Below are positions 1 through 64,000 of a stretch of 64,000 nt of DNA, piece after piece; within the stretch, counting starts at the first letter, position 1; the number at the start of each line of letters is the position of its first letter. The stretch is from Streptomyces sp. NBC_00464 (GTDB lineage Bacteria; Actinomycetota; Actinomycetes; Streptomycetales; Streptomycetaceae): NCBI RefSeq assembly GCF_036013915.1, contig NZ_CP107899.1, positions 1,178,001-1,242,000 on the forward strand, read 5' to 3'. A program made the position numbers and the translations under genes. Under the pieces are notes generated by a model. That model made no database searches and had not been told where the DNA came from. It saw nothing but the letters and a program-made list of their open reading frames with translations.

Positions 1-417
1 TGATCTTGAATGACCGGCAGGGCATCAAGAAGACCTGAATACTGCTCGATCACGCTCCCCCGCATGTTTGCGGGCATCCGGCGGCTGATATCGCGCCCTG
101 GGGCCCCTCGGGGACCTTCGGAGCCGCCGCCAACCCTCATGCCCCGCACTCGGCAAATCGCTCGGAGCCCCCTGGCCCCCAGTCGGCACGGTCCCGCTCG
201 CCCCGGATCCGGCGCCACTCGGCGCTGACCCCGGGTTCCCGGGCCACCCCCCGCGACCGCCGCCCGGACGACCGGACCGGGGCGGCCGCGCCCCGAGCCT
301 CCGAGTACGGCCTGCCGGGGTTGCTCTTGCGGGGAAAGCCGTGCCGGCGATGGTGAAGACGCAGGCCCGGCGAGAGGGCGGCATGGCCGAGCACAGCAGA
401 CGTCGGCAAAACCCCGC
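1..417. other. No gene recognised
   Basis: This stretch lies downstream of the minus-strand panD gene. The open frames here are short, arginine- and proline-rich translations typical of high-GC DNA read in the wrong frame. None has a recognisable domain or a convincing ribosome binding site. I see no RNA gene or clear terminator. Confidence 0.5.
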
Positions 418-837
418 TCAGCCACCTGCCGCCTGCGGGCTGCGCTCCTGGTCCGATCCGGGCACCGGCTCGGCCGGGTCCGCGCCCACGGACACGATCC
501 GGTTATCGCCGTCCACATGGGCGACCTTCGGCTTCAGGTTCCGCGCCTCCTCCTCGGTTACTTGTGCGTAGCTGATGATGATCACCAGGTCCCCGGGGTG
601 GACCAGATGGGCGGCGGCCCCGTTGATACCGATCACACCGGACCCACGCTCGCCTTCGATGACGTACGTCTCCAGGCGAGCGCCGTTGGTGATGTCCACG
701 ATGTGGACCAGCTCGCCCGGCAGTAGGTCGGCTTCTTCGAGCAGGTCCGCGTCGATGGTCACCGATCCCACGTAGTGCAGGTCGGCCTGAGTGACGGTGG
801 CACGGTGGATCTTGGACTTGAACATGGTGCGTAGCAT
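418..837 (-). CDS. panD: Aspartate 1-decarboxylase
   Basis: Converts L-aspartate to beta-alanine, normally for pantothenate and CoA. The protein is 139 residues, the usual PanD length. It carries the self-processing site HYVGS, where cleavage between Gly24 and Ser25 creates the pyruvoyl cofactor, and the conserved N-terminal segment [11 protein letters not shown]. The start at 837 is chosen because a GGGAG ribosome binding site lies just upstream and the family N-terminus begins there; a longer frame to 933 lacks homology. It sits alone, without panB or panC, at the left edge of the NRPS cluster and on the same strand as its precursor genes. It may therefore supply beta-alanine to the cluster, but it could equally be the ordinary housekeeping copy. 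Confidence 0.93.
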
Positions 838-1006
838 CGAGACACTCCCGGCCTTATAGGTTCCCTGCCTGGATTCGAGACAGGTCGAGTACGGCTGCAT
901 CCGTGGCAATGGGCCACATTCGCGGCGTTTCACTGCTGTTGAAGCCCGGCACCTGGCCGGGCGTCATGACCGGAGCTGCGGCTGGTGGCCGACAAGCCCC
1001 GTAGCG

Positions 1007-2200
1007 CTACACGGTGGGCTCGGGCGGCCAGGGGACCGTGGTCTGGCTGGGGAGGTCCACGTCGATGCCGGGGACGTTCCAGCCATGGAGTTGCCCGACC
1101 TGCCGACGGAACCAGCCGGCGTCGGCATGGTCCGTCACGTTCTCTGTGTTGATCTGCTCCCACCGGGTCCGGACCTGGCTCTGGACAGTGGCGTCGAGCT
1201 CCCAGCCGTCGAGACGGATGCGGCCCGCGTCATCGAGGCTGAGCGGCTCTTCAGCCGCGAGCTGGGACCACAGAGCGCGCATCTGCTGCGCGGTGGTGAG
1301 AAAGCCTTCGTCGCCCAGGACGTGGTGCAGCAGACTGGTGTAGAGGGCGATGCTGGGGATCGCGGTCGAGGCCTGGGTGACCGTGGCTCCGGCGACGGCG
1401 GTGAAGGCACGCCCGCCGAGGTCGGCGAGCCGGGTGCCGAGGTGGTGTGCAGATGCTTCGAGGTGCCCCTTGGCTGCGCCGATGGTGCCGTTGCGATAGA
1501 GGTCGGCTGTCAGGTCGGAGCCCACATAGGTGAGCGCGGTCGTGGTGAAGCCGTCGGCGAGGAGATCCGCCTCCGCGAGGGCGTCGATCCAGCGCTGCCA
1601 GTCCTCGCCGCCCATGACCTTGACGGTGGCGTCGCGTTCGGCGTCGGTGGCGGGTTGCAGGGTGGAGCCGCCGATGAAGGGTCGGCCGTCGGTGAACTCC
1701 AGGGTCTTGGCGGTGGAGGCCTGGCCCAGGGGCAGGATGACGGAGCGGTGGACCTGGTCGGTGACGGGGTCGGTCCGGCGCGGGGCAGCGATGCTGTAGA
1801 TCAGGTGGTCGACCCTGCCATAGCGCTGTGCCAGTTCCTTGATGACCTCTGTCTTGGCGGTGTCCGCGAAGGCGTCCGTATTGAGGAAGGTCCACCCGGC
1901 GGCCAGTTCAGCGGTGCGGGCGGCATGGTACCAACCGGCGGAAGCGGTGCGACGCCGCGTTTCGTCGGCCTCGTACGCCACGCCGACGCCGACCGCTCCG
2001 CGGCGGGCCGCGGCGAGAGTCGCGGCCAGGCCGTAGCCGGCGCTGAAGCCGACGACCACCACCACCGGGGACTTCTCCGCTGCGGCTTCCTGCTGCGGGA
2101 GTTGCCGCCAGAGCATGTCGACAGTGGCCGCCGCGCCTTGAGGGTGGGCGTTGACCATGAGGTAGCCGCGGCCTCCGGGGGTGAGGTGTCGTTCACTCAT
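1007..2200 (-). CDS. fabV: FabV-type trans-2-enoyl-ACP/CoA reductase
   Basis: Reduces trans-2-enoyl-ACP (or CoA) with NAD(P)H in the last step of fatty acid elongation. The 397-residue length is typical of FabV and longer than FabI or InhA. The FabV-specific catalytic pair is present as Tyr235 and Lys244 with exactly eight residues between. A nucleotide-binding loop, GFSAGYGLAA, lies near residues 51-60. The start at 2200 follows an AAGAAGGG ribosome binding site. FabV enzymes are known for insensitivity to FabI inhibitors such as triclosan, and a FabI isozyme acts as a self-resistance gene in the kalimantacin cluster. Its place at the edge of a biosynthetic cluster raises the same possibility here, as inference. 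The alternative is an unrelated metabolic gene flanking the cluster. Confidence 0.9.
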   Translation of the reverse strand: MSERHLTPGGRGYLMVNAHPQGAAATVDMLWRQLPQQEAAAEKSPVVVVVGFSAGYGLAATLAAARRGAVGVGVAYEADETRRRTASAGWYHAARTAELAAGWTFLNTDAFADTAKTEVIKELAQRYGRVDHLIYSIAAPRRTDPVTDQVHRSVILPLGQASTAKTLEFTDGRPFIGGSTLQPATDAERDATVKVMGGEDWQRWIDALAEADLLADGFTTTALTYVGSDLTADLYRNGTIGAAKGHLEASAHHLGTRLADLGGRAFTAVAGATVTQASTAIPSIALYTSLLHHVLGDEGFLTTAQQMRALWSQLAAEEPLSLDDAGRIRLDGWELDATVQSQVRTRWEQINTENVTDHADAGWFRRQVGQLHGWNVPGIDVDLPSQTTVPWPPEPTV

Positions 2201-2557
2201 GAGGTGGAGCCCTTCTTGATCGGGAGGGGGGATGTGCCGTGCACGGCGGGCCGTGCGTGGGTACCCAGGCAGGCGGGGCAACGGCGCGGGGGCCACCCTG
2301 CGCACCCTCGCGAGGACGCGCGAAAGGGGCAGTGGCCGACGGCGCCGGTTCACCGCACGGAAAGCCGTCGTTGTGCGTGCGGCGCTCCGGGCCGACTGCC
2401 TGCGTCGGCGCCGACCGTGTCCACCGGGCGCATCGCCTCCATGACGGGGGTGTCCACGTCCTGCCCTGCCGCGATCAGGGGTGTGCCCGCCGATCGCCGT
2501 GCGAGCACCGCCGAATCGGCGTGCCCGGGGCCGACCGACCACACCCCCGCGGGGGCC
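2201..2557. other. Intergenic region upstream of fabV
   Basis: This 357-base gap lies between the start of fabV and the end of the prephenate dehydrogenase gene, both on the minus strand. The fabV promoter should lie here. I see no convincing gene and no well-formed promoter or terminator; the sequence is GC-rich throughout. Confidence 0.4.
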
Positions 2558-3625
2558 TCAGCTCTTCAGACTCCGCGAAAGCACCTCGGCGACTTCAGGC
2601 GCAACCAGCAGTTCCACCACCCCGGTCGTCTTCCCCGGAAGGTGGTCGATGAAGACGTCTTCCACGTTCACCCCCGCCGCCCCGATGTCCGCGAAAAGAC
2701 GAGCCAGCTCGCCCGGCTGGTCGCCCACCGGCACCGTGACCGTGACATATCGAGCCTTCGGTGCACCGTGTTTGTTCGGCAGCCTCTCGTGGCCGGCGAC
2801 GCCTCGGTTCAGCGCGTCCAGGAGAGCTTCGGCACCCTCGTCGGCATCCCCCTCCGCGCCGAGCTCCAGCTGTCTCAACGCCGCTGTCACTCGTTCCAGG
2901 TCACGGGCCAGCTCGGTGAGGGTGTCGGCCACGGGGCCGGCGTTGGCGGACAGGACATCGACCCACAGCCCTGGATCACCCGCCGCGATCCGGGTGACGT
3001 CACGTACGCCCTGACCTGCCAGACTGATCTGCGACTCCGCGGCATCCTCCAGGCGTGCGGCCATGAGACTGGCAACCACGTGCGGGGCGTGGGAGACCAG
3101 GGCGACTGCCGCATCGTGCTCGTCCGGCCTCATCACGAGCAGATGGGCGCCACACATATCGATCAAGCTCTCGACGGCATGCAGAGCCTGTGCCGAAGTC
3201 GCGGCGTGGGGGGAGAGGGCCCAGACCCGCCCTTCGAACAGATTGGCTCGTGAGGCCAGTGGACCGGAACGTTCTCCACCGGCCATGGGATGGCCTCCCA
3301 CGAAGGACGTGAGATCACATCCCAGCTCCACGATGTCCGTCATGGGGCGCGCCTTGACGCTGGCCACGTCCGTATAGGCTCGGGCGAGCCCGCGCTTCTG
3401 TGCCCCCGCGAGGGTGGTGGCCAGTTCCGCCGGCGGTACCGCAAGAATGGCCAGGTCGACCGCTTCCGCCGGTTCCTCGGCACGTCCGGCTCCCATGGCC
3501 GCAGCGGTCCGGGCAGCCATGGGTTCCTGGTCTATGAGGTAGACGGCTACGCCCTTGGCGGAGAGTGCCAGAGCGATCGAGGTACCGATCAGCCCCGTCC
3601 CGACGACAGCGGCACTACGCAACAT
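2558..3625 (-). CDS. tyrA: Prephenate dehydrogenase with C-terminal ACT domain
   Basis: Oxidatively decarboxylates prephenate to 4-hydroxyphenylpyruvate with NAD+. The 355-residue protein has an N-terminal Rossmann fold with the dinucleotide loop VVGTGLIGTS at residues 6-15. It has the family active-site stretch GGHPMAGGERSG and a C-terminal ACT-like region of about 75 residues (from YVTVTVPVGDQPGELARL). The start at 3625 has a GAGGGAA ribosome binding site; a longer frame to 3760 has no homology. It follows hpgT on the same strand after 91 bases. Arylglycine clusters commonly carry a dedicated prephenate dehydrogenase to boost 4-hydroxyphenylpyruvate, the substrate of hydroxymandelate synthase, and that is the likely role here. 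The ACT domain suggests feedback control is possible. Confidence 0.92.
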   Translation of the reverse strand: MLRSAAVVGTGLIGTSIALALSAKGVAVYLIDQEPMAARTAAAMGAGRAEEPAEAVDLAILAVPPAELATTLAGAQKRGLARAYTDVASVKARPMTDIVELGCDLTSFVGGHPMAGGERSGPLASRANLFEGRVWALSPHAATSAQALHAVESLIDMCGAHLLVMRPDEHDAAVALVSHAPHVVASLMAARLEDAAESQISLAGQGVRDVTRIAAGDPGLWVDVLSANAGPVADTLTELARDLERVTAALRQLELGAEGDADEGAEALLDALNRGVAGHERLPNKHGAPKARYVTVTVPVGDQPGELARLFADIGAAGVNVEDVFIDHLPGKTTGVVELLVAPEVAEVLSRSLKS

Positions 3626-3716
3626 GGATTCCCTCAGGTTGATCGAATCGACAACGTCCCGGCCAAGTCGCGCTCGGCTCTGCGGCCGCTGGTGGGCAGA
3701 CGGTCCCCGGGTGGGG

Positions 3717-5030
3717 TCAGCCCTGCCGCTGGACGGAGAACAGAGCGGCGAGGCGTTCAAGCCCTTCGTCGATCTCCGCCCCGTCGACTTGGCTGTAAGA
3801 CAGGCGGAGTTGGCAAGCGACCTCGGGTTGCGAGCCGAAGTAGCTCATCGGGGTCCACAGCACCCCGTAGTCGCGCGCGGAGACCTCCAACAGCGCGTCA
3901 TCCGCCGGGAAAGGCACCGTCAACACGATGAAGAACCCGCCGTCCGGTACGTTCCAGGTCACTCCCGATCCGCCGTCGGACGGGAAATGCCGCTCCAGGC
4001 CCGCCAGCAGGCGATGCAGATTGGCACGGTACAAGGCGATCTCACGCTCATTGGCGCTGTACAGGCTCAGGCCGTGAGTCAGGAGCTTGCCCGCGATGAC
4101 AGCCTGGGCAACGGGCGGGGTGTTCACCGTGAGCATGCTCTTGATCTTCGAGAGTTCCTCGGCCAGCAGCCCCTCCCCTCCATCGGCGGTAAGGACTCGC
4201 TGGTCGGCCACCGCGAATCCGATCCGGGCGCCTGGCATACCGGTCTTCGCGAACGATCCCAGATAGACGACCCTGCCCCGGGTGTCGAGCGACTTCATCG
4301 TGGGCAGCCGCACGCCGTCCGCGGTGAAATAGCCGTACGGGTTGTCCTCAAGCAGCAGCAGGTCGAGCCGCTCCGCGAGATCGAGCAGCGCGTGCCGGGT
4401 CGCCAGATCCAGGCTGATGCCGGTGGGGTTGGCGAAGTCCGCTACCAGGTAGCAGGCTCGGGGCCGCAGCCCGCGCGCGCGTGCCTCGCCCACCACCTGC
4501 TCAAGGCTCTCCAGATCTATGCCGTTCGGCCCGCCGGCCACCTCAAGGACCGGCATGTCCACGAGGCGGGCGGCCCCGGTGAATCCCACGTAACTCGGTG
4601 AAACGGCGAGGACCACGTCCCGCTCGTCCGCGCGCAGCGCGCGCAGCACCAGGAACATCGCCTCCTGACAGCCAACGGTGACCACGACCGATTCGGGGTC
4701 CACGGTCATGCCCTCGTCCACTTCCAGGTGGCGGGCGATCAGCTCATGGATGATGCCGTTGGTCCGCCCGTACTGGAAGAGGGTCCGACGCACCCGCGCC
4801 TCGTCGTACCCCTTCTCCTCTCTCAGATACTGCTCGAAGCGCCGAAGGTAGTCATGGACGAGACCGGTGTCGAAAAATCCTTCGTAGGGCCGCCCCGGGG
4901 CGAAGGAGATCGCCTCGGGAAACCGCTGGGCGATCTCGTTGAGGAAGTTCATCGAGCCCAGCGACTTGTCCTCAAGACATGCGTGCAGCTCCGCTGTGCG
5001 CATCAGAGCTGCCGGATTCCGCTGTATCAC
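3717..5030 (-). CDS. hpgT: 4-Hydroxyphenylglycine aminotransferase (HpgT-like)
   Basis: PLP-dependent fold-type I aminotransferase expected to convert 4-hydroxyphenylglyoxylate to L-4-hydroxyphenylglycine, with tyrosine as amino donor. This would regenerate 4-hydroxyphenylpyruvate and close the cycle. The 437-residue length matches HpgT. Visible motifs are LVADFANPTGISLD, the cofactor Asp-Asn-Pro segment LLLLEDNPYGYF, and the Schiff-base lysine in LGSFAKTGMPGARIGF. The start is taken as GTG at 5030 because its GTGA overlaps the stop of the oxidase gene by four bases and a GAAGGAACGG site lies upstream; an internal ATG at 5003 is the alternative. The neighbours encode the other Hpg enzymes, which is why HpgT is preferred over a generic 2-aminoadipate-type aminotransferase. 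Confidence 0.87.
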   Translation of the reverse strand: MIQRNPAALMRTAELHACLEDKSLGSMNFLNEIAQRFPEAISFAPGRPYEGFFDTGLVHDYLRRFEQYLREEKGYDEARVRRTLFQYGRTNGIIHELIARHLEVDEGMTVDPESVVVTVGCQEAMFLVLRALRADERDVVLAVSPSYVGFTGAARLVDMPVLEVAGGPNGIDLESLEQVVGEARARGLRPRACYLVADFANPTGISLDLATRHALLDLAERLDLLLLEDNPYGYFTADGVRLPTMKSLDTRGRVVYLGSFAKTGMPGARIGFAVADQRVLTADGGEGLLAEELSKIKSMLTVNTPPVAQAVIAGKLLTHGLSLYSANEREIALYRANLHRLLAGLERHFPSDGGSGVTWNVPDGGFFIVLTVPFPADDALLEVSARDYGVLWTPMSYFGSQPEVACQLRLSYSQVDGAEIDEGLERLAALFSVQRQG

Positions 5031-6217
5031 CCTGGGACCGTTCCTTCGTGGCTGGTCTTGTACGTGTATGTGGTGTGGGCGTGGGCACTGCCTGTACGGT
5101 CCGCGCCTCTCGCGTCCCGCCCGACTCGCAAGGTGCTTGCGGACCCCGGGCCGGAGCACCCCGCGAGCCCGAGCGCGTCGCGCAGCTCGGCCGCGAGCAG
5201 GTCAAGGACTCTGCGCGCCCCTTCGCCCCCGCCCGCAGCCAGCCCCCACAGCAGCGGACGTCCGAGCAGAACGCCGCTCGCCCCAAGTGCGAGAGCCTTG
5301 AGCACATCGAGCCCGCTGCGGACACCGCTGTCGAGCAGCACCTCGCAACGTCCGTCCACCGCCGCGCACACCTCCGCCAACGCGTCGATGCTTGCTATGG
5401 CCCCGTCCATCTGCCGTCCGCCGTGGTTGGAGACGACGATGCCGTCCACCCCCGACTCGGCCGCCCGGACCGCGTCCGTCGGATCGAGCACGCCCTTGAC
5501 CACCAGCGGCAGCCGGGTGCGGCGCCGAAGCTCCTCCACATCCGCCCAGCTGAGGGACGGCGCGAAGGACGCGGCGGTGTGGCGGGCGACCGCGGACTCG
5601 CCCGCGGCCGCCTGATGCGCCGCCGATTCCGCGCCCGCCGGAAAATGCGCCGCCACGACGTCGTCCGGCAGTACGAAGCCATTGCGCAGGTCACGCGTGC
5701 GACGGGCCATCCATGGCACGTCGACCGTGAGCATCACGGCGCTGCACCCGGCGTCTTCGGCTCGGCGCACCAGGTCGAACGACCGTTCGCGGTCGCGCAG
5801 CCAGTAGAGCTGAAACCATGTCGTGGCTCCGACGGCGGCGATCTCCTCCACCGTGTAGCTGCTCAGTGTGCCGACGGTGAAGGGGATTTTGGCCTCGGCC
5901 GCCGCGCGCGCCGCGGCGAGCTCACCCTCCGGGTGTACCAGCCTCTGGTAGCCGATCGGCGCGGTTGCCACAGGCATCGCGCAGTGGCGACCCAGCAGGG
6001 TGGTCGCAGATGCGCAGTCCGATACGTCACGCAGGACTCTCGGCACGATCCGCAGCCGGTCGAACGCGGCCCGGTTGGCCGCGAGAGTAAGTTCCGCACC
6101 GCTGCCGCCCGCCACGAAGTCGCGTACGGCGGCGGGCAGCACCGCGTCCGCCGCCCGTTCGAAGTCGGCCAGGGCGAAGAAGTCGCTGGCCGTGAACGTG
6201 TCCGCGGCCGCCGTCAT
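5027..6217 (-). CDS. hmo: 4-Hydroxymandelate oxidase
   Basis: FMN-dependent alpha-hydroxyacid oxidase, 396 residues, expected to oxidise 4-hydroxymandelate to 4-hydroxybenzoylformate in arylglycine biosynthesis. Family signatures are visible in order: VATAPIGYQRLVHPEGE, TVGTLSSYTVEEIA, WFQLYWLRDR, LPLVVKGVLDPTDA, the active-site histidine motif VVSNHGGRQMDG, and the phosphate-binding GVRSGLDVLKALALGA. The ATG at 6217 overlaps the stop of hydroxymandelate synthase by four bases (ATGA), implying coupled translation. The stop in turn overlaps the GTG of hpgT. Lactate or glycolate oxidase would look similar; the assignment to hydroxymandelate rests on this operon context. Confidence 0.88.
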   Translation of the reverse strand: MTAAADTFTASDFFALADFERAADAVLPAAVRDFVAGGSGAELTLAANRAAFDRLRIVPRVLRDVSDCASATTLLGRHCAMPVATAPIGYQRLVHPEGELAAARAAAEAKIPFTVGTLSSYTVEEIAAVGATTWFQLYWLRDRERSFDLVRRAEDAGCSAVMLTVDVPWMARRTRDLRNGFVLPDDVVAAHFPAGAESAAHQAAAGESAVARHTAASFAPSLSWADVEELRRRTRLPLVVKGVLDPTDAVRAAESGVDGIVVSNHGGRQMDGAIASIDALAEVCAAVDGRCEVLLDSGVRSGLDVLKALALGASGVLLGRPLLWGLAAGGGEGARRVLDLLAAELRDALGLAGCSGPGSASTLRVGRDARGADRTGSAHAHTTYTYKTSHEGTVPG

Positions 6218-7362
6218 CGAACGGAGGCGTTCTGCTGAAGCCGTTCCAACTCCACTGCTTCGTATAGAGCCTTGATGTTGGAGGATCCGAACGTCTCGGC
6301 GCCCAGCCGCTCGATCACTTCGAAGAAGAGGGTGCGTCGGGGGTGCGTCGACCGGGTGAATATCTGGAACAGCTGCCCGCCGTGGTCCTCATCGACGAGC
6401 AGGTTCCACTCGCGCAACGACTCCAACCCATGCCGCATCAACTCCACGCGCTGAGCCAGGAGTTGGTAGTACGTGCCGGGAGTCTTCAAGAAGTCCACAC
6501 CGGCGCGGTTCAGAGCCCGGACCGAACCGACGGCGTCGTGGCTGGAGAACGCGATGTGCTGGACTCCCGCACCGCCGTGGTTCTTCAGGAATTCGTCGAT
6601 CTGCCCCGGATCGGCCTCCGGATCCGGCTGGATTATCGTGAAGGTGATGTCACCCTTGCAGCTCTGGACCACCTTCGACAGCATGGCCTGCGAGCCGACG
6701 ACGATCCGCTCCTCGAATATCTCCTTGAACCCGAGTGTCTCCTGGTAACACTTGACGACCTCGTCCAACCCCCCGACCCGTACGCACACGGCGAAGTGGT
6801 CGATCTCCTCAAGTCCGGCGGCCTCAGTGGCGGACGGACCTGCCTCGGAGCCGGACGGCACCGGCTCGAAGCCTGCCGGCAGACAGTCGGTGCCCTCACG
6901 CTCGATGAGGGTGTGCACGACATCTCCGAAGCCGGCGATGGTGGCCGTGGCGACCACACCCGGCCCAGGCAGCCGGGCAGGCTCGGCCATCGGACGCGCG
7001 CCCCGGCCCACCGCGTACGCGAAGGCGGCCGCGACGTCGGCGGTGCGCATGGCGATGCGGCCCACGCCGGAGCCGTGCAGCGCCGTGTAGAGCGAGGCCG
7101 GGTGTCCCTCGTCGATACCTTCGGTGAGTACCAGGACAATCCTCCCCTGGCACAGCGCGAGGCTGCGGAAGCCTGCCCCCGCTCCGCCGGCGGAGCCCAC
7201 GACCGTGCAGCCGAATCGCGTGGTCCACTCGGAGGCCTCGCGGTCAAGGTCCTCGACGTAGAGCTCCACGTGGTCGAGTAGGAGGTCTCCGACCGGGAGC
7301 TCGGCGGCGGGCTGCGCGTGTGCGGGGCGTTCGGAGTCTGCTGCGATGGTCATACGGCTCAA
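6214..7362 (-). CDS. hmaS: 4-Hydroxymandelate synthase
   Basis: Non-haem Fe(II) dioxygenase of the 4-hydroxyphenylpyruvate dioxygenase fold. It converts 4-hydroxyphenylpyruvate, O2 and loss of CO2 into 4-hydroxymandelate, the committed step to 4-hydroxyphenylglycine. Two VOC (glyoxalase-like) halves are visible over 382 residues. The metal ligands read as His189 (IDHFAVCV), His269 (GVQHIAFSS) and Glu348 (LFFEVIER). The neighbouring oxidase and aminotransferase favour HmaS over the closely related HPPD. A TTG at 7362 has AGGAAG at good spacing; an ATG at 7353 is the alternative but sits too far from that site. This is the first gene of the overlapping hmaS-hmo-hpgT run. Confidence 0.9.
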   Translation of the reverse strand: MSRMTIAADSERPAHAQPAAELPVGDLLLDHVELYVEDLDREASEWTTRFGCTVVGSAGGAGAGFRSLALCQGRIVLVLTEGIDEGHPASLYTALHGSGVGRIAMRTADVAAAFAYAVGRGARPMAEPARLPGPGVVATATIAGFGDVVHTLIEREGTDCLPAGFEPVPSGSEAGPSATEAAGLEEIDHFAVCVRVGGLDEVVKCYQETLGFKEIFEERIVVGSQAMLSKVVQSCKGDITFTIIQPDPEADPGQIDEFLKNHGGAGVQHIAFSSHDAVGSVRALNRAGVDFLKTPGTYYQLLAQRVELMRHGLESLREWNLLVDEDHGGQLFQIFTRSTHPRRTLFFEVIERLGAETFGSSNIKALYEAVELERLQQNASVR

Positions 7363-7480
7363 ACCGCTTCTTCCTGTGCTAGTGATCTGTCGTCGCGATG
7401 CCGGGAGGCCCCCACATCACCGATGTCCACGGGCGCGTTCCGGGGGTTGGCCGGCAGTCGCGCCCTGAAGCGCTTCGTTC

Positions 7481-8407
7481 CTACGCGACCGGAGGCAGGG
7501 CGCCGTCCCAGACAACCGGGCAGAAGTCGGGGTCGGCGTAGTCCGGAGTCCCGTGTGGCGTCCTGCGCACCAGCTCGTCGTGGTTGTAGGCGGCGAGGCT
7601 GCCGTCCGAGAGAGGGAAGGCCCGGTAGGCGTTGGCGCCGTCCTGGAGGTGCAGCGAGATGGCGCGGCGCGGCTCCGCGGACCGGTTGGCCCCGCTGCCG
7701 TGGTAGGTCCGGCAGTGGTGGAAGCTCACATGCCCTTCCGGGATCTCCACCGGCACCTTGACGACCTTCGCGCCGTTCGCCTCCGCTGTCCGCTCAAGCA
7801 CCGACTCCGCGTCACTCCCGAGTTGTGCGAAGTGCCGGGCTGTCACGGCGTCACGGCTCAGCTCCTTCCAGCGGTGGCTGCCGTCGACCATGGTGATGGT
7901 GCCCATCCGCTCGTCGCAGGCGTGGAACGGGATGAAGGCGGTCAGCATCTGCTCCGAGGACGATGTCGCCCAGTAGTCCCGGTCGAAGTGCCAGGGCACG
8001 ACATTGCTGGGCTCCTCGGGCCGCGGCGGCTTGCGGATGAGAGTCGACTGGAACACCCGGATCTGATCGACCTGGGCCAGCCTCGCCGCCACCGCCCCCA
8101 GCAGCGGCTTGCGCAGCACCTCCGCGATCGCGTCGCTCTCGTAGTGGATGTAGTCGTTGTGCCGCTGGACGTCTCCCTTCTCGGGGGTCCAGTACGCCAG
8201 CCGCGCGGGGCGCCGGGGAAGCACACGGTCGCGCCGTCCCGCGTAGAACTCCTCGCCCGCCGAGCGCAGCAGAGCGGTCTCCTGGTCGGTGAACAGCTTC
8301 TTCGACAGGTACCAGCCGTGTTCGGCGTAGGACGCGACATCGCTGTCCGACGGCAGGAGTTCACGCTCCTCATCGGTCAGGGCAAAGATCTGGGTGGGTG
8401 CGGACAC
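7481..8407 (-). CDS. PhyH-type Fe(II)/2-oxoglutarate dioxygenase
   Basis: A 308-residue phytanoyl-CoA dioxygenase-family protein, likely hydroxylating a small molecule or carrier-bound residue with O2 and 2-oxoglutarate. The facial triad reads as His140 and Asp142 in PWHFDRDYW and a distal His236 in CRTYHGSGANRS. An arginine about 12 residues later (RRAISLHLQ) probably anchors 2-oxoglutarate. The start is GTG at 8407 with AGGAG six bases upstream. It lies between hmaS and the PLP decarboxylase on the same strand, so it is probably a tailoring enzyme of the peptide pathway. Which atom it hydroxylates cannot be read from sequence. Confidence 0.85.
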   Translation of the reverse strand: MSAPTQIFALTDEERELLPSDSDVASYAEHGWYLSKKLFTDQETALLRSAGEEFYAGRRDRVLPRRPARLAYWTPEKGDVQRHNDYIHYESDAIAEVLRKPLLGAVAARLAQVDQIRVFQSTLIRKPPRPEEPSNVVPWHFDRDYWATSSSEQMLTAFIPFHACDERMGTITMVDGSHRWKELSRDAVTARHFAQLGSDAESVLERTAEANGAKVVKVPVEIPEGHVSFHHCRTYHGSGANRSAEPRRAISLHLQDGANAYRAFPLSDGSLAAYNHDELVRRTPHGTPDYADPDFCPVVWDGALPPVA

Positions 8408-8635
8408 GTCATTCTCCTAAGCTGTTGCGGGGGTGGCGCAGTTGTCTGCCGAGGCGGGCCCTCTCTCTCAGGCGATGCCGCGGCCGCCGCGCCACGCCCG
8501 GACATTCGCTGTCCTGCGGTGCGAGGGCCGACGAGGCGGCGGACCTCGTTGTCGTTCAGCGGGCCTGGGGCCTCGCACGTCCCGGGGTGCTCCCGGCCGA
8601 GGCCGGGCTCCAGCCCACAGGCGCGACGTGCTGGA

Positions 8636-10087
8636 TCAACGGCACTTCTTCGCCGTACGGTTGAGGAGAGCCCACAGACCCTCGATGTCCTGCCCTGTGG
8701 TATGGATGTTGGCGAGCGAGACCCTGATGACATATCCGTCGCGGATCACCGAGTGCGATACGAAGGCCTCGCCGGAGTCGTTGAGCTCCTTGACGATGCG
8801 GGCGTTCAGCACGTCCACCGCCTGGGCGTCCGAAGCCGCCCCGCCCTGTGGCGCGTACCGCAGACAGACCAGCGGGTAGCGCGACGGGACGGGGCACTGC
8901 CAGTCCGCATCGGCGGCGGCCAACTGTCTGAGATCGTCGGCCAGTCGCATCGCGTGATCCAGCCGGGACCCCAGCCCCGAGCGGCCGAACGAACGCATGA
9001 CCCACCAGAGTTTCAGGGCGCGGAAGCCCCTGCCCAGCTGCGGCGACAGGTCCATGAAGTCGAACGTGCCGCCCGTGTGCACCGATGTCAGGTATTCCGG
9101 TACGAGCCGGTATGTGTTGGCCAGCGTGCCACGGCGCTTGCAGTACAGCGCGGTCGAGTCCAACGGGACGAACAGCGTCTTCTGGGGGTTCACGACCAGC
9201 GAGTCACCGACCGAGACGTTCTCCGCCGCACCGCTCATCCGGGATGTGAAGGCGAACAGGCCGCCATAGGCCGCGTCGACATGCAGCCACACCCCGAACC
9301 GTCCGCAGATCTCACTGATCGGCTGCAGCGGATCCGCCGCCGCCACCGAGGTGGTGCCGACCGTGGCGACAACCGCGACCGGCACGCAGCCGGCTGCGAC
9401 GTCCCGGGCGATGGCCTCCTCCAGCAGGTCCGGGCGCATCCGGTACTGGTCGTCGGACGGGATCTTCACCACGTTGCGCAGCCCGATGCCGAGCGTGATG
9501 GCGGCCTTCTCCACTGAGCTGTGGGCCTGGTCGGAGGTGTAGATCCGGGCCACCTTCGCATGCGGGCCGCCCATACCCTCCTCGCGCACGTCGTAGGTGA
9601 GCGCCGCGTCCCGGGCCGCGCCGAGGGCGTAGAGCGTGGCCAGCGAGGCACCCCCGACCAGCAGTCCGTCCGACTCGCCCGGGTAGCCCGCCAGTTCGGC
9701 GAGCCACCCCAGCACCACGTGCTCAAGGGCCGAGGCCGACGGACTCGTCTTCCACAGCATCGAGTTGACGTTGAGCGCAGCGGTCATCGTCTCGGCGAGC
9801 ATCCCGGGGAAGCTCGCACAGGTGGAGAAGTAGCCGTGGAAGGCGGGGTGGTTCCAGTGGACGAGATCAGGGACGACCTTCTCCCACGTATCCGCGAGGA
9901 CGCGCGAGAACTCCTCGCCCTGCTCGGGCATAACCCCGTCCAGGCGGCTCATCAGCTCCGCCGCGTCGTAGGGGCGCGCCACCGGCACGTCCCTGACGTT
10001 CTCGAAGTGCTGACGGATGGTCGCGAGAAGCTCACGGCCATGGTGTTCGAAGTCCGCCGGCGCCCAGTCACCCGTTCCCTCAGACAT
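8636..10087 (-). CDS. PLP-dependent aromatic amino acid decarboxylase
   Basis: Group II pyridoxal-phosphate decarboxylase of 483 residues, related to aromatic L-amino acid (tyrosine, tryptophan) decarboxylases. Landmarks are HWNHPAFHGYF near the N-terminus, a stacking histidine in TSDQAHSSVEKA (His189), the cofactor aspartate in WLHVDAAYGG (Asp271), and the Schiff-base lysine in VNPQKTLFVPLD (Lys303). The start at 10087 has an AGGG-like ribosome binding site. Its first codons overlap the last eight bases of the upstream 120-residue gene, so the two are probably co-translated. In context it could make tyramine, the amine of reduced tyrosine, or 4-hydroxybenzylamine from Hpg. Substrate is not readable from sequence. 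Confidence 0.9.
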   Translation of the reverse strand: MSEGTGDWAPADFEHHGRELLATIRQHFENVRDVPVARPYDAAELMSRLDGVMPEQGEEFSRVLADTWEKVVPDLVHWNHPAFHGYFSTCASFPGMLAETMTAALNVNSMLWKTSPSASALEHVVLGWLAELAGYPGESDGLLVGGASLATLYALGAARDAALTYDVREEGMGGPHAKVARIYTSDQAHSSVEKAAITLGIGLRNVVKIPSDDQYRMRPDLLEEAIARDVAAGCVPVAVVATVGTTSVAAADPLQPISEICGRFGVWLHVDAAYGGLFAFTSRMSGAAENVSVGDSLVVNPQKTLFVPLDSTALYCKRRGTLANTYRLVPEYLTSVHTGGTFDFMDLSPQLGRGFRALKLWWVMRSFGRSGLGSRLDHAMRLADDLRQLAAADADWQCPVPSRYPLVCLRYAPQGGAASDAQAVDVLNARIVKELNDSGEAFVSHSVIRDGYVIRVSLANIHTTGQDIEGLWALLNRTAKKCR

Positions 10088-10442
10088 GCGCGCTTGCCCT
10101 ATGGGCGTGCGGGTCGGTCGCCTCGACGTCGACCGGAAGTTCCGTGAAGTAGAGGATGCCGCGCGGACCTTCGCAGTACTGCTCGTAGAACTCGCCGAGC
10201 AGCTTCTCCTCCTCCTTGATGAACACCTCGTGCTCGGCGCGGCTGCGCCAGGTGTACATCATCCAGATCTCCGCCTCGCGCTCCTGAAGCTGGTAGAAGC
10301 GGCCGTGCTCGCACCAGCCCGGGTCGTCGTGGGCGCCCGGGCCTACGATGTCGTCCATCACCTGCATCAATTCCAGCGTGCGCCCGGTGAACTCCTCCTT
10401 CAGCTTCCAGGTCTCGATGACCGTGACCTTCTCTGCGCTCAT
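10080..10442 (-). CDS. Small alpha/beta-barrel-like protein, function unknown
   Basis: A 120-residue protein with no signal peptide or membrane segment. The alternation of short beta-like stretches (KVTVIETWKL, AEIWMMYTWRS, GILYFTEL) with charged helices resembles dimeric ferredoxin-like barrels of the antibiotic-monooxygenase or Dabb type, but I see no definite signature. It starts at 10442 behind an AGGAG site, and its stop overlaps the decarboxylase start by eight bases. A partner or auxiliary role for the decarboxylase is a reasonable inference. Small barrels of this kind act as cyclases, isomerases or monooxygenases in other pathways. Family assignment would need a structure prediction. 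Confidence 0.72.
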   Translation of the reverse strand: MSAEKVTVIETWKLKEEFTGRTLELMQVMDDIVGPGAHDDPGWCEHGRFYQLQEREAEIWMMYTWRSRAEHEVFIKEEEKLLGEFYEQYCEGPRGILYFTELPVDVEATDPHAHRASAHV

Positions 10443-10583
10443 GTTCGCTCTCCTCTTCTGATCGAGCCGACTGACCGAAGACCGGGCAGCCGGGTCCCGC
10501 CGGGCCTGTCGGCGGGGTGTCTGGGACGTCGCGGGGCCGAGCCTGTCCTCCCCCGGACGACGAGCGTGGGGCCGGGGCTCTCG

Positions 10584-11675
10584 TCATGGCTGGATGCGGT
10601 GCATCCAGCCATGAGGGTCCTCAGCGCGCCCGAACTGGATGTCAAGAAGCCGCTCACGGAGCGCGCAGGTCAGCTTGCCCGGCGTGCCCTCGCCCACCGT
10701 GAACGCATAGCCATCGCCCTTGAATCCGACAATGGGGGTGATCACAGCCGCGGTTCCGGTGGCGAACGCCTCCGTAATGAGGCCCTCGGCCGCACCTGCA
10801 CGCAACTCCCCCAAAGAGACGGTCCGTTCCACCGGGGTCAGCCCGAACTCAGGCGCCAGAGCGAGGACGGCATCGCGGGTGACGCCCTCCAGAATCGTGC
10901 CGAGTCCGGGTGTGACGAGGTGTCCGTCCGCGGTGACCAGGCACAGATTCATCGCGCCCGACTCCTCCAGGTTGCCGTCCCCACCCGTCCTGTCCAGGTA
11001 CATGACTTGGTCGCAGCCGTGCTCCTTGGCCTCGATCTCGGCTGCGAGGCCGGCGGCGTAGTTGCCGCCGAACTTGGCCGCGCCAGTGCCGCCCAGGGCG
11101 GAACGGGTGTAGCGACTGCTGACCCAGAGCGTGACTCCGTTGTGCCCGGAGGCGAACAGCGGTCCGGTCGGCCAGGCGATGACGGAGTACAGCACACGCT
11201 GGGGAGACCGCAGGGCCATGAACTCGTCCGCGGCAAACATGAAGGGCCGCAGATAGAGGCTCTCCTCGCCGGTGGGCGAGGGAACCCACCGCATGTCCGC
11301 CCGCACGAGCGCCTCCACACCGGCGATGAAGTCGTCCTCCGCCAGCGGTGGAAGGGCGAGCCGCCGCGCGGAACGCGCGAAGCGTCGCGCGTTGACCTCC
11401 GGCCGGAACAGGTGGACGCCGCCGTCTGCGTGACGGTAGGCCCTCAGCCCTTCGAAGATCTCCTGCCCGTAGTGCAGTACGGCTGTGCCGGGATGCAGGG
11501 TGAACGGCTCGAGCGGACCGACCTTGCGGCCGTGCCAGCCCGCATCGGGTGTCCAGACGGCCGATGCCATGTGGTCGGTGAAGTGGCGGCCGAACTCCGG
11601 AGCGACGAGGGCCTCGGCACGCTCCGCGTCGGGCACCGGGGCCGTCGAGCGAGTCAACGGGTAAAGGTGGCTCAC
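10584..11675 (-). CDS. Branched-chain amino acid aminotransferase-type enzyme
   Basis: A 363-residue class IV (fold-type IV) PLP aminotransferase. It carries the typical FEGLRAY motif near residue 75, the Schiff-base lysine in AAKFGGNYAAG (Lys201), the glutamate-containing stretch NLEESGAMNLCLV, and TAAVITPI near the C-terminus. Its length and motifs match IlvE, which interconverts branched-chain amino and keto acids with glutamate. The start is GTG at 11675 with GGGAG six bases upstream. Inside this cluster it is probably not the housekeeping copy. It may aminate an aliphatic precursor, or a reduced (tetrahydro)hydroxyphenylpyruvate in place of the BacF step of the bacilysin pathway. That second role is inference. 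Confidence 0.88.
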   Translation of the reverse strand: MSHLYPLTRSTAPVPDAERAEALVAPEFGRHFTDHMASAVWTPDAGWHGRKVGPLEPFTLHPGTAVLHYGQEIFEGLRAYRHADGGVHLFRPEVNARRFARSARRLALPPLAEDDFIAGVEALVRADMRWVPSPTGEESLYLRPFMFAADEFMALRSPQRVLYSVIAWPTGPLFASGHNGVTLWVSSRYTRSALGGTGAAKFGGNYAAGLAAEIEAKEHGCDQVMYLDRTGGDGNLEESGAMNLCLVTADGHLVTPGLGTILEGVTRDAVLALAPEFGLTPVERTVSLGELRAGAAEGLITEAFATGTAAVITPIVGFKGDGYAFTVGEGTPGKLTCALRERLLDIQFGRAEDPHGWMHRIQP

Positions 11676-11817
11676 AGGTGGCTCCCGACGTACGCGTTGC
11701 CGATCACAGTGGGCATTACGCCGACACCGGGGCATATCTCCTGCCGGTCACAGGAGGGTATGAGGGCCTGTGAGCCCGCCCCCTCGAAACGATGCCCGGG
11801 GAAGGACGATGCCGTCT

Positions 11818-12552
11818 TCACGCGGACGCCCCTCCGTCGACGGGGATCGCCGCGCCACTGATGTAGGACGCGGCCGGCGACAGCACGAAGGCGGCGGCAC
11901 GGCCAAACTCGCATGGCTTCCCGGCCCGCCCCAGCGGGATCTGCGCGGCACGGGAGGGGGCTGTGCCGGCATCGAAGTATCCGGTGCGCTCCGTGGTGAT
12001 GCGCCCTGGCAGCAGGGCGTTCACCCTGATTCCGCGATCGCCGAGCTGGGAGGCCAGAGTCTTTGTCAGCATGGCGAGACCGGGCCGCAGACCATTCGAA
12101 ATGTCGAGCCCCGGTATCGGATTCTGTGCTGAAGTCGACAGGACGAAGGCCATCGAGCCGCCCTCCGAAAGGTTCTCGGCGATCACTCGTGACACCCGCA
12201 CCGCCGAGAGAAACACGGATTCGAATGAGAGCCGCCAGGCTTCGTCGGGGATCTCCAGCACACTTCCCAACGGTGGACCGCCTCCGTTGACGAGTGCCCC
12301 GTCTAGTCGCTGCCAGCGTTCGAGCGCCGCGTTGACCAGGCGCTGTGCACTGGCCGGATCGGCATTGTCGGCCTCGACTCCGGTGGCCCGTGCCTCCCCG
12401 AGCGATTCGACCGCCGCCGCCAGTGAATCGACGTCGCGACCTGAGATCACCACGCGCGCGCCCTCGGCCGTCAACGCCTGAGCCACGGCGAAGCCCAGGC
12501 CCCGAGTGCCGCCGCTGATGATGTAGACGCGGCCTGTCAGCCCCAGATCCAT
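11818..12552 (-). CDS. SDR-family reductase without the canonical Tyr/Lys (BacG-like candidate)
   Basis: A 244-residue short-chain dehydrogenase/reductase. The dinucleotide loop SGGTRGLG (residues 13-20) and the C-terminal ASYISGAAIPVDGG are typical. The catalytic YxxxK is not: the aligned positions read Ser152 and Arg156 in LDISNGLRPGLAML. BacG of bacilysin synthesis, as I recall it, also lacks this pair; it adds hydride to a conjugated olefin of dihydro-hydroxyphenylpyruvate, a reaction needing no carbonyl protonation. With BacA-like and BacB-like genes in the same cluster, a BacG-like role in making tetrahydrotyrosine is the best guess. Other divergent SDRs with S-x3-R also exist, so the exact reaction is uncertain. 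The start at 12552 has only a weak ribosome binding site. Confidence 0.82.
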   Translation of the reverse strand: MDLGLTGRVYIISGGTRGLGFAVAQALTAEGARVVISGRDVDSLAAAVESLGEARATGVEADNADPASAQRLVNAALERWQRLDGALVNGGGPPLGSVLEIPDEAWRLSFESVFLSAVRVSRVIAENLSEGGSMAFVLSTSAQNPIPGLDISNGLRPGLAMLTKTLASQLGDRGIRVNALLPGRITTERTGYFDAGTAPSRAAQIPLGRAGKPCEFGRAAAFVLSPAASYISGAAIPVDGGASA

Positions 12553-12723
12553 GATCGATCCTCATCTGGAAAGTTCGAGTTCTCTCGCGGTGTCGCGGAC
12601 CTGCATGATCCGGAAGCCCGGATCACGTCGGCACCTTGTGGAAATTCAGATGCATCCCTTTTCCTTGTCGTCGCAACGCTTCCGTGTTTGACGTGGGACA
12701 CAGAATGCCTCCCGGCAGGCGCA

Positions 12724-13326
12724 TCAGCCGGCGGTCCCTGCAACGCATCGGAAAGGCTCCGCCCGAACGGATTGATAGAGACTCCACACCATCGTCGGGT
12801 GGAAGTGATCGATCGGCTCGAGTTCGGTTTGCGCCACGACGTCCACCGAACCTATGCAGGCATCGACCAGACCCTTCGCAGCCGCCTCGACCGCCAACGG
12901 CTTGGAGCTGAAATAGGTGATCTCCGCATCCTCGCACGTCTGCCGCGCAAAAAGAGTCGTAGCTGGATGCAGCGCTATCGATCTGATGGATCTGCGGTCC
13001 GGGACCCGTTGGCGATTGATCGCCAAGCACATTGTCTTAGTGGGGTTCTCCCAGACATTGACCGTGCGCATCCGACCGAGGAGCCGAAAGTGCATGTCTA
13101 CCCAACTATCGGCGAGCTGTCCATCCCGGAAATCGAGATAGCCGGTGGGTACCAGTGCGTACCCGCCGGTCTCCTCGGCGTGCGCGACAGCGGCAGCGAA
13201 CGACGGGAACAGTGCGACGTCGGAACAGTGCTTCGCAGCTTCGTGGGCCGAGTCCGTACCGTGGGGGCCCAGCGTCGAGATGACACCATCGACCTCTATC
13301 AAGCTACCGGATATTGCCGACGACAA
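12724..13326 (-). CDS. BacA-like prephenate decarboxylase (non-aromatising)
   Basis: A 200-residue member of the prephenate dehydratase-related family. It opens with STLGPHGTDSAHEAA, equivalent to the TLGPEGTSS motif of BacA. It also has a VPTGYLDF segment, HPATTLFA, and a C-terminal MVWSLYQS, all in the order seen in BacA (204 residues). The threonine-arginine-phenylalanine motif of true prephenate dehydratases is absent (the region reads PTKTMCLAINR). BacA/AerD/SalX-type enzymes decarboxylate prephenate without aromatisation, giving dihydro-4-hydroxyphenylpyruvate. The start is TTG at 13326 with AGGAG five bases upstream; the frame continues to 13533 but that extension has no homology. The gene is the first of the minus-strand arm and is divergent from the NRPS genes. 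Confidence 0.83.
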   Translation of the reverse strand: MSSAISGSLIEVDGVISTLGPHGTDSAHEAAKHCSDVALFPSFAAAVAHAEETGGYALVPTGYLDFRDGQLADSWVDMHFRLLGRMRTVNVWENPTKTMCLAINRQRVPDRRSIRSIALHPATTLFARQTCEDAEITYFSSKPLAVEAAAKGLVDACIGSVDVVAQTELEPIDHFHPTMVWSLYQSVRAEPFRCVAGTAG

Positions 13327-13720
13327 CTTTTCTCCTGTGCGTTGCGTACACGGAGCGCGGGCAGCCGGCCTCGAACAGTGCATGCAGGGAACACCCATGC
13401 ACGCCCTTCGAAGCGGGTGCCACCTCATCATGTACGTATCGGTGGCTGTCCGGCGGTCGAATAGCTCGCGCTCCACGTCGGACAGAGTTCTGCGTAATGA
13501 CTCGCGCAGGCCTATAGGCGCCGCAAGTGCCATTCCCCGGCGATTTACCTACCCGTGCGTGACGAGAATCCGGCCGGTCGACCCGTTCCACTGGAGCCGA
13601 TTGGGCGACCCGAGGCGCTGCGATCCGATACCGCCATCACGTACCGGCTGGCCTGCCGCGTTCGCAGTCTGCACCACTGCGGTGGTGATCGACAAGAGGT
13701 TCCTTCAGCAAGGTGTACTA

Positions 13721-13752
13721 GCCACCAAATCGCCCATGGGGGGATTTGTGGC
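13721..13752. promoter_or_regulatory. Long imperfect palindrome, candidate operator
   Basis: The arms begin GCCAC..AAATC and end GATTT..GTGGC around a central CCCATGGG core. The symmetry spans 32 bases with small internal mismatches. It lies about 270 bases before the NRPS start and about 395 bases before the start of the BacA-like gene. A dimeric repressor or activator site is plausible; a transcription terminator is less likely because no T-tract follows. Confidence 0.5.
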
Positions 13753-13764
13753 GATCTCTAACCA

Positions 13765-13789
13765 ACCTCAAGTAAACCTCAAATAATCT
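13765..13789 (+). promoter_or_regulatory. Tandem 11-base-spaced direct repeats next to a -10-like hexamer
   Basis: The heptamer ACCTCAA occurs at 13765 and again at 13776, exactly one helical turn apart, followed at once by TAATCT (13784-13789), which could be a -10 element. A weaker third copy begins at 13754. SARP-type activators of Streptomyces bind heptameric direct repeats with this spacing just upstream of -10. No SARP gene lies in the window, so a regulator would have to act from elsewhere. Confidence 0.42.
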
Positions 13790-14019
13790 CGGGATCCTTG
13801 ACGTCGAATCTCGGACCAGGTGATGATCTTGCAGAATCGTTTCCGGTCACAGTTGTCGGAATTGAGTAGAGAACGCAGTGGCCGGCAGGTCGGCTATCAC
13901 CGAAACCAGCCGGTATCCACAGCGCATCTCACACCCCTCCCAGGCATGCGGTTAATTGCAGTGCGGGGCGGGATATCGATTGCCGCCGGCGCGACCCGCC
14001 CGACATCAGGAGTTCGTTC

Positions 14020-15690
14020 GTGTACCCACTTTCATTCGCCCAACGGCGTCTCTGGTTCTTGGACGAACTAGAGGGAGTGAAGGCGGTATACAACACTCCG
14101 TTGGCGCTGCGGCTGACCGGCACGCTCGACAGGGAGGCGCTCCAGGGCGCACTGTCCGACCTGGTGACTCGCCACGAATCTCTGCGCACCCTGTTCCGAG
14201 AGCGTGACGGGGAGCCGTATCAGCACATACTTGAGCCACACGAAGCCGTGCCGGCTCTGCGGGTAGAAGATCTCGAGAGCTCGGAGGTGTCGGAGGCACT
14301 CCTCCGGGCCTACCGAGTCCCCTTTGATCTGGCCCATGAAGTTCCCCTGCGCGCGCAACTGTTCATACTGGGACCCGGCGATCAGATCCTGCTGCTCACC
14401 CTCCACCACATAGCGGGTGACGGATGGTCCATGGCACCCCTGTGGCGGGATCTGAGCTCGGCCTACACAGCGCGCCTTGAAGGCGGGGTTGCGGCTTGGG
14501 AAGATCTTCCTGTTCAGTATGTTGACTACGCACTTTGGCAGCGTGAGTTCCTCGGTGACGAGTCTGACGAAGCGAGCGTCGGCCACAAGCAGTTGGAGTA
14601 CTGGAAAACAAAGCTCGACGGGATCCCGGACGAGCTGGAGCTCCCCACTCGTGGCAGGCGCCCCACGATGTCCAGCCGCACCGGAATCCCGACCGAGATC
14701 GAATGCACCAAGGCCACTCATGCCTGCTTGGTCGATTTGGCCAGGGAGAGCGGATGCACCGTATTCATGGTGATCCAGGCGGCCGTGGGTGCTCTGCTGT
14801 CGAAGCTGGGAGCCGGCCACGACATACCCGTGGGAACAGCGATAGCGGGCAGGACCGACGAAGCCCTGAACGACCTGGTCGGATTCTTCGTCAACACGTT
14901 GGTCCTTCGTACCGACACCTCAGGAAACCCAAGCTTCACCGAACTCCTCACGAGGGTCCGCGCAGCGGACCTCGAAGCCTACGCGCATCAGGAGATTCCC
15001 TTCGAGCACATCGTCGGCGCACTGAATCCCCCGCGCATGCCGGGAAGGCACCCGCTGTTCCAGGTGATGCTGACACTGCAGAACAACGTCGAAGCCGACT
15101 ACGAGCTTCACGGAGTCGAGGTCGGCATCGAAGAGATACAGGAACGCGCGGCCCAGTTCGATATTTCCTTCCAGCTCAAGGAAGAGTACGACGAGTGTGG
15201 GGCTCCCTCGGGCATCCGTGGAATCGTTCTCTATTCGGATGACCTGTTTGATTCAGATGTAGCAGGTTTGATGACCGAACGCTTCGGCATGCTGATCGAT
15301 CAGATGAGCGCCCGCCCGCAGTTGAGCCTGGACGACATCGACATCCCGGCAATCGCGACTCCTTTGGCGGGAGAAATGCTCGCGTCAAGGCCGGAAGAGC
15401 CCGCTCGTGAGGTATCACCCGGAGCGGGAGATGAGCGCTTGGATGTTCTGCTCGACATATTCTCGCAGGTTCTCGACGTCGAGAACGTGGGGCTGAACGA
15501 CAGCTTCTTCGAGCTCGGTGGCCACTCACTGCTGGCGATTCGTCTGGTGAGCCGAGTACGCAGAAGGCTGGGCGTCGAACTGGATGTCGCCAAGATCTTC
15601 GAAACACCGTCGGTCGCCGGACTGTACGAACTTCTCGACGGTGCGCCACGAGCACGGCCAAGTCTCGGAAGCGGTACGCGGTCGCGCTAG
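14020..15690 (+). CDS. NRPS protein: condensation and carrier domains only (C-T)
   Basis: A 556-residue NRPS protein with two domains. A condensation domain fills about residues 1-440, opening with [15 protein letters not shown] and carrying the catalytic HHIAGDG at 129-135. A carrier domain has the phosphopantetheine site LGGHSLL at Ser503. There is no adenylation domain, so its carrier must be charged in trans, most simply by the stand-alone A domain at 27927-29426. The start is GTG at 14020 behind AGGAG. It is the first plus-strand gene of the cluster. Whether it acts first (capping or initiating) or between the other two proteins is not decided by the sequence. Confidence 0.93.
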
Positions 15691-15745
15691 CCCTGTCCTG
15701 GACGGGAGCGTCACGACGCTCAAACAAAGCGGCCTGCCCTTCGCG

Positions 15746-18700
15746 ATGCGCCCCGGATCAGCGCATGCGGTAGTTCTTCAATCGATATTGGGTGCAACTG
15801 TGTTTACACGCGAATCTTGGCAGTGCCTGAAAGACCTGCTCGGTCAGGCTGACGTTCTGGGGCCGGAGGAGCGGCAGCGGGTGCTGTCGGAGTGGAATGA
15901 CACGTCGGTCGAGGTGCCGGGTCTGACGTTTCCCGAGTTGTTCGAGGAGCAGGTCGCGCGGACTCCGCATGCCGTCGCGGTGGTGTTCGAGGACCTGGAG
16001 GTCACGTACGAGGAGTTGAACGCGCGGGCCAACCGCCTGGCGCGGCTCCTCATCGCACGGGGCGTGGGGCCGGAGCGGATCGTGGCCTTGGCAGTGCCGC
16101 GGTCGGTGGAGATGATCGTCGCCCTGCTCGCGGTCATGAAGGCCGGCGGCGCCTACCTGCCGATCGACACGAAGTATCCGGCGGACCGGATCGCCTACAT
16201 GCTGCGAGACGCCGAGCCCGCGCTGCTGCTCACCCTGCGCGGCGTCGACACCCACACGCTCGGCGCGGCCACCGAGCGCCTGGTCCTGGATGATCCGCGG
16301 ACCGTGGAGCACCTCGCCTCGTACGCGACGTCACCGGTCACCGACGCTCACCGGCTGAGCCCCGCCACGGTGGCCCACCCGGCATACGTGATCTACACAT
16401 CCGGATCAACCGGCCGCCCCAAGGGCGTCGTCGTCACCCACACGGGCGTGCCCAGCCTCGCCGGCCAGTACGCCCAGGCCCTGGCCATGGATACCCGCAG
16501 CCGGATGCTGCAATTCGCCTCGACGAGCTTCGACGCCCACGTGGCAGAGGTGGTCATGGCACTGGCGGCCGGTGCGGCACTCGTCGTGGCCCCTGCCGAG
16601 CAGCTCCGGCCCGGTCCCGAGCTCGAACACGTCATCACCGAACAGCGCATCACCCACATGACACTGCCGCCCGCGGTGCTGAGTGTGCTGTCGCTCGACG
16701 CCCTGTCACAGGTGAGCACGCTGATCGTCGGGGGCGAGGCGGTCTCTGCGGACGTGGTCCGGGTCTGGGCGCCGGGCCGGACCCTGATCAACGGGTACGG
16801 GCCGACGGAGTCCACGATTCTCGCCACCATGAGCGGGCCCCTGGTGAGCGGTGGTCTGCCGCCGATCGGCGGCCCGGTTCTCCATACCCACGTCTATGTG
16901 CTGGACGAGGCGCTTCAACCGGTTCCCGCGGGTGTGGCCGGCGAGCTGTACATCGCGGGCCCGGGGCTGGCGCGCGGCTACCTGGGAAGGCCGGCCACGA
17001 CAGCGGAACGGTTCGTGGCCGATCCCTTCGGACCCGCCGGGACACGGATGTACCGCTCGGGCGACCTCGTGCGCTGGACGGACAACGGCGAACTGGAGTA
17101 CGTCGGAAGAGCGGACCACCAGGTCAAGGTGCGCGGCTTCCGCATCGAACCGGGCGAGATCGAAGCGGTCCTCACCAGCCACGAATCCGTCGCCCGCGCC
17201 GTGGTGACCGTCCGCGAGGACCAGCCCGGCGACAAACGCGTCATCGCCTACGTAACCCCCGCAGCCCACAACAGCCCCCCGGACGAGCGGGTCCTGCGGG
17301 CCCTCTGCGGTCGGTCCCTGCCGGAGTTCATGGTGCCCGCGGCCCTCGTCACAATGGACGAGTTCCCGCTCACGCCGAACGGGAAGCTGGACCGGAACTC
17401 TCTGCCGGCTCCTCGCTACACGGCCGGCGCCACCGGCCGCCCACCGCGGACTCCGCGGGAGGAGACTCTCTGCGATCTCTTCGCGGAGGTCCTCGGTCTG
17501 GAGCGGGTCGGCATCGACGACGGGTTCTTCGACCTCGGCGGCCACTCACTCCTGGCTACGCGGCTCGTCAGCCGAATCCGGACGCAGCTGGGCGTCGAGC
17601 TGACGATCGGTACCCTGTTCGACGCTCCCACCCCCGCCAGGCTGGGTGACGCCCTCGGGACCGCGCCCGAGTCCCGAAGGACCCTCCGGGCGCAGCCGCG
17701 TCCGGACCCGCTCCCCTTGTCGTTCGCCCAGCGTCGACTGTGGTTTCTGGACCATCTCGAGGGGCCGAATGCCACGTACAACGAGTCTTCCGCCTTTCGC
17801 CTGAAGGGCAACCTGGATACGGGGGCTCTGCGCGCCGCTCTCCTGGACGTGGCCGACCGGCACGAAGCCTTGCGGACCGTCTTTCCCGAGGTGGACGGCG
17901 AGCCGTGCCAGCGCGTCGTACCGGCGGACGAAGTGCGGCTTGGGTTGGACCTGGTGGAGGTAACCGAAGCCTCACTCGGCGGAGCGATCAGCGAGGCCGT
18001 GCGGCGGACGTTTGATCTGGGCTCGGATCTGCCGCTTCGCGCCTCACTGTTCGCCGTGGCGCCGCAGGAGCACGTGCTCCTGCTGGTGACACACCACATC
18101 GCTTGCGACGGCTGGTCGTTGGCGCCACTGGCCCAGGACCTGTCGCTGGCGTACGCGGCACGGCAGAGCGGCGATGTCCCGACCTGGTCGCCGCTGGCGG
18201 TGCAGTACGCGGACTACACCCTCTGGCAGCGCGGCCTGCTGGGTGAGTCCGACGATCCGGACAGCGTGTACACACGCCAGCTCGCCTACTGGACTCAGGT
18301 ACTCGACGGGCTGCCGGACGTCCTGGAGCTCCCAACAGATCGCCCTCGGCCGGCGATCCAGAGCCACCGGGGTGGCGTCGTCGAGTTCCTGTGCGAGGGT
18401 GATCTGCATCGTGGCTTGGAGCAGCTGGCACGCGAACACGGGTGCACGCTCTTCATGGTCGTGCAGGCTGGTATCGCGGCGTTGCTGACGCGCCTCGGTG
18501 CGGGTACCGACATTCCGATCGGGTCGCCTATCGCGGGGCGCACGGATGAGGCCCTCGACGAACTTGTCGGATTCTTCGTCAATACTCTTGTGCTGCGTAC
18601 CGACACGTCCGGAAACCCGAGCTTCCGTGAACTGCTCAGCCGGGTTCGGGAAAGCGATCTGGCGGCGTACAACCACCAGGACCTTCCCTTCGACCGGCTG

Positions 18701-21700
18701 GTGGAGGCCCTCAACCCGGATCGGTCCCTTGACCGCAATCCCCTGTTCCAGGTCATGCTGGCCTTCCAGAACAACACACAAGCCGCATGGGACATCGCCG
18801 GCGTCACTACCGAGGACGAGCCGGTCCCGTCCGATGTCGCGAAGTTCGACCTGGCGTTCTCGATACGTGGAGCGGCCGACAGCGGCGCGGACGCCACCGG
18901 GTTCAGCGGGACTCTTGAGTACTCGGCCGATCTGTTCGACAGGGCGTCGGCTGACGCTATGGCGACTCGTCTCATGCGGCTGCTGCGGGCCGTCGTCGCG
19001 GATCCCGATCTGCGCATGGGCGAAGTTGACGTTCTGGGGCCGGAGGAGCGGCAGCGGGTGCTGTCGGAGTGGAATGACACGTCGGTCGAGGTGCCGGGTC
19101 TGACGTTTCCCGAGTTGTTCGAGGAGCAGGTCGCGCGGACTCCGCATGCCGTCGCGGTGGTGTTCGAGGACCTGGAGGTCACGTACGAGGAGTTGAACGC
19201 GCGGGCCAACCGCCTGGCGCGGCTCCTCATCGCACGGGGCGTGGGGCCGGAGCGGATCGTGGCCTTGGCAGTGCCGCGGTCGGTGGAGATGATCGTCGCC
19301 CTGCTCGCGGTCATGAAGGCCGGCGGCGCCTACCTGCCGATCGACACGAAGTATCCGGCGGACCGGATCGCCTACATGCTGCGAGACGCCGAGCCCGCGC
19401 TGCTGCTCACCCTGCGCGGCGTCGACACCCACACGCTCGGCGCGGCCACCGAGCGCCTGGTCCTGGATGATCCGCGGACCGTGGAGCACCTCGCCTCGTA
19501 CGCGACGTCACCGGTCACCGACGCTCACCGGCTGAGCCCCGCCACGGTGGCCCACCCGGCATACGTGATCTACACATCCGGATCAACCGGCCGCCCCAAG
19601 GGCGTCGTCGTCACCCACACGGGCGTGCCCAGCCTCGCCGGCCAGTACATCCGGGCAGCGGGGACCACGGATGCCGGCAGCCGGGTACTGCAGTTCTCCT
19701 CGCCGAGTTTCGACATGCATGTCCCGGACGTGCTCATGGCACTCGGAGCGGGTGCGGCCCTGGTCATGGCGCCCGCCGAGCAGCTCCTGCCCGGTCCCGG
19801 GCTTGAGCGCCTCATCACCGAACACCGCATCACCCACCTGGAGTTGCCGCCCGCGGTGCTGAGCGTCCTGCCACCTGACGCCCTGCCTCACGTGAGCACG
19901 CTGATGGTCGCGGGGGAGGCGCTTTCCGAAGAACTCATCCGTCTCTGGGCTCCTGGCCGCACCATGATCAACGCGTATGGACCGACGGAGTTCACCGTCT
20001 GCGCCACCATGAGCGGGCCCCTGGTGAGCGGTCATGTCCCGCCGATCGGTCGCCCGAACTTCAATACCCACGTCTATGTGCTGGACGAGGCGCTTCAACC
20101 GGTTCCCGCGGGTGTGGCCGGCGAGCTGTACATCGCGGGCCCGGGGCTGGCGCGCGGCTACCTGGGAAGGCCGGCCACGACAGCGGAACGGTTCGTGGCC
20201 GATCCCTTCGGACCCGCCGGGACACGGATGTACCGCTCGGGCGACCTCGTGCGCTGGACGGACAACGGCGAACTGGAGTACGTCGGAAGAGCGGACCACC
20301 AGGTCAAGGTGCGCGGCTTCCGCATCGAACCGGGCGAGATCGAAGCGGTCCTCACCAGCCACGAATCCGTCGCCCGCGCCGTGGTGACCGTCCGCGAGGA
20401 CCAGCCCGGCGACAAACGCGTCATCGCCTACGTAACCCCCGCAGCCCACAACAGCCCCCCGGACGAGCTCTCTGACGCCCAGCGGGTCGCCGAGTGGCAG
20501 GCGATCCAGGATCAGCACTACCGAAGCGACGCCGCGGCCGAGGACGACTTCGCCGGCTGGGCGAGCAGCTACGACGGTCGGCGGATCCCGGTCGAGCAGA
20601 TGGAGCAATGGCGCGGCGAGACCGTAAGCCGCGTCCTGAAGCTCAACCCGAAGCGCGTGTTGGAGATCGGCGTCGGCAGCGGCCTCATCCTGTCCAAGGT
20701 CGCTCCGCACTGCGAGTCCTACTGGGGTGCGGACCTTTCGGCGGAGGTCATCGGCCGCCTGAGCCGGCGCGTGGCCGACGAGCCGCGTCTTTCCGGCAGA
20801 GTCCACTTGCTCAACCGGCCGGCGGACGACTTCGACGGCATCCCCCAGGGACACTTCGACGTCATCGTCATCAACTCCGTGATCCAGTACTTCCCGAGCG
20901 GCGAGTATCTGAAGCGGGTACTGCTCAAGGCTATGGAACACCTGGCGCCCGGCGGCACCGTGTTCCTCGGTGACGTGCGGAACCTGAAGCTGCTCGGATG
21001 CTTCCACGCGGCGGTCTCCATGAGGGGAATCGAGGCGCGCCCGGGAAGCACCGAGCATGCCGCGGCGATGAAGCGCAGCATGGACATGGAGCAGGAACTT
21101 CTCGTAGACCCCGACTTCTTCTCCGCGTTCGCGGATGAAACCGATGTGATTTCAGCTCATCGCGTCATGCTCAAGGAACAGGACGCGAAGAACGAACTCT
21201 CGCTCTACCGGTACGACGTCGCGCTCCGCAAGGCGGGCGGCAAGGAGCCGACGCCGCGAGAGGTCCGTGTGCTCATCTGGGGAGTTGACGTACACAGTCT
21301 CACGGAGGCGGCTGGACTCCTCGACCGTGAGCGCCCGGACGCCCTCCTTCTGACAGGCCTGCCGAATGCGAGACTTGTTGCCGACCGCCGCCTGCTGTCC
21401 GCGCTGAGCGGTGAGAGCGCGCCCCCCGACGGGTGGGCTGTCGAGGCGGTCGATCCGGGGCAGATCTGCGACGCCGCCACGAGCAACGGCCTTCGCGCTT
21501 CCCTCGACTGGTCCCGGGAATCCCCCTATTCCTTCGACCTGCTCCTCGTCCCTGAAGGCTTCGACGACCTCGACGGTTTCGCGCGCACCGGCGCCGAGGG
21601 GGCCGCCGGATCCGGTTCCGAGAAGTTCTTCAACGTGCCGAACTCTTCGCGGCCGGAGGCCTTGAACACCGAGACTCTGATCCGTCGCGTGCAGGAGTCC

Positions 21701-22090
21701 CTGCCCGAGTACATGGTCCCGGCGGCCGTCGTGGTACTGGACGACTTCCCCTTGACCTCGAACGGGAAGCTGGATCGTGCCGCGCTCCCGGCTCCGGAAG
21801 CGCGTCGGTCGGTCGCGCACCGGTCGGCCCGAACCCCTGTGGAGGAGACTCTGTGCGGCCTGTTCGCCGAGGTCCTGGGGTTGGACGAGGTCGGGATCGA
21901 TGACGGGTTCTTCGAGCTGGGAGGCCACTCGCTCCTTGCCACCCGCCTGGTCAGCGGTATTCGTGCCGCCCTCGGCGTAGAAATGCCGCTCGCCACCATA
22001 TTTGACTCTCCTCGCGTATCCGAGATCGCAATGATGGTGGGCGTCGCGGAGAAGGCTCGACCGGCACTGCGCCGCATGCCCCGGAAGTGA
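15746..22090 (+). CDS. NRPS protein: A-T-C-A-NMT-T
   Basis: About 2114 residues from the chosen start. The domains in order are: A1 (A3 motif [12 protein letters not shown] near 214, A10 NGKLD near 545), T1 (Ser601), C (from about 655, HHIACDG at 783), A2 (A3 motif near 1273), an N-methyltransferase inserted between the A8 and A10 motifs of A2 (about 1575-1980, SAM loop VLEIGVGSG, signature [10 protein letters not shown]), the rest of A2 (NGKLD), and T2 (Ser2062). By-eye pocket codes are D-A-A-T-I-G-G-I-L-K for A1 and D-M-P-E-M-A-A-V-C-K for A2; I do not recognise either. The second residue is therefore N-methylated. The ATG at 15746 has no good ribosome binding site; GTG at 15641 (inside the preceding gene) and GTG at 15800 are alternatives. 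No condensation domain precedes A1, so this protein may start the chain. Confidence 0.93.
15850..16471 (+). repeat. Duplicated A-domain N-terminal block, copy 1
   Basis: By direct comparison this 622-base block reads identical to 19027-19648. It covers the linker before the A domain and the A1-A3 motifs of the first A domain, ending at the Gly-Gln-Tyr codons just after A3. Confidence 0.9.
16884..17288 (+). repeat. Duplicated A-domain C-terminal block, copy 1
   Basis: This 405-base block reads identical to 20064-20468. It covers the part of the first A domain after A5, through A7 and A8. The identity stops exactly where the second A domain receives its methyltransferase insertion. Confidence 0.9.
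19027..19648 (+). repeat. Duplicated A-domain N-terminal block, copy 2
   Basis: Second copy of the 622-base block at 15850-16471, here at the start of the second A domain. The following 415 bases (19649-20063), holding motifs A4 to A5 and the substrate pocket, differ from the 412-base counterpart in copy 1. Confidence 0.9.
20064..20468 (+). repeat. Duplicated A-domain C-terminal block, copy 2
   Basis: Second copy of the 405-base block at 16884-17288. It ends at the boundary of the N-methyltransferase insertion. Confidence 0.9.
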
Positions 22091-25000
22091 GAATGCATAT
22101 GCACCCCTTGTCGTTCGCGCAGCGCCGCCTCTGGCTTCTGGAAAACCTGAACGGGCCCAGCTCCGCATACAACCTGCCGGCAGCATTTCGGTTGTCGGGT
22201 GCGTTGAACGTGGTCGCGTTGCGAGAAGCCCTCAATGACGTCGTGTCCCGACATGAGTCGCTGCGGACCGCCTTCCCCGAGGTGGAGGGCGAGCCGTACC
22301 AACAGGTCCTGGAGACCGGTTCGGTCCAGGTCACGTTCGATGTCCACGACGTCACCGAGACGGAGCTGGAGGAGCACGTCGCTCGGGCCGTGCAGAGGAC
22401 CTTTGACCTGGGCACGGAGATCCCGCTCCGCGCATCCCTCTTCTTCGTACGCCCGGACGATTGCGTGCTCGTCCTGGTGATGCACCACATCGCCTGTGAC
22501 GGCTGGTCCATGGGGCCGCTCGCGCAGGATCTCCTGACCGCGTACGAGGCAAGGTGCGCCGGACATACCCCGTCGTGGGAGGCGCTGCCGACGCAGTACG
22601 TGGACTACACACTCTGGCAACAGGACGTCCTGGGGGACGTCGATGACCCAGAGAGTGTCTTTGCCCGCCAACTCGCCTACTGGACAGCGGCGCTCGACGG
22701 CGCGCCGGACGTGCTGGAGCTGCCCACTGTGCGTCCGCGGCCGGCGGTGGCGAGCCATCGGGGTGATGCCGTTACCTTCCGGTGCGGGCCGGAACTGCGC
22801 GGCAGACTGTTCGAGCTGGCCCGCGAAACTCAGTCCACCTTGTTCATGGTGGTACAGGCGGCGCTCTCCGGTCTGCTGACGCGACTCGGGGCGGGTACGG
22901 ACATCCCCATCGGCTCGGCCGTCGCCGGGCGCACGGACGAGGCCCTGGACGACCTGGTCGGATTCTTTGTCAACACGCTGGTGCTGCGCACCGACACCTC
23001 AGGGGATCCGAGCTTCCGTGAGCTGCTGCGGCGGGTGAAAGACGTAGACCTGGCAGCGTACTCGCACCAGGAGCTTCCCTTCGAGAAGCTCGTCGAGGTG
23101 CTCAACCCGAAGCGCTCCATGGCTCGTCATCCTCTGTTCCAGGTCATGCTGGCATTCGACAACAACTCACAGGCCGCGTGGAAACTTCCCGGAGTGCGGG
23201 TGAGCGAGTTGCCCGTGCGCCTCGGGGCGGAGAAGTTCGACCTCAGTTTCTCCTTCAGTGATGCCGGGGACGACCTGAGCGGAATGCTCAGCTACGCGAC
23301 AGATCTGTTCGACCAGCAGTCGGCGGACCTGATCGCGGCGAGGCTCGTACGCTTCCTTGAGGAAGTGGCCGCGGACCCGGACCTGCCCCTGGGCCAGGTG
23401 GACGTCCTCTCGGCCGACGAACGGCGCCGGCTCATGGTGGAGCCGAACGACTCCGCAGGCGAGGTTCCGGAGCAGTCTCTGGCCGAGCTGTTCGCGGCCC
23501 AGGCCGCCCGGACCCCGGACGCCGTGGCGTTGGTGTTCCAGGGTCAGGAGGTCAGCTACGCGGACTTGAACGGGCGCGCGAACCAATTGGCCCACTACCT
23601 GATCGGTCAGGGCGTCGGGCCCGAGCAGCTGGTGGGAATGGCGGTCCCGCGGTCCGTCGAGATGGTGGTCTCGATCCTGGGCATCCTGAAGGCGGGTGGA
23701 GCGTATCTTCCGATCGACACGGATTACCCTGCGGATCGCATCGACTTCATCCTCCGCGACGCCCGGCCGAGCCTGGTCCTGGGCTGTGAGAGCACCGGTG
23801 GCTCCCTCGGTCCCGGCACGACAGCGGGGCCTGCCAGGGTCGACATCGACTCCCCTGCCTTCGCCGAGGTCCTCGGCGGACTCCCGTCAGGAAATCCTGA
23901 ACTGAGGCACGGTTCGCACGCCGACCGCCGCCTGAACCCCGTCTACGTGATCTACACCTCCGGTTCGACAGGGAAGCCCAAGGGCGTACTCACCTCGAAC
24001 GGCTGCCTCCTCAGCTCGCTCGGGTCCATGCAGCAGAAGCTCGGCCTGGAGTCCGGCGACCGGTTCCTCGCGATTTCCAGCGTCTCGTTCGACACGTCGG
24101 CTCTGGAGATGTTCCTGCCGTTGCTCGCGGGAGCCGCCATGGTGATGGCCACCCGGGAGGACGCGAAGGACCCGGAGGCTGTGGCGTCGCTCATCGACGA
24201 GGCGCACATCACCCTCGTCCAGGGCACTCCGCCCTGGTGGCAGTCGCTCGTGGACAGCGGAGTCCGGTGGAAGCAGGACATCAAGGCGCTGGTGGGCGGA
24301 GAGACACTTTCCGATCTGCTGGGCCGCCAGCTGTGCGAAATAGCCGAGTCCGTCATGAACGTCTACGGGCCCACCGAGACGACCATCTGGACGACCGTCG
24401 GACGGGTGACCGCGGGGAGACGGATGCCACCGATCGGCCGGCCGATTCCCCACGCGAAGGTCTATGTCCTCGATGCCTTCCTGCAGCCGTCGCCGGGCGG
24501 AGTGACCGGCGAGCTGTACATCGCGGGAGCGGGGGTGGCCCGTGGCTACGTGAATGGCGCGGGGGCCACGGCTCAGCGTTTCGTCGCGGATCCGTTCGGG
24601 CCTCCAGGCTCTCGGATGTACCGCTCGGGAGACTTGGCGCGCTGGAATCACGACGGTGAGCTGGAGTTCGTCGGCCGGGCGGACCACCAGGTCAAGGTGC
24701 GTGGTTTCAGGATCGAGCTCGGCGAGATCGAGGCGGTTCTGACCGGCCACGACGCCGTCGCTCGTGCGGTGGTCGTGGTGCGGGAGGACCAGCCGGGAGA
24801 CAGACGCATTGTCGCCTACGTGACCCCTGCGGCCGGAACGGATGCGGTGGACGGCCGTGCGCTGCGCGGTTACTGCGGCCGAGCGGTGCCGGAGTACATG
24901 GTGCCGGCCGCGGTCGTAGCGCTCGAAGAGTTCCCGCTCACGCCGAACGGGAAGGTGGACCGCGAGGCCTTCCCTTCTCCTTCGCCGGATCGCCACCGCA

Positions 25001-26082
25001 CAGGGCGTGCGCCGCGGAACGCGCAGGAGGCGCTGCTGTGCCGGCTGTTCGCAGACGTGCTCGGACTGGAGTCGGTCGGGATCGACGACGACTTCTTCGA
25101 TCTCGGTGGCCATTCGCTGCTGGCCATCCGGCTGATGTCTCGGGCGCGTGCCAGGCTAGGCGTCGCGTGGGGCATTCGTGAGCTGTTCCAGTACCCCACC
25201 GCGAGCGGGTTGGCGGCGCTGGTCGCAGCGGAAGAGGGGCAGGAGTCGCCGGCTCCGGTGGGGCAGTATGACGACTACCTGGGCTCGTTGTTCTGCCTGC
25301 GCTCCCAGGGGGACCGGACCCCGGTCTTCTGCGCCGCCCCGGCGATGGGACTCAGCTGGGGGTTCACCGCGCTACTGCCGCTTCTGCCGGAGCGGCCGGT
25401 CTACGCCCTTCAGGACCCCGCGATCACCGATGAGGGCGAGTTGGCGCCGAGCGTTGAAGCGATCGCCGCGCATCACGTGCAACGCATTCGGACGGTCCAG
25501 CCTCACGGCCCCTATCTGTTGATGGGCCGCTCCTTCGGTGGGCTTGTCGCCTACGAGGTGGCGGCGCAGCTGGAGCGGCAGGGCGAATCGGTGGCCTTCC
25601 TCGGTCTGCTGGACGCGCTGCAACTCGGGTCCGATGGCGAGCCGGAGCCCGGGCGGGCGGAAGTGATCGAGCAGGAGTCGCTGCGCATTCTGTTGCGCGA
25701 AGGCATGCCCGAAGCGCCCTACCCGCCCACTCGCGTGCGGGATCGCGCGGAGGTCGTCGCCACCGTGCACCACGCGGAAGGTCCCCTGCACGGGTTGAGC
25801 GAGCGCATGCTCAATCGACTGGTCGACGTATCCGCCAACAGTATTGAGCTGTCCGTCTCCTACCGGCCCTCGCCATACCGGGGCCGCCTGCACTACTTCG
25901 CAGCGATCGCGGACCCGACCACCCTCTCCGCGGCTGCGAAGGAGGAGATGTGGAAGCGCGCTGCGCCTGACACCGTCCTTCGCGAACTGGACTGCCTGCA
26001 CAGGGAAACGCTGACGCCTGGTCCTGCGGCGGTCATTGTCGAGGAGCTCTCCCTCGTGCTCGCTGAGCTCGGAATCCGATAG
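22087..26082 (+). CDS. NRPS termination protein: C-A-T-TE
   Basis: A 1331-residue NRPS protein. The domains in order are: condensation ([15 protein letters not shown] at the start, HHIACDG near 135), adenylation (A3 [12 protein letters not shown] near 620, A10 NGKVD near 957), carrier (LGGHSLL, Ser1010) and a type I thioesterase (about 1064-1331; GRSFGG with Ser1149, likely His1305). It is the release module that hydrolyses or cyclises the peptide. The by-eye pocket code is D-T-L-G-L-G-V-I-W-K, which I cannot assign; the Trp near the end recalls small-residue codes. The GTG at 22087 overlaps the previous stop by four bases (GTGA); ATGs at 22093 and 22099 are alternative starts. No epimerase domain is seen in any of the three proteins. 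Confidence 0.95.
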
Positions 26083-26195
26083 AGGGATCTCTGAACTCTC
26101 GGCAGAGAACCGCGGCGGAGCCGGCTGACAGGCACGAGCCGCGACAGCACCCCAGCCCATCCCGTTTGATATTCCTCAACGCACAGGAGAACGCC

Positions 26196-26405
26196 ATGCC
26201 GAACCCGTTCGAAAACCCGGACGGCCAGTACCACGCACTGGTCAACGACGAGAAGCAGTACTCACTGTGGCCTTCGTTCGTGCCAGTCCCGGAAGGCTGG
26301 TCCATCGCGCTCGGCCCCGCGTCCCGTGACGAGTGCCTTGCGTTCGTGAGCGAGACATGGACGGACATGAGGCCGGCCAGCCTTGCGCGCGCGATGGCCG
26401 ACTGA
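26196..26405 (+). CDS. mbtH: MbtH-like protein
   Basis: A 69-residue MbtH-family protein that binds NRPS adenylation domains and helps them fold and work. The family core is visible: NPFENPDGQYHALVNDEKQ, SLWPSFVPVPEGW and the tail ETWTDMRP. The start at 26196 has AGGAG six bases upstream; an in-frame codon at 26166 adds ten residues without homology. It follows the terminal NRPS gene after 113 bases and precedes the exporter gene. One or more of the four A domains here probably depend on it. Confidence 0.95.
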   Translation: MPNPFENPDGQYHALVNDEKQYSLWPSFVPVPEGWSIALGPASRDECLAFVSETWTDMRPASLARAMAD

Positions 26406-26524
26406 GCGCGTCCGACCATCGACCTCTCTCAGGTCGGGCACGGCCGCTGGACCAGTCCCCTGCCACAAACCCGAACCTCATGCCGGTTCATTTTCCACGG
26501 TTTAGAGAAATGTGACACCTTTCC

Positions 26525-27757
26525 ATGAAGCGCTTCGTCAAGGATTCCTTTTCCGGCCTTCCCGGAGATTTTTGGTGGCTGTGGACAGCCACGCTCATCA
26601 ATAGCCTCGGCGGCTTTGTTGGAATCTTCCTGGCGCTCTACCTCACGAACGGCCTGGGCTACTCCCCGAGTTTCACGGGTTTTGTGGTATCTCTGTACGG
26701 CGGCGGGGCCGTGATCTCCTCGATTCTCGGCGGATTTCTGGCCGATCGCATCGGGCGTACGCGCACCATCCTGGCCGCTCAGCTGACGACCGGCATCTCC
26801 ACTCTCCTGCTCGGGTTCGCCGACAGCGCCACAGAGATCTCGACCATGGCGTTCGTGGTGGGGGTATCGGGCGCGGCATCGCGCCCAGCAATCGGTGCGA
26901 CGATCGCAGATCTGGTGGAGGGACCCGAACGGCAGAAGGCGTTTTCGCTGAACTACTGGGCGGGGAATCTGGGGTTCGGCGCATCGGCAGCGATCGTGGG
27001 TATGGTCGCCGAGCACGGGTACCGCCCCCTCTTCATGGCCGAGGCCGCAGCCACGCTTGTCTGCGCAATCCTGGTGTACGTACAGGTACCGGAAACGAGC
27101 GGGAAGCGGAGCCGTGAAAAGACACGGGATTCACGCTTCCTTGCGGGGTATGCCTCCGTGTGCCGGGACTGGTCATTCCTGGGGATCGTGGCAATGACGT
27201 TTCTCATGGCCCTGCTGTTCCAGCAGGCTGCGACCTCATTGCCGATCTCGATGACTCTGGATGGTTTCTCGAGTGCGGACTACGGGACGGTGATCAGCCT
27301 GAACGGGTTCATGATCGTCCTCCTTCAGGTCCCGCTGTCCCGCGTGGTGAAGTCCGTAAGCCCGAGGCGGGCTCTTGCGGTATCGGCGCTCCTGTGCGGA
27401 TTCGGCCTCACCGTCATAACGGGTGCCAGTTCACTGCCGTTCTATTTCTCGGCCGTAGCCATCTGGACTCTGGGGGAGATAATTTTCGCACCCGTGATCA
27501 TGAACGTTGTTTCCCAGATGTCGCCGTCTGCGGCACGAGGGCGATATCAGGGCATGTATCAACTGGCCTTCTCTGGCGCCGCCCTCGTGGCTCCCATCTC
27601 CAGCGGGAATGTGATCGACCAGTTCGGGACCAGAACCATCTGGATCCTGTGCGGCGTCATAGGTACGGTTGCAGCGATCGGTTACCTGACACTGGGGCGG
27701 GCGGCGGAAAGACGGTCAAACAAGTCCGTCGACCTTGCGATAGCTACGCCGAGCTGA
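26525..27757 (+). CDS. MFS transporter, probable product exporter
   Basis: A 410-residue major facilitator protein with about twelve hydrophobic segments, for example WLWTATLINSLGGFVGIFLAL at the N-terminus. The family loop motif between helices 2 and 3 reads GGFLADRIGRTRT (residues 68-80). It belongs to the drug-efflux type of MFS and lies between mbtH and the stand-alone A domain, so export of the peptide, and self-protection, is the likely role. The start ATG at 26525 lacks a strong ribosome binding site; a small hairpin with CGACCT/AGGTCG arms lies upstream at 26420-26436. Confidence 0.9.
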   Translation: MKRFVKDSFSGLPGDFWWLWTATLINSLGGFVGIFLALYLTNGLGYSPSFTGFVVSLYGGGAVISSILGGFLADRIGRTRTILAAQLTTGISTLLLGFADSATEISTMAFVVGVSGAASRPAIGATIADLVEGPERQKAFSLNYWAGNLGFGASAAIVGMVAEHGYRPLFMAEAAATLVCAILVYVQVPETSGKRSREKTRDSRFLAGYASVCRDWSFLGIVAMTFLMALLFQQAATSLPISMTLDGFSSADYGTVISLNGFMIVLLQVPLSRVVKSVSPRRALAVSALLCGFGLTVITGASSLPFYFSAVAIWTLGEIIFAPVIMNVVSQMSPSAARGRYQGMYQLAFSGAALVAPISSGNVIDQFGTRTIWILCGVIGTVAAIGYLTLGRAAERRSNKSVDLAIATPS

Positions 27758-27926
27758 CCGCGTGCGCTTCATTACACAACTGCCCTGCGCGCATTAAATG
27801 CCGCGCCTGTCAGGCGATTCCTGTCGCCGACTGTAACTCCCAAAAGGCTTTAGCGGCCGGTAGAACCGAGAAGGTTACATTGCACAACTACGAACAACCC
27901 GAATTCCCCGCGAAACGGAGGCGGGC

Positions 27927-29426
27927 GTGACGACACAGTGCCTGCACAGGACCTTCGAAAGGCAGGCGGCTGCCGCTCCGGAGGCATTGGCGGTTGTTTC
28001 TCAGGGTGAAGAACTGACCTACGGCGAACTGGACGCGCGCGCGGACCGGGTGGCGCAGCTGCTCGTGGACGCGGGAGTGCGCCGGGGGTCCCTGGTGGGG
28101 ATCCATCTGGAGCGCGGGGCGCAGATGGTGGTGGCGATCCTCGCCACGCTGAAGGCCGGCGCGGGCTACGCGATGCTGGACCCGGAGTTCCCCGTACACC
28201 GTCTGCGTGACATGGTCGAAGACGTGGCGCCTGCCGTCGTGATCGCCGGCAGCGAGGCGGACGTGAACAGGCTGGGCACTTCGGCGGGGTTCGTCGGCCT
28301 GGCCGGCGCCACGGACCGGCCCCTGCCTCGCGGAGCTGTCGCTGCCACTTCCGAGGACACCGCCTGCGTCATCTTCACCTCCGGATCCACGGGCCGCCCC
28401 AAGGGCGTCACCGCTCCGCACCGGGCGTTGGCCGGGACCGTCCTGGGGCAGTCCTTTACGCGGTTCGGTCCCGACACGGTCTGGCTCCAGTGCGCGCCCA
28501 TCTCCTGGGATGCCTTCGTTCTGGAGCTCTGGGGCCCCCTGTTGACCGGCGGCACCTGTGTGTTCCATCCGGGGCGGCCCAACCCCATCCAGATGGAGCG
28601 TCTCGTGGCCGCGCACGGCATCACCACGATGAATCTCCCGACCGTCCTCTTCCACGTGATCATGGAGGAGTATCCGGAGGCGCTGGCAGGGCTGACGGAT
28701 CTGCTCGTCGGCGGTGAGGCGCTTTCGCCCGGGCATGCGGCCCAGTTGCTCCGGGAGTTCCCGGAGCTGCGTTTCGTCAACGGCTACGGACCGGTCGAAT
28801 GCATGGTCTTCGTGACCACACACCGTGTTACCGCAGAGAGTGCGGCACGGGCATCGGTCCCGATCGGTCACAGCATGGCCGGCAAGAACGTGTACGTACT
28901 CGATGAGTGGCTGCGGCCGGTGGCCGACGGGGACGCCGGTGAGCTGTACGCCTCGGGCGAGGGACTGGCCAACGGCTACCTCGGGAGGCCGGGGACGACC
29001 GCCGAACGGTTCGTCGCGGACCCCTTCGGGAGGCCGGGCGGACGCATGTACCGCACGGGCGACTTCGTACGGTTCCACGCCGACGAGCCCCTGGAATTCA
29101 TCGGGCGGGTGGACGGGCAGGTGAAGATCCGGGGCGTTCGTATCGAATTCGCCGAAGTCGAATCCGTCCTGGAGACGCACGCCGCAGTCAAGAGGGCTGT
29201 CGTCGCGGCAACTGGCGACACGCCCGAAGATCGAAAGCTTGTCGCCTTCCTCGCGGTCCGCGCGGAACAGGGAGATGCCGGTTCCACGGAAGCCGAGCTC
29301 CGCTCCTACGCCGCGGAGAAAATGCCCGAATTCATGGTGCCTCACCGGTTCGTGGTTCTGGACTCCCTTCCCGTGACGCACAACGGAAAGATCGACCGTA
29401 CCGCTCTGCTCGCATCCAACAAATAG
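27927..29426 (+). CDS. Stand-alone NRPS adenylation domain
   Basis: A 499-residue amino acid-activating enzyme with a complete A domain and no carrier. It has A3 [13 protein letters not shown] near residue 147, the A5-like NGYGPVE, A7 YRTGDF, A8 GRVDGQVKIRG and A10 THNGKID near the C-terminus. The by-eye pocket code is D-A-L-N-L-G-G-V-F-K, not one I recognise. The start is GTG at 27927 with GGAGG five bases upstream. The first NRPS protein (C-T) lacks an A domain, so this enzyme most simply charges that carrier in trans. The preceding 169-base gap is AT-richer than average and may hold its own promoter. It is followed after 20 bases by the first carbamoyltransferase gene. Confidence 0.92.
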   Translation: MTTQCLHRTFERQAAAAPEALAVVSQGEELTYGELDARADRVAQLLVDAGVRRGSLVGIHLERGAQMVVAILATLKAGAGYAMLDPEFPVHRLRDMVEDVAPAVVIAGSEADVNRLGTSAGFVGLAGATDRPLPRGAVAATSEDTACVIFTSGSTGRPKGVTAPHRALAGTVLGQSFTRFGPDTVWLQCAPISWDAFVLELWGPLLTGGTCVFHPGRPNPIQMERLVAAHGITTMNLPTVLFHVIMEEYPEALAGLTDLLVGGEALSPGHAAQLLREFPELRFVNGYGPVECMVFVTTHRVTAESAARASVPIGHSMAGKNVYVLDEWLRPVADGDAGELYASGEGLANGYLGRPGTTAERFVADPFGRPGGRMYRTGDFVRFHADEPLEFIGRVDGQVKIRGVRIEFAEVESVLETHAAVKRAVVAATGDTPEDRKLVAFLAVRAEQGDAGSTEAELRSYAAEKMPEFMVPHRFVVLDSLPVTHNGKIDRTALLASNK

Positions 29427-29446
29427 ACCACTGAAAGGTAGTAAGA

Positions 29447-31021
29447 ATGCTGATTCTGGGATTCAAAGAGGGCCACGACGGCGCGGTTGCCGCTATCGAG
29501 GACGGAAAGCTCCTCTTCTCGCTCGAGGCGGAGAAGGACTCGTTCCCCCGCTATGACCGCCTGACCGCCGATGTCCTGCTCCGGGCGGCGGAGAAGCTGG
29601 GGCGGATACCTGACGCACTCGCGGTCGGTGGCTGGGTGAAGGGCACACACAACACGGAACCCCCCTCTCGGACTGGCTACTACGGCGTGGGGCCCGGATC
29701 GATTTCGGACGAGGCTGGGAAGTTCTTCGGCCAGGACGTGAAGGTATTCTCCTCCACGCACGAGCGGTCACACATAATGACCGCACTCGGCCTTTCTTCA
29801 TTCCCCCAGGGCCAGCCGTTCTACTGCTTGGTGTGGGAGGGGAACATCGGGTCGTTCTACCTCATCGACGAAAACGGCGAGGTCACCCATCTCCGCCACG
29901 TCATGGCCGACCCGGGCAACAAGTACGCCTACCTGTTCGCGCTGGCCGACCCCAGCTTCCCGGCGAACAAGGGGCTGCTCAGGCTCCAGGACGCAGGCAA
30001 GCAAATGGCGTTGACGGGCTTCGCGAAGCACACCAGCCTGAACAAGGACGAAAGGGAGATCATCGACTTCCTCCTGGAGCAGGAACAGATCATCCTCAAT
30101 CTAGGCAAGGACGATCTGACATGGAGCCCTTTCCATAACATAGGACTGGATTCACAGGAGTACAGGAATCTGGCCGCCAAGTTCTCGGACGCGATATTCG
30201 ACCGGTTCTTCCAGTACGCGAAGGCTGAACTCACGGAGGGGTACCCTCTGCTGATCTCCGGTGGTTGCGCACTCAACTGCGAGTGGAACCGCCGCTGGCG
30301 GGAGTGTGGGCTCTTCCCCGAGGTGTTCGTGCCGCCGTGTCCGAATGACAGCGGCTCCGCGCTGGGCACGGCCATCGACGCGCAACTGCACTACACCGGG
30401 TCTGCCACGGTGTCCTGGGATGTCTATGCCGGAGAGGAGTTCGTCGAGGATGTCCCCTTCGCGTCCGACGACTACGACGTCAGGCCGCTGGACTTCGGTG
30501 AAGTAGCCGCCTCCCTGGCGGCCGGCAACGTGATCGGCTGGGCCCAGGGCCGGTGGGAGATGGGCCCGCGAGCGCTCGGCAACCGCTCGATCCTGGCCGC
30601 GCCGTTCACGACGGAGTCGATGACCCGACTCAACGGGATCAAGAAGCGTGAAAGCTACAGGCCGATCGCACCGATCACTCTGGAGTCCGACGCCGCGAAC
30701 TGGTTCAGCGGTTCGATTCCGGATCCCCACATGCTCTACTTCAGCAAGGTGACGTCGGATTCTCTCCAGGCCGTCACTCATGTCGACGGCACGGCGCGCG
30801 CGCAGACGGTGACACCGGAACAGAATCCCCGGATGGCTCGCCTGCTGACGGAATTCCGCGACATCACCGGATACAGCGTCCTGTGCAACACCTCCCTCAA
30901 CTTCAACGGGCGGGGCTTCATCAACCGGACGAGCGACCTGATCCAGTACGGCGAAGAGCACGGGCTCGACGGTTACGTCGTAGGCAACACGTTCGCCGTC
31001 CGGCGCGGCCCCCGGGCCTGA
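29447..31021 (+). CDS. Carbamoyltransferase, NodU/CmcH family (first copy)
   Basis: Transfers a carbamoyl group from carbamoyl phosphate, via carbamoyl-AMP, to a hydroxyl or amine of a small molecule. The 524-residue protein has the Kae1-like N-terminal half with His105 and His109 in STHERSH, and PNDSGSALGTA. The YrdC-like C-terminal half has GRWEMGPRALGNRSIL and NTSLNFNGRGF. Compared with the second copy, the WDG position thought to bind metal or ATP reads Trp-Glu-Gly (LVWEGN), a mild oddity. The start at 29447 has AAAGG upstream. It sits in the right arm with a paralogue 404 bases downstream, implying two carbamoylation steps or a complex of two subunits. Confidence 0.9.
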   Translation: MLILGFKEGHDGAVAAIEDGKLLFSLEAEKDSFPRYDRLTADVLLRAAEKLGRIPDALAVGGWVKGTHNTEPPSRTGYYGVGPGSISDEAGKFFGQDVKVFSSTHERSHIMTALGLSSFPQGQPFYCLVWEGNIGSFYLIDENGEVTHLRHVMADPGNKYAYLFALADPSFPANKGLLRLQDAGKQMALTGFAKHTSLNKDEREIIDFLLEQEQIILNLGKDDLTWSPFHNIGLDSQEYRNLAAKFSDAIFDRFFQYAKAELTEGYPLLISGGCALNCEWNRRWRECGLFPEVFVPPCPNDSGSALGTAIDAQLHYTGSATVSWDVYAGEEFVEDVPFASDDYDVRPLDFGEVAASLAAGNVIGWAQGRWEMGPRALGNRSILAAPFTTESMTRLNGIKKRESYRPIAPITLESDAANWFSGSIPDPHMLYFSKVTSDSLQAVTHVDGTARAQTVTPEQNPRMARLLTEFRDITGYSVLCNTSLNFNGRGFINRTSDLIQYGEEHGLDGYVVGNTFAVRRGPRA

Positions 31022-31425
31022 CGCAGGATCCACAGGAAGGCCTACGGGCCGGCTGCACGGTGGCGCGCTGTCCCCCCTCGTTGTCCGCAACGGGGACGCC
31101 CAGGGGGTGAACGGCCGCCACCTCCCCACCGCTCACACGTGCTGGGAAAACGGATGACCGTGTCACTCCCTGATGGGCTTCGTTCATGAGGGACACGGGC
31201 GTCACCTGGACGTTGACCGCGACCTTGGCCGAGGCAACTCCAGTTTGTCTTGCGCAGAACCAGAACCGACCGGCATCCACGACGGGGCGAACCGAGGTTT
31301 GCCCGCCCGATTCCGAGCCGGTGTCCAGCGACCTCGGCGCCGCGTGGCCGGCGCGTCGCACCCAGCTCATCTGCCGTACGCCGAGCCGGCCGGATTTCCT
31401 CTCAACACTCGGTAAGGAGAACCCC
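31022..31425. other. Intergenic region between the two carbamoyltransferase genes
   Basis: This 404-base gap contains no convincing gene; an in-frame upstream extension of the second carbamoyltransferase runs through it from 31186 but looks non-coding and lacks family homology. It holds a hairpin near 31076-31095 (listed separately). It probably also holds a promoter for the downstream genes, although I cannot point to clear -35 and -10 elements. Confidence 0.5.
31076..31095 (+). terminator. Hairpin after first carbamoyltransferase, possible terminator
   Basis: CGTTG and CAACG arms around a TCCG loop are extended by C-G pairs on both sides (CCT / GGG with one T-G pair). An alternative GTCCCC/GGGGAC pairing surrounds the same loop. 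No T-tract follows, as is common in Streptomyces. Confidence 0.45.
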
Positions 31426-33135
31426 ATGATCACTGCAGGGCTCAAGCTGACACACAGCGGCGGACTCGCGCTCCTTGAGGACGACAAGCTCCTGTTCAAC
31501 ATCGAGGTGCAGAAGCTCGCCAACAACCCTCGCTACAGCCCGGTCGCCGACCTCAGCCTGATCCCTGAGCTGCTTGCCGGGCAGGGCTTCAAGGTCTCCG
31601 ATGTCGACTACTGGGCGCTCGACGGATGGGACGGCAGGGAGGCAGGCCGGATCTCCGTGCTCGACAACGGCCGTCCCATCGACCTGACCGTCGCGCCCTA
31701 CCGTGAGAATGACACCGTGACCAGCCTGGTCCGTCCGGGGTCCACGGGCGAACTCCCCATCGGTGGGAAGTCGGTGGCGTACGACAGCTTCGTCCACGTG
31801 TCGAGTCACTTCGCCGCCGCCTACTGCTCCAGCCCGTTCGCCGCTCGCGGTGAGGACTCCTTCGTCCTGGTCTGGGACGGTGGCACCTTCCCCCGGCTGT
31901 ACTTCGTCGACGCCGAACACGGCACCGTCGAGAACGGCGGGGAGGTCTTCCCCCTGATCGGCCACTCCTATGCCATGGCTGCCCAGTACTTCGGGCCATG
32001 GGCGCGCAGGTCCGGCGACCGGTCCAAGGTGGTGGACGACCTGTCCGTAGCCGGAAAGCTGATGGCGTACATCGCGCTGGGAGAGCCCAAGGACGCGATC
32101 CAGGAAGCCCTTCGCGACGCGTTCCACAAGAGTTTCGAAGCCCCCACCCAGGCCGTCGCGCAGTACCGCCAGGCGGTCACCGGCTGTGGCAGCAACGGCG
32201 AACCCTCACACCGTTACGTCCACGGGTACCTCAGTGACGCCGCTGAGCAGATCGGCACGCTCGGCGTCTCCGACGAGGATGTCCTCGCCAGCATGCACCA
32301 GTTCATGGAGGACCTTCTGGTCGAGCGGATCGTCGAGAAGGCCCGGCGATGGAAGGGGGACGGCCCCTGGAACCTCGCTTTCGCCGGTGGCTGCGCGCTG
32401 AACATCAAGTGGAACAGCGCGCTGCGTGCCCACCCACTGTTCAGGGATGTCTGGGTACCGCCCTTCCCCGACGACTCGGGGTCCGCCATCGGCACCGCCT
32501 GCGCCGCCTACGCGCACCTCAAGGGGGTGTCCGCTGTCCAGTGGAACGCCCGCACCGGGCCGAGCCTGGTTGCCACCCCTGATGTCCCCGAGGGCTGGAC
32601 CTCTCGCGACTGTACGGTCGACGAGGTAGCCAAGATCCTGCACGAGACCGGCAAGCCGCTCGTCTTCCTGCACGGGAACGCGGAACTCGGCCCCCGGGCG
32701 CTCGGCGCACGCAGCATCATCAGCGTGGCCACCGACCCCGCGGCCAAGGACCTGCTGAACGAAATCAAGGAGCGGGAGTACTACCGCCCGGTGGCACCGA
32801 TCTGCCTCGTCGAGCACGCGGAGGAGATCTTCGACCCCGGGACGCCGGACCCGTACATGCTCTTCGACCACGACGTCCGCCCGGACTGGGTGGAGCGGGT
32901 ACCGGCCGTCATACACCTCGACGGCACCGCCCGCCTTCAGACCGTCAGCGTGGACGAGGACCCCGTACTCACCGATCTGCTGCGCTCCTACCACGCGCTC
33001 AGCGGAGTCCCGGTGCTCTGCAACACCAGCGCGAACCTCAACGGCAGGAGCTTCTTCCCGGACGCCGCTTCGGCCATGAAGTGGGGCCGGACCGACCACG
33101 TGTGGGCTGACGGGACTCTCTACAGCAAGAGCTGA
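31426..33135 (+). CDS. Carbamoyltransferase, NodU/CmcH family (second copy)
   Basis: A 569-residue paralogue of the preceding carbamoyltransferase. It has His124 and His128 (HVSSH), the full LVWDGG motif, PDDSGSAIGTA, a C-terminal GNAELGPRALGARSI, and NTSANLNGRSF. The start ATG at 31426 has AAGGAG six bases upstream, which rejects the longer in-frame option from 31186. The overall identity to the first copy looks modest, so this is an old duplication or independent recruitment rather than a recent copy. The acceptor is unknown; the ring hydroxyl of a reduced tyrosine or a beta-hydroxyl made by the dioxygenase are candidates. Confidence 0.92.
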   Translation: MITAGLKLTHSGGLALLEDDKLLFNIEVQKLANNPRYSPVADLSLIPELLAGQGFKVSDVDYWALDGWDGREAGRISVLDNGRPIDLTVAPYRENDTVTSLVRPGSTGELPIGGKSVAYDSFVHVSSHFAAAYCSSPFAARGEDSFVLVWDGGTFPRLYFVDAEHGTVENGGEVFPLIGHSYAMAAQYFGPWARRSGDRSKVVDDLSVAGKLMAYIALGEPKDAIQEALRDAFHKSFEAPTQAVAQYRQAVTGCGSNGEPSHRYVHGYLSDAAEQIGTLGVSDEDVLASMHQFMEDLLVERIVEKARRWKGDGPWNLAFAGGCALNIKWNSALRAHPLFRDVWVPPFPDDSGSAIGTACAAYAHLKGVSAVQWNARTGPSLVATPDVPEGWTSRDCTVDEVAKILHETGKPLVFLHGNAELGPRALGARSIISVATDPAAKDLLNEIKEREYYRPVAPICLVEHAEEIFDPGTPDPYMLFDHDVRPDWVERVPAVIHLDGTARLQTVSVDEDPVLTDLLRSYHALSGVPVLCNTSANLNGRSFFPDAASAMKWGRTDHVWADGTLYSKS

Positions 33136-33216
33136 AGGCCACTCGCGGGAGACGGCTGCCTCCGGTCAGGCCCGCCTCCTCCATGCCATGAACCTTCTCT
33201 CGGAGGATGAAACAAA

Positions 33217-33918
33217 TTGACCAGTCAGACGAACAACCAGATCTACTTCCCGGACGCCGATGTCGCGCTGAACGAAGATGGCACTCGATTCGCGTCCTAT
33301 CGCCGCGATGACACACAAGTGACCATCATTCATATCCCGCCGCACGGCTCCTTGGCGGCCCCCGCCGGCACGGAGTCCCGGGTAGGGATGGTCGTTCAGG
33401 GTCGGCTCTCCGTGACCGTCGGAGGTGTGACGAGGTCGATGGAGGCCGAGCGTGACGTCTACGTCGCCCCTCCCGGAGTGGACGTCTCGATTGCGAATAA
33501 TTCCTCTGAAGAAGTCGTCGCACTCGAAATAAAACGCGCTCACGAGGGTGATTCCACACCCACCCCGAGTGAGTACTTCCTTGGCCCGTACGAGTCCCGC
33601 AAGTTCGTCGGGATGGACGTCACGTTCTTCGTGAACAACTGGATCGAGCTCATGCTCGCAGATATCCCCAGCGGCGGCGAGATGCCCTACCACAAGCACT
33701 CTCATGAGCAGGTCGGGATATGTCTGGACGGGCGCTACGAAATGACGGTCGAGAAGACGAGCAGCGAGCTGACGTTCGGCGGCACCTACTTCTGTGTGAG
33801 TCAGGAGGGTCACGGTGCCGTCAACCCCAACTCCGGTGTGGCGCGTTCCCTGAACATCTTCATTCCGCCCCGGTATCACCGGGTCTCCAAGCTGAAGAAC
33901 GAGAAGGAAGCCCAGTGA
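33217..33918 (+). CDS. BacB-like bicupin isomerase
   Basis: A 233-residue double-cupin protein closely resembling BacB (about 236 residues) of bacilysin synthesis, which isomerises dihydro-4-hydroxyphenylpyruvate. Shared segments include VGMVVQGRLSVTVG, MDVTFFVNNWIELMLADIP, EMPYHKHSHEQVGIC and the tail NIFIPPRYHR. The second cupin keeps a metal site (His159, His161 in YHKHSHEQ). In the first cupin the HxH of BacB is replaced (PPHGSLAAPAGTE), so one metal site seems lost. The start is TTG at 33217 with GGAGG ten bases upstream; a nearby ATG is out of frame. Together with the BacA-like and BacG-like genes it points to a dihydro- or tetrahydrotyrosine precursor. Confidence 0.86.
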   Translation: MTSQTNNQIYFPDADVALNEDGTRFASYRRDDTQVTIIHIPPHGSLAAPAGTESRVGMVVQGRLSVTVGGVTRSMEAERDVYVAPPGVDVSIANNSSEEVVALEIKRAHEGDSTPTPSEYFLGPYESRKFVGMDVTFFVNNWIELMLADIPSGGEMPYHKHSHEQVGICLDGRYEMTVEKTSSELTFGGTYFCVSQEGHGAVNPNSGVARSLNIFIPPRYHRVSKLKNEKEAQ

Positions 33919-34006
33919 CACCAGCAGCGTGCGAACCGGACGGAAACCGCGAAGCCGGGCGTGCAGCAGCGGTCCACGTTCTCAAGTTGTGTCGAGAGGA
34001 TGCACC

Positions 34007-34300
34007 ATGATTCGCCATATCGTACTTTTCAAATTCAAGCCGGGCGTCGACTGGACTGATCCCAGGGCTTTGGCGGCGGAGCGCACTGCGGCTCAGGTGG
34101 GCAGTGAAGTGCCTGAGGTAAAAGAATGGCGAGTCGGCCGCAATGTGTCCCCTCGGGAGGTCGCTTACGACTTTCTTGTTGACGGGCTCCTCGAGGACAT
34201 GGACAAGGTCGAAAGCTACCTTGTCCACCCCTTTCACCAGGATGCGATTCGGCAGTGGCGGGAGATCAGTGACTGGGTCATCGCCGACGTCGAGGTATAG
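34007..34300 (+). CDS. Dabb-domain (stress-responsive A/B barrel) protein
   Basis: A 97-residue protein opening with MIRHIVLFKFKPGVD, the hallmark of Dabb proteins, and ending with the second strand WVIADVEV. These form dimeric ferredoxin-like barrels, and relatives act as cyclases in plant and bacterial pathways. A GAGAGGA site lies six bases before ATG 34007. It is the last gene of the cluster before a strong terminator, so it is probably co-transcribed with the cupin. It may catalyse a cyclisation or isomerisation of the precursor, but nothing in the sequence proves a reaction. Confidence 0.85.
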   Translation: MIRHIVLFKFKPGVDWTDPRALAAERTAAQVGSEVPEVKEWRVGRNVSPREVAYDFLVDGLLEDMDKVESYLVHPFHQDAIRQWREISDWVIADVEV

Positions 34301-34377
34301 CCCGGGTGCCACCGCGGACTCGTAGGCCCTGAGGGACACTCCGCCTCCCCCGCCCCAGTCGACTTGAAGAAGGACCG

Positions 34378-34407
34378 GCCCCGCCTCGGCTCATGCCGAG
34401 GCGGGGC
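34378..34407 (+). terminator. Strong hairpin terminator at the cluster's right end
   Basis: A perfect 13-base stem (GCCCCGCCTCGGC and its complement) closes a TCAT loop, 78 bases after the Dabb stop. It probably ends the right-arm transcript. No T-tract follows. Confidence 0.85.
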
Positions 34408-34501
34408 ATCTGCGTCGCCACGCGCTTCAGCGCTGTCCGAGGGGCTTCCAAGGGAGTTTTCGCCGGCCGAGGGGACAGCCCCGAGCCACCGGCAGATCGT
34501 G

Positions 34502-34528
34502 AAGGGCCTCTGTGAATCAGAGGCCCTT
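34502..34528. terminator. Perfect 11-base hairpin
   Basis: AAGGGCCTCTG and its exact complement surround a TGAAT loop. It is symmetric enough to act in both directions, and lies just beyond the RNase P-like fragment on the minus strand. Confidence 0.6.
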
Positions 34529-34584
34529 GAGAAGGAAAAGCCGCAGGTGGCGGCAGACGAGTCGGGCTGTACGCCGGGTTCTGT
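34529..34584 (-). ncRNA. Fragment resembling the 3' end of RNase P RNA, with its terminator
   Basis: Read on the minus strand, 34584-34552 gives ACAGAACCCGGCGTACAG followed by CCCGACTCGTC, matching the conserved 3' end of bacterial RNase P RNA as I remember it. It is followed by a GCCGC/GCGGC hairpin and TTTTCCTT (34554-34532), a standard terminator. The rest of the RNA gene is not present upstream; instead the sequence runs into an IS256-type transposase remnant. It is therefore only a fragment, perhaps an attachment or insertion scar. A covariance-model search would settle this. Confidence 0.55.
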
Positions 34585-34629
34585 CGCCCTCCCTGTAGAG
34601 GGTCATGTCCCGTGACGTGGTGTAGGTGA

Positions 34630-34980
34630 TCACTCGTGTGTGCCGAGCAGGAGGGTTGTGGTGTCCGGATAGAGGCTGTCCATGCTCTCGATGGAGAGGT
34701 AGCGGCGGGGGAAGGCAATCCATTCGTCGTGGAGTTCGGCGAGGACGGCGGTGGCGAGCCGGTTGACGGCTGCGGTGTTCGGGAAGACCTGGACGACGTC
34801 GGACCGGCGTTTGATCTCCCTGTTCAGCCGTTCGAGCGGGTTGGTCGACTGAATCTTCTTCCAGTGCTGGTGGGGCAAGTCCGCGAAGGCGGTCAGGTCC
34901 ACCTTCGCGCCCAGCAGCATCTCTTGGACCTTGGGGAACTGCTCGCCGATCTGCGCGGTGGCCTCGGGCAACTCGATCGA
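34630..34980 (-). pseudogene. IS256-family transposase remnant (C-terminal part)
   Basis: The translation contains [32 protein letters not shown] and [17 protein letters not shown], the typical C-terminal region of IS256/mutator-type transposases. Homology starts near residue [14 protein letters not shown] and there is no catalytic N-terminal part, so the element is truncated and inactive. Upstream on its own strand the reading frame continues without recognisable content. The left end of the element would lie between 34585 and 34629, next to the RNase P-like fragment. Confidence 0.82.
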
Positions 34981-35033
34981 CCCCGCCCGCCACCATCCGC
35001 CGCCGGACCGGCTCCACCACCTCCCGCGCGCCC

Positions 35034-35069
35034 GGCACCACATGGCACCATCAAGTGCCATGTGGCGCC
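35034..35069. promoter_or_regulatory. Long palindrome with ATGGCAC/GTGCCAT cores
   Basis: GGCACCACATGGCAC (35034-35048) and GTGCCATGTGGCGCC (35055-35069) form 15-base arms with one mismatch around CATCAA. The same TGGNNNCAT words recur at 35188-35218 before the decayed regulator gene, so this looks like a binding site of that regulator family. Confidence 0.55.
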
Positions 35070-35187
35070 ACCTGGGGCAGACAAGCCCCCTCCTCCCACT
35101 TTCGCCCACTCCGAGGACATACGTTTACGCAGGCCAAGACCGCCCCGCCGAGGGCGATCCCGACAGTCGCACCATGTGGCTTGCATG

Positions 35188-35218
35188 TGGCGTCATCGTG
35201 GTGCCATGATGGCGTCAT
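35188..35218 (+). promoter_or_regulatory. Three direct repeats with 11-base period
   Basis: TGGCGTCAT at 35188, TGGTGCCAT at 35199 and TGGCGTCAT at 35210 are spaced exactly one helical turn apart, and the last overlaps the ATG at 35217. This arrangement suggests an autoregulatory operator that blocks translation or transcription start. Confidence 0.6.
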
Positions 35219-35390
35219 GGACCTCACCTCGCACGTCGCCCCCTCCGCCGCGATGGGCGAGCTCACCCGTAAACCCGCCCCGGGCCTGGTCAGCGTACGA
35301 CTGCGCGGACTCGCCCCCGGGTTCGTCGTGACACTGCCGGCCGATGGCACCACCCCCGGCAGTATCGACATCCGCCGCACCGACGCCTGA
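35217..35390 (+). pseudogene. Remnant of a small ribbon-helix-helix-type regulator gene
   Basis: The 57-residue frame begins MDLTSHV and ends GLVSVRLRGLAPGFVVTLP. Common Streptomyces proteins begin MDLTPYV, reach a similar SVDVRLRGLDPDFVVTPP motif after about 70 residues, and then carry an Arc-type DNA-binding part with RINLRLPEHLK. Here the middle is missing and the DNA-binding end is absent, so this seems to be an internally deleted and truncated relic. The family description is from memory. It lies 79 bases before the ABC transporter gene; its upstream operator repeats look intact. Confidence 0.5.
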
Positions 35391-35469
35391 CCCCCGCCGG
35401 GGCCGCCGGTCCCGGAGCACCCGGCCCCCAGCCCACCAGCCGTTCTCAGCCTTCCAACGGGAGAGCCCC

Positions 35470-36477
35470 ATGTCTTCGTCTGTCATGCCCACATCCAGAA
35501 AGGGTGGCGGTCGCCCGTCGCCGGACGCCGTCTCCGCCGTCGGTCTGCGCAAGTCCTACGGCGACAAGGTCGTCCTCGACGGAATCGACCTCACGATCCC
35601 CGCAGGCACGGTCTTCGCGCTGCTCGGCCCGAACGGCGCCGGCAAGACCACCGCCGTGAAGATCCTCTCCACCCTCATCACCGCCGACGCCGGCGAACTG
35701 CACGTCGGCGGCCACGACCTGGCCACCGACCCGCAGGCCGTACGCGCCGCGATCGGCGTCACCGGGCAGTTCTCCGCCGTCGACGGGCTGATCACCGGCG
35801 AGGAGAACATGCTCCTCATGGCGGATCTGCACCACCTGCCCAAGAGCGAAGGGCGGCGGGTCGCCGCCGAACTCCTTGACCGCTTCGACCTCGCGGACGC
35901 CGCGAAGAAGCCCGCCGCCACCTACTCCGGCGGCATGAAGCGCCGTCTCGACATCGCCATGACCCTGGTCGGCAACCCGCGGATCATCTTCCTCGACGAG
36001 CCGACCACCGGACTCGACCCCCGCTCCCGTCACAACATGTGGCAGATCATCCGCCAACTCGTCTCCGACGGGGTCACCGTCTTCCTCACCACCCAGTACC
36101 TGGACGAGGCCGACGAACTCGCCGACCGCATCGCCGTACTGAACGACGGAAAGATCGCCGCCGAGGGCACCGCGGACGAGCTCAAGCGCATCGTGCCCGG
36201 CGGACACATCCGACTCCGCTTCACCGACCCGGCCGTCTACCGGTCGGCCGCGTCCACTCTGGGCGAGGTCACCCGGGACGACGAGGCCCTCTCGCTGCAG
36301 ATCCCCAGCGACGGCAGCCAGCGGGAGCTGCGCGCCCTTCTCGACTGGCTGGACGTCGCCGGCGTCGAGGCCGACGAACTGACCGTGCACACCCCCGACC
36401 TGGACGACGTGTTCTTCGCCATGACAGGCAGCAAGCAGCCGGCCCAGGCCGCCCAGTCCAAGGAGACAGTCCGATGA
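35470..36477 (+). CDS. DrrA-type ABC exporter, ATP-binding subunit
   Basis: A 335-residue ATPase of the daunorubicin-resistance (DrrA) type that powers drug or lipid export with a separate permease. Walker A reads GPNGAGKTT, the signature ATYSGGMKRRLDIA, Walker B IIFLDEPTTGLD, and the switch TTQYLDEADELADRI. A C-terminal extension of about 100 residues (ending VDELTV-like HTPDLDDVFFAMTG) is typical of DrrA. The start at 35470 follows GGGAGAG. Its stop overlaps the permease start by four bases. It lies outside the likely cluster border, so a role in exporting the peptide is possible but unproven. Confidence 0.93.
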   Translation: MSSSVMPTSRKGGGRPSPDAVSAVGLRKSYGDKVVLDGIDLTIPAGTVFALLGPNGAGKTTAVKILSTLITADAGELHVGGHDLATDPQAVRAAIGVTGQFSAVDGLITGEENMLLMADLHHLPKSEGRRVAAELLDRFDLADAAKKPAATYSGGMKRRLDIAMTLVGNPRIIFLDEPTTGLDPRSRHNMWQIIRQLVSDGVTVFLTTQYLDEADELADRIAVLNDGKIAAEGTADELKRIVPGGHIRLRFTDPAVYRSAASTLGEVTRDDEALSLQIPSDGSQRELRALLDWLDVAGVEADELTVHTPDLDDVFFAMTGSKQPAQAAQSKETVR

Positions 36478-37265
36478 GCGCCCTCTCCCTCGCCGCCCGC
36501 GACTCGTCCACGATGCTGCGCCGCAACCTCCTGCACGCCCGGCGCTACCCCTCCCTCACCCTGAACCTGCTCCTGACCCCGATCATGCTGCTCCTGCTCT
36601 TCGTCTACATCTTCGGCGACGTCATGAGCGCCGGAATCGGCGGCCCGGGCGCCAGCCGCTCCGACTACATCGCCTACATCGTCCCCGGCCTGCTGCTGAT
36701 GACCATCGGCAGCACCACCATCGGCAGCGCCGTCTCCGTCTCCAACGACATGACCGAAGGCATCATCGCCCGCTTCCGCACCATGGCCATCCATCGCGGC
36801 TCCGTGCTCATCGGGCACGTCGTCGGCAGCGTCCTGCAATGCGTCGCCAGCGTGGTCCTCGTCGGCGCCGTCGGCGTGGCCATCGGCTTCCGCTCCACCG
36901 ACGCCACCAGCCTCGAATGGCTGGCCGCCTTCGGACTGCTCGTCCTCTTCTCCACCGCGTTCACCTGGATCGCCGTCGGCATGGGCCTCATCAGCCCCAA
37001 CGCCGAAGCCGCCAGCAACAACGCGATGCCGATGATCCTGCTGCCGATGCTGTCCAGCGCTTTCATCCCCGTCGACACCATGCCGGGCTGGTTCCAGCCG
37101 ATCGGCGAGTACCAGCCCTTCACCCCCGCCATCGAAACGCTCCGGGGTCTGCTGCTCGGCACCGAGATCGGCAACAACGGATGGCTCGCCATCGGCTGGT
37201 GCGTGGGCCTCACCGTCCTCGGGTACTTCTGGTCGACCTCGAAGTTCAACAGCGACCAGAAATAG
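36474..37265 (+). CDS. DrrB-type ABC exporter, permease subunit
   Basis: A 263-residue ABC-2 type membrane protein with about six hydrophobic segments, including LTLNLLLTPIMLLLLFVYIF, IVPGLLLMTIGSTTIGSAVS and LAAFGLLVLFSTAFTWIAVG. The conserved ABC-2 stretch reads MILLPMLSSAFIPVDTMPGW. ATG 36474 overlaps the ATPase stop (ATGA), so both subunits are made in step. It is the membrane partner of the preceding ATPase. Confidence 0.92.
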   Translation: MSALSLAARDSSTMLRRNLLHARRYPSLTLNLLLTPIMLLLLFVYIFGDVMSAGIGGPGASRSDYIAYIVPGLLLMTIGSTTIGSAVSVSNDMTEGIIARFRTMAIHRGSVLIGHVVGSVLQCVASVVLVGAVGVAIGFRSTDATSLEWLAAFGLLVLFSTAFTWIAVGMGLISPNAEAASNNAMPMILLPMLSSAFIPVDTMPGWFQPIGEYQPFTPAIETLRGLLLGTEIGNNGWLAIGWCVGLTVLGYFWSTSKFNSDQK

Positions 37266-37348
37266 CCGCTGAGATCGCGGACCGGCCGGCGCGGCGGCAG
37301 AGGGGAAGGGCCGGCGCGACGGCCCGGGTCCGACGGCCCCGGAGCCGG

Positions 37349-38098
37349 TCAGGCCATCCGTACCACCTGACCGCTGTGCCGGGCGCGTTCCGCCGCCCAG
37401 ACCACCAGGTGCGAGCGCAGAGCCTCGTCCGGGCCGGTGTTCACCAGCTCGCGGTCGTCGTCGGCTATCGCCGCGAGGAACGCCCGGATCAGCTCGTCGT
37501 CCGCGCCGCCGTGACCGTCCGCTGCCGACGCCCCGCCCTCGGGGTCGAAGTCGAAGACCTCCCGGGTGTCGGTGAGGAAGTCGTGGAGCGTGAGCGTACG
37601 GCCGTCGCCGTCGAGGGAGCCGTGGGTACCGAACACCCGCGTCTTGCGGAAGTCGAGACCGGTGAAGGCGGTCATGGTGAACGAGGCGGTGGCTCCGCCC
37701 TCGTACTGGAGGTTCACCACCTGGTGGTCCACGACGTCGTTGCGGCCGTTGTAGACGCACTCACCGTAGGGGCCGTCCTGGAGCGCCTTCGTCAGCCCGG
37801 CGCTCGTCACGTCGTCGGTGAGCACACCGAGCGGCCACTGCTCGAAGACCGGGTCGCCGAGGAAGCGTTCGTAGATGCGCGGGGCGGAATAGGCGCAGGT
37901 GCGTTCGACGGGGCAGGTGACGCAGCGGTCGCCGGCGCCCTCCGGCTTGTTCTCGGGACGGAAGTGGAAGAGGTTGCCGAAGGAGGAGACCTGTTCCACC
38001 GGCTTGCCCACCACATGGCCGAGCCAGTCGATGTCGTGGCACGACTTGGCGAGCAGCATCGATGACGACTCCGCTTCGATGCCCCACTTCCCTCACAC
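37349..38098 (-). pseudogene. Gfo/Idh/MocA-type oxidoreductase, 5'-truncated
   Basis: The frame from ATG 38059 gives 236 residues matching only the C-terminal part of a Gfo/Idh/MocA dehydrogenase: AKSCHDIDWL, a cysteine cluster DRCVTCPVERTCAYS and TSAGLTKALQ. Family-like sequence continues upstream of that ATG (WGIEAESSS) until a stop codon near 38099. The NAD-binding N-terminal domain is missing altogether. This is best read as a gene cut by a deletion whose edge is close to 38098. An in-frame ATG could still give a truncated protein, but it could not bind cofactor. Confidence 0.75.
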
Positions 38099-38276
38099 CG
38101 TCTTCGAGTTCACCGCGGGAGACCCCGCGTACCTCAAGAACGGCAGCCTGGCGGTGGGGACTTCGTACACCGAGCACCGTACGGTGAGCCTGGCCAAGCA
38201 GGGCGGCACCTGGGTCATCACCGGCATCCGGCGGACACCGCTGGAGCGCCCGGCTCCGAAGCCCGCCGCCCGGTAG
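38099..38276 (+). pseudogene. 3' fragment of a plus-strand gene, possibly NTF2/SnoaL-like
   Basis: The last roughly 55 residues before a TAG stop read as real protein (FEFTAGDPAYLKNG, EHRTVSLAKQGGTWVITGI). The closing Trp-Val-Ile-Thr-Gly-Ile resembles the last strand of NTF2/SnoaL-type or related secreted proteins. There is no start or upstream domain: the frame runs back into the truncated minus-strand oxidoreductase. I read it as the other side of a deletion junction. Family assignment is weak. Confidence 0.5.
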
Positions 38277-38297
38277 GACGACGCCGCCGGTCCCGCG

Positions 38298-39410
38298 CTA
38301 CGCCACCACGCCCCGCTCCGCCAGCAGTTCGGACACCCGGTCCAGCGGCAGCGCCGGGACGTGGTGGCCGGCCCGGCCGGTCATCGACTGCGCGCCGGTG
38401 AGCACGTTGAGGACCGCCTCCTCCACCGACTCGACCACCGCGCCGTAGAAGGGGTCCATCCGGCCCCATGGCACGAAACGCATCGACTCGTACGGGGCGC
38501 TGCCGTCGTCCTCGGGGAACGTACTGGTCAGAGCACCCTCGTTGGCCGTGGAGAAGGCCAGGAAGATGTCGCCGGAGAAGTGGCTGCCGGTGGTTCCGGT
38601 GCGGGCGAGGCCGAGGGTCGCCCGCCGGGCCAGCGCCTTGCACTGGCCCGGCAGCAGGGGCGCGTCGGTGGCCACCACCACGATCACCGAGCCGGCCCCG
38701 GGCGGGACCTGGCGCTCACCGTCGGACTCCGGCGCGGGCCCGTCGGGCAGTTCGCGGCCCACCGGGACTCCGGCCACCACCAGTTCGCGCCGCGCGCCGA
38801 AGTTGGCCTGCACGAAGGCGCCCACGGTGTAGCGGTCCCCGCCGTACCCCACCACCCGCGAAGCCGTGCCCGAGCCGCCCTTGAATCCGTAGCAGCGCAT
38901 GCCCGTACCGCCGCCGACGCATCCTTCCTCGACCGGTCCGGAGGATGCCGCCTCGATGGCGTCCGCCGCGTGGCGGGACTCGACGGCCGTGCCGTGGATG
39001 TCGTTGAGGTGGCCGTCCCAGGTCTCGGTGACCACCGGCAGCAGCCACTCGGGCGCCATGTCGCGGCGGTTGGCGCGCACCCACTCGACGACACCTCGGT
39101 GCACGGGCCCGACCGCGTACGTGTTGGTGATGAGCACCGGCACGGCGAGCGAACCGCTCTCCTCGATCCAGGCGGTGCCGGTCATCTCACCGTTGCCGTT
39201 GAACGAGTGCCAGCCGGCCGAGCACGGCGTGCCCACACCGTCCCTGCCGCGCGGGAGGAGGGCGGTGACTCCGGTGCGTACGTCGTCACCCTCGCAGAGG
39301 GTCACATAGCCCACCTCCACTCCGGGAACGTCCGTGATCGCATTCCACGGACCGGTTTCGCCGGTGAGGGGCAGGCCCAACTCGCGTGCCCTCATGCGCT
39401 TGTCGTCCAC
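38298..39410 (-). CDS. P1-family peptidase (DmpA-like aminopeptidase)
   Basis: A 370-residue member of peptidase family S58 (DmpA/L-aminopeptidase), Ntn-like enzymes that cleave themselves into two chains. Typical stretches are GETGPWNAITDVPGVEVGYVT at the start, VGGGTGMRCYGFKGGSGTAS, DAPLLPGQCKALARRA, and TGSHFSGDIFLAFSTAN with the likely nucleophile serine region. The GTG at 39410 has GGGAGGA upstream; ATG 39395 is an alternative. The neighbours are unrelated, so it is probably a stand-alone gene acting on small peptides or beta-peptidic substrates. Confidence 0.88.
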   Translation of the reverse strand: MDDKRMRARELGLPLTGETGPWNAITDVPGVEVGYVTLCEGDDVRTGVTALLPRGRDGVGTPCSAGWHSFNGNGEMTGTAWIEESGSLAVPVLITNTYAVGPVHRGVVEWVRANRRDMAPEWLLPVVTETWDGHLNDIHGTAVESRHAADAIEAASSGPVEEGCVGGGTGMRCYGFKGGSGTASRVVGYGGDRYTVGAFVQANFGARRELVVAGVPVGRELPDGPAPESDGERQVPPGAGSVIVVVATDAPLLPGQCKALARRATLGLARTGTTGSHFSGDIFLAFSTANEGALTSTFPEDDGSAPYESMRFVPWGRMDPFYGAVVESVEEAVLNVLTGAQSMTGRAGHHVPALPLDRVSELLAERGVVA

Positions 39411-39500
39411 TGGTTCCTCCCGCGTGCCGTCGTCACCGTGCGGGCAGAGGCTACGGGAACACCCGCGGGCAGGAACAGTGCGGACCGGGTGCGCCGCCCG

Positions 39501-40814
39501 TCAGGCCTTTTCGCTCCGGACCGGCTCGTCGGTGACCTCGCCGTGACTCATCCACGGCCGTGCGAGCAGCACCAGGCAGACGCCCGCCAGTGCGAGGGCG
39601 ATGAGGATGACGACGGCCATGGGAGTCGCACTGTCCTCGCCGAAGAGGCCCACGAGCGGCGAGGCCACGGCGCCGAACAGGAACTGGAGTCCGCCGATGA
39701 GCGCCGAGGCCGCGCCCGGTGCGCTGCGGCCCAGGCTCTGGCCGATGCTCATGGTGGAGGGGAAGATGATCGCGATGCCGGAGATGGCGACGAAGAGGCA
39801 GCTCCAGGTGACGGCCAGGTTCTCCCCGGTCACGGCCGGAAGGGCGACCAGGGCCACGGCGCCGATGCCCGAGACGGTGAGCCCCGCGATCAGGAGCGTG
39901 TTCAGCCGGACCCGTGCGGAGAGACGCGCGAAGGTGACTCCGGCGATCAGCATGCCCACGGCGTTCGACGCGAAGATCAGCGAGTAGGCGGTGGGCGATA
40001 CGCCGTGCACGTTCTGGAAGACGAAGCTGGAGCCGCTGATGTAGGCGAACAGGGCCGCCGAGGTGAAGCCGAGCACGAGGACGTAGCCCATGAAGGCGCG
40101 GTGCCTGAGCAGCGTGCCCATGGTGCGGAAGGTGCCGCCGAGTCCTCCGCTGTGCCGGCGTTCGGGTGGCAGCGTCTCGGGGACCTTCTTCAGTACGGCG
40201 AACATCAGCAGCGCGCCGAGGACGGCGAGGGTGACGAAGACCGCGCGCCAGGTCGAAAGCGACAGGACCGCGCCGCCGATGACCGGCGCGGCGATCGGCG
40301 CGATGCCGAGGATCTGCGAGAGCAGCGCGAAGTAGCGGGGTACGTCCGCTCCGCGGAAGCAGTCGGTGATCACCGCGCGGGCGAGCACCATGCCGGCAGC
40401 GCCCGCGAAGCCCTGGAGGAAGCGGGCGGCGGTGAGCAGTTCCACGTTCGGTGCGACCGCGCACAGCAGCGAGAAGAGGACGAAGCCCGCCGATCCGGCG
40501 AGCAGGAGCCTGCGGCGGCCCCAGCCGTCGCTCAGCGGGCCGATCAGCAGCTGGCCCACGACCATGCCGACGAGGAAGGCGGTCAGTGTGAGCTGTACGG
40601 CCGAGCTGCTCGCGTGCAGCGTGGCGCCCATCGAGGGGAATCCGGGCACGTACATGTCGGTGGCGAGCGGGGCCACCGCGGTGAGCGCGCCCAGTACGGC
40701 GATCAGGGCGCCGGCCTGCTTGGGGGACACGGGCGGTGCGGACGGCCGCGGGCCGGAGGGGGTCCGGGCAGCCTGGGACACCGCCTCGTCCGAGGCGGGG
40801 GAAGGAGATAGCAT
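39501..40814 (-). CDS. Bcr/CflA-type MFS drug efflux pump
   Basis: A 437-residue transporter with about twelve membrane spans. After a proline- and serine-rich leader of some 30 residues comes GALIAVLGALTAVAPLATDM and YVPGFPSMG, the characteristic opening of the Bcr/CflA family. The loop motif reads GPLSDGWGRRRLLL. The start ATG at 40814 has a poor ribosome binding site. It is divergent from a MarR regulator with only 46 bases between, so it is probably controlled by that protein and induced by the drug it exports. Confidence 0.9.
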   Translation of the reverse strand: MLSPSPASDEAVSQAARTPSGPRPSAPPVSPKQAGALIAVLGALTAVAPLATDMYVPGFPSMGATLHASSSAVQLTLTAFLVGMVVGQLLIGPLSDGWGRRRLLLAGSAGFVLFSLLCAVAPNVELLTAARFLQGFAGAAGMVLARAVITDCFRGADVPRYFALLSQILGIAPIAAPVIGGAVLSLSTWRAVFVTLAVLGALLMFAVLKKVPETLPPERRHSGGLGGTFRTMGTLLRHRAFMGYVLVLGFTSAALFAYISGSSFVFQNVHGVSPTAYSLIFASNAVGMLIAGVTFARLSARVRLNTLLIAGLTVSGIGAVALVALPAVTGENLAVTWSCLFVAISGIAIIFPSTMSIGQSLGRSAPGAASALIGGLQFLFGAVASPLVGLFGEDSATPMAVVILIALALAGVCLVLLARPWMSHGEVTDEPVRSEKA

Positions 40815-40860
40815 GGAGTTAAAGGTAGCTGATGGTTCACTGGTTAACAAAGGAGTGCTG
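40815..40860. promoter_or_regulatory. Shared promoter/operator between efflux pump and MarR gene
   Basis: This 46-base divergent gap is AT-richer than its surroundings and contains GTTAA twice (40818-40822 and 40843-40847), 25 bases apart, plus GGTTCACTGGTTAAC. MarR proteins usually bind such short AT-rich sites. The AAAGGAG at 40850-40856 is the ribosome binding site of the MarR gene. Confidence 0.5.
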
Positions 40861-41427
40861 GTGCAGTCCCATCCCGATGGTGTCCGCGACGACTGGGTCC
40901 GTCACAATCCTGGGCTCGACGCCTCCGCCATGGAGGTCGTGGGCCTCGTCAAGCAGGTGTCCGCGCTCTTCAACCGTGCCCTGGAGCCGGTCTACGAGGG
41001 CGCTCCCCTCACCATCCCCGAGGCCGACCTGCTCATTCCGCTCCGCCATGCGACCGAGCCGGCCATCGCCCGCCGGCTGGCCGACAACATGGGGATGTCG
41101 CGCGCCGGGGTCAGCAAGACGCTGGCCAAGCTGGAGAAGCGCGGCCACATCGCACGCACGCCGAACCCGGCCGACCGGCGGGCCGCGCTCGTGACGATCA
41201 CGGAGTCGGGCAAGCAGGCCATCGACCGGATCTTCCCGCGCCAGCTCACCACCGAGGCGGAACTGCTGGCCGGTCTCGGCGAGGACCGGGCGAGGGTGGT
41301 GGACGCCCTCGCCCTCCTCGCCGAGGTGATGGAGGACGGGCTGGCGAACGGCGGGCGCGGCCGCGACCTCGGCCTCGGTCTCAGCCAGATCCGCGCGCCC
41401 CAGGACATCACGGCCGACCGGGAGTAG
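40861..41427 (+). CDS. MarR-family transcriptional regulator
   Basis: A 188-residue winged-helix regulator. The DNA-binding part includes ATEPAIARRLADNMGMSRAG, SKTLAKLEKRGHIART and the wing PNPADRRAALVTITESG, all typical of MarR. The start is taken as GTG at 40861, with AAAGGAG four bases upstream; the frame continues upstream to 40366 through the efflux gene, which is not coding on this strand. It probably represses the divergent Bcr/CflA pump and itself. Confidence 0.88.
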   Translation: MQSHPDGVRDDWVRHNPGLDASAMEVVGLVKQVSALFNRALEPVYEGAPLTIPEADLLIPLRHATEPAIARRLADNMGMSRAGVSKTLAKLEKRGHIARTPNPADRRAALVTITESGKQAIDRIFPRQLTTEAELLAGLGEDRARVVDALALLAEVMEDGLANGGRGRDLGLGLSQIRAPQDITADRE

Positions 41428-41579
41428 CCGCCACGCCGGGGAGTCCCCGCCGCACCACACCAGGAACTCCCCCGCCGCCCGGGGCCCCGCCCGCATCACC
41501 CGTTCGGGCCACGCCGGTCGCCGTTCCCCGGCGGCCGTTCGACGATCGGGATTCGGTCGATCGAGGGGAGAGGTCTGTC

Positions 41580-42080
41580 ATGGACCCACAGGACGGTTAC
41601 GAGTGGCAGGCGCAGCAGACCGGATACGTACCGCCCCAGCATCAGCCCCGGCCCCAGGCCCCCCGCGTGGACGCCGGGCGGCTGTGGGCGGGCGGTGCCA
41701 TGACCGCCGTCGTGGCCGCGCTCACCGCCGTGGTCGGGCTGTTGCTGATCCGCGGAGTGCTGGGCGTTCCCGTGTTCGCGCCTGAGGGTGACGGGGCGAT
41801 GGGTGACGCGTCGACGGGTGTGCTGGCCATGGGGGCGACCCTCGCCGCCCTGGTGGCCACCGGCCTGCTGCACGTCCTGATTCTGGCGACGCCGCAGCCG
41901 GGCACGTTCTTCGTCTGGATCGTCACCCTCGCCACCGCCGTCATGGTGCTGCTGCCCTTCACCACGTCCGCCGCGCTGGACGCCAAGATCGGTTCGGCCG
42001 CGCTGTACCTCGTCATCGGCATCGCGATCGGCTCCCTGCTGTCCGCCGCCGGCCGCAGCGCGATGCGCCGGGAGTACTGA
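41580..42080 (+). CDS. Small membrane protein (DUF6069-like)
   Basis: A 166-residue protein with a polar, glutamine- and proline-rich N-terminus (about 35 residues) and four hydrophobic segments: AMTAVVAALTAVVGLLLIRG, GVLAMGATLAALVATGLLHV, TFFVWIVTLATAVMVLLPFT and AALYLVIGIAIGSLL. It resembles the DUF6069 family of actinobacteria, whose function is not known to me. The start at 41580 follows GAGGGGAGAGG. It converges with the end of the Mrp operon, six bases away. Confidence 0.8.
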   Translation: MDPQDGYEWQAQQTGYVPPQHQPRPQAPRVDAGRLWAGGAMTAVVAALTAVVGLLLIRGVLGVPVFAPEGDGAMGDASTGVLAMGATLAALVATGLLHVLILATPQPGTFFVWIVTLATAVMVLLPFTTSAALDAKIGSAALYLVIGIAIGSLLSAAGRSAMRREY

Positions 42081-42085
42081 AGGGC

Positions 42086-42439
42086 TCAGCTCTCCTCGGT
42101 GAGCTGCTCGTCGAGTTCGTCGAAGAGCAGCTCGCCGTGGTCGATCTGGCCCGTGCGGTACGCGGATCGGGCGACCAGGTGCGCGGCCACCGGGCCGGTC
42201 ATCAGCTGGAAGAAGCCGATCAGCGCCAGCGTCGCAAGGTCCATGCCGCTGCGCAGCCGCAGCGCGACCCCGGCCAGCACCAGCAGCATGCCGAGGGACT
42301 GCGGTTTGGTCGCTGCGTGGCTGCGGGACAGGACGTCGGGCAGCCGCAGCATGCCGATCACTCCGAGCAGGCAGATCGCCGCGCCGATCAGCAGCAGGAC
42401 CGCGCCGGCCGTGTCGACGATCTGGAGCCAGAGACTCAT
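42086..42439 (-). CDS. mrpG: Mrp Na+/H+ antiporter subunit G
   Basis: A 117-residue membrane protein with three hydrophobic segments, opening LQIVDTAGAVLLLIGAAICL. It carries the MrpG (PhaG/MnhG) hallmark IGMLRLPDVLSRSHAATKPQ. It is the last gene of the mrpACDEFG operon, its ATG overlapping the mrpF stop by four bases. The complex exports Na+ in exchange for protons and supports pH and salt tolerance. Confidence 0.92.
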   Translation of the reverse strand: MSLWLQIVDTAGAVLLLIGAAICLLGVIGMLRLPDVLSRSHAATKPQSLGMLLVLAGVALRLRSGMDLATLALIGFFQLMTGPVAAHLVARSAYRTGQIDHGELLFDELDEQLTEES

Positions 42440-42771
42440 GGTGCCTCCTTGTCGGTCCGCCGGTCGCCGTCCGTGTGCGGGTGGGCCGGCGGCCGGTCGC
42501 GTACCGCGATGAAGCGCGCGATGCCGACCGATCCGGTGAAGCCGAGGAAGGCCAGCACCAGCATGATCGGGAAGTAGAACGGGTCCCGCGCGAGGGCGGA
42601 CTTGGCGCCGAGCCCGGCGATGATGAGCGCCGCGCAGACATCCAGCGAGATCGCCCGGTCCAGCATCGAGGGACCGCGCCAGATGCGGAACAGCAGCCCC
42701 GCTCCGGCGAGGACGATCAGGACGACGGCCGCGGTCAGCAGTACCCGGTCGACGGTCTCCGGCCCGCTCAT
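42436..42771 (-). CDS. mrpF: Mrp Na+/H+ antiporter subunit F
   Basis: A 111-residue protein with three membrane segments (VLLTAAVVLIVLAGAGLLFRI, VCAALIIAGLGAKSALARDP, FYFPIMLVLAFLGFTGSVGIA). The MrpF motif GPSMLDRAISLDV lies between the first two. Its start overlaps mrpE by four bases and its stop overlaps mrpG, so it is translated with them as part of the Mrp complex. Confidence 0.92.
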   Translation of the reverse strand: MSGPETVDRVLLTAAVVLIVLAGAGLLFRIWRGPSMLDRAISLDVCAALIIAGLGAKSALARDPFYFPIMLVLAFLGFTGSVGIARFIAVRDRPPAHPHTDGDRRTDKEAP

Positions 42772-43412
42772 GCGCCCTCCTCCCCGTCTTCCGGCCGCTC
42801 GCCGGTGTGCGGCGGCGACGGGGGCGGTCCGGCGACGCGGTCGATCTCGTCGCGGGTGCCGAAGGCCCGGACGGTCAGCTCCTCCATGCGCCAGACGGAG
42901 CGCCGGGCCGCGACCAGCGCGGCGGGCCGGTCCGCGTCGAGGACGTGCACGAAGACGGTGGCGGTGGCGCGTCGCACCTCGACGACCGATCCGCCCGGCA
43001 CGTTCGACACCGCGACGGCCGTCGCGGTGAGCATCAGGTCCGAGCGGCAGCGCAGCGGTACGGCGATGACGGCGGCCCGGTGCGGGTGGTCCGCGAAGAT
43101 CTGCCGGGTGACCCGCACGCCGGAGGTGTACATGTCGTAGAGCAGATACGTGACCAGCCGCAGGATGCCCCAGGGGTGCAGCCGCAGCCCCAGATCGACC
43201 GGCGGCAGGGGAAAGGCCAGACAGACGGCCACCGCGACCACGACGCCGGTCAGCACGTTGGCCCAGTTCAGGCTGGACCAGAGCAGCACCCAGATGACGG
43301 TGAGCCAGGCGATCAGCGGGAGTTCGAGCACCCGCGGCCGCCGGCTGCCGAACTCGCAGCTGAACGGGGGCAGGTTCTTGTTCCGGTTGGGGAACGTGAT
43401 CATGCGTTTCAC
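42768..43412 (-). CDS. mrpE: Mrp Na+/H+ antiporter subunit E
   Basis: A 214-residue MrpE protein: two hydrophobic N-terminal segments (LPLIAWLTVIWVLLWSSLNW and VLTGVVVAVAVCLAFPLPP), the family stretch LVTYLLYDMYTSGVRVTRQI, then a soluble C-terminal half that is longer and more charged than in most MrpE proteins. The GTG at 43412 overlaps the mrpD stop by four bases. Confidence 0.92.
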   Translation of the reverse strand: MKRMITFPNRNKNLPPFSCEFGSRRPRVLELPLIAWLTVIWVLLWSSLNWANVLTGVVVAVAVCLAFPLPPVDLGLRLHPWGILRLVTYLLYDMYTSGVRVTRQIFADHPHRAAVIAVPLRCRSDLMLTATAVAVSNVPGGSVVEVRRATATVFVHVLDADRPAALVAARRSVWRMEELTVRAFGTRDEIDRVAGPPPSPPHTGERPEDGEEGA

Positions 43413-45064
43413 CGGCCGAGCACCGCCTCGATGTAGGGGACCCGCGCGATGAGTTCGGCGGCCGAGCGGTCGGTGTACGAGGTGAGCGGCCCGGCGAACA
43501 CGGTGAAGGCGAGGCCGAGCGCGACCGTGGCCGCGGTGGCCCAGGTCATCAGATGCGGCAGCTTGGTCGTGGTGGTGACGGCATGGCCGTGGAGGGTGGC
43601 CGCGACCGCGCGCCCGGCCGGCTCGTAGCGGGGGCGTACCCCTTCGTCGCCGGTGCCGGGCATCCGGTCGGGGCCCTCGTCGCTGTCGTCGTCGCCGCTG
43701 TCGTCGTCCGACTCCAGGACCGTGCCGTCGGCGGCCTGGCCGGGCGGTGCGGCCCGCCAGAACGCGAGGTTCCAGACCTTGGCCATCACGTACAGCGTGA
43801 GCAGGCTGGTCGCCGTGGACCCGATGACGAGGATCCAGGCCCAGACGCTGCCGTCGGCGACACCGGCCCGCATGAGTCCGAGCTTGCCGATGAAGCCGGA
43901 GAGCGGCGGAATGCCGGCCAGGTTCATCGCGGGTACGAAGAAGAGGACGGCCAGCAGCGGGGCGGCCTTGGCGATGCCGCCGAGCCGGGTCAGCTCGGTG
44001 GTGCCGCCCCGGCGTTCGATCAGTCCGGCCACCAGGAACAGCGTGGTCTGGACGGTGATGTGGTGGACGACGTAGACAATGGCGCCGCCGTACGCCTGTC
44101 TGGTGGCGAGGCCGATCCCGAAGACCATGTAGCCGATGTGGCTGATGAGGGTGAAGGAGAGCAGCCGCTTCAGGTCGGTCTGTGCGACGGCGCCCAGGAT
44201 GCCGACGACCATCGAGGCGAGTGCCGCGGCCATCAGCAGGTCGCCGAGCCGGTTGCCGGGGAAGAGCAGGGTCTCGGTGCGCAGCATGCAGTAGACGCCG
44301 ACCTTGGTGAGCAGTCCGGCGAAGACCGCGGTGACGGGGGCGGGCGCGGTCGGGTAGGAGTCGGGGAGCCAGGCGGCGAGGGGGAAGACGGCGGCCTTGA
44401 TGGCGAAGACGGTCAGCAGCATCGCCTGGATCAAGGTCTGGACGCCCAGCGGGAGTTGGGCGAGGCGGCCGGCCAGCTGGGCGAAGTTGGCGGTGCCGGT
44501 GGCCGCGTACGTCATGGCGATGGCGGTGAGGAAGAGCATCGAGGAGAAGAGGGAGATGATCACGTAGGTGGAGCCCGCCCGGATCCGGGGGCCGGTTCCG
44601 CCGAGCGTGAGCAGGACGAAGCTGGCGACCAGCATGATCTCGAAGCCGACGTACAGGTTGACCAGGTCGCCGGCGAGGAAGGTGCAGGAGACCCCGGCGA
44701 CCAGGATCAGGTAGGCGGGGTGGAAGACGGCGACCGGGGTCTCCTCGTCCCGGTCGGCCATGCCCTGGCCCAGGGAGTAGACGAGGACGCAGAGGGTGAC
44801 GGCCGAGGAGACGGTCAGCATCAGTCCGGAGAGCCGGTCGGCGACCAGGGTGATGCCGAGCGGCGGGGCGAAGTCGCCGAGGTGCACGGTGAGCGGGCCG
44901 TTCGTGTCGGCGCCGATCATCAGGGCGGCGGAGAGGCCCAGTACGGCGGTGAGCACGGCGACGCTGATGAAGCGCTGGAACTGTTTGAGCCGGGTGCCGA
45001 AGGCGAGGCTCAGGCCGGTGGCGCAGAGCGGCAGCAGCACCGGCAGCGGGACGAGTGCGTTCAC
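43409..45064 (-). CDS. mrpD: Mrp Na+/H+ antiporter subunit D
   Basis: A 551-residue polytopic protein related to the proton-pumping subunits of complex I. Family stretches include LVNLYVGFEIMLVASFVLL, AVFPLAAWLPDSYPTAPAPV, KVGVYCMLRTETLL and LKRLLSFTLISHIGYMVFG. A hydrophilic acidic insert (ESDDDSGDDDSDEGPD) near the C-terminus is unusual. The GTG at 45064 overlaps the mrpC stop by four bases; a longer frame upstream is not coding. Confidence 0.93.
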   Translation of the reverse strand: MNALVPLPVLLPLCATGLSLAFGTRLKQFQRFISVAVLTAVLGLSAALMIGADTNGPLTVHLGDFAPPLGITLVADRLSGLMLTVSSAVTLCVLVYSLGQGMADRDEETPVAVFHPAYLILVAGVSCTFLAGDLVNLYVGFEIMLVASFVLLTLGGTGPRIRAGSTYVIISLFSSMLFLTAIAMTYAATGTANFAQLAGRLAQLPLGVQTLIQAMLLTVFAIKAAVFPLAAWLPDSYPTAPAPVTAVFAGLLTKVGVYCMLRTETLLFPGNRLGDLLMAAALASMVVGILGAVAQTDLKRLLSFTLISHIGYMVFGIGLATRQAYGGAIVYVVHHITVQTTLFLVAGLIERRGGTTELTRLGGIAKAAPLLAVLFFVPAMNLAGIPPLSGFIGKLGLMRAGVADGSVWAWILVIGSTATSLLTLYVMAKVWNLAFWRAAPPGQAADGTVLESDDDSGDDDSDEGPDRMPGTGDEGVRPRYEPAGRAVAATLHGHAVTTTTKLPHLMTWATAATVALGLAFTVFAGPLTSYTDRSAAELIARVPYIEAVLGR

Positions 45065-45690
45065 CCGGTGTCTCCTCGGTTCGCGTCGTCGGGGGTGGCG
45101 GGGGTCCCGGGCCCCTGGGCGGTCCGTTGGGCCGCGTAGTCCTCCGGGTCCGCGCCCAGGACGTCGTGCCACAGGTCCCCGCTCGCGTCCCGGCCGCGGG
45201 CCTGGAGGGCGCGGTCGGCGCGCAGCCTGGCCCGCAGGCGGTGGCGCTCCTCGCGGTAGCGGCGGCGGGCCTCGGCCGTGCGGTCGGACTCGGCGCGGTA
45301 CTGGTCGCGCAGTTCGTTGCGCTCCCCCAGCACCTCGGCGCGCAGCACGATGCGCCGGTCCTCCTGATCGTCGTGGACCTCGTCCGTGCCGGTCAGCTGG
45401 TGGCTGCGGTAGGCCATGGCCAGGAGGAACGCGGTGGTGGCGAGGGTGATGACGATCGCGGTGAGGGCGATGGCCTGGGGCAGCGGGTCGGTGACCCGGC
45501 TCAGGTCGACGCCGTAGAGGAGGGGTGCGCGGCCGGCCGATCCGGTGGCGGACAGGACGAGCAGGTTGATCCCGTTGCCCGCGATGACCGCCCCCAGCAG
45601 GATCCGGGTGAGGGGCCGGGTGAGCATGAGGATGCCGCCGACCGCGCACAGGACCGCGGCGGTGGCGAGGAGCGAGGCGCTGACGGTCAT
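45061..45690 (-). CDS. mrpC: Mrp Na+/H+ antiporter subunit C
   Basis: A 209-residue protein. The first 115 residues are a NuoK-like three-helix MrpC domain (LLGAVIAGNGINLLVLSATG, LPQAIALTAIVITLATTAFL). About 95 charged residues follow (RAEVLGERNELRDQYRAE, rich in Arg and Glu), probably a cytoplasmic coiled tail typical of actinobacterial MrpC. ATG 45690 overlaps the mrpA stop by four bases. Confidence 0.92.
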   Translation of the reverse strand: MTVSASLLATAAVLCAVGGILMLTRPLTRILLGAVIAGNGINLLVLSATGSAGRAPLLYGVDLSRVTDPLPQAIALTAIVITLATTAFLLAMAYRSHQLTGTDEVHDDQEDRRIVLRAEVLGERNELRDQYRAESDRTAEARRRYREERHRLRARLRADRALQARGRDASGDLWHDVLGADPEDYAAQRTAQGPGTPATPDDANRGDTG

Positions 45691-48605
45691 GGGGTGGCGC
45701 CTCCCGTTTCGGGGGCGGGGCCGGCCGCGTGCCCGGCCGCCGCCTGTTCGGCGGCCGCCCGCTCGATCTGGCGGTCGATCTTGGCGCCCAGGGCCCGCAC
45801 GATGTCCAGCACCACGCCCAGGACCAGCAGATAGACCCCGCAGTCGAAGATCACCGGCGTGCCGAAGTGGTAGTCGCCGATCAGCGGGAGGTGTCCGTGG
45901 TGGGTCCAGGCGTGCAGGACCGTGCCGTCCGCGAGGCCGAGCAGGGCCACTCCGGTGGACAGGAACAGGCCGAGGCCGGTGAAGAGTCCTGGCTGCAGGG
46001 GCGCTGCCTCGGCGAGTTCGAAGCGGCCGCCCGCCAGGTAGCGGGTGATCAGTGCGACCCCGGCGACCAGCCCGGCGACGAATCCGCCGCCCGGCATGTT
46101 CTCGGCGCAGAACAGCAGATACACCGAGAGCACCAGGATCGGGTGGAACAGCAGCCGGGCCACCACCTCGAAGACGACGGAGCGGTGCTCGGGGGCGAGT
46201 GTGGCGCCGGCCGCGAGCCAGCTGCGCTCCGGTGCCCCTTCGTCGCCCTGCGGCAGTCCCGTCAACGGGGTGGTGGTGACCGACCAGGCAGTGCTTCCCT
46301 GCACCTCGGGCGGTGCTGCCGCTCCCTCGGCCCGGCGGTGCAGATAGATCAGGCTCGTCACGCCGATCGCCGCGGCGGCCAGGACGGCGGACTCCCCCAT
46401 CGTGTCCCAGGCCCGCAGGTCCACCAGGATCGTGGCCACCACGTCCTTGAGGCCGTGGTGCGCGGTCTCCTCGACCATGGCGGCGCCCGCCGGCTCCGCG
46501 GTGCGCGCGGCCGCCGCGACCCACACCACCACGCTCAGGGTGGCCGCCGCGGCCAGCGCCACCGGGATGCGGACGGCCCGCCGCCAGGTGCTCACCGACT
46601 CCTGGAAGTGCACCGGCATCCGCCGCAGCACCAGCACGAACACGATCATCGACACGGTCTCCACGCAGAACTGCGTGAGCGCCAGGTCCGGTGCGCCCTG
46701 GACGACGAAGAGCAGCGCGGTCCCGTATCCGGTGAGTCCGGCCAGCACCACGGCCTTCATGCGCCGCCTGACGGTCAGGCAGAAGAGCGCCGCCGCGCAG
46801 GTCAGCACCGCGACGGCGCCCTGGAGCGGTACGTCCCAGAGCCGCGGCGCCTGGGCGCCGCGCCAGGGCCGGTCGACGCCGAGCACGGCGAGCTGGCCGG
46901 CGAGCATCACGAGCAGCGTGGTGGCGAGGTAGACGGACAGCGAGCCGCGCTGGACGAAGCCGGTGATCTGGAGGGAGAGCCGTTCGAGGCCGAGCAGCAG
47001 ATGCCCGAAGACGCTGTCCGCGGTCGGCCAGGCGATCCGCCGGGAGAGGCGGGTGACGGTGCCGCGCGCGGCAAAGAGCACCGCACCGCCCACCGTGGCG
47101 ACGGCCGACAGCAGCAGGGCGGTGCCCCAGCCGTGCCAGAGCGCGAGGTGGTAGGGGTGGGCGGAGGCGGGGAAGGCGTCCGCGTACGCACTCAGCAGCC
47201 GGTCGGTCCACCCGACGCCGGGGCCCAGCACCAGTCCGCAGGCCGCGAGCAGGGCGGGCGGGGCGAGGAAGGCCCAGCCGACCCGGTGGACCGGGGTGTC
47301 GGCGACACCGGGCTTGCGCCAGAAGGCACCCCAGACGAACCGGACGGTGTACGCGACGGTCAGCATCGAGCCCGCCACGGTGATGCCGAGCGCCCAGCGG
47401 TCGGCCGTGTCGCCGTGCATCAGCGCGTCGAAGGCGGCCTCCTTCGCGGCGAAGCCGAGCAGCGGGGGCAGTGCGGCCATGGAGGCGGCGGCGGTCACGG
47501 CGACGGCGCACACGTACGGCAGCGACCGCCCCACGCCGGAGAGCCTGCGCAGGTCCCGGGTTCCGGCCGCATGGTCGACGATGCCGGTGACGAGGAACAG
47601 CGGCGCCTTGAACAGGGCGTGACCGAGGATCATGACGCCTGCGGCCAGCGCCGCGTCGCGGTTGCCGACGCCGGCGAGCAGGGTGAGAAAGCCGAGCTGG
47701 CTGACGGTGCCGTAGGCGAGGACGAGCTTCAGGTCGTGGAGCCGCAGGGCCCGCCAGCCGCCGAGCAGCATCGTCGCGGCGCCGAGGATCATCACGACGG
47801 GCCGCCAGACGGGTACGTCGGCGAAGCCCGGGGCGAGCCGGGCGACGAGATAGACGCCGGCCTTGACCATGGCCGCGGCGTGCAGATAGGCGCTGACGGG
47901 GGTGGGCGCGGCCATGGCGTTCGGGAGCCAGAGGCTGAACGGCCAGATCGCCGATTTCGACAGGGCCCCGCACAGGATCAGCACCACGGCCACGGAGACG
48001 GCGAGGCTCGCGCCGGGCGGGTCGGCGAGGATCGCGGAGATGCGGTAGGTGCCCGATGCCTGGCCGATGATCAGAAAGCCGACCAGCATGGCGAGTCCGC
48101 CGAGCGTGGTGACGGTGAGCGCCTGGAGGGCGGAGCGGCGGCTGTGCCGCTGTTCGCTGTCGAATCCGATCAGCAGGTAGGAGAAGACCGTGGTCAGCTC
48201 CCAGAACACATAGAGCGAGATCAGGTCGTCGGCGAGGACGAGGGCGAGCATGGCACCGGCGAAGGCGAGCAGGTTCCCGGCGAATCCCGCCAGTTGCGGG
48301 GTGTCGTCGGTGAAGTAGGAGGCGCAGTAGAGCAGGACGAGCGTGCCGACGCCCGCTGCGAGCAGCACCATGAGTTCGGCGAGTGCGTCCAGGCGCAGGG
48401 CGACGGAGACGTCGTACGCGGGGATCCAGGTCCACGACCAGGTGACCGAGGCGCCGGAGGCCGCCGTGTCCCACTGGGCGAGCGCCCAGCAGGTGGTGGC
48501 GGCCGGGGGCAGCGCGAGGACCACGAAGGCGCGTGCGCCGAGGCGCCGCACCAGCGGGCGCGCGCACGCGGCGAGGACGAAGTGGAGGATGACGAGCGCG
48601 GTCAT
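45687..48605 (-). CDS. mrpA: Mrp Na+/H+ antiporter subunit A fused to subunit B
   Basis: A 972-residue membrane protein and first gene of the operon. The N-terminal two thirds match MrpA (SLYVFWELTTVFSYLLIGFD, AYLHAAAMVKAGVYLVARLA, LKLVLAYGTVSQLGFLTLLA). The C-terminal part carries MrpB-like sequence (FHPILVLSVYLLFCAEN, MPGGGFVAGLVAG), so A and B are fused, which explains the missing mrpB gene. The ATG at 48605 fits the family N-terminus; ribosome binding is weak. All later genes overlap by four bases, indicating one tightly coupled operon. Confidence 0.93.
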   Translation of the reverse strand: MTALVILHFVLAACARPLVRRLGARAFVVLALPPAATTCWALAQWDTAASGASVTWSWTWIPAYDVSVALRLDALAELMVLLAAGVGTLVLLYCASYFTDDTPQLAGFAGNLLAFAGAMLALVLADDLISLYVFWELTTVFSYLLIGFDSEQRHSRRSALQALTVTTLGGLAMLVGFLIIGQASGTYRISAILADPPGASLAVSVAVVLILCGALSKSAIWPFSLWLPNAMAAPTPVSAYLHAAAMVKAGVYLVARLAPGFADVPVWRPVVMILGAATMLLGGWRALRLHDLKLVLAYGTVSQLGFLTLLAGVGNRDAALAAGVMILGHALFKAPLFLVTGIVDHAAGTRDLRRLSGVGRSLPYVCAVAVTAAASMAALPPLLGFAAKEAAFDALMHGDTADRWALGITVAGSMLTVAYTVRFVWGAFWRKPGVADTPVHRVGWAFLAPPALLAACGLVLGPGVGWTDRLLSAYADAFPASAHPYHLALWHGWGTALLLSAVATVGGAVLFAARGTVTRLSRRIAWPTADSVFGHLLLGLERLSLQITGFVQRGSLSVYLATTLLVMLAGQLAVLGVDRPWRGAQAPRLWDVPLQGAVAVLTCAAALFCLTVRRRMKAVVLAGLTGYGTALLFVVQGAPDLALTQFCVETVSMIVFVLVLRRMPVHFQESVSTWRRAVRIPVALAAAATLSVVVWVAAAARTAEPAGAAMVEETAHHGLKDVVATILVDLRAWDTMGESAVLAAAAIGVTSLIYLHRRAEGAAAPPEVQGSTAWSVTTTPLTGLPQGDEGAPERSWLAAGATLAPEHRSVVFEVVARLLFHPILVLSVYLLFCAENMPGGGFVAGLVAGVALITRYLAGGRFELAEAAPLQPGLFTGLGLFLSTGVALLGLADGTVLHAWTHHGHLPLIGDYHFGTPVIFDCGVYLLVLGVVLDIVRALGAKIDRQIERAAAEQAAAGHAAGPAPETGGATP

Positions 48606-49207
48606 ACGGCCCCGCCGAGTGCCCCGCGCCCGTCCCGGGAGGGGGTCCGGGGCCCGGCCGTCCGTGCCGCACCGGCCGGTGCGGCAGGGGCGGGCGCCGT
48701 ACGACGGGTCGCGGCACCGGGGAGTACGGCGCAAGGAGTAACAGAACAGGCAATGGGCACTAAATACAGATATATCCCCAGCCTCGCTTCACCCGTACGG
48801 CGCGCCGCGCCCACTGCGGCGCACTGGGATCAGCCCCGGTCGGCGGCCCCGGCCGGAACACACTCGGCGGCATACGGACGGTCACACACGGGCGGCCGCA
48901 CGCGGAACGGTCAAGGGTGACGCGCCGTCACCAGCGCTCCGTACGGGCTCGGGCGGCACTCCGGGCCGACGCGACCACCCCTCGGCCGCGTCGTCGTAAC
49001 GTCACTTTCCGGACAGCTCCGCGCGTTGATGGTGATTCCGTGGGTGATCGGTGTTGCACATGTGAGCCCGCTTCCTTTTCATTTTTGCAGTGTGACTAAT
49101 ATCTATCTGTCGAAGTTTCCAACGGATTTGGCCAGTCGCGAGGCTGGCATCACGTCAAGGAGCATGCCCTGCGCACGCGCGCGTCACGGCGGAGCGACTC
49201 GACCACA
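48606..49207. promoter_or_regulatory. Divergent intergenic region between mrpA and cvnA
   Basis: This 602-base region contains no convincing gene. It includes two AT-rich islands, near 48756-48778 and 49081-49110, which probably hold the promoters of the two divergent operons. A small hairpin GCCAG/CTGGC lies at 49132-49149. AAGGAG at 49157-49162 is the best ribosome binding site before cvnA but points to a CTG codon at 49169. Confidence 0.5.
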
Positions 49208-52072
49208 ATGTCGCTGCGGACGGCCCTGCTCGTCTTGGCCATCGTCCCCGGTGTAGCACTGGCCGCCCTCTGGGCCGTCACCAGTGGTCAGACTCTGCTC
49301 GACTTCCAGAGGCAGGCAGCCCAGGGGCAGTTGGCCCAGAAGGCCGGCCAGCCGTCCAACATCGTTTACTACAACCTGCAGGAGGAGCGACGGCTCAGCG
49401 CCGAAGCTCTGGCCAGGCACGGAGGTGTCACCGAGGCACTGCGCAAGCAGCGCAAGCTCACCGACGAAGCGATCACCGGCTTCCAGTCCCTCTCCGACAT
49501 CGCCACCGACGACGCCCCGGGCGAAGTCCGGGACGCGGTCGTCCAGGCACGTACGGCGATCACCCAACTCCCGGCACAGCGCACCCTCGTCGACGAGGGC
49601 GACAAGGACCAGCAGAAGGCCGTGTACCGCTACTACACGGACCTGATCGCCGTCGACCTGAAGCTCTTCACCGCGCTCAGCCATGTGGACAACGGCCAGA
49701 TCACCACGATCTCGCAGCCGCTGGTCGACCTGTTCTGGGCCAAGGAGATGATCTCGCGCTCGGACGCGCTGCTGGCCCGTGGCTGGCCCGAGGGCAAGCT
49801 GAGCACGGAGGACCTCCAGCAGGTCCGGCAGGCTGTTTCCGGCCAGTCCTTCCAGTACACCACCAAGGTCGTCCCCTTCCTTCCGGCGGACGAGAAGGCC
49901 ATGTGGGAGGAGATCTCCGGCAGTTCGGCCTGGAAGACCAAGACCCAGGTGGAGACCCAGGTGCTGCGGCCCGCCGCCCCGGACAGCTCCGGCTACGTCC
50001 GCCTCGGCGCCGAGGAGAAGACCTGGCGCGGCGCGATGGACGAGCTCACGCCCCAGCTGGTGAAGCTGATGGAGCACCGCACCGACGTCGTCGTCGCGAG
50101 CGGCAAGGACAGTGTCATCTCCCTGCTGATCCGAGTCGTGATCACCACGGTCGTCGGCCTCCTCGCCGTCGTCGCGGTCATCTGGATCACCTGGCGCCTC
50201 ACCCGCAATCTGCGCCGCCGGATCGGCAGGCTGCAGGAGCGGGCCGAGGAGCTGGAGAAGTCGCTGCCCGACGTCGTCGAGCGGCTCGGCAAGGGCGAAC
50301 GCATCGATGCCGAGGCCGAGGCCCGTGCCATCGGGCACGACCGCAAGGCCGGCGGCAAGGCCGACGAGCTGACCCAGCTCGGTGACGCGCTCGACCTGGC
50401 ACGCACCAGCGCCATTCAGGCGGCCGTCAAACAGGCCGACCAGCACCGCGGATTCGAGCGGCTGCTGCAGCGCATCGCGCGCCGTACCCAGCAGTTGATC
50501 GGCCAGCAGCTGAAGAAGCTGGACGAGCTGGAGCGCAAGCACGAGGACCCCGAGGTGCTGGACGGCCTCTTCGACCTCGACCACCTCACCGCCCGCCTCC
50601 GGCGTTACGAGGAGAACCTCGTGATCCTCGCGGGCGGCTCCCCGCACCGCCGCTGGCGCAAGCCCGTACCACTGCTGGACGTCATGCGCTCCGCCCAGGG
50701 TGAAGTGCAGGACTACCGGCGCGTGGTGATGGATCTGGACGGCGCCCCATGGCTCTCGGAGCGGGCTGTCGGCCCGGTCTCCCACGTGCTGGCGGAACTG
50801 ATCGAGAACGCGCTCACGTTCTCCAAGCCGCCCAGCCCCGTCGAGGTCAGGGCGGCCCGGGTCAGCCGGGGCCTGGCCATCGAGGTCGAGGACCGCGGGC
50901 TCGGCATGGACGAGGACCAGCTGGCCGAGGCCAACGAGCTGATGAGCAGGCCGCCCCGGATGGACGTGCTCGCGCACGCCGACGACATCCGGCTGGGTCT
51001 GTACGTGATCGCGCGCCTCGCCGACCAGCACGGCCTGCGGGTGGAGTTCCGCCAGTCGGCCTTCGGCGGCACCCGGGTCGTCCTTCTCGTCCCCGACGCG
51101 CTCACCGTCCCCGGTCCGCACTCCGGTCCGGTGGCCGTGCCGTCCCCCGAGGACATGAGCGCCGAACCGGCCCCGGCACCCGCCCCGACCCACGACGCCG
51201 ACGCGCTTCCCAGCCGGGGCCGCGGTCAGGCGCTCGCCGGAGTCACGGCACTGCACGCCGCGAACGCACCGTTCGAGACCACCGGTGCGCCCTACACGGT
51301 GGCGGACGAGCCCTTCCCCGACCGGGAGGAGCAGCCGCAGCCGGCCCCCGCCGAAGACCCGTTCGGTGACCCGGGGACTCCGTACACCCCCTACGCCGGC
51401 AGCACGACGGGGAGTACGTACGACCTCACCGCACCCCTGTCCCCGTACGGCGGCGCGAACCGGAACGCGTACGGCAACCAGAACGACGCCGCGTACGGCG
51501 GCTCCCCCCAGGACCCGTACGCCGGTGCCGAGCAGCCGTACATGAAGGCCGAGGGCCAGTACCCGGTACCGCACCAGCCCTACCAGACGCCCGAGGAGCC
51601 GTACATGACTCCGCACCAGCCGTACCCGGGGACGTACACGGCGGGCGTCACCGACCGGACCGGCTTCCCGGTCCCCGGGCCCCGGCAGCCGGAACCGGCT
51701 TCGGGACACCCCGGGCAGCTGCCCGTGGCCGAGCCCGACCATCCGGCTCCCCCGGCTGCGGGCACGACCGGCCGGGAGAGCGGGCCGGGGCGGCCCGCGC
51801 TGCCGGCAGCACCCGCCGCGGAACCCCCGTTGCCGCGCCGGGTGCGACAGGCCAGCCTCGCGGACGAGCTGCGGATCACCCCGGCCTCCGGACCTGCCGC
51901 GCCCCAGCCGCCGGGCCGGGCCGATAACCCGGTGCCCCGGCCGGCCCCCCGCCGCGCCGGTGCCGCCATCGGAGCCTTCCAGCGTCGGTCCCGCGCCGCC
52001 CGCGCGACCGACGAGCCGCCGACGCAGCCCACCCCTCCCGCACCCCTCCCCACGAGAGAAGAACGGTCATGA
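49208..52072 (+). CDS. cvnA: Conservon sensor-kinase-like protein CvnA
   Basis: A 954-residue membrane protein. A first membrane segment (TALLVLAIVPGVALAALWAV) is followed by a roughly 270-residue extracellular nitrate/nitrite-sensing-like domain. A second segment (VITTVVGLLAVVAVIWITW) comes next, then a HAMP-like helix and a histidine-kinase ATPase domain (HVLAELIENALTFSKP, EDRGLGMDEDQL, GGTRVVLLVP). The last 300 residues are low-complexity, rich in Pro, Tyr and Gly. It heads a conservon, whose four proteins form a membrane complex that resembles eukaryotic G-protein signalling. ATG 49208 is used; a CTG at 49169 with AAGGAG upstream would add 13 residues rich in arginine. The stop overlaps cvnB (ATGA). 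Confidence 0.9.
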   Translation: MSLRTALLVLAIVPGVALAALWAVTSGQTLLDFQRQAAQGQLAQKAGQPSNIVYYNLQEERRLSAEALARHGGVTEALRKQRKLTDEAITGFQSLSDIATDDAPGEVRDAVVQARTAITQLPAQRTLVDEGDKDQQKAVYRYYTDLIAVDLKLFTALSHVDNGQITTISQPLVDLFWAKEMISRSDALLARGWPEGKLSTEDLQQVRQAVSGQSFQYTTKVVPFLPADEKAMWEEISGSSAWKTKTQVETQVLRPAAPDSSGYVRLGAEEKTWRGAMDELTPQLVKLMEHRTDVVVASGKDSVISLLIRVVITTVVGLLAVVAVIWITWRLTRNLRRRIGRLQERAEELEKSLPDVVERLGKGERIDAEAEARAIGHDRKAGGKADELTQLGDALDLARTSAIQAAVKQADQHRGFERLLQRIARRTQQLIGQQLKKLDELERKHEDPEVLDGLFDLDHLTARLRRYEENLVILAGGSPHRRWRKPVPLLDVMRSAQGEVQDYRRVVMDLDGAPWLSERAVGPVSHVLAELIENALTFSKPPSPVEVRAARVSRGLAIEVEDRGLGMDEDQLAEANELMSRPPRMDVLAHADDIRLGLYVIARLADQHGLRVEFRQSAFGGTRVVLLVPDALTVPGPHSGPVAVPSPEDMSAEPAPAPAPTHDADALPSRGRGQALAGVTALHAANAPFETTGAPYTVADEPFPDREEQPQPAPAEDPFGDPGTPYTPYAGSTTGSTYDLTAPLSPYGGANRNAYGNQNDAAYGGSPQDPYAGAEQPYMKAEGQYPVPHQPYQTPEEPYMTPHQPYPGTYTAGVTDRTGFPVPGPRQPEPASGHPGQLPVAEPDHPAPPAAGTTGRESGPGRPALPAAPAAEPPLPRRVRQASLADELRITPASGPAAPQPPGRADNPVPRPAPRRAGAAIGAFQRRSRAARATDEPPTQPTPPAPLPTREERS

Positions 52073-52506
52073 CACGCACAACCGCCACTCACCAGGACCT
52101 CGACTGGCTGCTCGACGGTCTGGTGGACTCGGTGGCCGAGACCCTGAACGCCGTGCTGCTCTCCGACGACGGCCTGGTCGTGAGCCACTCGCGCACCGTC
52201 GAGCGGTCCGACGCCGAGCGGCTGGCCGCCATCTGCACCGGCCAGCAGAGCCTGGCCCGCGGTGTGGGCCAGCTCTTCAACGGCGGCGGCGTGCATCAGG
52301 TGATCGTCGAGCTGTCGGATCTGTGGCTCTTCATCATCTCGGCCGCCCAGGGCACGCACCTGGCCGTCGTCGCCTCCCAGGAGGTGGACGCCGAGATCAT
52401 GTCGCTCGCCATGCACAACCTCGTCCAGCAGGTCGGCCAGAAGCTCACCACCCCCGTGCGGAACGACTTCCACGCCTTCGGCGGCGGGGACGGGCTGCGC
52501 GCGTGA
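52069..52506 (+). CDS. cvnB: Conservon roadblock/LC7 protein CvnB
   Basis: A 145-residue roadblock/LC7-domain protein (LDWLLDGLVDSVAETLNAVL, LLSDDGLVVSHSR, HLAVVASQEVDAEIM). Such proteins regulate or scaffold small GTPases. It is the second gene of the conservon, overlapping cvnA and cvnC by four bases on each side. Confidence 0.92.
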   Translation: MTRTTATHQDLDWLLDGLVDSVAETLNAVLLSDDGLVVSHSRTVERSDAERLAAICTGQQSLARGVGQLFNGGGVHQVIVELSDLWLFIISAAQGTHLAVVASQEVDAEIMSLAMHNLVQQVGQKLTTPVRNDFHAFGGGDGLRA

Positions 52507-52928
52507 CCCCGCCCTGGGAGGACGAGGAGACCGATGAGGGCTGGGCGGACGCGGAGGACGGGGCGGGCACGATGGTGCGCCCGTACACCATCACCCGCGG
52601 CCGGACCGCACCCGAGCGGGACGACTTCAGCCTCATCACCGTGCTGACCACCGCGAGCGACCCGCGGGACGGACACGGCGCGGCGGTCCATCCGGGCAGG
52701 CTCCAGCCGGAGCACCGGATGATCCTGGACCGGTGCCGGCGCCCCGCCGCTGTCGCCGAGGTCTCCGCGGACCTCAACCTCCCGGTCACGGTGACCAAGA
52801 TCCTGCTGGCGGACCTGGTCGCCCAGGGCCTGCTGCTCGCCCGTGCGCCCCTTTCGGTGGCCCGGGCGGCCGGCGGTGCCGACATGGGAATGCTGGCCGC
52901 CCTTCGTGACGGACTCGGGAGACTCTGA
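52503..52928 (+). CDS. cvnC: Conservon DUF742 protein CvnC
   Basis: A 141-residue DUF742 protein with the family core MVRPYTITRGRTAP and a C-terminal winged-helix-like part (RRPAAVAEVSADLNLPVTV, KILLADLVAQGLLL). The N-terminus is acidic. The start is GTG at 52503, overlapping the cvnB stop (GTGA). It is the third gene of the conservon. Confidence 0.9.
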   Translation: MTPPWEDEETDEGWADAEDGAGTMVRPYTITRGRTAPERDDFSLITVLTTASDPRDGHGAAVHPGRLQPEHRMILDRCRRPAAVAEVSADLNLPVTVTKILLADLVAQGLLLARAPLSVARAAGGADMGMLAALRDGLGRL

Positions 52929-52934
52929 GCCAAG

Positions 52935-53504
52935 ATGACCATCAGTCAGGCGGCCCCCGCCGCAGTAAAGATCCTGATCGCCGGCGGCTTCGGCGTCGGC
53001 AAGACCACCCTCGTGGGCGCCGTCAGTGAGGTCGCGCCCCTGCGCACCGAGGAGTTCCTGACCAAGGCGAGCATCGGCGTCGACGACCTGGCCGGTGTCG
53101 GGCAGAAGGACACGACCACCGTGGCCCTGGACTTCGGCCGGATCACGGTCAGTCCCGAGCTCGTCGTCTACCTGTTCGGCACCCCGGGCCAGGAGCGCTT
53201 CTGGTTCATGTGGAACGACCTGGTCAACGGAGCCCTCGGCGGCGTCGTGATCGCCGACACCCGGCGGCTGGAGACCAGCTTCGCCTCGATCGACTTCTTC
53301 GAGAGCCGGGACATCCCGTTCGTCGTGGCGATCAACTGCTTCCACGGCCACAACACCCGCACCCTGGACGAGATCAGGGCTGCTCTCGACCTCGATCCGC
53401 ATGTCCCCCTGCTGGTCGGCGACGTACGCGAGCGGCCCTTCGGCCGTGACGTGCTGCTGGCCCTCGTGGACCACCTGATGAGCCTGCCCGTCGCGGCCGG
53501 CTGA
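52935..53504 (+). CDS. cvnD: Conservon small GTPase CvnD
   Basis: A 189-residue Ras-like ATP/GTP-binding protein. The P-loop reads AGGFGVGKTTLVGAVSE; a switch-like region TKASIGVDDLAGVGQKDTTT and the G3-like FGTPGQERFWFMW follow. The base-recognition loop appears as AINCFHG rather than NKxD, as in other CvnD proteins. It is the fourth conservon gene, six bases after cvnC, and probably cycles on the membrane complex. Confidence 0.93.
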   Translation: MTISQAAPAAVKILIAGGFGVGKTTLVGAVSEVAPLRTEEFLTKASIGVDDLAGVGQKDTTTVALDFGRITVSPELVVYLFGTPGQERFWFMWNDLVNGALGGVVIADTRRLETSFASIDFFESRDIPFVVAINCFHGHNTRTLDEIRAALDLDPHVPLLVGDVRERPFGRDVLLALVDHLMSLPVAAG

Positions 53505-53554
53505 TCCCCCTCCCCCGAAACCTCGCACTTCTTCTCGTACTGGAGAGATCCGAT

Positions 53555-54688
53555 ATGGCAACACCTCTGCGCGTCCTGATCCACGGCGGCGGAATCGGCG
53601 GGCTGACGCTCGCCACCGCCCTGGCCCGGCGCGGCCACACGGTCGAGGTCGCCGAACTCCGCAACGAGCTGGACGCCCTGGGCGTCGGCATCATCCAGCC
53701 GTCCAACGCCCTGCACGTCATGCGGGAGATCGGGGTCCTCGACGACTGCCTCAAGGCGGGCTTCGAGTGGGAGGTCCTGACCATCGCCGACCCGGCCGGC
53801 AACACCCTGGCGGCCATACCGCAGCCCCGGATGGGCGACGCGCCCTCCAACAACGGCATCCCGCGCCCCGCGCTCGCCCAGGTGCTCGGCGCCGCGGCCA
53901 CGGCGGCCGGGGCGACGATCCGCTTCGGCGCCACCATCTCGGAGCTCACCGATGACGGCGAGGGCGTGGACGTCACCCTGTCCGACGGTTCCGCCGCGCG
54001 CTGGGACCTGGTCGTCGGCTTCGACGGCATCGGCTCGCCGCTGCGCACCCGGCTGTACGGCGACCGCTACGCCCCCCAGTACACCGGCTTCGCCAACTGG
54101 CGGGTCACCGTGCCCCGTCAGGAGCAGGTCCGGGGCGTCGTGATGAGCACCGCGGGCCAGGCCGCCAAGGCGCTGCTCACCCCGATCACGGACGAGCTGA
54201 TGTACCTGGGCGCAGTGTTCGCCGAGTCCGAGGACTTCCGGCCCGACGCGGAGAAGGCGCACGAGCAGCTCAAGGAGCGGCTGCCGATGTTCACCGGCCC
54301 GGTCGCCGAGGCGCTCGCCGCGGTCACCGGACCGGAAGCGGTGGTGTACTCGCGGATCTCCCAGGTGACCGTCGAGGAGCCGTGGCACGTCGGCCGGGTG
54401 GTCCTGGCCGGTGACGCCGCGCACGCGAGCACCCCGCACCTCGCGCAGGGTGCGGCGATGGCCGTGGAGGACGCGCTGGTGCTCGCCGAGGCGCTGGACG
54501 CCGAGGCGGACGTCGCGGCCGCACTCGACGCCTGGGAGGCGCGCCGCCGCCCCCGCGCGATGTGGGTGCAGGCCCTGTCGCACGCCGTGCTCAAGCAGGA
54601 GACGGGCGGGGAGACGACGCCCGAGGAGGACGAGCTGCTGAAGGTCGGCATCCCGGGTGCGGCGCACGTGCTGGTGCAGCCGTACTGA
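53555..54688 (+). CDS. FAD-dependent monooxygenase
   Basis: A 377-residue flavoprotein hydroxylase of the 4-hydroxybenzoate hydroxylase type. The FAD-binding loop HGGGIGGLTLATALARRG is at residues 10-27. The second FAD motif with the aspartate reads GRVVLAGDAAHASTPHLAQG, and the DG motif is VGFDGIGSPLR. It follows the conservon by 50 bases on the same strand and precedes a strong terminator. Conservons often end with an enzyme gene such as a cytochrome P450, so co-expression is plausible. The substrate is probably an aromatic compound. Confidence 0.9.
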   Translation: MATPLRVLIHGGGIGGLTLATALARRGHTVEVAELRNELDALGVGIIQPSNALHVMREIGVLDDCLKAGFEWEVLTIADPAGNTLAAIPQPRMGDAPSNNGIPRPALAQVLGAAATAAGATIRFGATISELTDDGEGVDVTLSDGSAARWDLVVGFDGIGSPLRTRLYGDRYAPQYTGFANWRVTVPRQEQVRGVVMSTAGQAAKALLTPITDELMYLGAVFAESEDFRPDAEKAHEQLKERLPMFTGPVAEALAAVTGPEAVVYSRISQVTVEEPWHVGRVVLAGDAAHASTPHLAQGAAMAVEDALVLAEALDAEADVAAALDAWEARRRPRAMWVQALSHAVLKQETGGETTPEEDELLKVGIPGAAHVLVQPY

Positions 54689-54697
54689 TCGCCCCGG

Positions 54698-54739
54698 ACG
54701 CCCCGTCCCGGCCCGGATTCCCGGGCCGGGACGGGGCGT
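54698..54739. terminator. Very strong bidirectional terminator hairpin
   Basis: A perfect 19-base GC-rich stem with an ATTC loop lies between the convergent monooxygenase and RidA genes. It begins ACGCCCCGTCC and ends GGACGGGGCGT. It can stop transcription from both sides. Confidence 0.92.
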
Positions 54740-54747
54740 TCGCGCTG

Positions 54748-55149
54748 TCAGGGCAGGACCGCCACCCCGTCGATCTCGACCAGTGCCTGTTCGTCCCAGA
54801 GCCGTGCTGCCCCGATGACCGCCATCGCCGGGTAGTCGCGGCCGGCCAGCCGCCGCCAGATGCGGCCCAGTTCGGCGGCGTTCGCCCGGTAGTCGGCGAC
54901 ATCGGTGGCGTAGACCGTGACCCGGGCCAGGTCCGCGGGGGCGCCGCCGGCCGCGCGCAGGGCGCTGAGGAGGTTGGTGAGCGCGGTGGTGAACTGCTCG
55001 GGGAGGGTGCTCCCGGTGATGTCGCCCCGCTGGTCCAGGGCGGTCTGCCCGGCGAGGAAGACCAGTTGGCTCCCGGTGGCGGTGACCGCGTGCGAGAAGC
55101 CGGTGGGCGGTGAGAGTTCGGCGGGGTTGATCCGGTGGATCGGACTCAT
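54748..55149 (-). CDS. RidA-family enamine/imine deaminase
   Basis: A 133-residue RidA/YjgF protein (HAVTATGSQLVFLAGQTALD, LARVTVYATDVADY, ARLWDEQALVEIDGVAVLP). RidA proteins hydrolyse reactive enamines and imines to keto compounds and ammonia. ATG 55149 overlaps the acyl-CoA dehydrogenase stop by four bases. In a 2-aminobenzoyl-CoA type pathway, removal of the amino group from a reduced ring intermediate would be a fitting job; this is inference. Confidence 0.9.
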   Translation of the reverse strand: MSPIHRINPAELSPPTGFSHAVTATGSQLVFLAGQTALDQRGDITGSTLPEQFTTALTNLLSALRAAGGAPADLARVTVYATDVADYRANAAELGRIWRRLAGRDYPAMAVIGAARLWDEQALVEIDGVAVLP

Positions 55150-56273
55150 GCGGACGGCTCCCGGGTCGCGTACAGCTCCTTGGCGATGATGGTGCGCTGG
55201 ACCTCGCTGGCGCCCTCGTAGATGCGGGGGGCGCGGACCTCTCGGTAGAGGTGTTCGAGCAGATGGCCGCGGCGCAGGGCGCGGGCGCCGTGCAGTTGCA
55301 CGGCGGTGTCCACGACGTACTGCGCGGTCTCGGTGGCGTACAGCTTCGCCATCGCGGCCCGGCGCGGCACCCCTGGCTCGCCCGCGTCGTACGCCGCGGC
55401 GGCCGCGTACACCAGGAGCCGGGCGGCCTCGGTGCGGGTGGCCATCTCCGCGACCTGGTGGGAGACGGCCTGGAGGTCGCTCAGCGGTCCGCCGAACGCG
55501 GTGCGGGTGGCGGTGTGCTCCACGGTGGCGTCGAGCGCGGCGCGGGCCATGCCGATGGCGAAGGCGCCGACGCTGGGCCGGAAGAGGTTGAGGGTGTTCA
55601 TGGCGACCCGGAAGCCCCGGTCCGGTTCGCCGAGCACGTCGTCGGGGGTGACCGGGACCGCGTCGAAGCGCAGGGCGCCGATCGGGTGCGGGGAGAGCAT
55701 GTCCAGCGCGGTGCCGGTCAGCCCGGGTCGGTCGGCGGGGACCAGGAAGGCGGTGACTCCGCGCGCTCCGGCGCCGTGTGTCGTACGGGCGAAGACGGTG
55801 TAGAAGTCCGCCTCCGGGGCGTTGGAGATCCAGCATTTCTCACCGGTCAGCCGCCAGCCGTCGGGCGCGGGCACGGCTTCCAGGGCCAGGGCCGCCGCGT
55901 CCGACCCCGCCCCCGGCTCGCTGAGCGCGAAGGCGGCGACGGCCCGGCCCGCGCGGACCTCGGGGAGCCAGCGCTCGCGGTGGGCGGGGGTGCCCGCCTG
56001 CACGATCGGGTACGTCCCGAGGCCCTGGAGCGCGAGGGCGGTCTCGGCCTCCGTGCAGCCGCGGGCCAGTGATTCGCGCAGCAGGCACAGGTCGAGCGCG
56101 CCGGATCCAAGCAGCCGGTCCAGCAGGCCGAGCTCGCCGAGCGCGGCGACCAGGGGGCGGTTGACGTGCCCCGGCTCGCCCTTCTCGGCGAGCGGGCGCA
56201 GCCGCTCGCCGGCCAGGGTGCGCAGCTCCTCGCACCAGGCGGTCTGTGCCGGATCGAGCGAGAATGCCGTCAT
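55146..56273 (-). CDS. Acyl-CoA dehydrogenase
   Basis: A 375-residue FAD-dependent acyl-CoA dehydrogenase. Visible stretches are AAFALSEPGAGSDAAALA, the FAD/substrate segment EKCWISNAPEADFYTVFART, AGARGVTAFLVPADRPG, and the C-terminal VQLHGARALRRGHLLEHLYR with EVRAPRIYEGASEVQRTIIA. It is divergent from the CoA ligase gene with 123 bases between. It probably oxidises a cyclohexane- or cyclohexene-carbonyl-CoA in the aromatic degradation pathway encoded around it. Confidence 0.93.
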   Translation of the reverse strand: MTAFSLDPAQTAWCEELRTLAGERLRPLAEKGEPGHVNRPLVAALGELGLLDRLLGSGALDLCLLRESLARGCTEAETALALQGLGTYPIVQAGTPAHRERWLPEVRAGRAVAAFALSEPGAGSDAAALALEAVPAPDGWRLTGEKCWISNAPEADFYTVFARTTHGAGARGVTAFLVPADRPGLTGTALDMLSPHPIGALRFDAVPVTPDDVLGEPDRGFRVAMNTLNLFRPSVGAFAIGMARAALDATVEHTATRTAFGGPLSDLQAVSHQVAEMATRTEAARLLVYAAAAAYDAGEPGVPRRAAMAKLYATETAQYVVDTAVQLHGARALRRGHLLEHLYREVRAPRIYEGASEVQRTIIAKELYATREPSA

Positions 56274-56341
56274 ACCGGCGCCTCTCCTGTCGAAAGTCCC
56301 GGTGCCGTCCCCTTCGGGCCGGCTCCGTTTATCGCGGACCG

Positions 56342-56369
56342 TTGACTACCGTCACCCAAACGATACGCT
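56342..56369 (+). promoter_or_regulatory. Probable promoter of the CoA ligase operon
   Basis: TTGACT (56342-56347) and TACGCT (56364-56369) with a 16-base spacer, 27 bases before the ligase start at 56397. The gap is shared with the divergent dehydrogenase gene, so a regulator bound here could control both; the PaaX-type protein encoded downstream is the obvious candidate. Confidence 0.55.
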
Positions 56370-56396
56370 CCAAGGGCGACAAGGGGGCGATCCTTC

Positions 56397-58034
56397 ATGG
56401 ACCCGAATACCTCAGCGCACATCGACAGCTTCGCCAGGGAACATCTGCCACCCGCCGACCAGTGGCCGGAACTGGTCTTCGACCTGCCCGAGCTGCACTA
56501 TCCGGACCGACTCAACTGCGCCGCCGAGCTCCTGGACCGCACGGCCGAGCGCCTCGGACCGGACCGGCCGGCCTTCCGTACGCCCGACGGCGGGGTGCTG
56601 AGCTACGGGGAGTTGCGCGACCTGGTCGACCGGATCGCCCATGTCCTCACCTCGGACCTGGGAGTGGTGCCCGGAAACCGGGTGCTGCTGCGCGGGCCCA
56701 CCACGCCCACGCTCGCGGCCTGCTGGCTGGCGGTGCTGAAGGCCGGCGCGATCGCCGTCACCGTACTGGCCCAGCAGCGGGCCGCCGAACTCGCCACGAT
56801 CTGCTCGATCGCCCGGATCAGCCATGCGCTGTGCGACGTCCGGTCGGTCGACGACCTCGTGAAGGCAGAGGTGCCGGGGCTGCGGATCACGGCGTACGGG
56901 GGTGACGCACCCGACGACCTGCTGCGGCTGACCGACGGCCGGCCGGACCCGTACCGGGCCGTGGACACCGCGGCGGACGACGTGGCGCTGATCGCGTTCA
57001 CCTCGGGAACCACCGGCCGCCCCAAGGGCTGTATGCATCTGCACCGCGATGTGCTGGCGATCGCGGACACCTTCTCGCGGCACGTCCTGCGGCCTGAGCC
57101 CGACGACGTGTTCGCCGGCAGCCCGCCGCTCGGATTCACCTTCGGGCTCGGCGGTCTGGTCGTCTTCCCCCTGCGGGCGGGCGCCTCGGCGCTGCTGCTG
57201 GAGCAGGCGGGCCCCAAGCAGCTGCTGCCCGCCCTGGCCGCGCACCGGGTCTCGGTGCTGTTCACCGCCCCGACCGCCTACCGGGTGATGCTGGACCAGC
57301 TGGACGGCCACGACCTCTCCGCGCTGCGCCGATGCGTCTCGGCGGGCGAGAACCTGCCCGTCGCGACCTGGCACTCCTGGTACGAGCGGACCGGTCTGCG
57401 CATCATCAACGGCATCGGCGCCACCGAGCTGCTGCACATCTTCGTCTCCGCCGCGGACGAGGCGATCCGCCCCGGCACCACCGGTGTCCCGGTCCCCGGC
57501 TGGCAGGCCCGGGTGGTGGACGCCGAAGGCGAACCCGTGCCGGACGGCAAGCCGGGACTGCTCGCCGTGCGCGGCCCGGTCGGCTGCCGCTATCTCGCCG
57601 ACGAACGGCAGCGGGAGTACGTGCGGCACGGCTGGAACCTCACCGGCGACACCTATGTACGCGACGCCGACGGCTACTTCCGCTACGTGGCCCGCGCCGA
57701 CGACATGATCATCTCCTCCGGGTACAACATCGCCGGCCCCGAGGTGGAGGACGCCCTGCTGCGCCACCCCGAGGTGGCGGAGGCCGCGGTGGTGGGCCGG
57801 GAGGACGAGCTGCGCGGCCGGATCGTGGCGGCGTTCGTGGTGCGGCGCGAGGGCTCCGCCCTGTCGGCCGACGCCCTGCGTGCCTTCATGCGGTCCGAAC
57901 TGGCCCCGCACAAATGCCCCCGCCTCATCACGTTCCTGCCCGCACTCCCCCGTACCGCGACCGGCAAACTGCAACGCTTCCGCCTTCGCTCGGACGAACC
58001 CGGTGCGGACTCCGGCCTGCCGGACCGAGAATGA
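56397..58034 (+). CDS. Benzoate-type CoA ligase, probably 2-aminobenzoate-CoA ligase
   Basis: A 545-residue acyl-CoA synthetase of the benzoate-CoA ligase group. The AMP-binding loop reads LIAFTSGTTGRPKGCMHLH, and INGIGATELLHIFVS and the hinge YVARADDMIISSGYNIAG follow. The C-terminal lysine lies in ALPRTATGKLQRFRLR. The N-terminal DLPELHYPDRLNCAAELLD is typical of 2-aminobenzoate/benzoate ligases. It activates an aromatic acid as its CoA thioester. It heads a plus-strand run with the PaaX-type regulator. The two-domain monooxygenase/reductase nearby is what favours anthranilate or salicylate as substrate. Confidence 0.9.
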   Translation: MDPNTSAHIDSFAREHLPPADQWPELVFDLPELHYPDRLNCAAELLDRTAERLGPDRPAFRTPDGGVLSYGELRDLVDRIAHVLTSDLGVVPGNRVLLRGPTTPTLAACWLAVLKAGAIAVTVLAQQRAAELATICSIARISHALCDVRSVDDLVKAEVPGLRITAYGGDAPDDLLRLTDGRPDPYRAVDTAADDVALIAFTSGTTGRPKGCMHLHRDVLAIADTFSRHVLRPEPDDVFAGSPPLGFTFGLGGLVVFPLRAGASALLLEQAGPKQLLPALAAHRVSVLFTAPTAYRVMLDQLDGHDLSALRRCVSAGENLPVATWHSWYERTGLRIINGIGATELLHIFVSAADEAIRPGTTGVPVPGWQARVVDAEGEPVPDGKPGLLAVRGPVGCRYLADERQREYVRHGWNLTGDTYVRDADGYFRYVARADDMIISSGYNIAGPEVEDALLRHPEVAEAAVVGREDELRGRIVAAFVVRREGSALSADALRAFMRSELAPHKCPRLITFLPALPRTATGKLQRFRLRSDEPGADSGLPDRE

Positions 58035-58038
58035 TCAC

Positions 58039-58854
58039 ATGATCGAACCGCACACCCCCCGCTCGCTGATCGTCACCCTCTACGGTGCGTACGGCCGCAC
58101 CCCGGGCGACGCCCCGATGCCGGTGGCGGAACTCGTCCGGCTGCTCGGAGCCGTCGGTGTGGAGGCCCCTGCGGTACGGTCCTCCGTCTCCCGGCTGAAG
58201 CGGCGCGGACTGCTGGTCGCGGCCCGGACGCCGGGCGGGGCGGCCGGGTACGCGCTCTCGGCCGACGCCCGCCAGCTGCTCGACGACGGGGACCGGCGGA
58301 TCTACCGGCACCCGGACCCGCGCGTCGAGGACGGCTGGGTGCTCGCCGTGTTCTCCGTGCCGGAGGCCGAACGCCACAAGCGGCACCTGCTGCGCTCACG
58401 GCTGTCCGGGCTCGGCTTCGGCACGGCCGCACCCGGCGTGTGGATCGCACCGGCCGCGCTGTACGAGGAGACGCGGCACACCTTGGAGCGCCTCGGACTC
58501 GCCCCGTACGTGGAGCTGTTCCGCGGTGACCACCTCGGCTTCGCGGCCACCGGGCAGTCGGTGGCGCGCTGGTGGGATCTGGACGCCGTGGCCCGGCTGC
58601 ACGACGGTTTCCTGGAGCGGCACGAGCCGGTGCTGCGGTCCTGGGAGGCGCGCCCGGACGAGCCGCCGGTGCCGGAGACGGCGTACCGGGACTACCTGAT
58701 GGCGCTGGACTCCTGGCGGCAGGTGCCGTACGGGGATCCGGGGCTGCCCAACGAGCTGCTGCCGGCGAACTGGCCGGGCGGCAGATCGGCGGAGGTGTTC
58801 GGGCTGCTGCACGAGCGGCTGCGGGATGCGGGGGCGGAGTTCGTCGTCGGATAA
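58039..58854 (+). CDS. PaaX-family transcriptional regulator
   Basis: A 271-residue PaaX-type regulator. The N-terminal winged helix opens PRSLIVTLYGAYGR, with AVRSSVSRLKRRGLLVAART as recognition region. The family middle and end read EDGWVLAVFSVPEAERHKRH, GVWIAPAALYEE and AYRDYLMALDSWR. PaaX proteins repress aromatic-acid degradation genes and are released by the CoA thioester. ATG 58039 follows the ligase stop by four bases. It probably senses the CoA product of the ligase. Confidence 0.9.
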   Translation: MIEPHTPRSLIVTLYGAYGRTPGDAPMPVAELVRLLGAVGVEAPAVRSSVSRLKRRGLLVAARTPGGAAGYALSADARQLLDDGDRRIYRHPDPRVEDGWVLAVFSVPEAERHKRHLLRSRLSGLGFGTAAPGVWIAPAALYEETRHTLERLGLAPYVELFRGDHLGFAATGQSVARWWDLDAVARLHDGFLERHEPVLRSWEARPDEPPVPETAYRDYLMALDSWRQVPYGDPGLPNELLPANWPGGRSAEVFGLLHERLRDAGAEFVVG

Positions 58855-58897
58855 TTCGATACCGCCGTCGGCGACCCTCCCGGCAGAATGCCTCTGC

Positions 58898-59737
58898 ATG
58901 ACCTGGACCTTCACGGATGACGTCGACACCTTCCTCGATGCGGCCGGCGCGTCGCTGGCTGCCCGTCCTGCCGAGAGCACGGTCATGCTGACCGTCACCG
59001 CGGCCCTGCGCCGCCACGGTCCGCACGCCTTCGGCGATCACGATCCGGTGCTGGGCTGGTGGCGCGGTGCCGACGGCGAGGTGGCGGGCACCATGCTCCA
59101 GACGCCGCCCTACCCCGCCTCGTTGAACGCGCTCGCCCCGGAGGCGGTGGGCCCCTTGATGGCCGCCCGGCCGCTCACCCACGTCAACGCGGACCGGGCC
59201 ACGGCACTGGCGGTGGCGGCCCACTGGCCGGGGCACCGTGTCGACGAGGAGGAGCGGCTGTACCGGCTGGGCGAGCTGGTCCCGCCGTCACCCGCTCCCG
59301 GCGGCCGGGCGAGGGCCGCGACCCCTGCGGACCGGGAGCTGCTGCTGCGCTGGTTCGCCGCGTTCGCCTTCGACATCGGTGGGCCGAACGCCGCTCAAAG
59401 CGAACGGCAGGGGCGGGCTGTCGACGAACGGACGGCGGAAGGCCGGCTGACGCTCTGGGAGCACGAGGGCGTCCCCGTGTCGATGGCGGGCATCTCACTG
59501 CAGATCGCCGGCACCGCCCGCGTCGCTCCGGTGTACACGCCGCCGGAATACCGCGGCCGGGGGTACGCGGCGGCGGTGACCGCCGAGGTCAGCGGCGCGG
59601 CCCGGGCGGCGGGTGCGGACGAGGTGCTGCTCTTCGCCGATCTCGCCAACCCGACGAGCAACGGCGTGTACACGCGCATCGGCTACCGGGCCGTCTCGGA
59701 CCGGCTGGTGGTCAGCGCGCGGGAGAACGATGGATGA
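58898..59737 (+). CDS. GNAT-family acetyltransferase
   Basis: A 279-residue protein with an unrecognised N-terminal half and a C-terminal GNAT domain: the acetyl-CoA site reads VAPVYTPPEYRGRGYAAAV, followed by LLFADLANPTSNGVYTRIGY. The start is taken at ATG 58898. It lies 43 bases after the PaaX gene on the same strand; no clear link to aromatic degradation is visible. The last eight bases overlap the next gene. Confidence 0.88.
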   Translation: MTWTFTDDVDTFLDAAGASLAARPAESTVMLTVTAALRRHGPHAFGDHDPVLGWWRGADGEVAGTMLQTPPYPASLNALAPEAVGPLMAARPLTHVNADRATALAVAAHWPGHRVDEEERLYRLGELVPPSPAPGGRARAATPADRELLLRWFAAFAFDIGGPNAAQSERQGRAVDERTAEGRLTLWEHEGVPVSMAGISLQIAGTARVAPVYTPPEYRGRGYAAAVTAEVSGAARAAGADEVLLFADLANPTSNGVYTRIGYRAVSDRLVVSARENDG

Positions 59738-60158
59738 CAGGACCGAGCCGCTCTGGCTGGTCGCGGCCAACGTCGTCCTGTGGCGGCGGTACGGAGATCT
59801 CGGGCAGGAACTCCGGCCCGGCACCAAGGCGTTCCGGGGCGGGGCGAAGGTCTACGTCGTCGACACCTACCCCGGGACGGGGAACGAGCAGCTGACCGCG
59901 GTGGGCCACGGCCGGCACACCGGGCGGTGGATCGCCATCGACACAGGAACCCGCCATCTGCACACGTTCAAAGCCCAGTTGGTCTACAGCCCGGCGGTTC
60001 TGAAGCGGTGCGGCACCCGGCCGCGGACCCGTGAGGAGGCCGAGGAGCTGGCCGCACTGCTGGAGCGGGTCGCATGTCACGAGCGGCACGCCCATCACGC
60101 CGCCCCGCACCCCGATCCCTGCCTCTGCCACGCGTGCCTGCCGCTCAGCCCAGCGTGA
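59730..60158 (+). CDS. Hypothetical protein
   Basis: A 142-residue soluble protein that I do not recognise. It has no signal peptide or membrane segment. Its C-terminus is unusual, with clustered histidines and three cysteines (HERHAHHAAPHPDPCLCHAC), which could bind a metal. The start ATG at 59730 overlaps the GNAT gene by eight bases and has GGGAGAA upstream. It converges with the monooxygenase gene, the two overlapping by 14 bases. Confidence 0.72.
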   Translation: MDDRTEPLWLVAANVVLWRRYGDLGQELRPGTKAFRGGAKVYVVDTYPGTGNEQLTAVGHGRHTGRWIAIDTGTRHLHTFKAQLVYSPAVLKRCGTRPRTREEAEELAALLERVACHERHAHHAAPHPDPCLCHACLPLSPA

Positions 60159-62466
60159 GCCGCGGCTTCGGTGCGTCCGTGCGGCCCGTCGGCGGGGTGC
60201 GGCTGCCCGCGCGGTACGGGAGGGGCCAGGGCGCGCCCGGTCCGGTGTAGCCCTGGTCGGCCGCCGCGTGGAGCGTCCAGTGCGGGTCGTACAGATGTGG
60301 GCGGGCCAGGGCGCAGAGGTCGGCGCGGCCCGCGAGGAGCAGGGAGTTGACGTCGTCCCAGGAGGAGATGGCGCCGACCGCGATGACGGGCACGCAGAGG
60401 GTGTTGCGGATCCGGTCGGCGTACGGGGTCTGGTACGAGCGCCCGTACTCGGGCCGCTCGTCCGGGACGACCTGGCCGGTGGAGACGTCGATGGCGTCGG
60501 CGCCGTGCGCGACGAACGCGCGGGCGATCTCGACGGCGTCCTCGCCCGTCGTGCCGCCCTCGGCCCAGTCCGTCGCGGAGATCCGGACGGTCATCGGCCG
60601 GTCGTCGGGCCACCGTTCACGGACCGCGTCGAAGACTTCCAGCGGGAAGCGGAGCCGGTTCGCCAGGGTGCCGCCGTAGGCGTCGGTGCGGTGGTTGGTG
60701 AGCGGGGAGAGGAATCCGGAGAGCAGGTAGCCGTGGGCGCAGTGGAGTTCGAGGAGGTCGAATCCGCAGGTGTCGGCCCGCTCGGCGGCGGACGCGAACT
60801 GCTCCCTGACGGTGTCCAGGCCGGCGCGGTCCAGTGCGTGCGGGATCTGGTTGACGCCGGGAGCGTACGGGAGCGGGGAGGCGGCGGTGAGGGGCCAGTT
60901 GCCGTCGTCGAGCGGCTGGTCGATGCCGTCCCACATGAGCTTGGTGGAGCCCTTGCGGCCTGAGTGGCCCAGCTGGACCCCGATCGCGGTGCCGGGCGAT
61001 CCGGCGTGCACGAAGTCGGTGATCCTGGTCCAGGCGGCGGACTGTTCGTCGGTGTAGAGGCCGGTGCAGCCGGGGGTGATCCGGCCCTCGGGGCTCACGC
61101 ACACCATTTCCGTCATGACCAGCCCGGCTCCTCCGAGAGCGCGCGCCCCGAGGTGGACGAGGTGGAAGTCGCCCGGGACGCCCTCGGTGGCGGAGTACAT
61201 GTCCATGGGCGAGACGATCACCCGGTTGCGCAGTTCCAGGCCGCGCAGCCGCAGCGGGGTGAACATCGGCGGGGTGCCGGGTGCGCAGCCGAACTCGTCC
61301 TCGACGGCCGCGGTGAACGAGGCGTCGCGCAGCCGCAGGTTGTCGTGGGTGACGCGGCGGCTGCGGGTGAGGAGGTTGAAGGCGAACTGACGGGGCGGCT
61401 GGTCGACGTACGTACCCAGCTCCTCGAACCAGCGCAGGCTGGCCGCGGCGGCGCGCTGCGTCGATTCGACGACGGGGCGGCGCTCGCTCTCGTACGCGGC
61501 GAGGGCGTCGGCCAGGACGGGCTGTTCCTCGATGCAGGCGGCGAGGGCGAGGGCGTCCTCGACGGCGAGTTTCGTGCCGGAGCCGATGGAGAAGTGCGCG
61601 GTGTGGGCGGCGTCACCGATGAGGACCGTGTTCGCGTGCGACCAGCGCTTGTTGACGACCGTACGGAAGGTGAGCCAGGAGGAGTTGTTGGAGCGCAGCG
61701 GGCGGTGGCCGAGGGCGTCGGCGAAGATCTTGGCGCAGTGCCGGGTCGACTCGGCGGGGTCGCAGATGTCGAATCCGGCCGCGCGCCAGACCTCTTCGCG
61801 CATCTCGACGATGACGGTCGAGGCACCGGGTGAGAAGGGGTAGGCGTGCAGCTGCATCACGCCGTACGCCGTCTCGGCGGTCTCGAAGCGGAAGGCGTCC
61901 AGGGCGAAGTCTGCGGCGAGCCAGATGTAGCGGCAGCGGTGGGCGGTGAGGCGGGGCTCGAAGCTCTCCGCGTGCGCGTCCCGGGTGGGGCTGTGCACGC
62001 CGTCGGCCGCGATCACCAGATCGTAGGAGGCGGCGAGTTCGGCGGCCGGGGGCGCCTCCTCGCGGAAGCGGAGGCTCACCCCCAGTCCGGCGCAGCGTTC
62101 GTGCAGGATCTCCAGGAGCCGGCGGCGACCGAGTGCGGCGAAGCCGTGGCCGCCGGAGGTCTGGGTGTGGCCGCGGTGGACGATGTCGATGTCGTCCCAG
62201 CGGACGAACTCGCGCTGGAGTGCGGCGTGGACGGCGGGGTCGGCGTGCTCGATGCCGCCGAGGGTCTCGTCGGAGAGGACGACACCGAAGCCGAAGGTGT
62301 CGTCGGGGGCGTTGCGCTCCCAGAGGGTGATCTCGCGCTCCGGGCCGAGCCGCTTGAGCAGTGCCGCGGCGTAGAGCCCGCCGGGTCCGCCGCCGATGAC
62401 GGCGATGCGGCGGAGTGTGTTCGCCTCCCCGCCGACGGGTGCCACCCGGCTCACCGGCCCTGCCAT
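60145..62466 (-). CDS. Two-domain flavoprotein monooxygenase/reductase (2-aminobenzoyl-CoA or salicylyl-CoA type)
   Basis: A 773-residue fusion protein. Residues 1-390 form an FAD monooxygenase (IAVIGGGPGGLYAAALLKRL near the start, NTVLIGDAAHTAHFSIGSG). Residues 400-760 form an old-yellow-enzyme-like FMN domain (FTPLRLRGLELRNRVIVSPM, FDLLELHCAHGYLLSGFLSP, RADLCALARPHLYDP). This architecture and size match 2-aminobenzoyl-CoA monooxygenase/reductase of Azoarcus, and salicylyl-CoA 5-hydroxylases. It would hydroxylate and then reduce the ring of an aryl-CoA. Its ATG overlaps the enoyl-CoA hydratase stop by 16 bases, so the two are co-expressed. Confidence 0.9.
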   Translation of the reverse strand: MAGPVSRVAPVGGEANTLRRIAVIGGGPGGLYAAALLKRLGPEREITLWERNAPDDTFGFGVVLSDETLGGIEHADPAVHAALQREFVRWDDIDIVHRGHTQTSGGHGFAALGRRRLLEILHERCAGLGVSLRFREEAPPAAELAASYDLVIAADGVHSPTRDAHAESFEPRLTAHRCRYIWLAADFALDAFRFETAETAYGVMQLHAYPFSPGASTVIVEMREEVWRAAGFDICDPAESTRHCAKIFADALGHRPLRSNNSSWLTFRTVVNKRWSHANTVLIGDAAHTAHFSIGSGTKLAVEDALALAACIEEQPVLADALAAYESERRPVVESTQRAAAASLRWFEELGTYVDQPPRQFAFNLLTRSRRVTHDNLRLRDASFTAAVEDEFGCAPGTPPMFTPLRLRGLELRNRVIVSPMDMYSATEGVPGDFHLVHLGARALGGAGLVMTEMVCVSPEGRITPGCTGLYTDEQSAAWTRITDFVHAGSPGTAIGVQLGHSGRKGSTKLMWDGIDQPLDDGNWPLTAASPLPYAPGVNQIPHALDRAGLDTVREQFASAAERADTCGFDLLELHCAHGYLLSGFLSPLTNHRTDAYGGTLANRLRFPLEVFDAVRERWPDDRPMTVRISATDWAEGGTTGEDAVEIARAFVAHGADAIDVSTGQVVPDERPEYGRSYQTPYADRIRNTLCVPVIAVGAISSWDDVNSLLLAGRADLCALARPHLYDPHWTLHAAADQGYTGPGAPWPLPYRAGSRTPPTGRTDAPKPRLTLG

Positions 62467-63278
62467 TTCGGAGGCCGTTTCTCGGTGAAGGCGGCGTGGA
62501 ACTCGGCGTAGTCCTCGCCGTGCATCAGCAGGGCCTGGGTGGCGGCGTCCATCTCCACGGCGGCGGCCATCGGCATGTCGAGCTCGGCGGTGAGCAGCGC
62601 CTTGGTCTGGGCGAGGGCGAGCGCGGGTCCGTCCGCGAGGCGGCGGGCGAGTGCCGCGGCCCGCTCGTCGGCGCCGCCCTCCTCGGCCAGTTCGCTGATC
62701 AGCCCGATCCGTTCGGCCTCGGGTGCGCGGACGGGGTCGCCCAGCATCAGGAGGCGGGTGGCGTGGCCGAGACCGACGACCCTGGGCAGCAGGTAGGCCG
62801 CGCCCATGTCACCGCCGGAGAGCCCGACGCGGGTGAAGAGGAAGGCGAACTTCGCCGAGGGGTCGGCGACCCGGAAGTCGGCGGCCAGCGCGAGCACGGC
62901 GCCCGCTCCGGCGGCGACCCCGTGCACGGCCGCGACGACGGGGAACGGGCATTCCCGCAGGGCCCGTACCACCTGTCCCGTCATCCGGTTGAAGTCCAGC
63001 AGCTGGGCGGTGTCCATCGCGAGGGTGGCGCCGATGATCTCGTCCACATCGCCGCCCGAGCAGAAGCCGCGCCCCTCCCCGGCCAGCACCAGGGCTCGCA
63101 CGGACCGCTCGCGCGCCAGCTCGGCCAGGAGGTCGCGCAGATCCGCGTAGGCGCCGAAGGTCAGCGCGTTCAGCTTCTCGGGCCGGGCGAGGGTGACGGT
63201 GGCGACGCCGTCCTGCGTCGTGACCCGTAGATGGCGCCAGTGCTCCGTAGGGGACGCGGAGCTGGGAAACGGACTCAT
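62451..63278 (-). CDS. Enoyl-CoA hydratase/isomerase
   Basis: A 275-residue crotonase-family protein. The oxyanion-hole segments read AGEGRGFCSGGDVDEI and VHGVAAGAGAVLALAADFRV. The glutamate position expected after this region falls in FTRVGLSGGDMGAAYLLPRV, where the first acid is replaced by Ser-Gly and Asp follows. The start at 63278 has AAGGGGA upstream; a longer frame lacks homology. It is the first gene of the minus-strand pair with the two-domain flavoprotein and probably hydrates or opens the ring of the CoA intermediate. Confidence 0.9.
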   Translation of the reverse strand: MSPFPSSASPTEHWRHLRVTTQDGVATVTLARPEKLNALTFGAYADLRDLLAELARERSVRALVLAGEGRGFCSGGDVDEIIGATLAMDTAQLLDFNRMTGQVVRALRECPFPVVAAVHGVAAGAGAVLALAADFRVADPSAKFAFLFTRVGLSGGDMGAAYLLPRVVGLGHATRLLMLGDPVRAPEAERIGLISELAEEGGADERAAALARRLADGPALALAQTKALLTAELDMPMAAAVEMDAATQALLMHGEDYAEFHAAFTEKRPPKWQGR

Positions 63279-63336
63279 CGAGGGTGGTCCCCTTCGGCCG
63301 TCGGGCTGCTGCCTGACCCCGAATTTATCACTCATA

Positions 63337-63352
63337 CGTGACTTCCGTCACG
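63337..63352. promoter_or_regulatory. Palindrome upstream of the hydratase gene
   Basis: CGTGAC and GTCACG surround TTCC, with partial extension outward (CTCATA / GAGTGC). It lies about 60 bases before the hydratase start, where an operator for a local regulator such as the PaaX-type protein might be expected. Confidence 0.4.
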
Positions 63353-63521
63353 AGTGCGCGATAGGCGGAGCGTGAATTCGTAGTGACGAACGTCCCCTTC
63401 GTACCGGTCGGCAGGCCCTTGCCCGTGTCATGGGGATTCGTATGGTTGAAACCAAGAAGTTTTGAGCTCCGGAACCCTTGAGCCCAGGACTGTTCACGCT
63501 CTCCCGAACGGAAGCCCTGCC

Positions 63522-63968
63522 GTGCCGTCCGATGCCCCCGCACCCGCCGTCTGGCGCATCACGCTGCCGCACTCCGCGGCCGCCGTGCCGATCGCCCGCG
63601 CGCTGATCCGCTCGGTGCTGGCATCCATCGACTCGGACTCCGACGCCCCCGCCGACAGCGACACCGCCGAACTGCTGACCGCGGAGCTGGTCGCCAACGC
63701 CGTGGAGCACACCCCGGGCGACGAGCCCGTCGAGCTGGTGGTGGAGCTGCTGCCGACCGGCTGCCAGGTGGAGGTGCACGACGGCGATCCGGCCCCGCCG
63801 GGCGATCTCTCCCGCCCGGACCCCGACTGGGCGCCCGATCCATGGCAGGAGCACGGCCGGGGGCTGCTGCTGATCCGGACCCTCAGCTCGTCCTGCGGTC
63901 ACCGCACGACGGAGCGCGGCAAGGCGGTGTGGTTCACCCTGCCGTCCTGCACCCGTCCGAGGCCCTGA
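63522..63968 (+). CDS. RsbW-like ATP-binding regulatory protein
   Basis: A 148-residue HATPase-only protein of the anti-sigma-factor kinase type, abundant in Streptomyces. The ATP-binding N-box reads LLTAELVANAVEHTPGD, and the G-box region WQEHGRGLLLIRTLSSSCG precedes a final strand GKAVWFTLP. The start is taken as GTG at 63522 with GGAAG eight bases upstream; an in-frame TTG at 63462 is the alternative. No partner gene is visible before the window ends, so its sigma factor or target is unknown. Confidence 0.85.
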   Translation: MPSDAPAPAVWRITLPHSAAAVPIARALIRSVLASIDSDSDAPADSDTAELLTAELVANAVEHTPGDEPVELVVELLPTGCQVEVHDGDPAPPGDLSRPDPDWAPDPWQEHGRGLLLIRTLSSSCGHRTTERGKAVWFTLPSCTRPRP

Positions 63969-64000
63969 CCGGCCGGAGACCGCTCAGCCGCCGGCCCGGC

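Follow-up and report, generated by a model that had tools for sequence, protein, structure and literature searches.

Two proposed branches from prephenate, to an arylglycine and to a partly reduced tyrosine, in a peptide gene cluster of Streptomyces

Why should genes for 4-hydroxyphenylglycine (Hpg) and relatives of the BacA/BacB reduced-tyrosine genes surround one small nonribosomal peptide synthetase (NRPS)? The question is raised by a locus of Streptomyces sp. NBC_00464, which we analysed in a window of 64,000 nucleotides, the whole stretch of DNA considered here (features in Table 1). A preliminary description had proposed that prephenate yields two products and that both feed the NRPS. 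Our analysis indicates that two unusual building blocks of one small peptide, an arylglycine and a partly reduced form of tyrosine, appear to be made here from prephenate. One cluster, with two parallel prephenate branches feeding one small peptide pathway, is the best-supported reading, and we consider it moderately probable.

Table 1. Features of the cluster, with positions in the window and the basis of each assignment.
Feature	Position	Strand	Basis
PDH, cluster prephenate dehydrogenase	2558..3625	-	NCBIfam PDH above cut-off; ORF opens up to 3760
HpgT-type aminotransferase	3717..5021	-	Pfam Aminotran_1_2; ORF opens up to 5159
Hmo, 4-hydroxymandelate oxidase	5100..6217	-	best PDB matches 4-hydroxymandelate oxidase, E 3.9e-132; ORF 5027-6217
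HmaS, 4-hydroxymandelate synthase	6214..7353	-	best PDB 2r5v; ORF opens up to 7362
PhyH-type Fe/2-oxoglutarate oxygenase	7481..8407	-	Pfam PhyH 3.6e-20; HxD motifs at residues 83, 140
Aromatic-amino-acid-decarboxylase-like PLP enzyme	8636..10087	-	Pfam Pyridoxal_deC; best PDB 7xin DOPA decarboxylase
Small protein, no known family	10080..10442	-	no family match, best E 0.17
BCAT-type aminotransferase, candidate reduced-keto-acid transaminase	10584..11681	-	NCBIfam BCAT above cut-off; ORF to 11735
SDR, candidate reductase of reduced-ring branch	11818..12552	-	NCBIfam, PDB, blastp, Pfam searches
BacA-family protein, 200 aa, candidate prephenate decarboxylase	12724..13326	-	profile homology to BacA; subfamily without Pfam/NCBIfam model
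NRPS C-T	14020..15690	+	Pfam
NRPS A1-T-C-A2-MT-T	15584..22090	+	Pfam; codes A1 DAATIGGILK, A2 DMPEMAAVCK by eye
NRPS C-A3-T-TE	22087..26082	+	Pfam; A3 code DTLQLGVIWK
MbtH-like protein	26166..26405	+	Pfam
MFS exporter (predicted)	26525..27757	+	Pfam
Lone A domain A4	27927..29426	+	Pfam; code DALNLGGVFK
NodU-type carbamoyltransferase CT1	29447..31021	+	Pfam; HxxxH motif
NodU-type carbamoyltransferase CT2	31426..33135	+	Pfam, NCBIfam; HxxxH motif; ORF from 31186
BacB-type bicupin isomerase	33217..33918	+	PDB 3h7j match, metal-motif check
Dabb-domain protein	34007..34300	+	Pfam E 3.5e-17; 77% to Dabb ending Mg1 bac-type operon

The complete Hpg set that had been claimed was recovered by Pfam, NCBIfam and PDB matches: PDH, HpgT, Hmo and HmaS are all present and all adjacent at 2558-7353. 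They are predicted to act in turn, PDH giving 4-hydroxyphenylpyruvate, HmaS 4-hydroxymandelate, Hmo 4-hydroxyphenylglyoxylate and HpgT Hpg. The closest PDB entry to the window HmaS, 2r5v, is presumably the HmaS of A. orientalis; in the genus searched, HmaS was found at E<=1e-70 in 63 of 295 genomes. Of the three other clusters opened, two (L132 and L134) have HmaS-Hmo-HpgT-PDH in the same order next to NRPS genes, and their matching gene is 75% to the window HpgT. In the HmaS tree, the window protein nests with HmaS-Hmo-HpgT cassettes (support 100/98), apart from the clade that holds the seven BacA-linked HmaS rows (100/100); the BacA-linked type was therefore rejected for the window HmaS. The genome holds a second PDH copy (C1:6329632, 54% identical to that of the cluster). 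The conserved cassettes, the tree and the extra PDH all speak for two branches, and the Hpg branch is well supported by gene order and phylogeny. To the left of the cassette lie PanD (418-933) and FabV (about 1007-2200). Because the genome has another panD at C1:16084 and GC content stays at 65-70% without a step in the 20 kb left of the cluster, the left edge was not fixed and both genes were omitted from the parts of the cluster.

The second branch would start with a non-aromatising decarboxylation of prephenate by the BacA-family protein. The BacB-type bicupin, perhaps aided by the Dabb protein, would shift double bonds, and the SDR may then reduce the ring to di- or tetrahydro-hydroxyphenylpyruvate, leaving the BCAT-type enzyme to transaminate the reduced keto acid to di- or tetrahydrotyrosine. 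The BacB-like bicupin named in the preliminary description aligns with PDB BacB 3h7j over almost its whole length (E 3.7e-63). It is 60% to BacB of the bac-type operon of Streptomyces sp. Mg1, which, with the 77% match of the Dabb protein to the same operon, argues for a reduced-ring branch. We take 3h7j to carry metal ligands in both cupins; in the window bicupin the C-terminal motif is kept and the N-terminal PHQH region is replaced. Simple patterns found the N-terminal motif in 0 and the C-terminal motif in 32 of 33 listed proteins. Of 246 genomes searched in the genus, that of the window alone has the bicupin at E<=1e-40. A transposase remnant adjoins the bicupin and Dabb genes at the far right edge. 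A Dabb gene lies no more than about 5.5 kb from BacA in all six annotated BacA loci opened (two being copies of one operon), and BCAT is annotated beside BacA in three of the six (L121, L123 and L125), again in favour of the branch. The SDR, named BacG-like in the preliminary description, is no more than a candidate for that role: it looks generic on sequence, with about 31% identity to each of the two SDRs in the Mg1 operon and generic SDRs as best PDB matches. The reduced-ring branch is thus supported by the BacB-Dabb pair and BCAT, with a first enzyme that falls outside the BacA group, a placement that the preliminary description had itself listed as counting against its proposal.

For that first enzyme, the claim of a BacA-like decarboxylase held only in part. 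A Pfam/NCBIfam scan of the ORF gave no match, blastp against a Streptomyces BacA gave no significant match (E 0.3), and the protein lies across a long 100/100 branch from the BacA clade, so that BacA proper was rejected as its identity. Relationship to BacA nevertheless stood, since hhalign aligned the two over their full length (98.8%, P 1.1e-16, 166 columns, 20% identity); the bicupin, by comparison, matches BacB over its length. The match to Leuconostoc proteins of unassigned function was almost as strong (P 9.8e-14), and this near-equal closeness, like the placement outside the BacA clade, counts against the two-branch reading. In favour of it, the TRF motif of dehydratases, as read from the genome's own PheA, has no aligned counterpart in alignment set A1 (0/21) or A2 (0/7), the letters occurring elsewhere in the sequence in one row of each; it is not seen in the Leuconostoc relatives (set A3) either, and these were therefore not called dehydratases. 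A motif M-x-W-x-x-F/Y is found near the C-terminus in 21/21, 7/7 and 3/3 rows (A1, A2 and Leuconostoc, respectively). That M-x-W occupies the exact place of TRF was withdrawn, as the alignment does not put it there. The protein is best described as a candidate prephenate decarboxylase by homology.

This subfamily is mainly actinobacterial. Strong matches (E below 1e-39) occur in 9 of 392 genomes of the genus, the window genome included, and matches at E<=0.001 in 16; the class-wide search found 2 of 394 genomes, again with the window genome, and a second genus (probably Nocardia) 18 of 150. Among relatives, 6 of 199 genomes including its own carry the gene, four at 45-47% identity and one as a weak match. 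Protein records 70-76% identical come, among the matches listed, from Micromonospora, Nonomuraea and Nocardia, for example. In 36 BacA-family loci we found a GalE-like family (24 loci), a 3-hydroxyisobutyrate-dehydrogenase-like family (20) and a weak single-cupin family (8), whereas a bicupin match (E<=1e-8) was seen in none of 37 named loci, a point against two branches. The HmaS-Hmo pair lies beside the BacA-family gene, in another operon type, in eight of the 37 named loci, and directly beside it in four of nine strong loci other than the window's own (seven weak ones left out). The combination of HmaS with a BacA homologue is therefore not unique to the window, and the genomes searched returned this pairing but not the whole gene content, within the reach of the two peptide patterns used for the genome scan.

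Among the matches listed, Streptomyces NPDC102467 is the only other named organism that appears for all three of the BacA-family protein, the bicupin and HmaS. There, a single apparent deletion has removed the SDR, half of BCAT and the greater part of the BacA-family gene, and the strain retains HmaS (89%) as well as the bicupin (81%), which lies on a different contig. Such a joint loss is as expected if the three genes serve one branch. Contig L042 is a broken mosaic. The full combination was not seen conserved in other organisms among the matches listed, which weakens the case for two branches. As the preliminary description had supposed, no cluster with the same whole gene content came to light in the genomes searched or in searches of the open-access PMC literature.

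The remaining genes bear on the peptide itself. A small NRPS with an N-methyltransferase, two carbamoyltransferases, a dioxygenase and a decarboxylase had been announced, and domain searches found them all, with one methyltransferase domain in the NRPS, an oxygenase of PhyH type and a PLP-dependent decarboxylase. The line A1-C-A2(N-methyl)-C-A3-TE would join three residues; the lone A4 and the extra C-T, together with the PhyH oxygenase and CT1, probably serve to form an O-carbamoyl hydroxy-amino acid and to attach it. A-domain codes were read by eye from pocket motifs, because the automatic reading skipped position 278 or got it wrong in A1, A2, A4, L133 and L135 (H by eye in the latter two). 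A1 looks phenylalanine/tyrosine-like and is for this reason a plausible reduced-tyrosine site, and A3 looks glycine-like. A4 would be valine-like; in a comparison with proline codes, made with the Choi residue of the aeruginosin family in mind, no proline-like code was seen in the window A domains. The A-domain codes do not bear out the claim that both products feed one NRPS. The canonical Hpg code, which we take to be DxxHLGLLCK, is present in L133 and L135 (two of three comparison clusters) but in none of the four window A domains, contrary to the two-branch reading. The Hpg destination was accordingly left to several candidates: A2, A4, or an amine arising through decarboxylation by the aromatic-amino-acid-decarboxylase-like enzyme.

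This missing code also gives room to a serial route, in which HmaS, Hmo and HpgT would act on the reduced-ring keto acid from the BacA-family protein, bicupin and SDR, giving a hydroxycyclohexenylglycine-like arylglycine instead of or beside Hpg. The HmaS-Hmo neighbourhoods described above point the same way, and a valine-like A4 would suit a beta-branched residue. However, both the window HmaS and the window BacA-family protein fall outside the clades of the linked operons, the former among Hpg cassettes, and a dedicated PDH would be pointless for a purely reduced route, which we regard as improbable. Alternatively, two pathways may simply adjoin, the reduced-ring genes making a small molecule of their own, similar to anticapsin or dihydrophenylalanine, and the NRPS using only Hpg or ordinary amino acids. 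Bac-type operons do occur on their own, HmaS outlives the BacA-SDR-BCAT stretch in NPDC102467, and bicupin and Dabb sit at the extreme edge beside the transposase remnant. Yet the BacA-family gene, SDR and BCAT share a minus-strand run with the Hpg genes, the bicupin ends the NRPS run so that the pathway spans both, and the cluster proteins scanned include no BacD-like ATP-grasp ligase; we find this arrangement unlikely.

It is also conceivable that the BacA-family protein acts on another prephenate-like acid, the bicupin being a relic or fed by BacA proper, which is present on C3, a plasmid of the same genome. That plasmid copy could in principle supply the bicupin in any case, which tells against the two-branch reading as well. 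The long branch to BacA, the GalE-like and 3-hydroxyisobutyrate-dehydrogenase-like neighbours and the lack of bicupin matches in the named loci agree with another acid, while full-length homology to BacA, the lack of a TRF counterpart and co-location with bicupin, Dabb and BCAT oppose it; we hold this to be very unlikely. Two parallel branches thus remain our preferred reading, with the reservation that the roles of the HpgT-type and BCAT-type aminotransferases could be swapped. The claim of two products from prephenate is well supported by sequence for Hpg; for the reduced tyrosine it is supported by BacB-Dabb and BCAT but not by a BacA proper.

If the preferred reading is true, two amino acids of one peptide, the first aromatic and the second de-aromatised, stem from a single shikimate-pathway intermediate within one cluster; we did not come across this combination in the open-access literature searched. 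The BacA-family subfamily, which lacks a family model and whose carriers include Streptomyces and Nocardia, may form a second line of enzymes that act on prephenate without aromatising it, and its tie to HmaS and Hmo in eight named loci suggests a proposal for the origin of reduced arylglyoxylates.

Compared with glycopeptide-type Hpg cassettes, the window has the same four genes, in the order of L132 and L134, but its NRPS differs in that a canonical Hpg A domain was not found. The plasmid operon of Mg1 and S. goshikiensis (BacA-BacB-SDR-SDR-MFS-AT-Dabb) shares the bicupin and Dabb genes; in the window, by contrast, BacA is replaced by the distant subfamily, the aminotransferase is of BCAT type, and the genes are split over two runs around the NRPS. 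Set against bacilysin, a BacD-type ATP-grasp ligase is absent among the cluster proteins scanned with Pfam. A plasmid cluster of S. tendae (L141: A-T, P450, TE, carbamoyltransferase) has a carbamoyltransferase 74% to CT1 and an A domain sharing the pocket DALN(I/L)GG(T/V)F with A4, two read positions differing. In the window PhyH may take the place of the P450 found there, and no BacA, HmaS or bicupin is among its 28 annotated features, the plasmid gene tables being incomplete.

The operons with HmaS, Hmo and a BacA-family gene (L018, L019, L020, L022, L023, L024, L026 and L027) have the same trio as the window, and carry an amino-acid dehydrogenase, a malate-synthase-like protein and an MDR reductase (by Pfam on L018, by homology in the others). 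Their conserved gene set has no NRPS module and no bicupin, and their HmaS and BacA-family clades differ from those of the window. It is tempting to speculate, though we give the idea little credence, that the subfamily represents prephenate decarboxylases of a new type, with HmaS, Hmo and HpgT usable on their non-aromatic keto acid, so that these operons would lead to reduced, ketomycin-like arylglyoxylates and the window to a reduced-ring arylglycine beside or instead of Hpg. The aeruginosin and suomilide clusters are cyanobacterial and combine AerD/E/F with an NRPS, the suomilide cluster having also a carbamoyltransferase and oxygenases (PMC10143770, PMC8609519, PMC10157211). In the parts of these descriptions consulted an Hpg cassette is not named, but BacA-, BacB- and SDR-type genes feed a small NRPS with a carbamoyltransferase present, as in the window.

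The prephenate dehydrogenase (PDH), HpgT, Hmo and HmaS genes for 4-hydroxyphenylglycine (Hpg) form a single minus-strand run in the window. The top PDB match of HmaS is 2r5v, which we take to be the HmaS of A. orientalis, and that of Hmo is a 4-hydroxymandelate oxidase. In a search of the genus, 63 of 295 genomes gave an HmaS match at E<=1e-70. Besides the window's own locus, HpgT or PDH lies within about 1.5 kb of HmaS in 24 of the 29 best-scoring loci, and a BacA-family match was found within that distance in none of these 29. Two Hpg clusters, L132 and L134, have the order HmaS-Hmo-HpgT-PDH as in the window, with NRPS genes close by; in the third cluster examined, L135, HpgT is on the opposite strand and no PDH match was found. 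In a 50-row tree, from which L024 and L049-L052 were left out for their partial HmaS matches, the window HmaS groups with L090 and L091, both HpgT-type Hpg cassettes, in a clade of 12 rows (support 100/98), and seven BacA-linked HmaS rows form a separate long-branched clade (100/100). The adjacency of the four genes, the order shared with L132 and L134 and the place of HmaS in the cassette clade bear out the complete Hpg set claimed in the preliminary description: the window carries an ordinary Hpg cassette, of the chemistry outlined in PMC5897657. A second PDH in the genome is 54% identical to that of the cluster.

Coordinates of the features discussed
Feature	Sequence	Position	Strand
PanD and FabV-like reductase (left edge)	window	418-2542	
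PDH/HpgT/Hmo/HmaS cassette	window	2558-7353	-
PhyH oxygenase	window	7481-8407	
BCAT	window	10584-11681	
SDR	window	11818-12552	
BacA-family protein	window	12724-13326	-
Direct repeat, one copy	window	15850-17288	
Direct repeat, other copy	window	19027-20468	
Lone A domain A4	window	27927-29426	
Carbamoyltransferase CT1	window	29447-31021	
Bicupin	window	33217-33918	+
Dabb	window	34007-34300	+
Mutator-transposase remnant	window	34630-35109	
Window	C1	1178001-1242000	
Second panD	C1	16084	
Second PDH	C1	6329632	
BacA proper	C3	180138-180695	

The claim of a BacA/BacB-type pair held for the bicupin, which aligns with BacB (3h7j) almost from one end to the other (E 3.7e-63), but not for BacA. The window protein matched nothing in Pfam or NCBIfam, and a profile of its family matched nothing in the PDB. 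A search with it returned 46 proteins, its own entry among them. Kinship to BacA appears at the level of profiles: a profile built from 21 relatives and one built from seven proteins of the BacA group align across 166 columns (20% identity, P 1.1e-16), and the match of the former to three Leuconostoc proteins was nearly as good (P 9.8e-14). When aligned with the dehydratase encoded in this genome, 0 of the 21 BacA-family and 0 of the 7 BacA-group proteins show a counterpart of its TRF, the dehydratase motif. In a 57-row tree, whose long rows the program flags as unsure, a 100/100 branch separates BacA proper from the BacA-family subfamily. This branch, and a sole match to Mg1 BacA of 15 residues (E 0.3), rule out BacA proper. 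Given the 20% profile match, the lack of a TRF counterpart and the split in the tree, the protein is, as judged from its sequence, a relative of BacA and not BacA; its company (bicupin, Dabb, BCAT) makes it a candidate prephenate decarboxylase. The Leuconostoc BacA-like proteins (at 10001-10540 in L043, L044 and L045), likewise without TRF, lie near a weak PDH-like match. A BacA proper is encoded on contig C3 of the same genome, G000 (L119, L128-L130). Over 30.6 kb this contig matches a Streptomyces sp. NBC_01022 plasmid at about 98% identity; there, the region corresponding to the BacA locus has annotated genes of NRPS, PKS, Dabb, BCAT, PaaK-like and ornithine-cyclodeaminase-like type.

The bicupin keeps the C-terminal metal motif and lacks the N-terminal motif of 3h7j; by simple patterns, its listed relatives show these motifs in 32/33 and 0/33 cases, respectively. 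Of the nine records that a plasmid search with it gave, seven are from Streptomyces (identity about 60%), and six of these seven have a BacA-annotated neighbour; a plasmid search with Mg1 BacA gave 80 records, of which 58 were Phaeobacter. The Mg1 operon reads BacA-BacB-SDR-SDR-MFS-aminotransferase-Dabb, and its Dabb is 77% identical to that of the window. Since bicupin and Dabb both have such relatives in Mg1-type operons, the right edge of the cluster looks like a piece of a bac-type operon. Nine plasmid records were examined (L087 and L088 from the bicupin search, and L121-L127). In the six annotated BacA-type loci (L087, L088, L121, L122, L123 and L125), which include one operon twice, L087 and L088 being copies, Dabb is listed within about 5.5 kb in all six and BCAT in three; L124 and L126 are records without annotation, and L127, whose gene is annotated as a dehydratase, has no Dabb among its listed genes. 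Dabb may thus far have been overlooked as a member of the reduced-tyrosine pathway.

A scan of GTDB species genomes for BacA-family genes, limited by its patterns, gave 37 loci, some ending at contig ends, and among these no match to the window bicupin was found at E<=1e-8. In eight of them (L018, L019, L020, L022, L023, L024, L026 and L027, with partial HmaS and Hmo matches in L024) the BacA-family gene follows HmaS and Hmo, in the order amino-acid dehydrogenase, MFS exporter, HmaS, Hmo, BacA-family, malate-synthase-G-like, MDR reductase, with families assigned by homology and Pfam run on L018 only. The operon, which S. alanosinicus for example carries, lies at about 3.6-13.7 kb of L018 and similarly in the other seven; a PucR-type regulator adjoins it in 6/8. 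HmaS and Hmo also occur in four of the nine strong loci, other than the window's own, that the genus search gave; these may repeat species of the GTDB scan. A GalE-like family is present in 24/36 BacA-family loci, a 3-hydroxyisobutyrate-dehydrogenase-like one in 20/36 and a weak single-cupin family in 8/36. The HmaS-Hmo-BacA-family loci suggest HmaS/Hmo chemistry on a reduced ring, of the kind that ketomycin formation would require. The operon is possibly a ketomycin-type pathway. The activity of ketomycin is described in PMC10421486.

Among the matches listed with names, Streptomyces NPDC102467 is the sole organism in the BacA-family, bicupin and HmaS lists, and its BacA-family entry is a fusion remnant. 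Neither NPDC051162, NPDC051563 and NPDC021093, with the next-closest HmaS (81-82%), nor the close BacA-family relatives appear among the names in the bicupin list. Because the HmaS list holds the best 120 of 1706 matches, many without organism name, this overlap shows rarity, not absence, of the full combination. In NPDC102467, HmaS is 89% identical and the bicupin, on another contig, 81%. The fusion (P0046, 226 residues), seemingly on the HmaS contig, consists of BacA-family residues 1-38 followed by BCAT residues 177-365. It looks as if one natural deletion had taken out the SDR, half of BCAT and the greater part of the BacA-family gene, although an assembly error is possible. HmaS is kept there despite the apparent loss of reduced-ring genes.

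The NRPS is organised as C-T; A1-T-C-A2-MT-T; C-A3-T-TE; and a lone A4. A direct repeat of 1.44 kb (93.6% identity) has one copy in A1 and the other in A2; the two domains arose by recent duplication and differ in their pockets. Read by eye, the codes are DAATIGGILK (A1), DMPEMAAVCK (A2), DTLQLGVIWK (A3) and DALNLGGVFK (A4); by comparison with reference codes, A3 is glycine-like, A1 Phe/Tyr-like and A4 valine-like. By eye, an Hpg-like code was found in none of the four; one is present in L133 (on the contig of L132) and L135, and not in the single domain read in L134. CT1, of the NodU type, is 74% identical to an S. tendae carbamoyltransferase whose gene comes after those for an A-T protein, a P450 and a thioesterase. 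Such an arrangement is typical where an amino acid is beta-hydroxylated on its carrier. Based on this kinship, A4, the spare T domain, PhyH and CT1 might together yield a carbamoylated hydroxy-amino acid; A4 and the S. tendae A domain share 40% identity and differ at two of the pocket positions read.

The host genome, which the plasmid match of C3 places in or very close to Streptomyces, comprises 8.96 Mb in three contigs. In 2-kb steps, GC in the window stays within 61-70% as far as 38 kb and lies at 69-75% thereafter, with a mutator-transposase remnant just right of Dabb. The 20 kb left of the window likewise have 65-70%, so the left cluster edge is unmarked. PanD and a FabV-like reductase are encoded at the left edge, and panD has a second copy on C1.

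The most likely reading, to which we give somewhat better than even chances, is that two branches leave prephenate as previously proposed, with the first reduced-ring enzyme reassigned from BacA to the BacA family. Searches of open-access literature found no described cluster with this gene content. The nearest described one met there is that of suomilide, which, according to PMC8609519, combines AerD/E/F homologues with oxygenases and a carbamoyltransferase.
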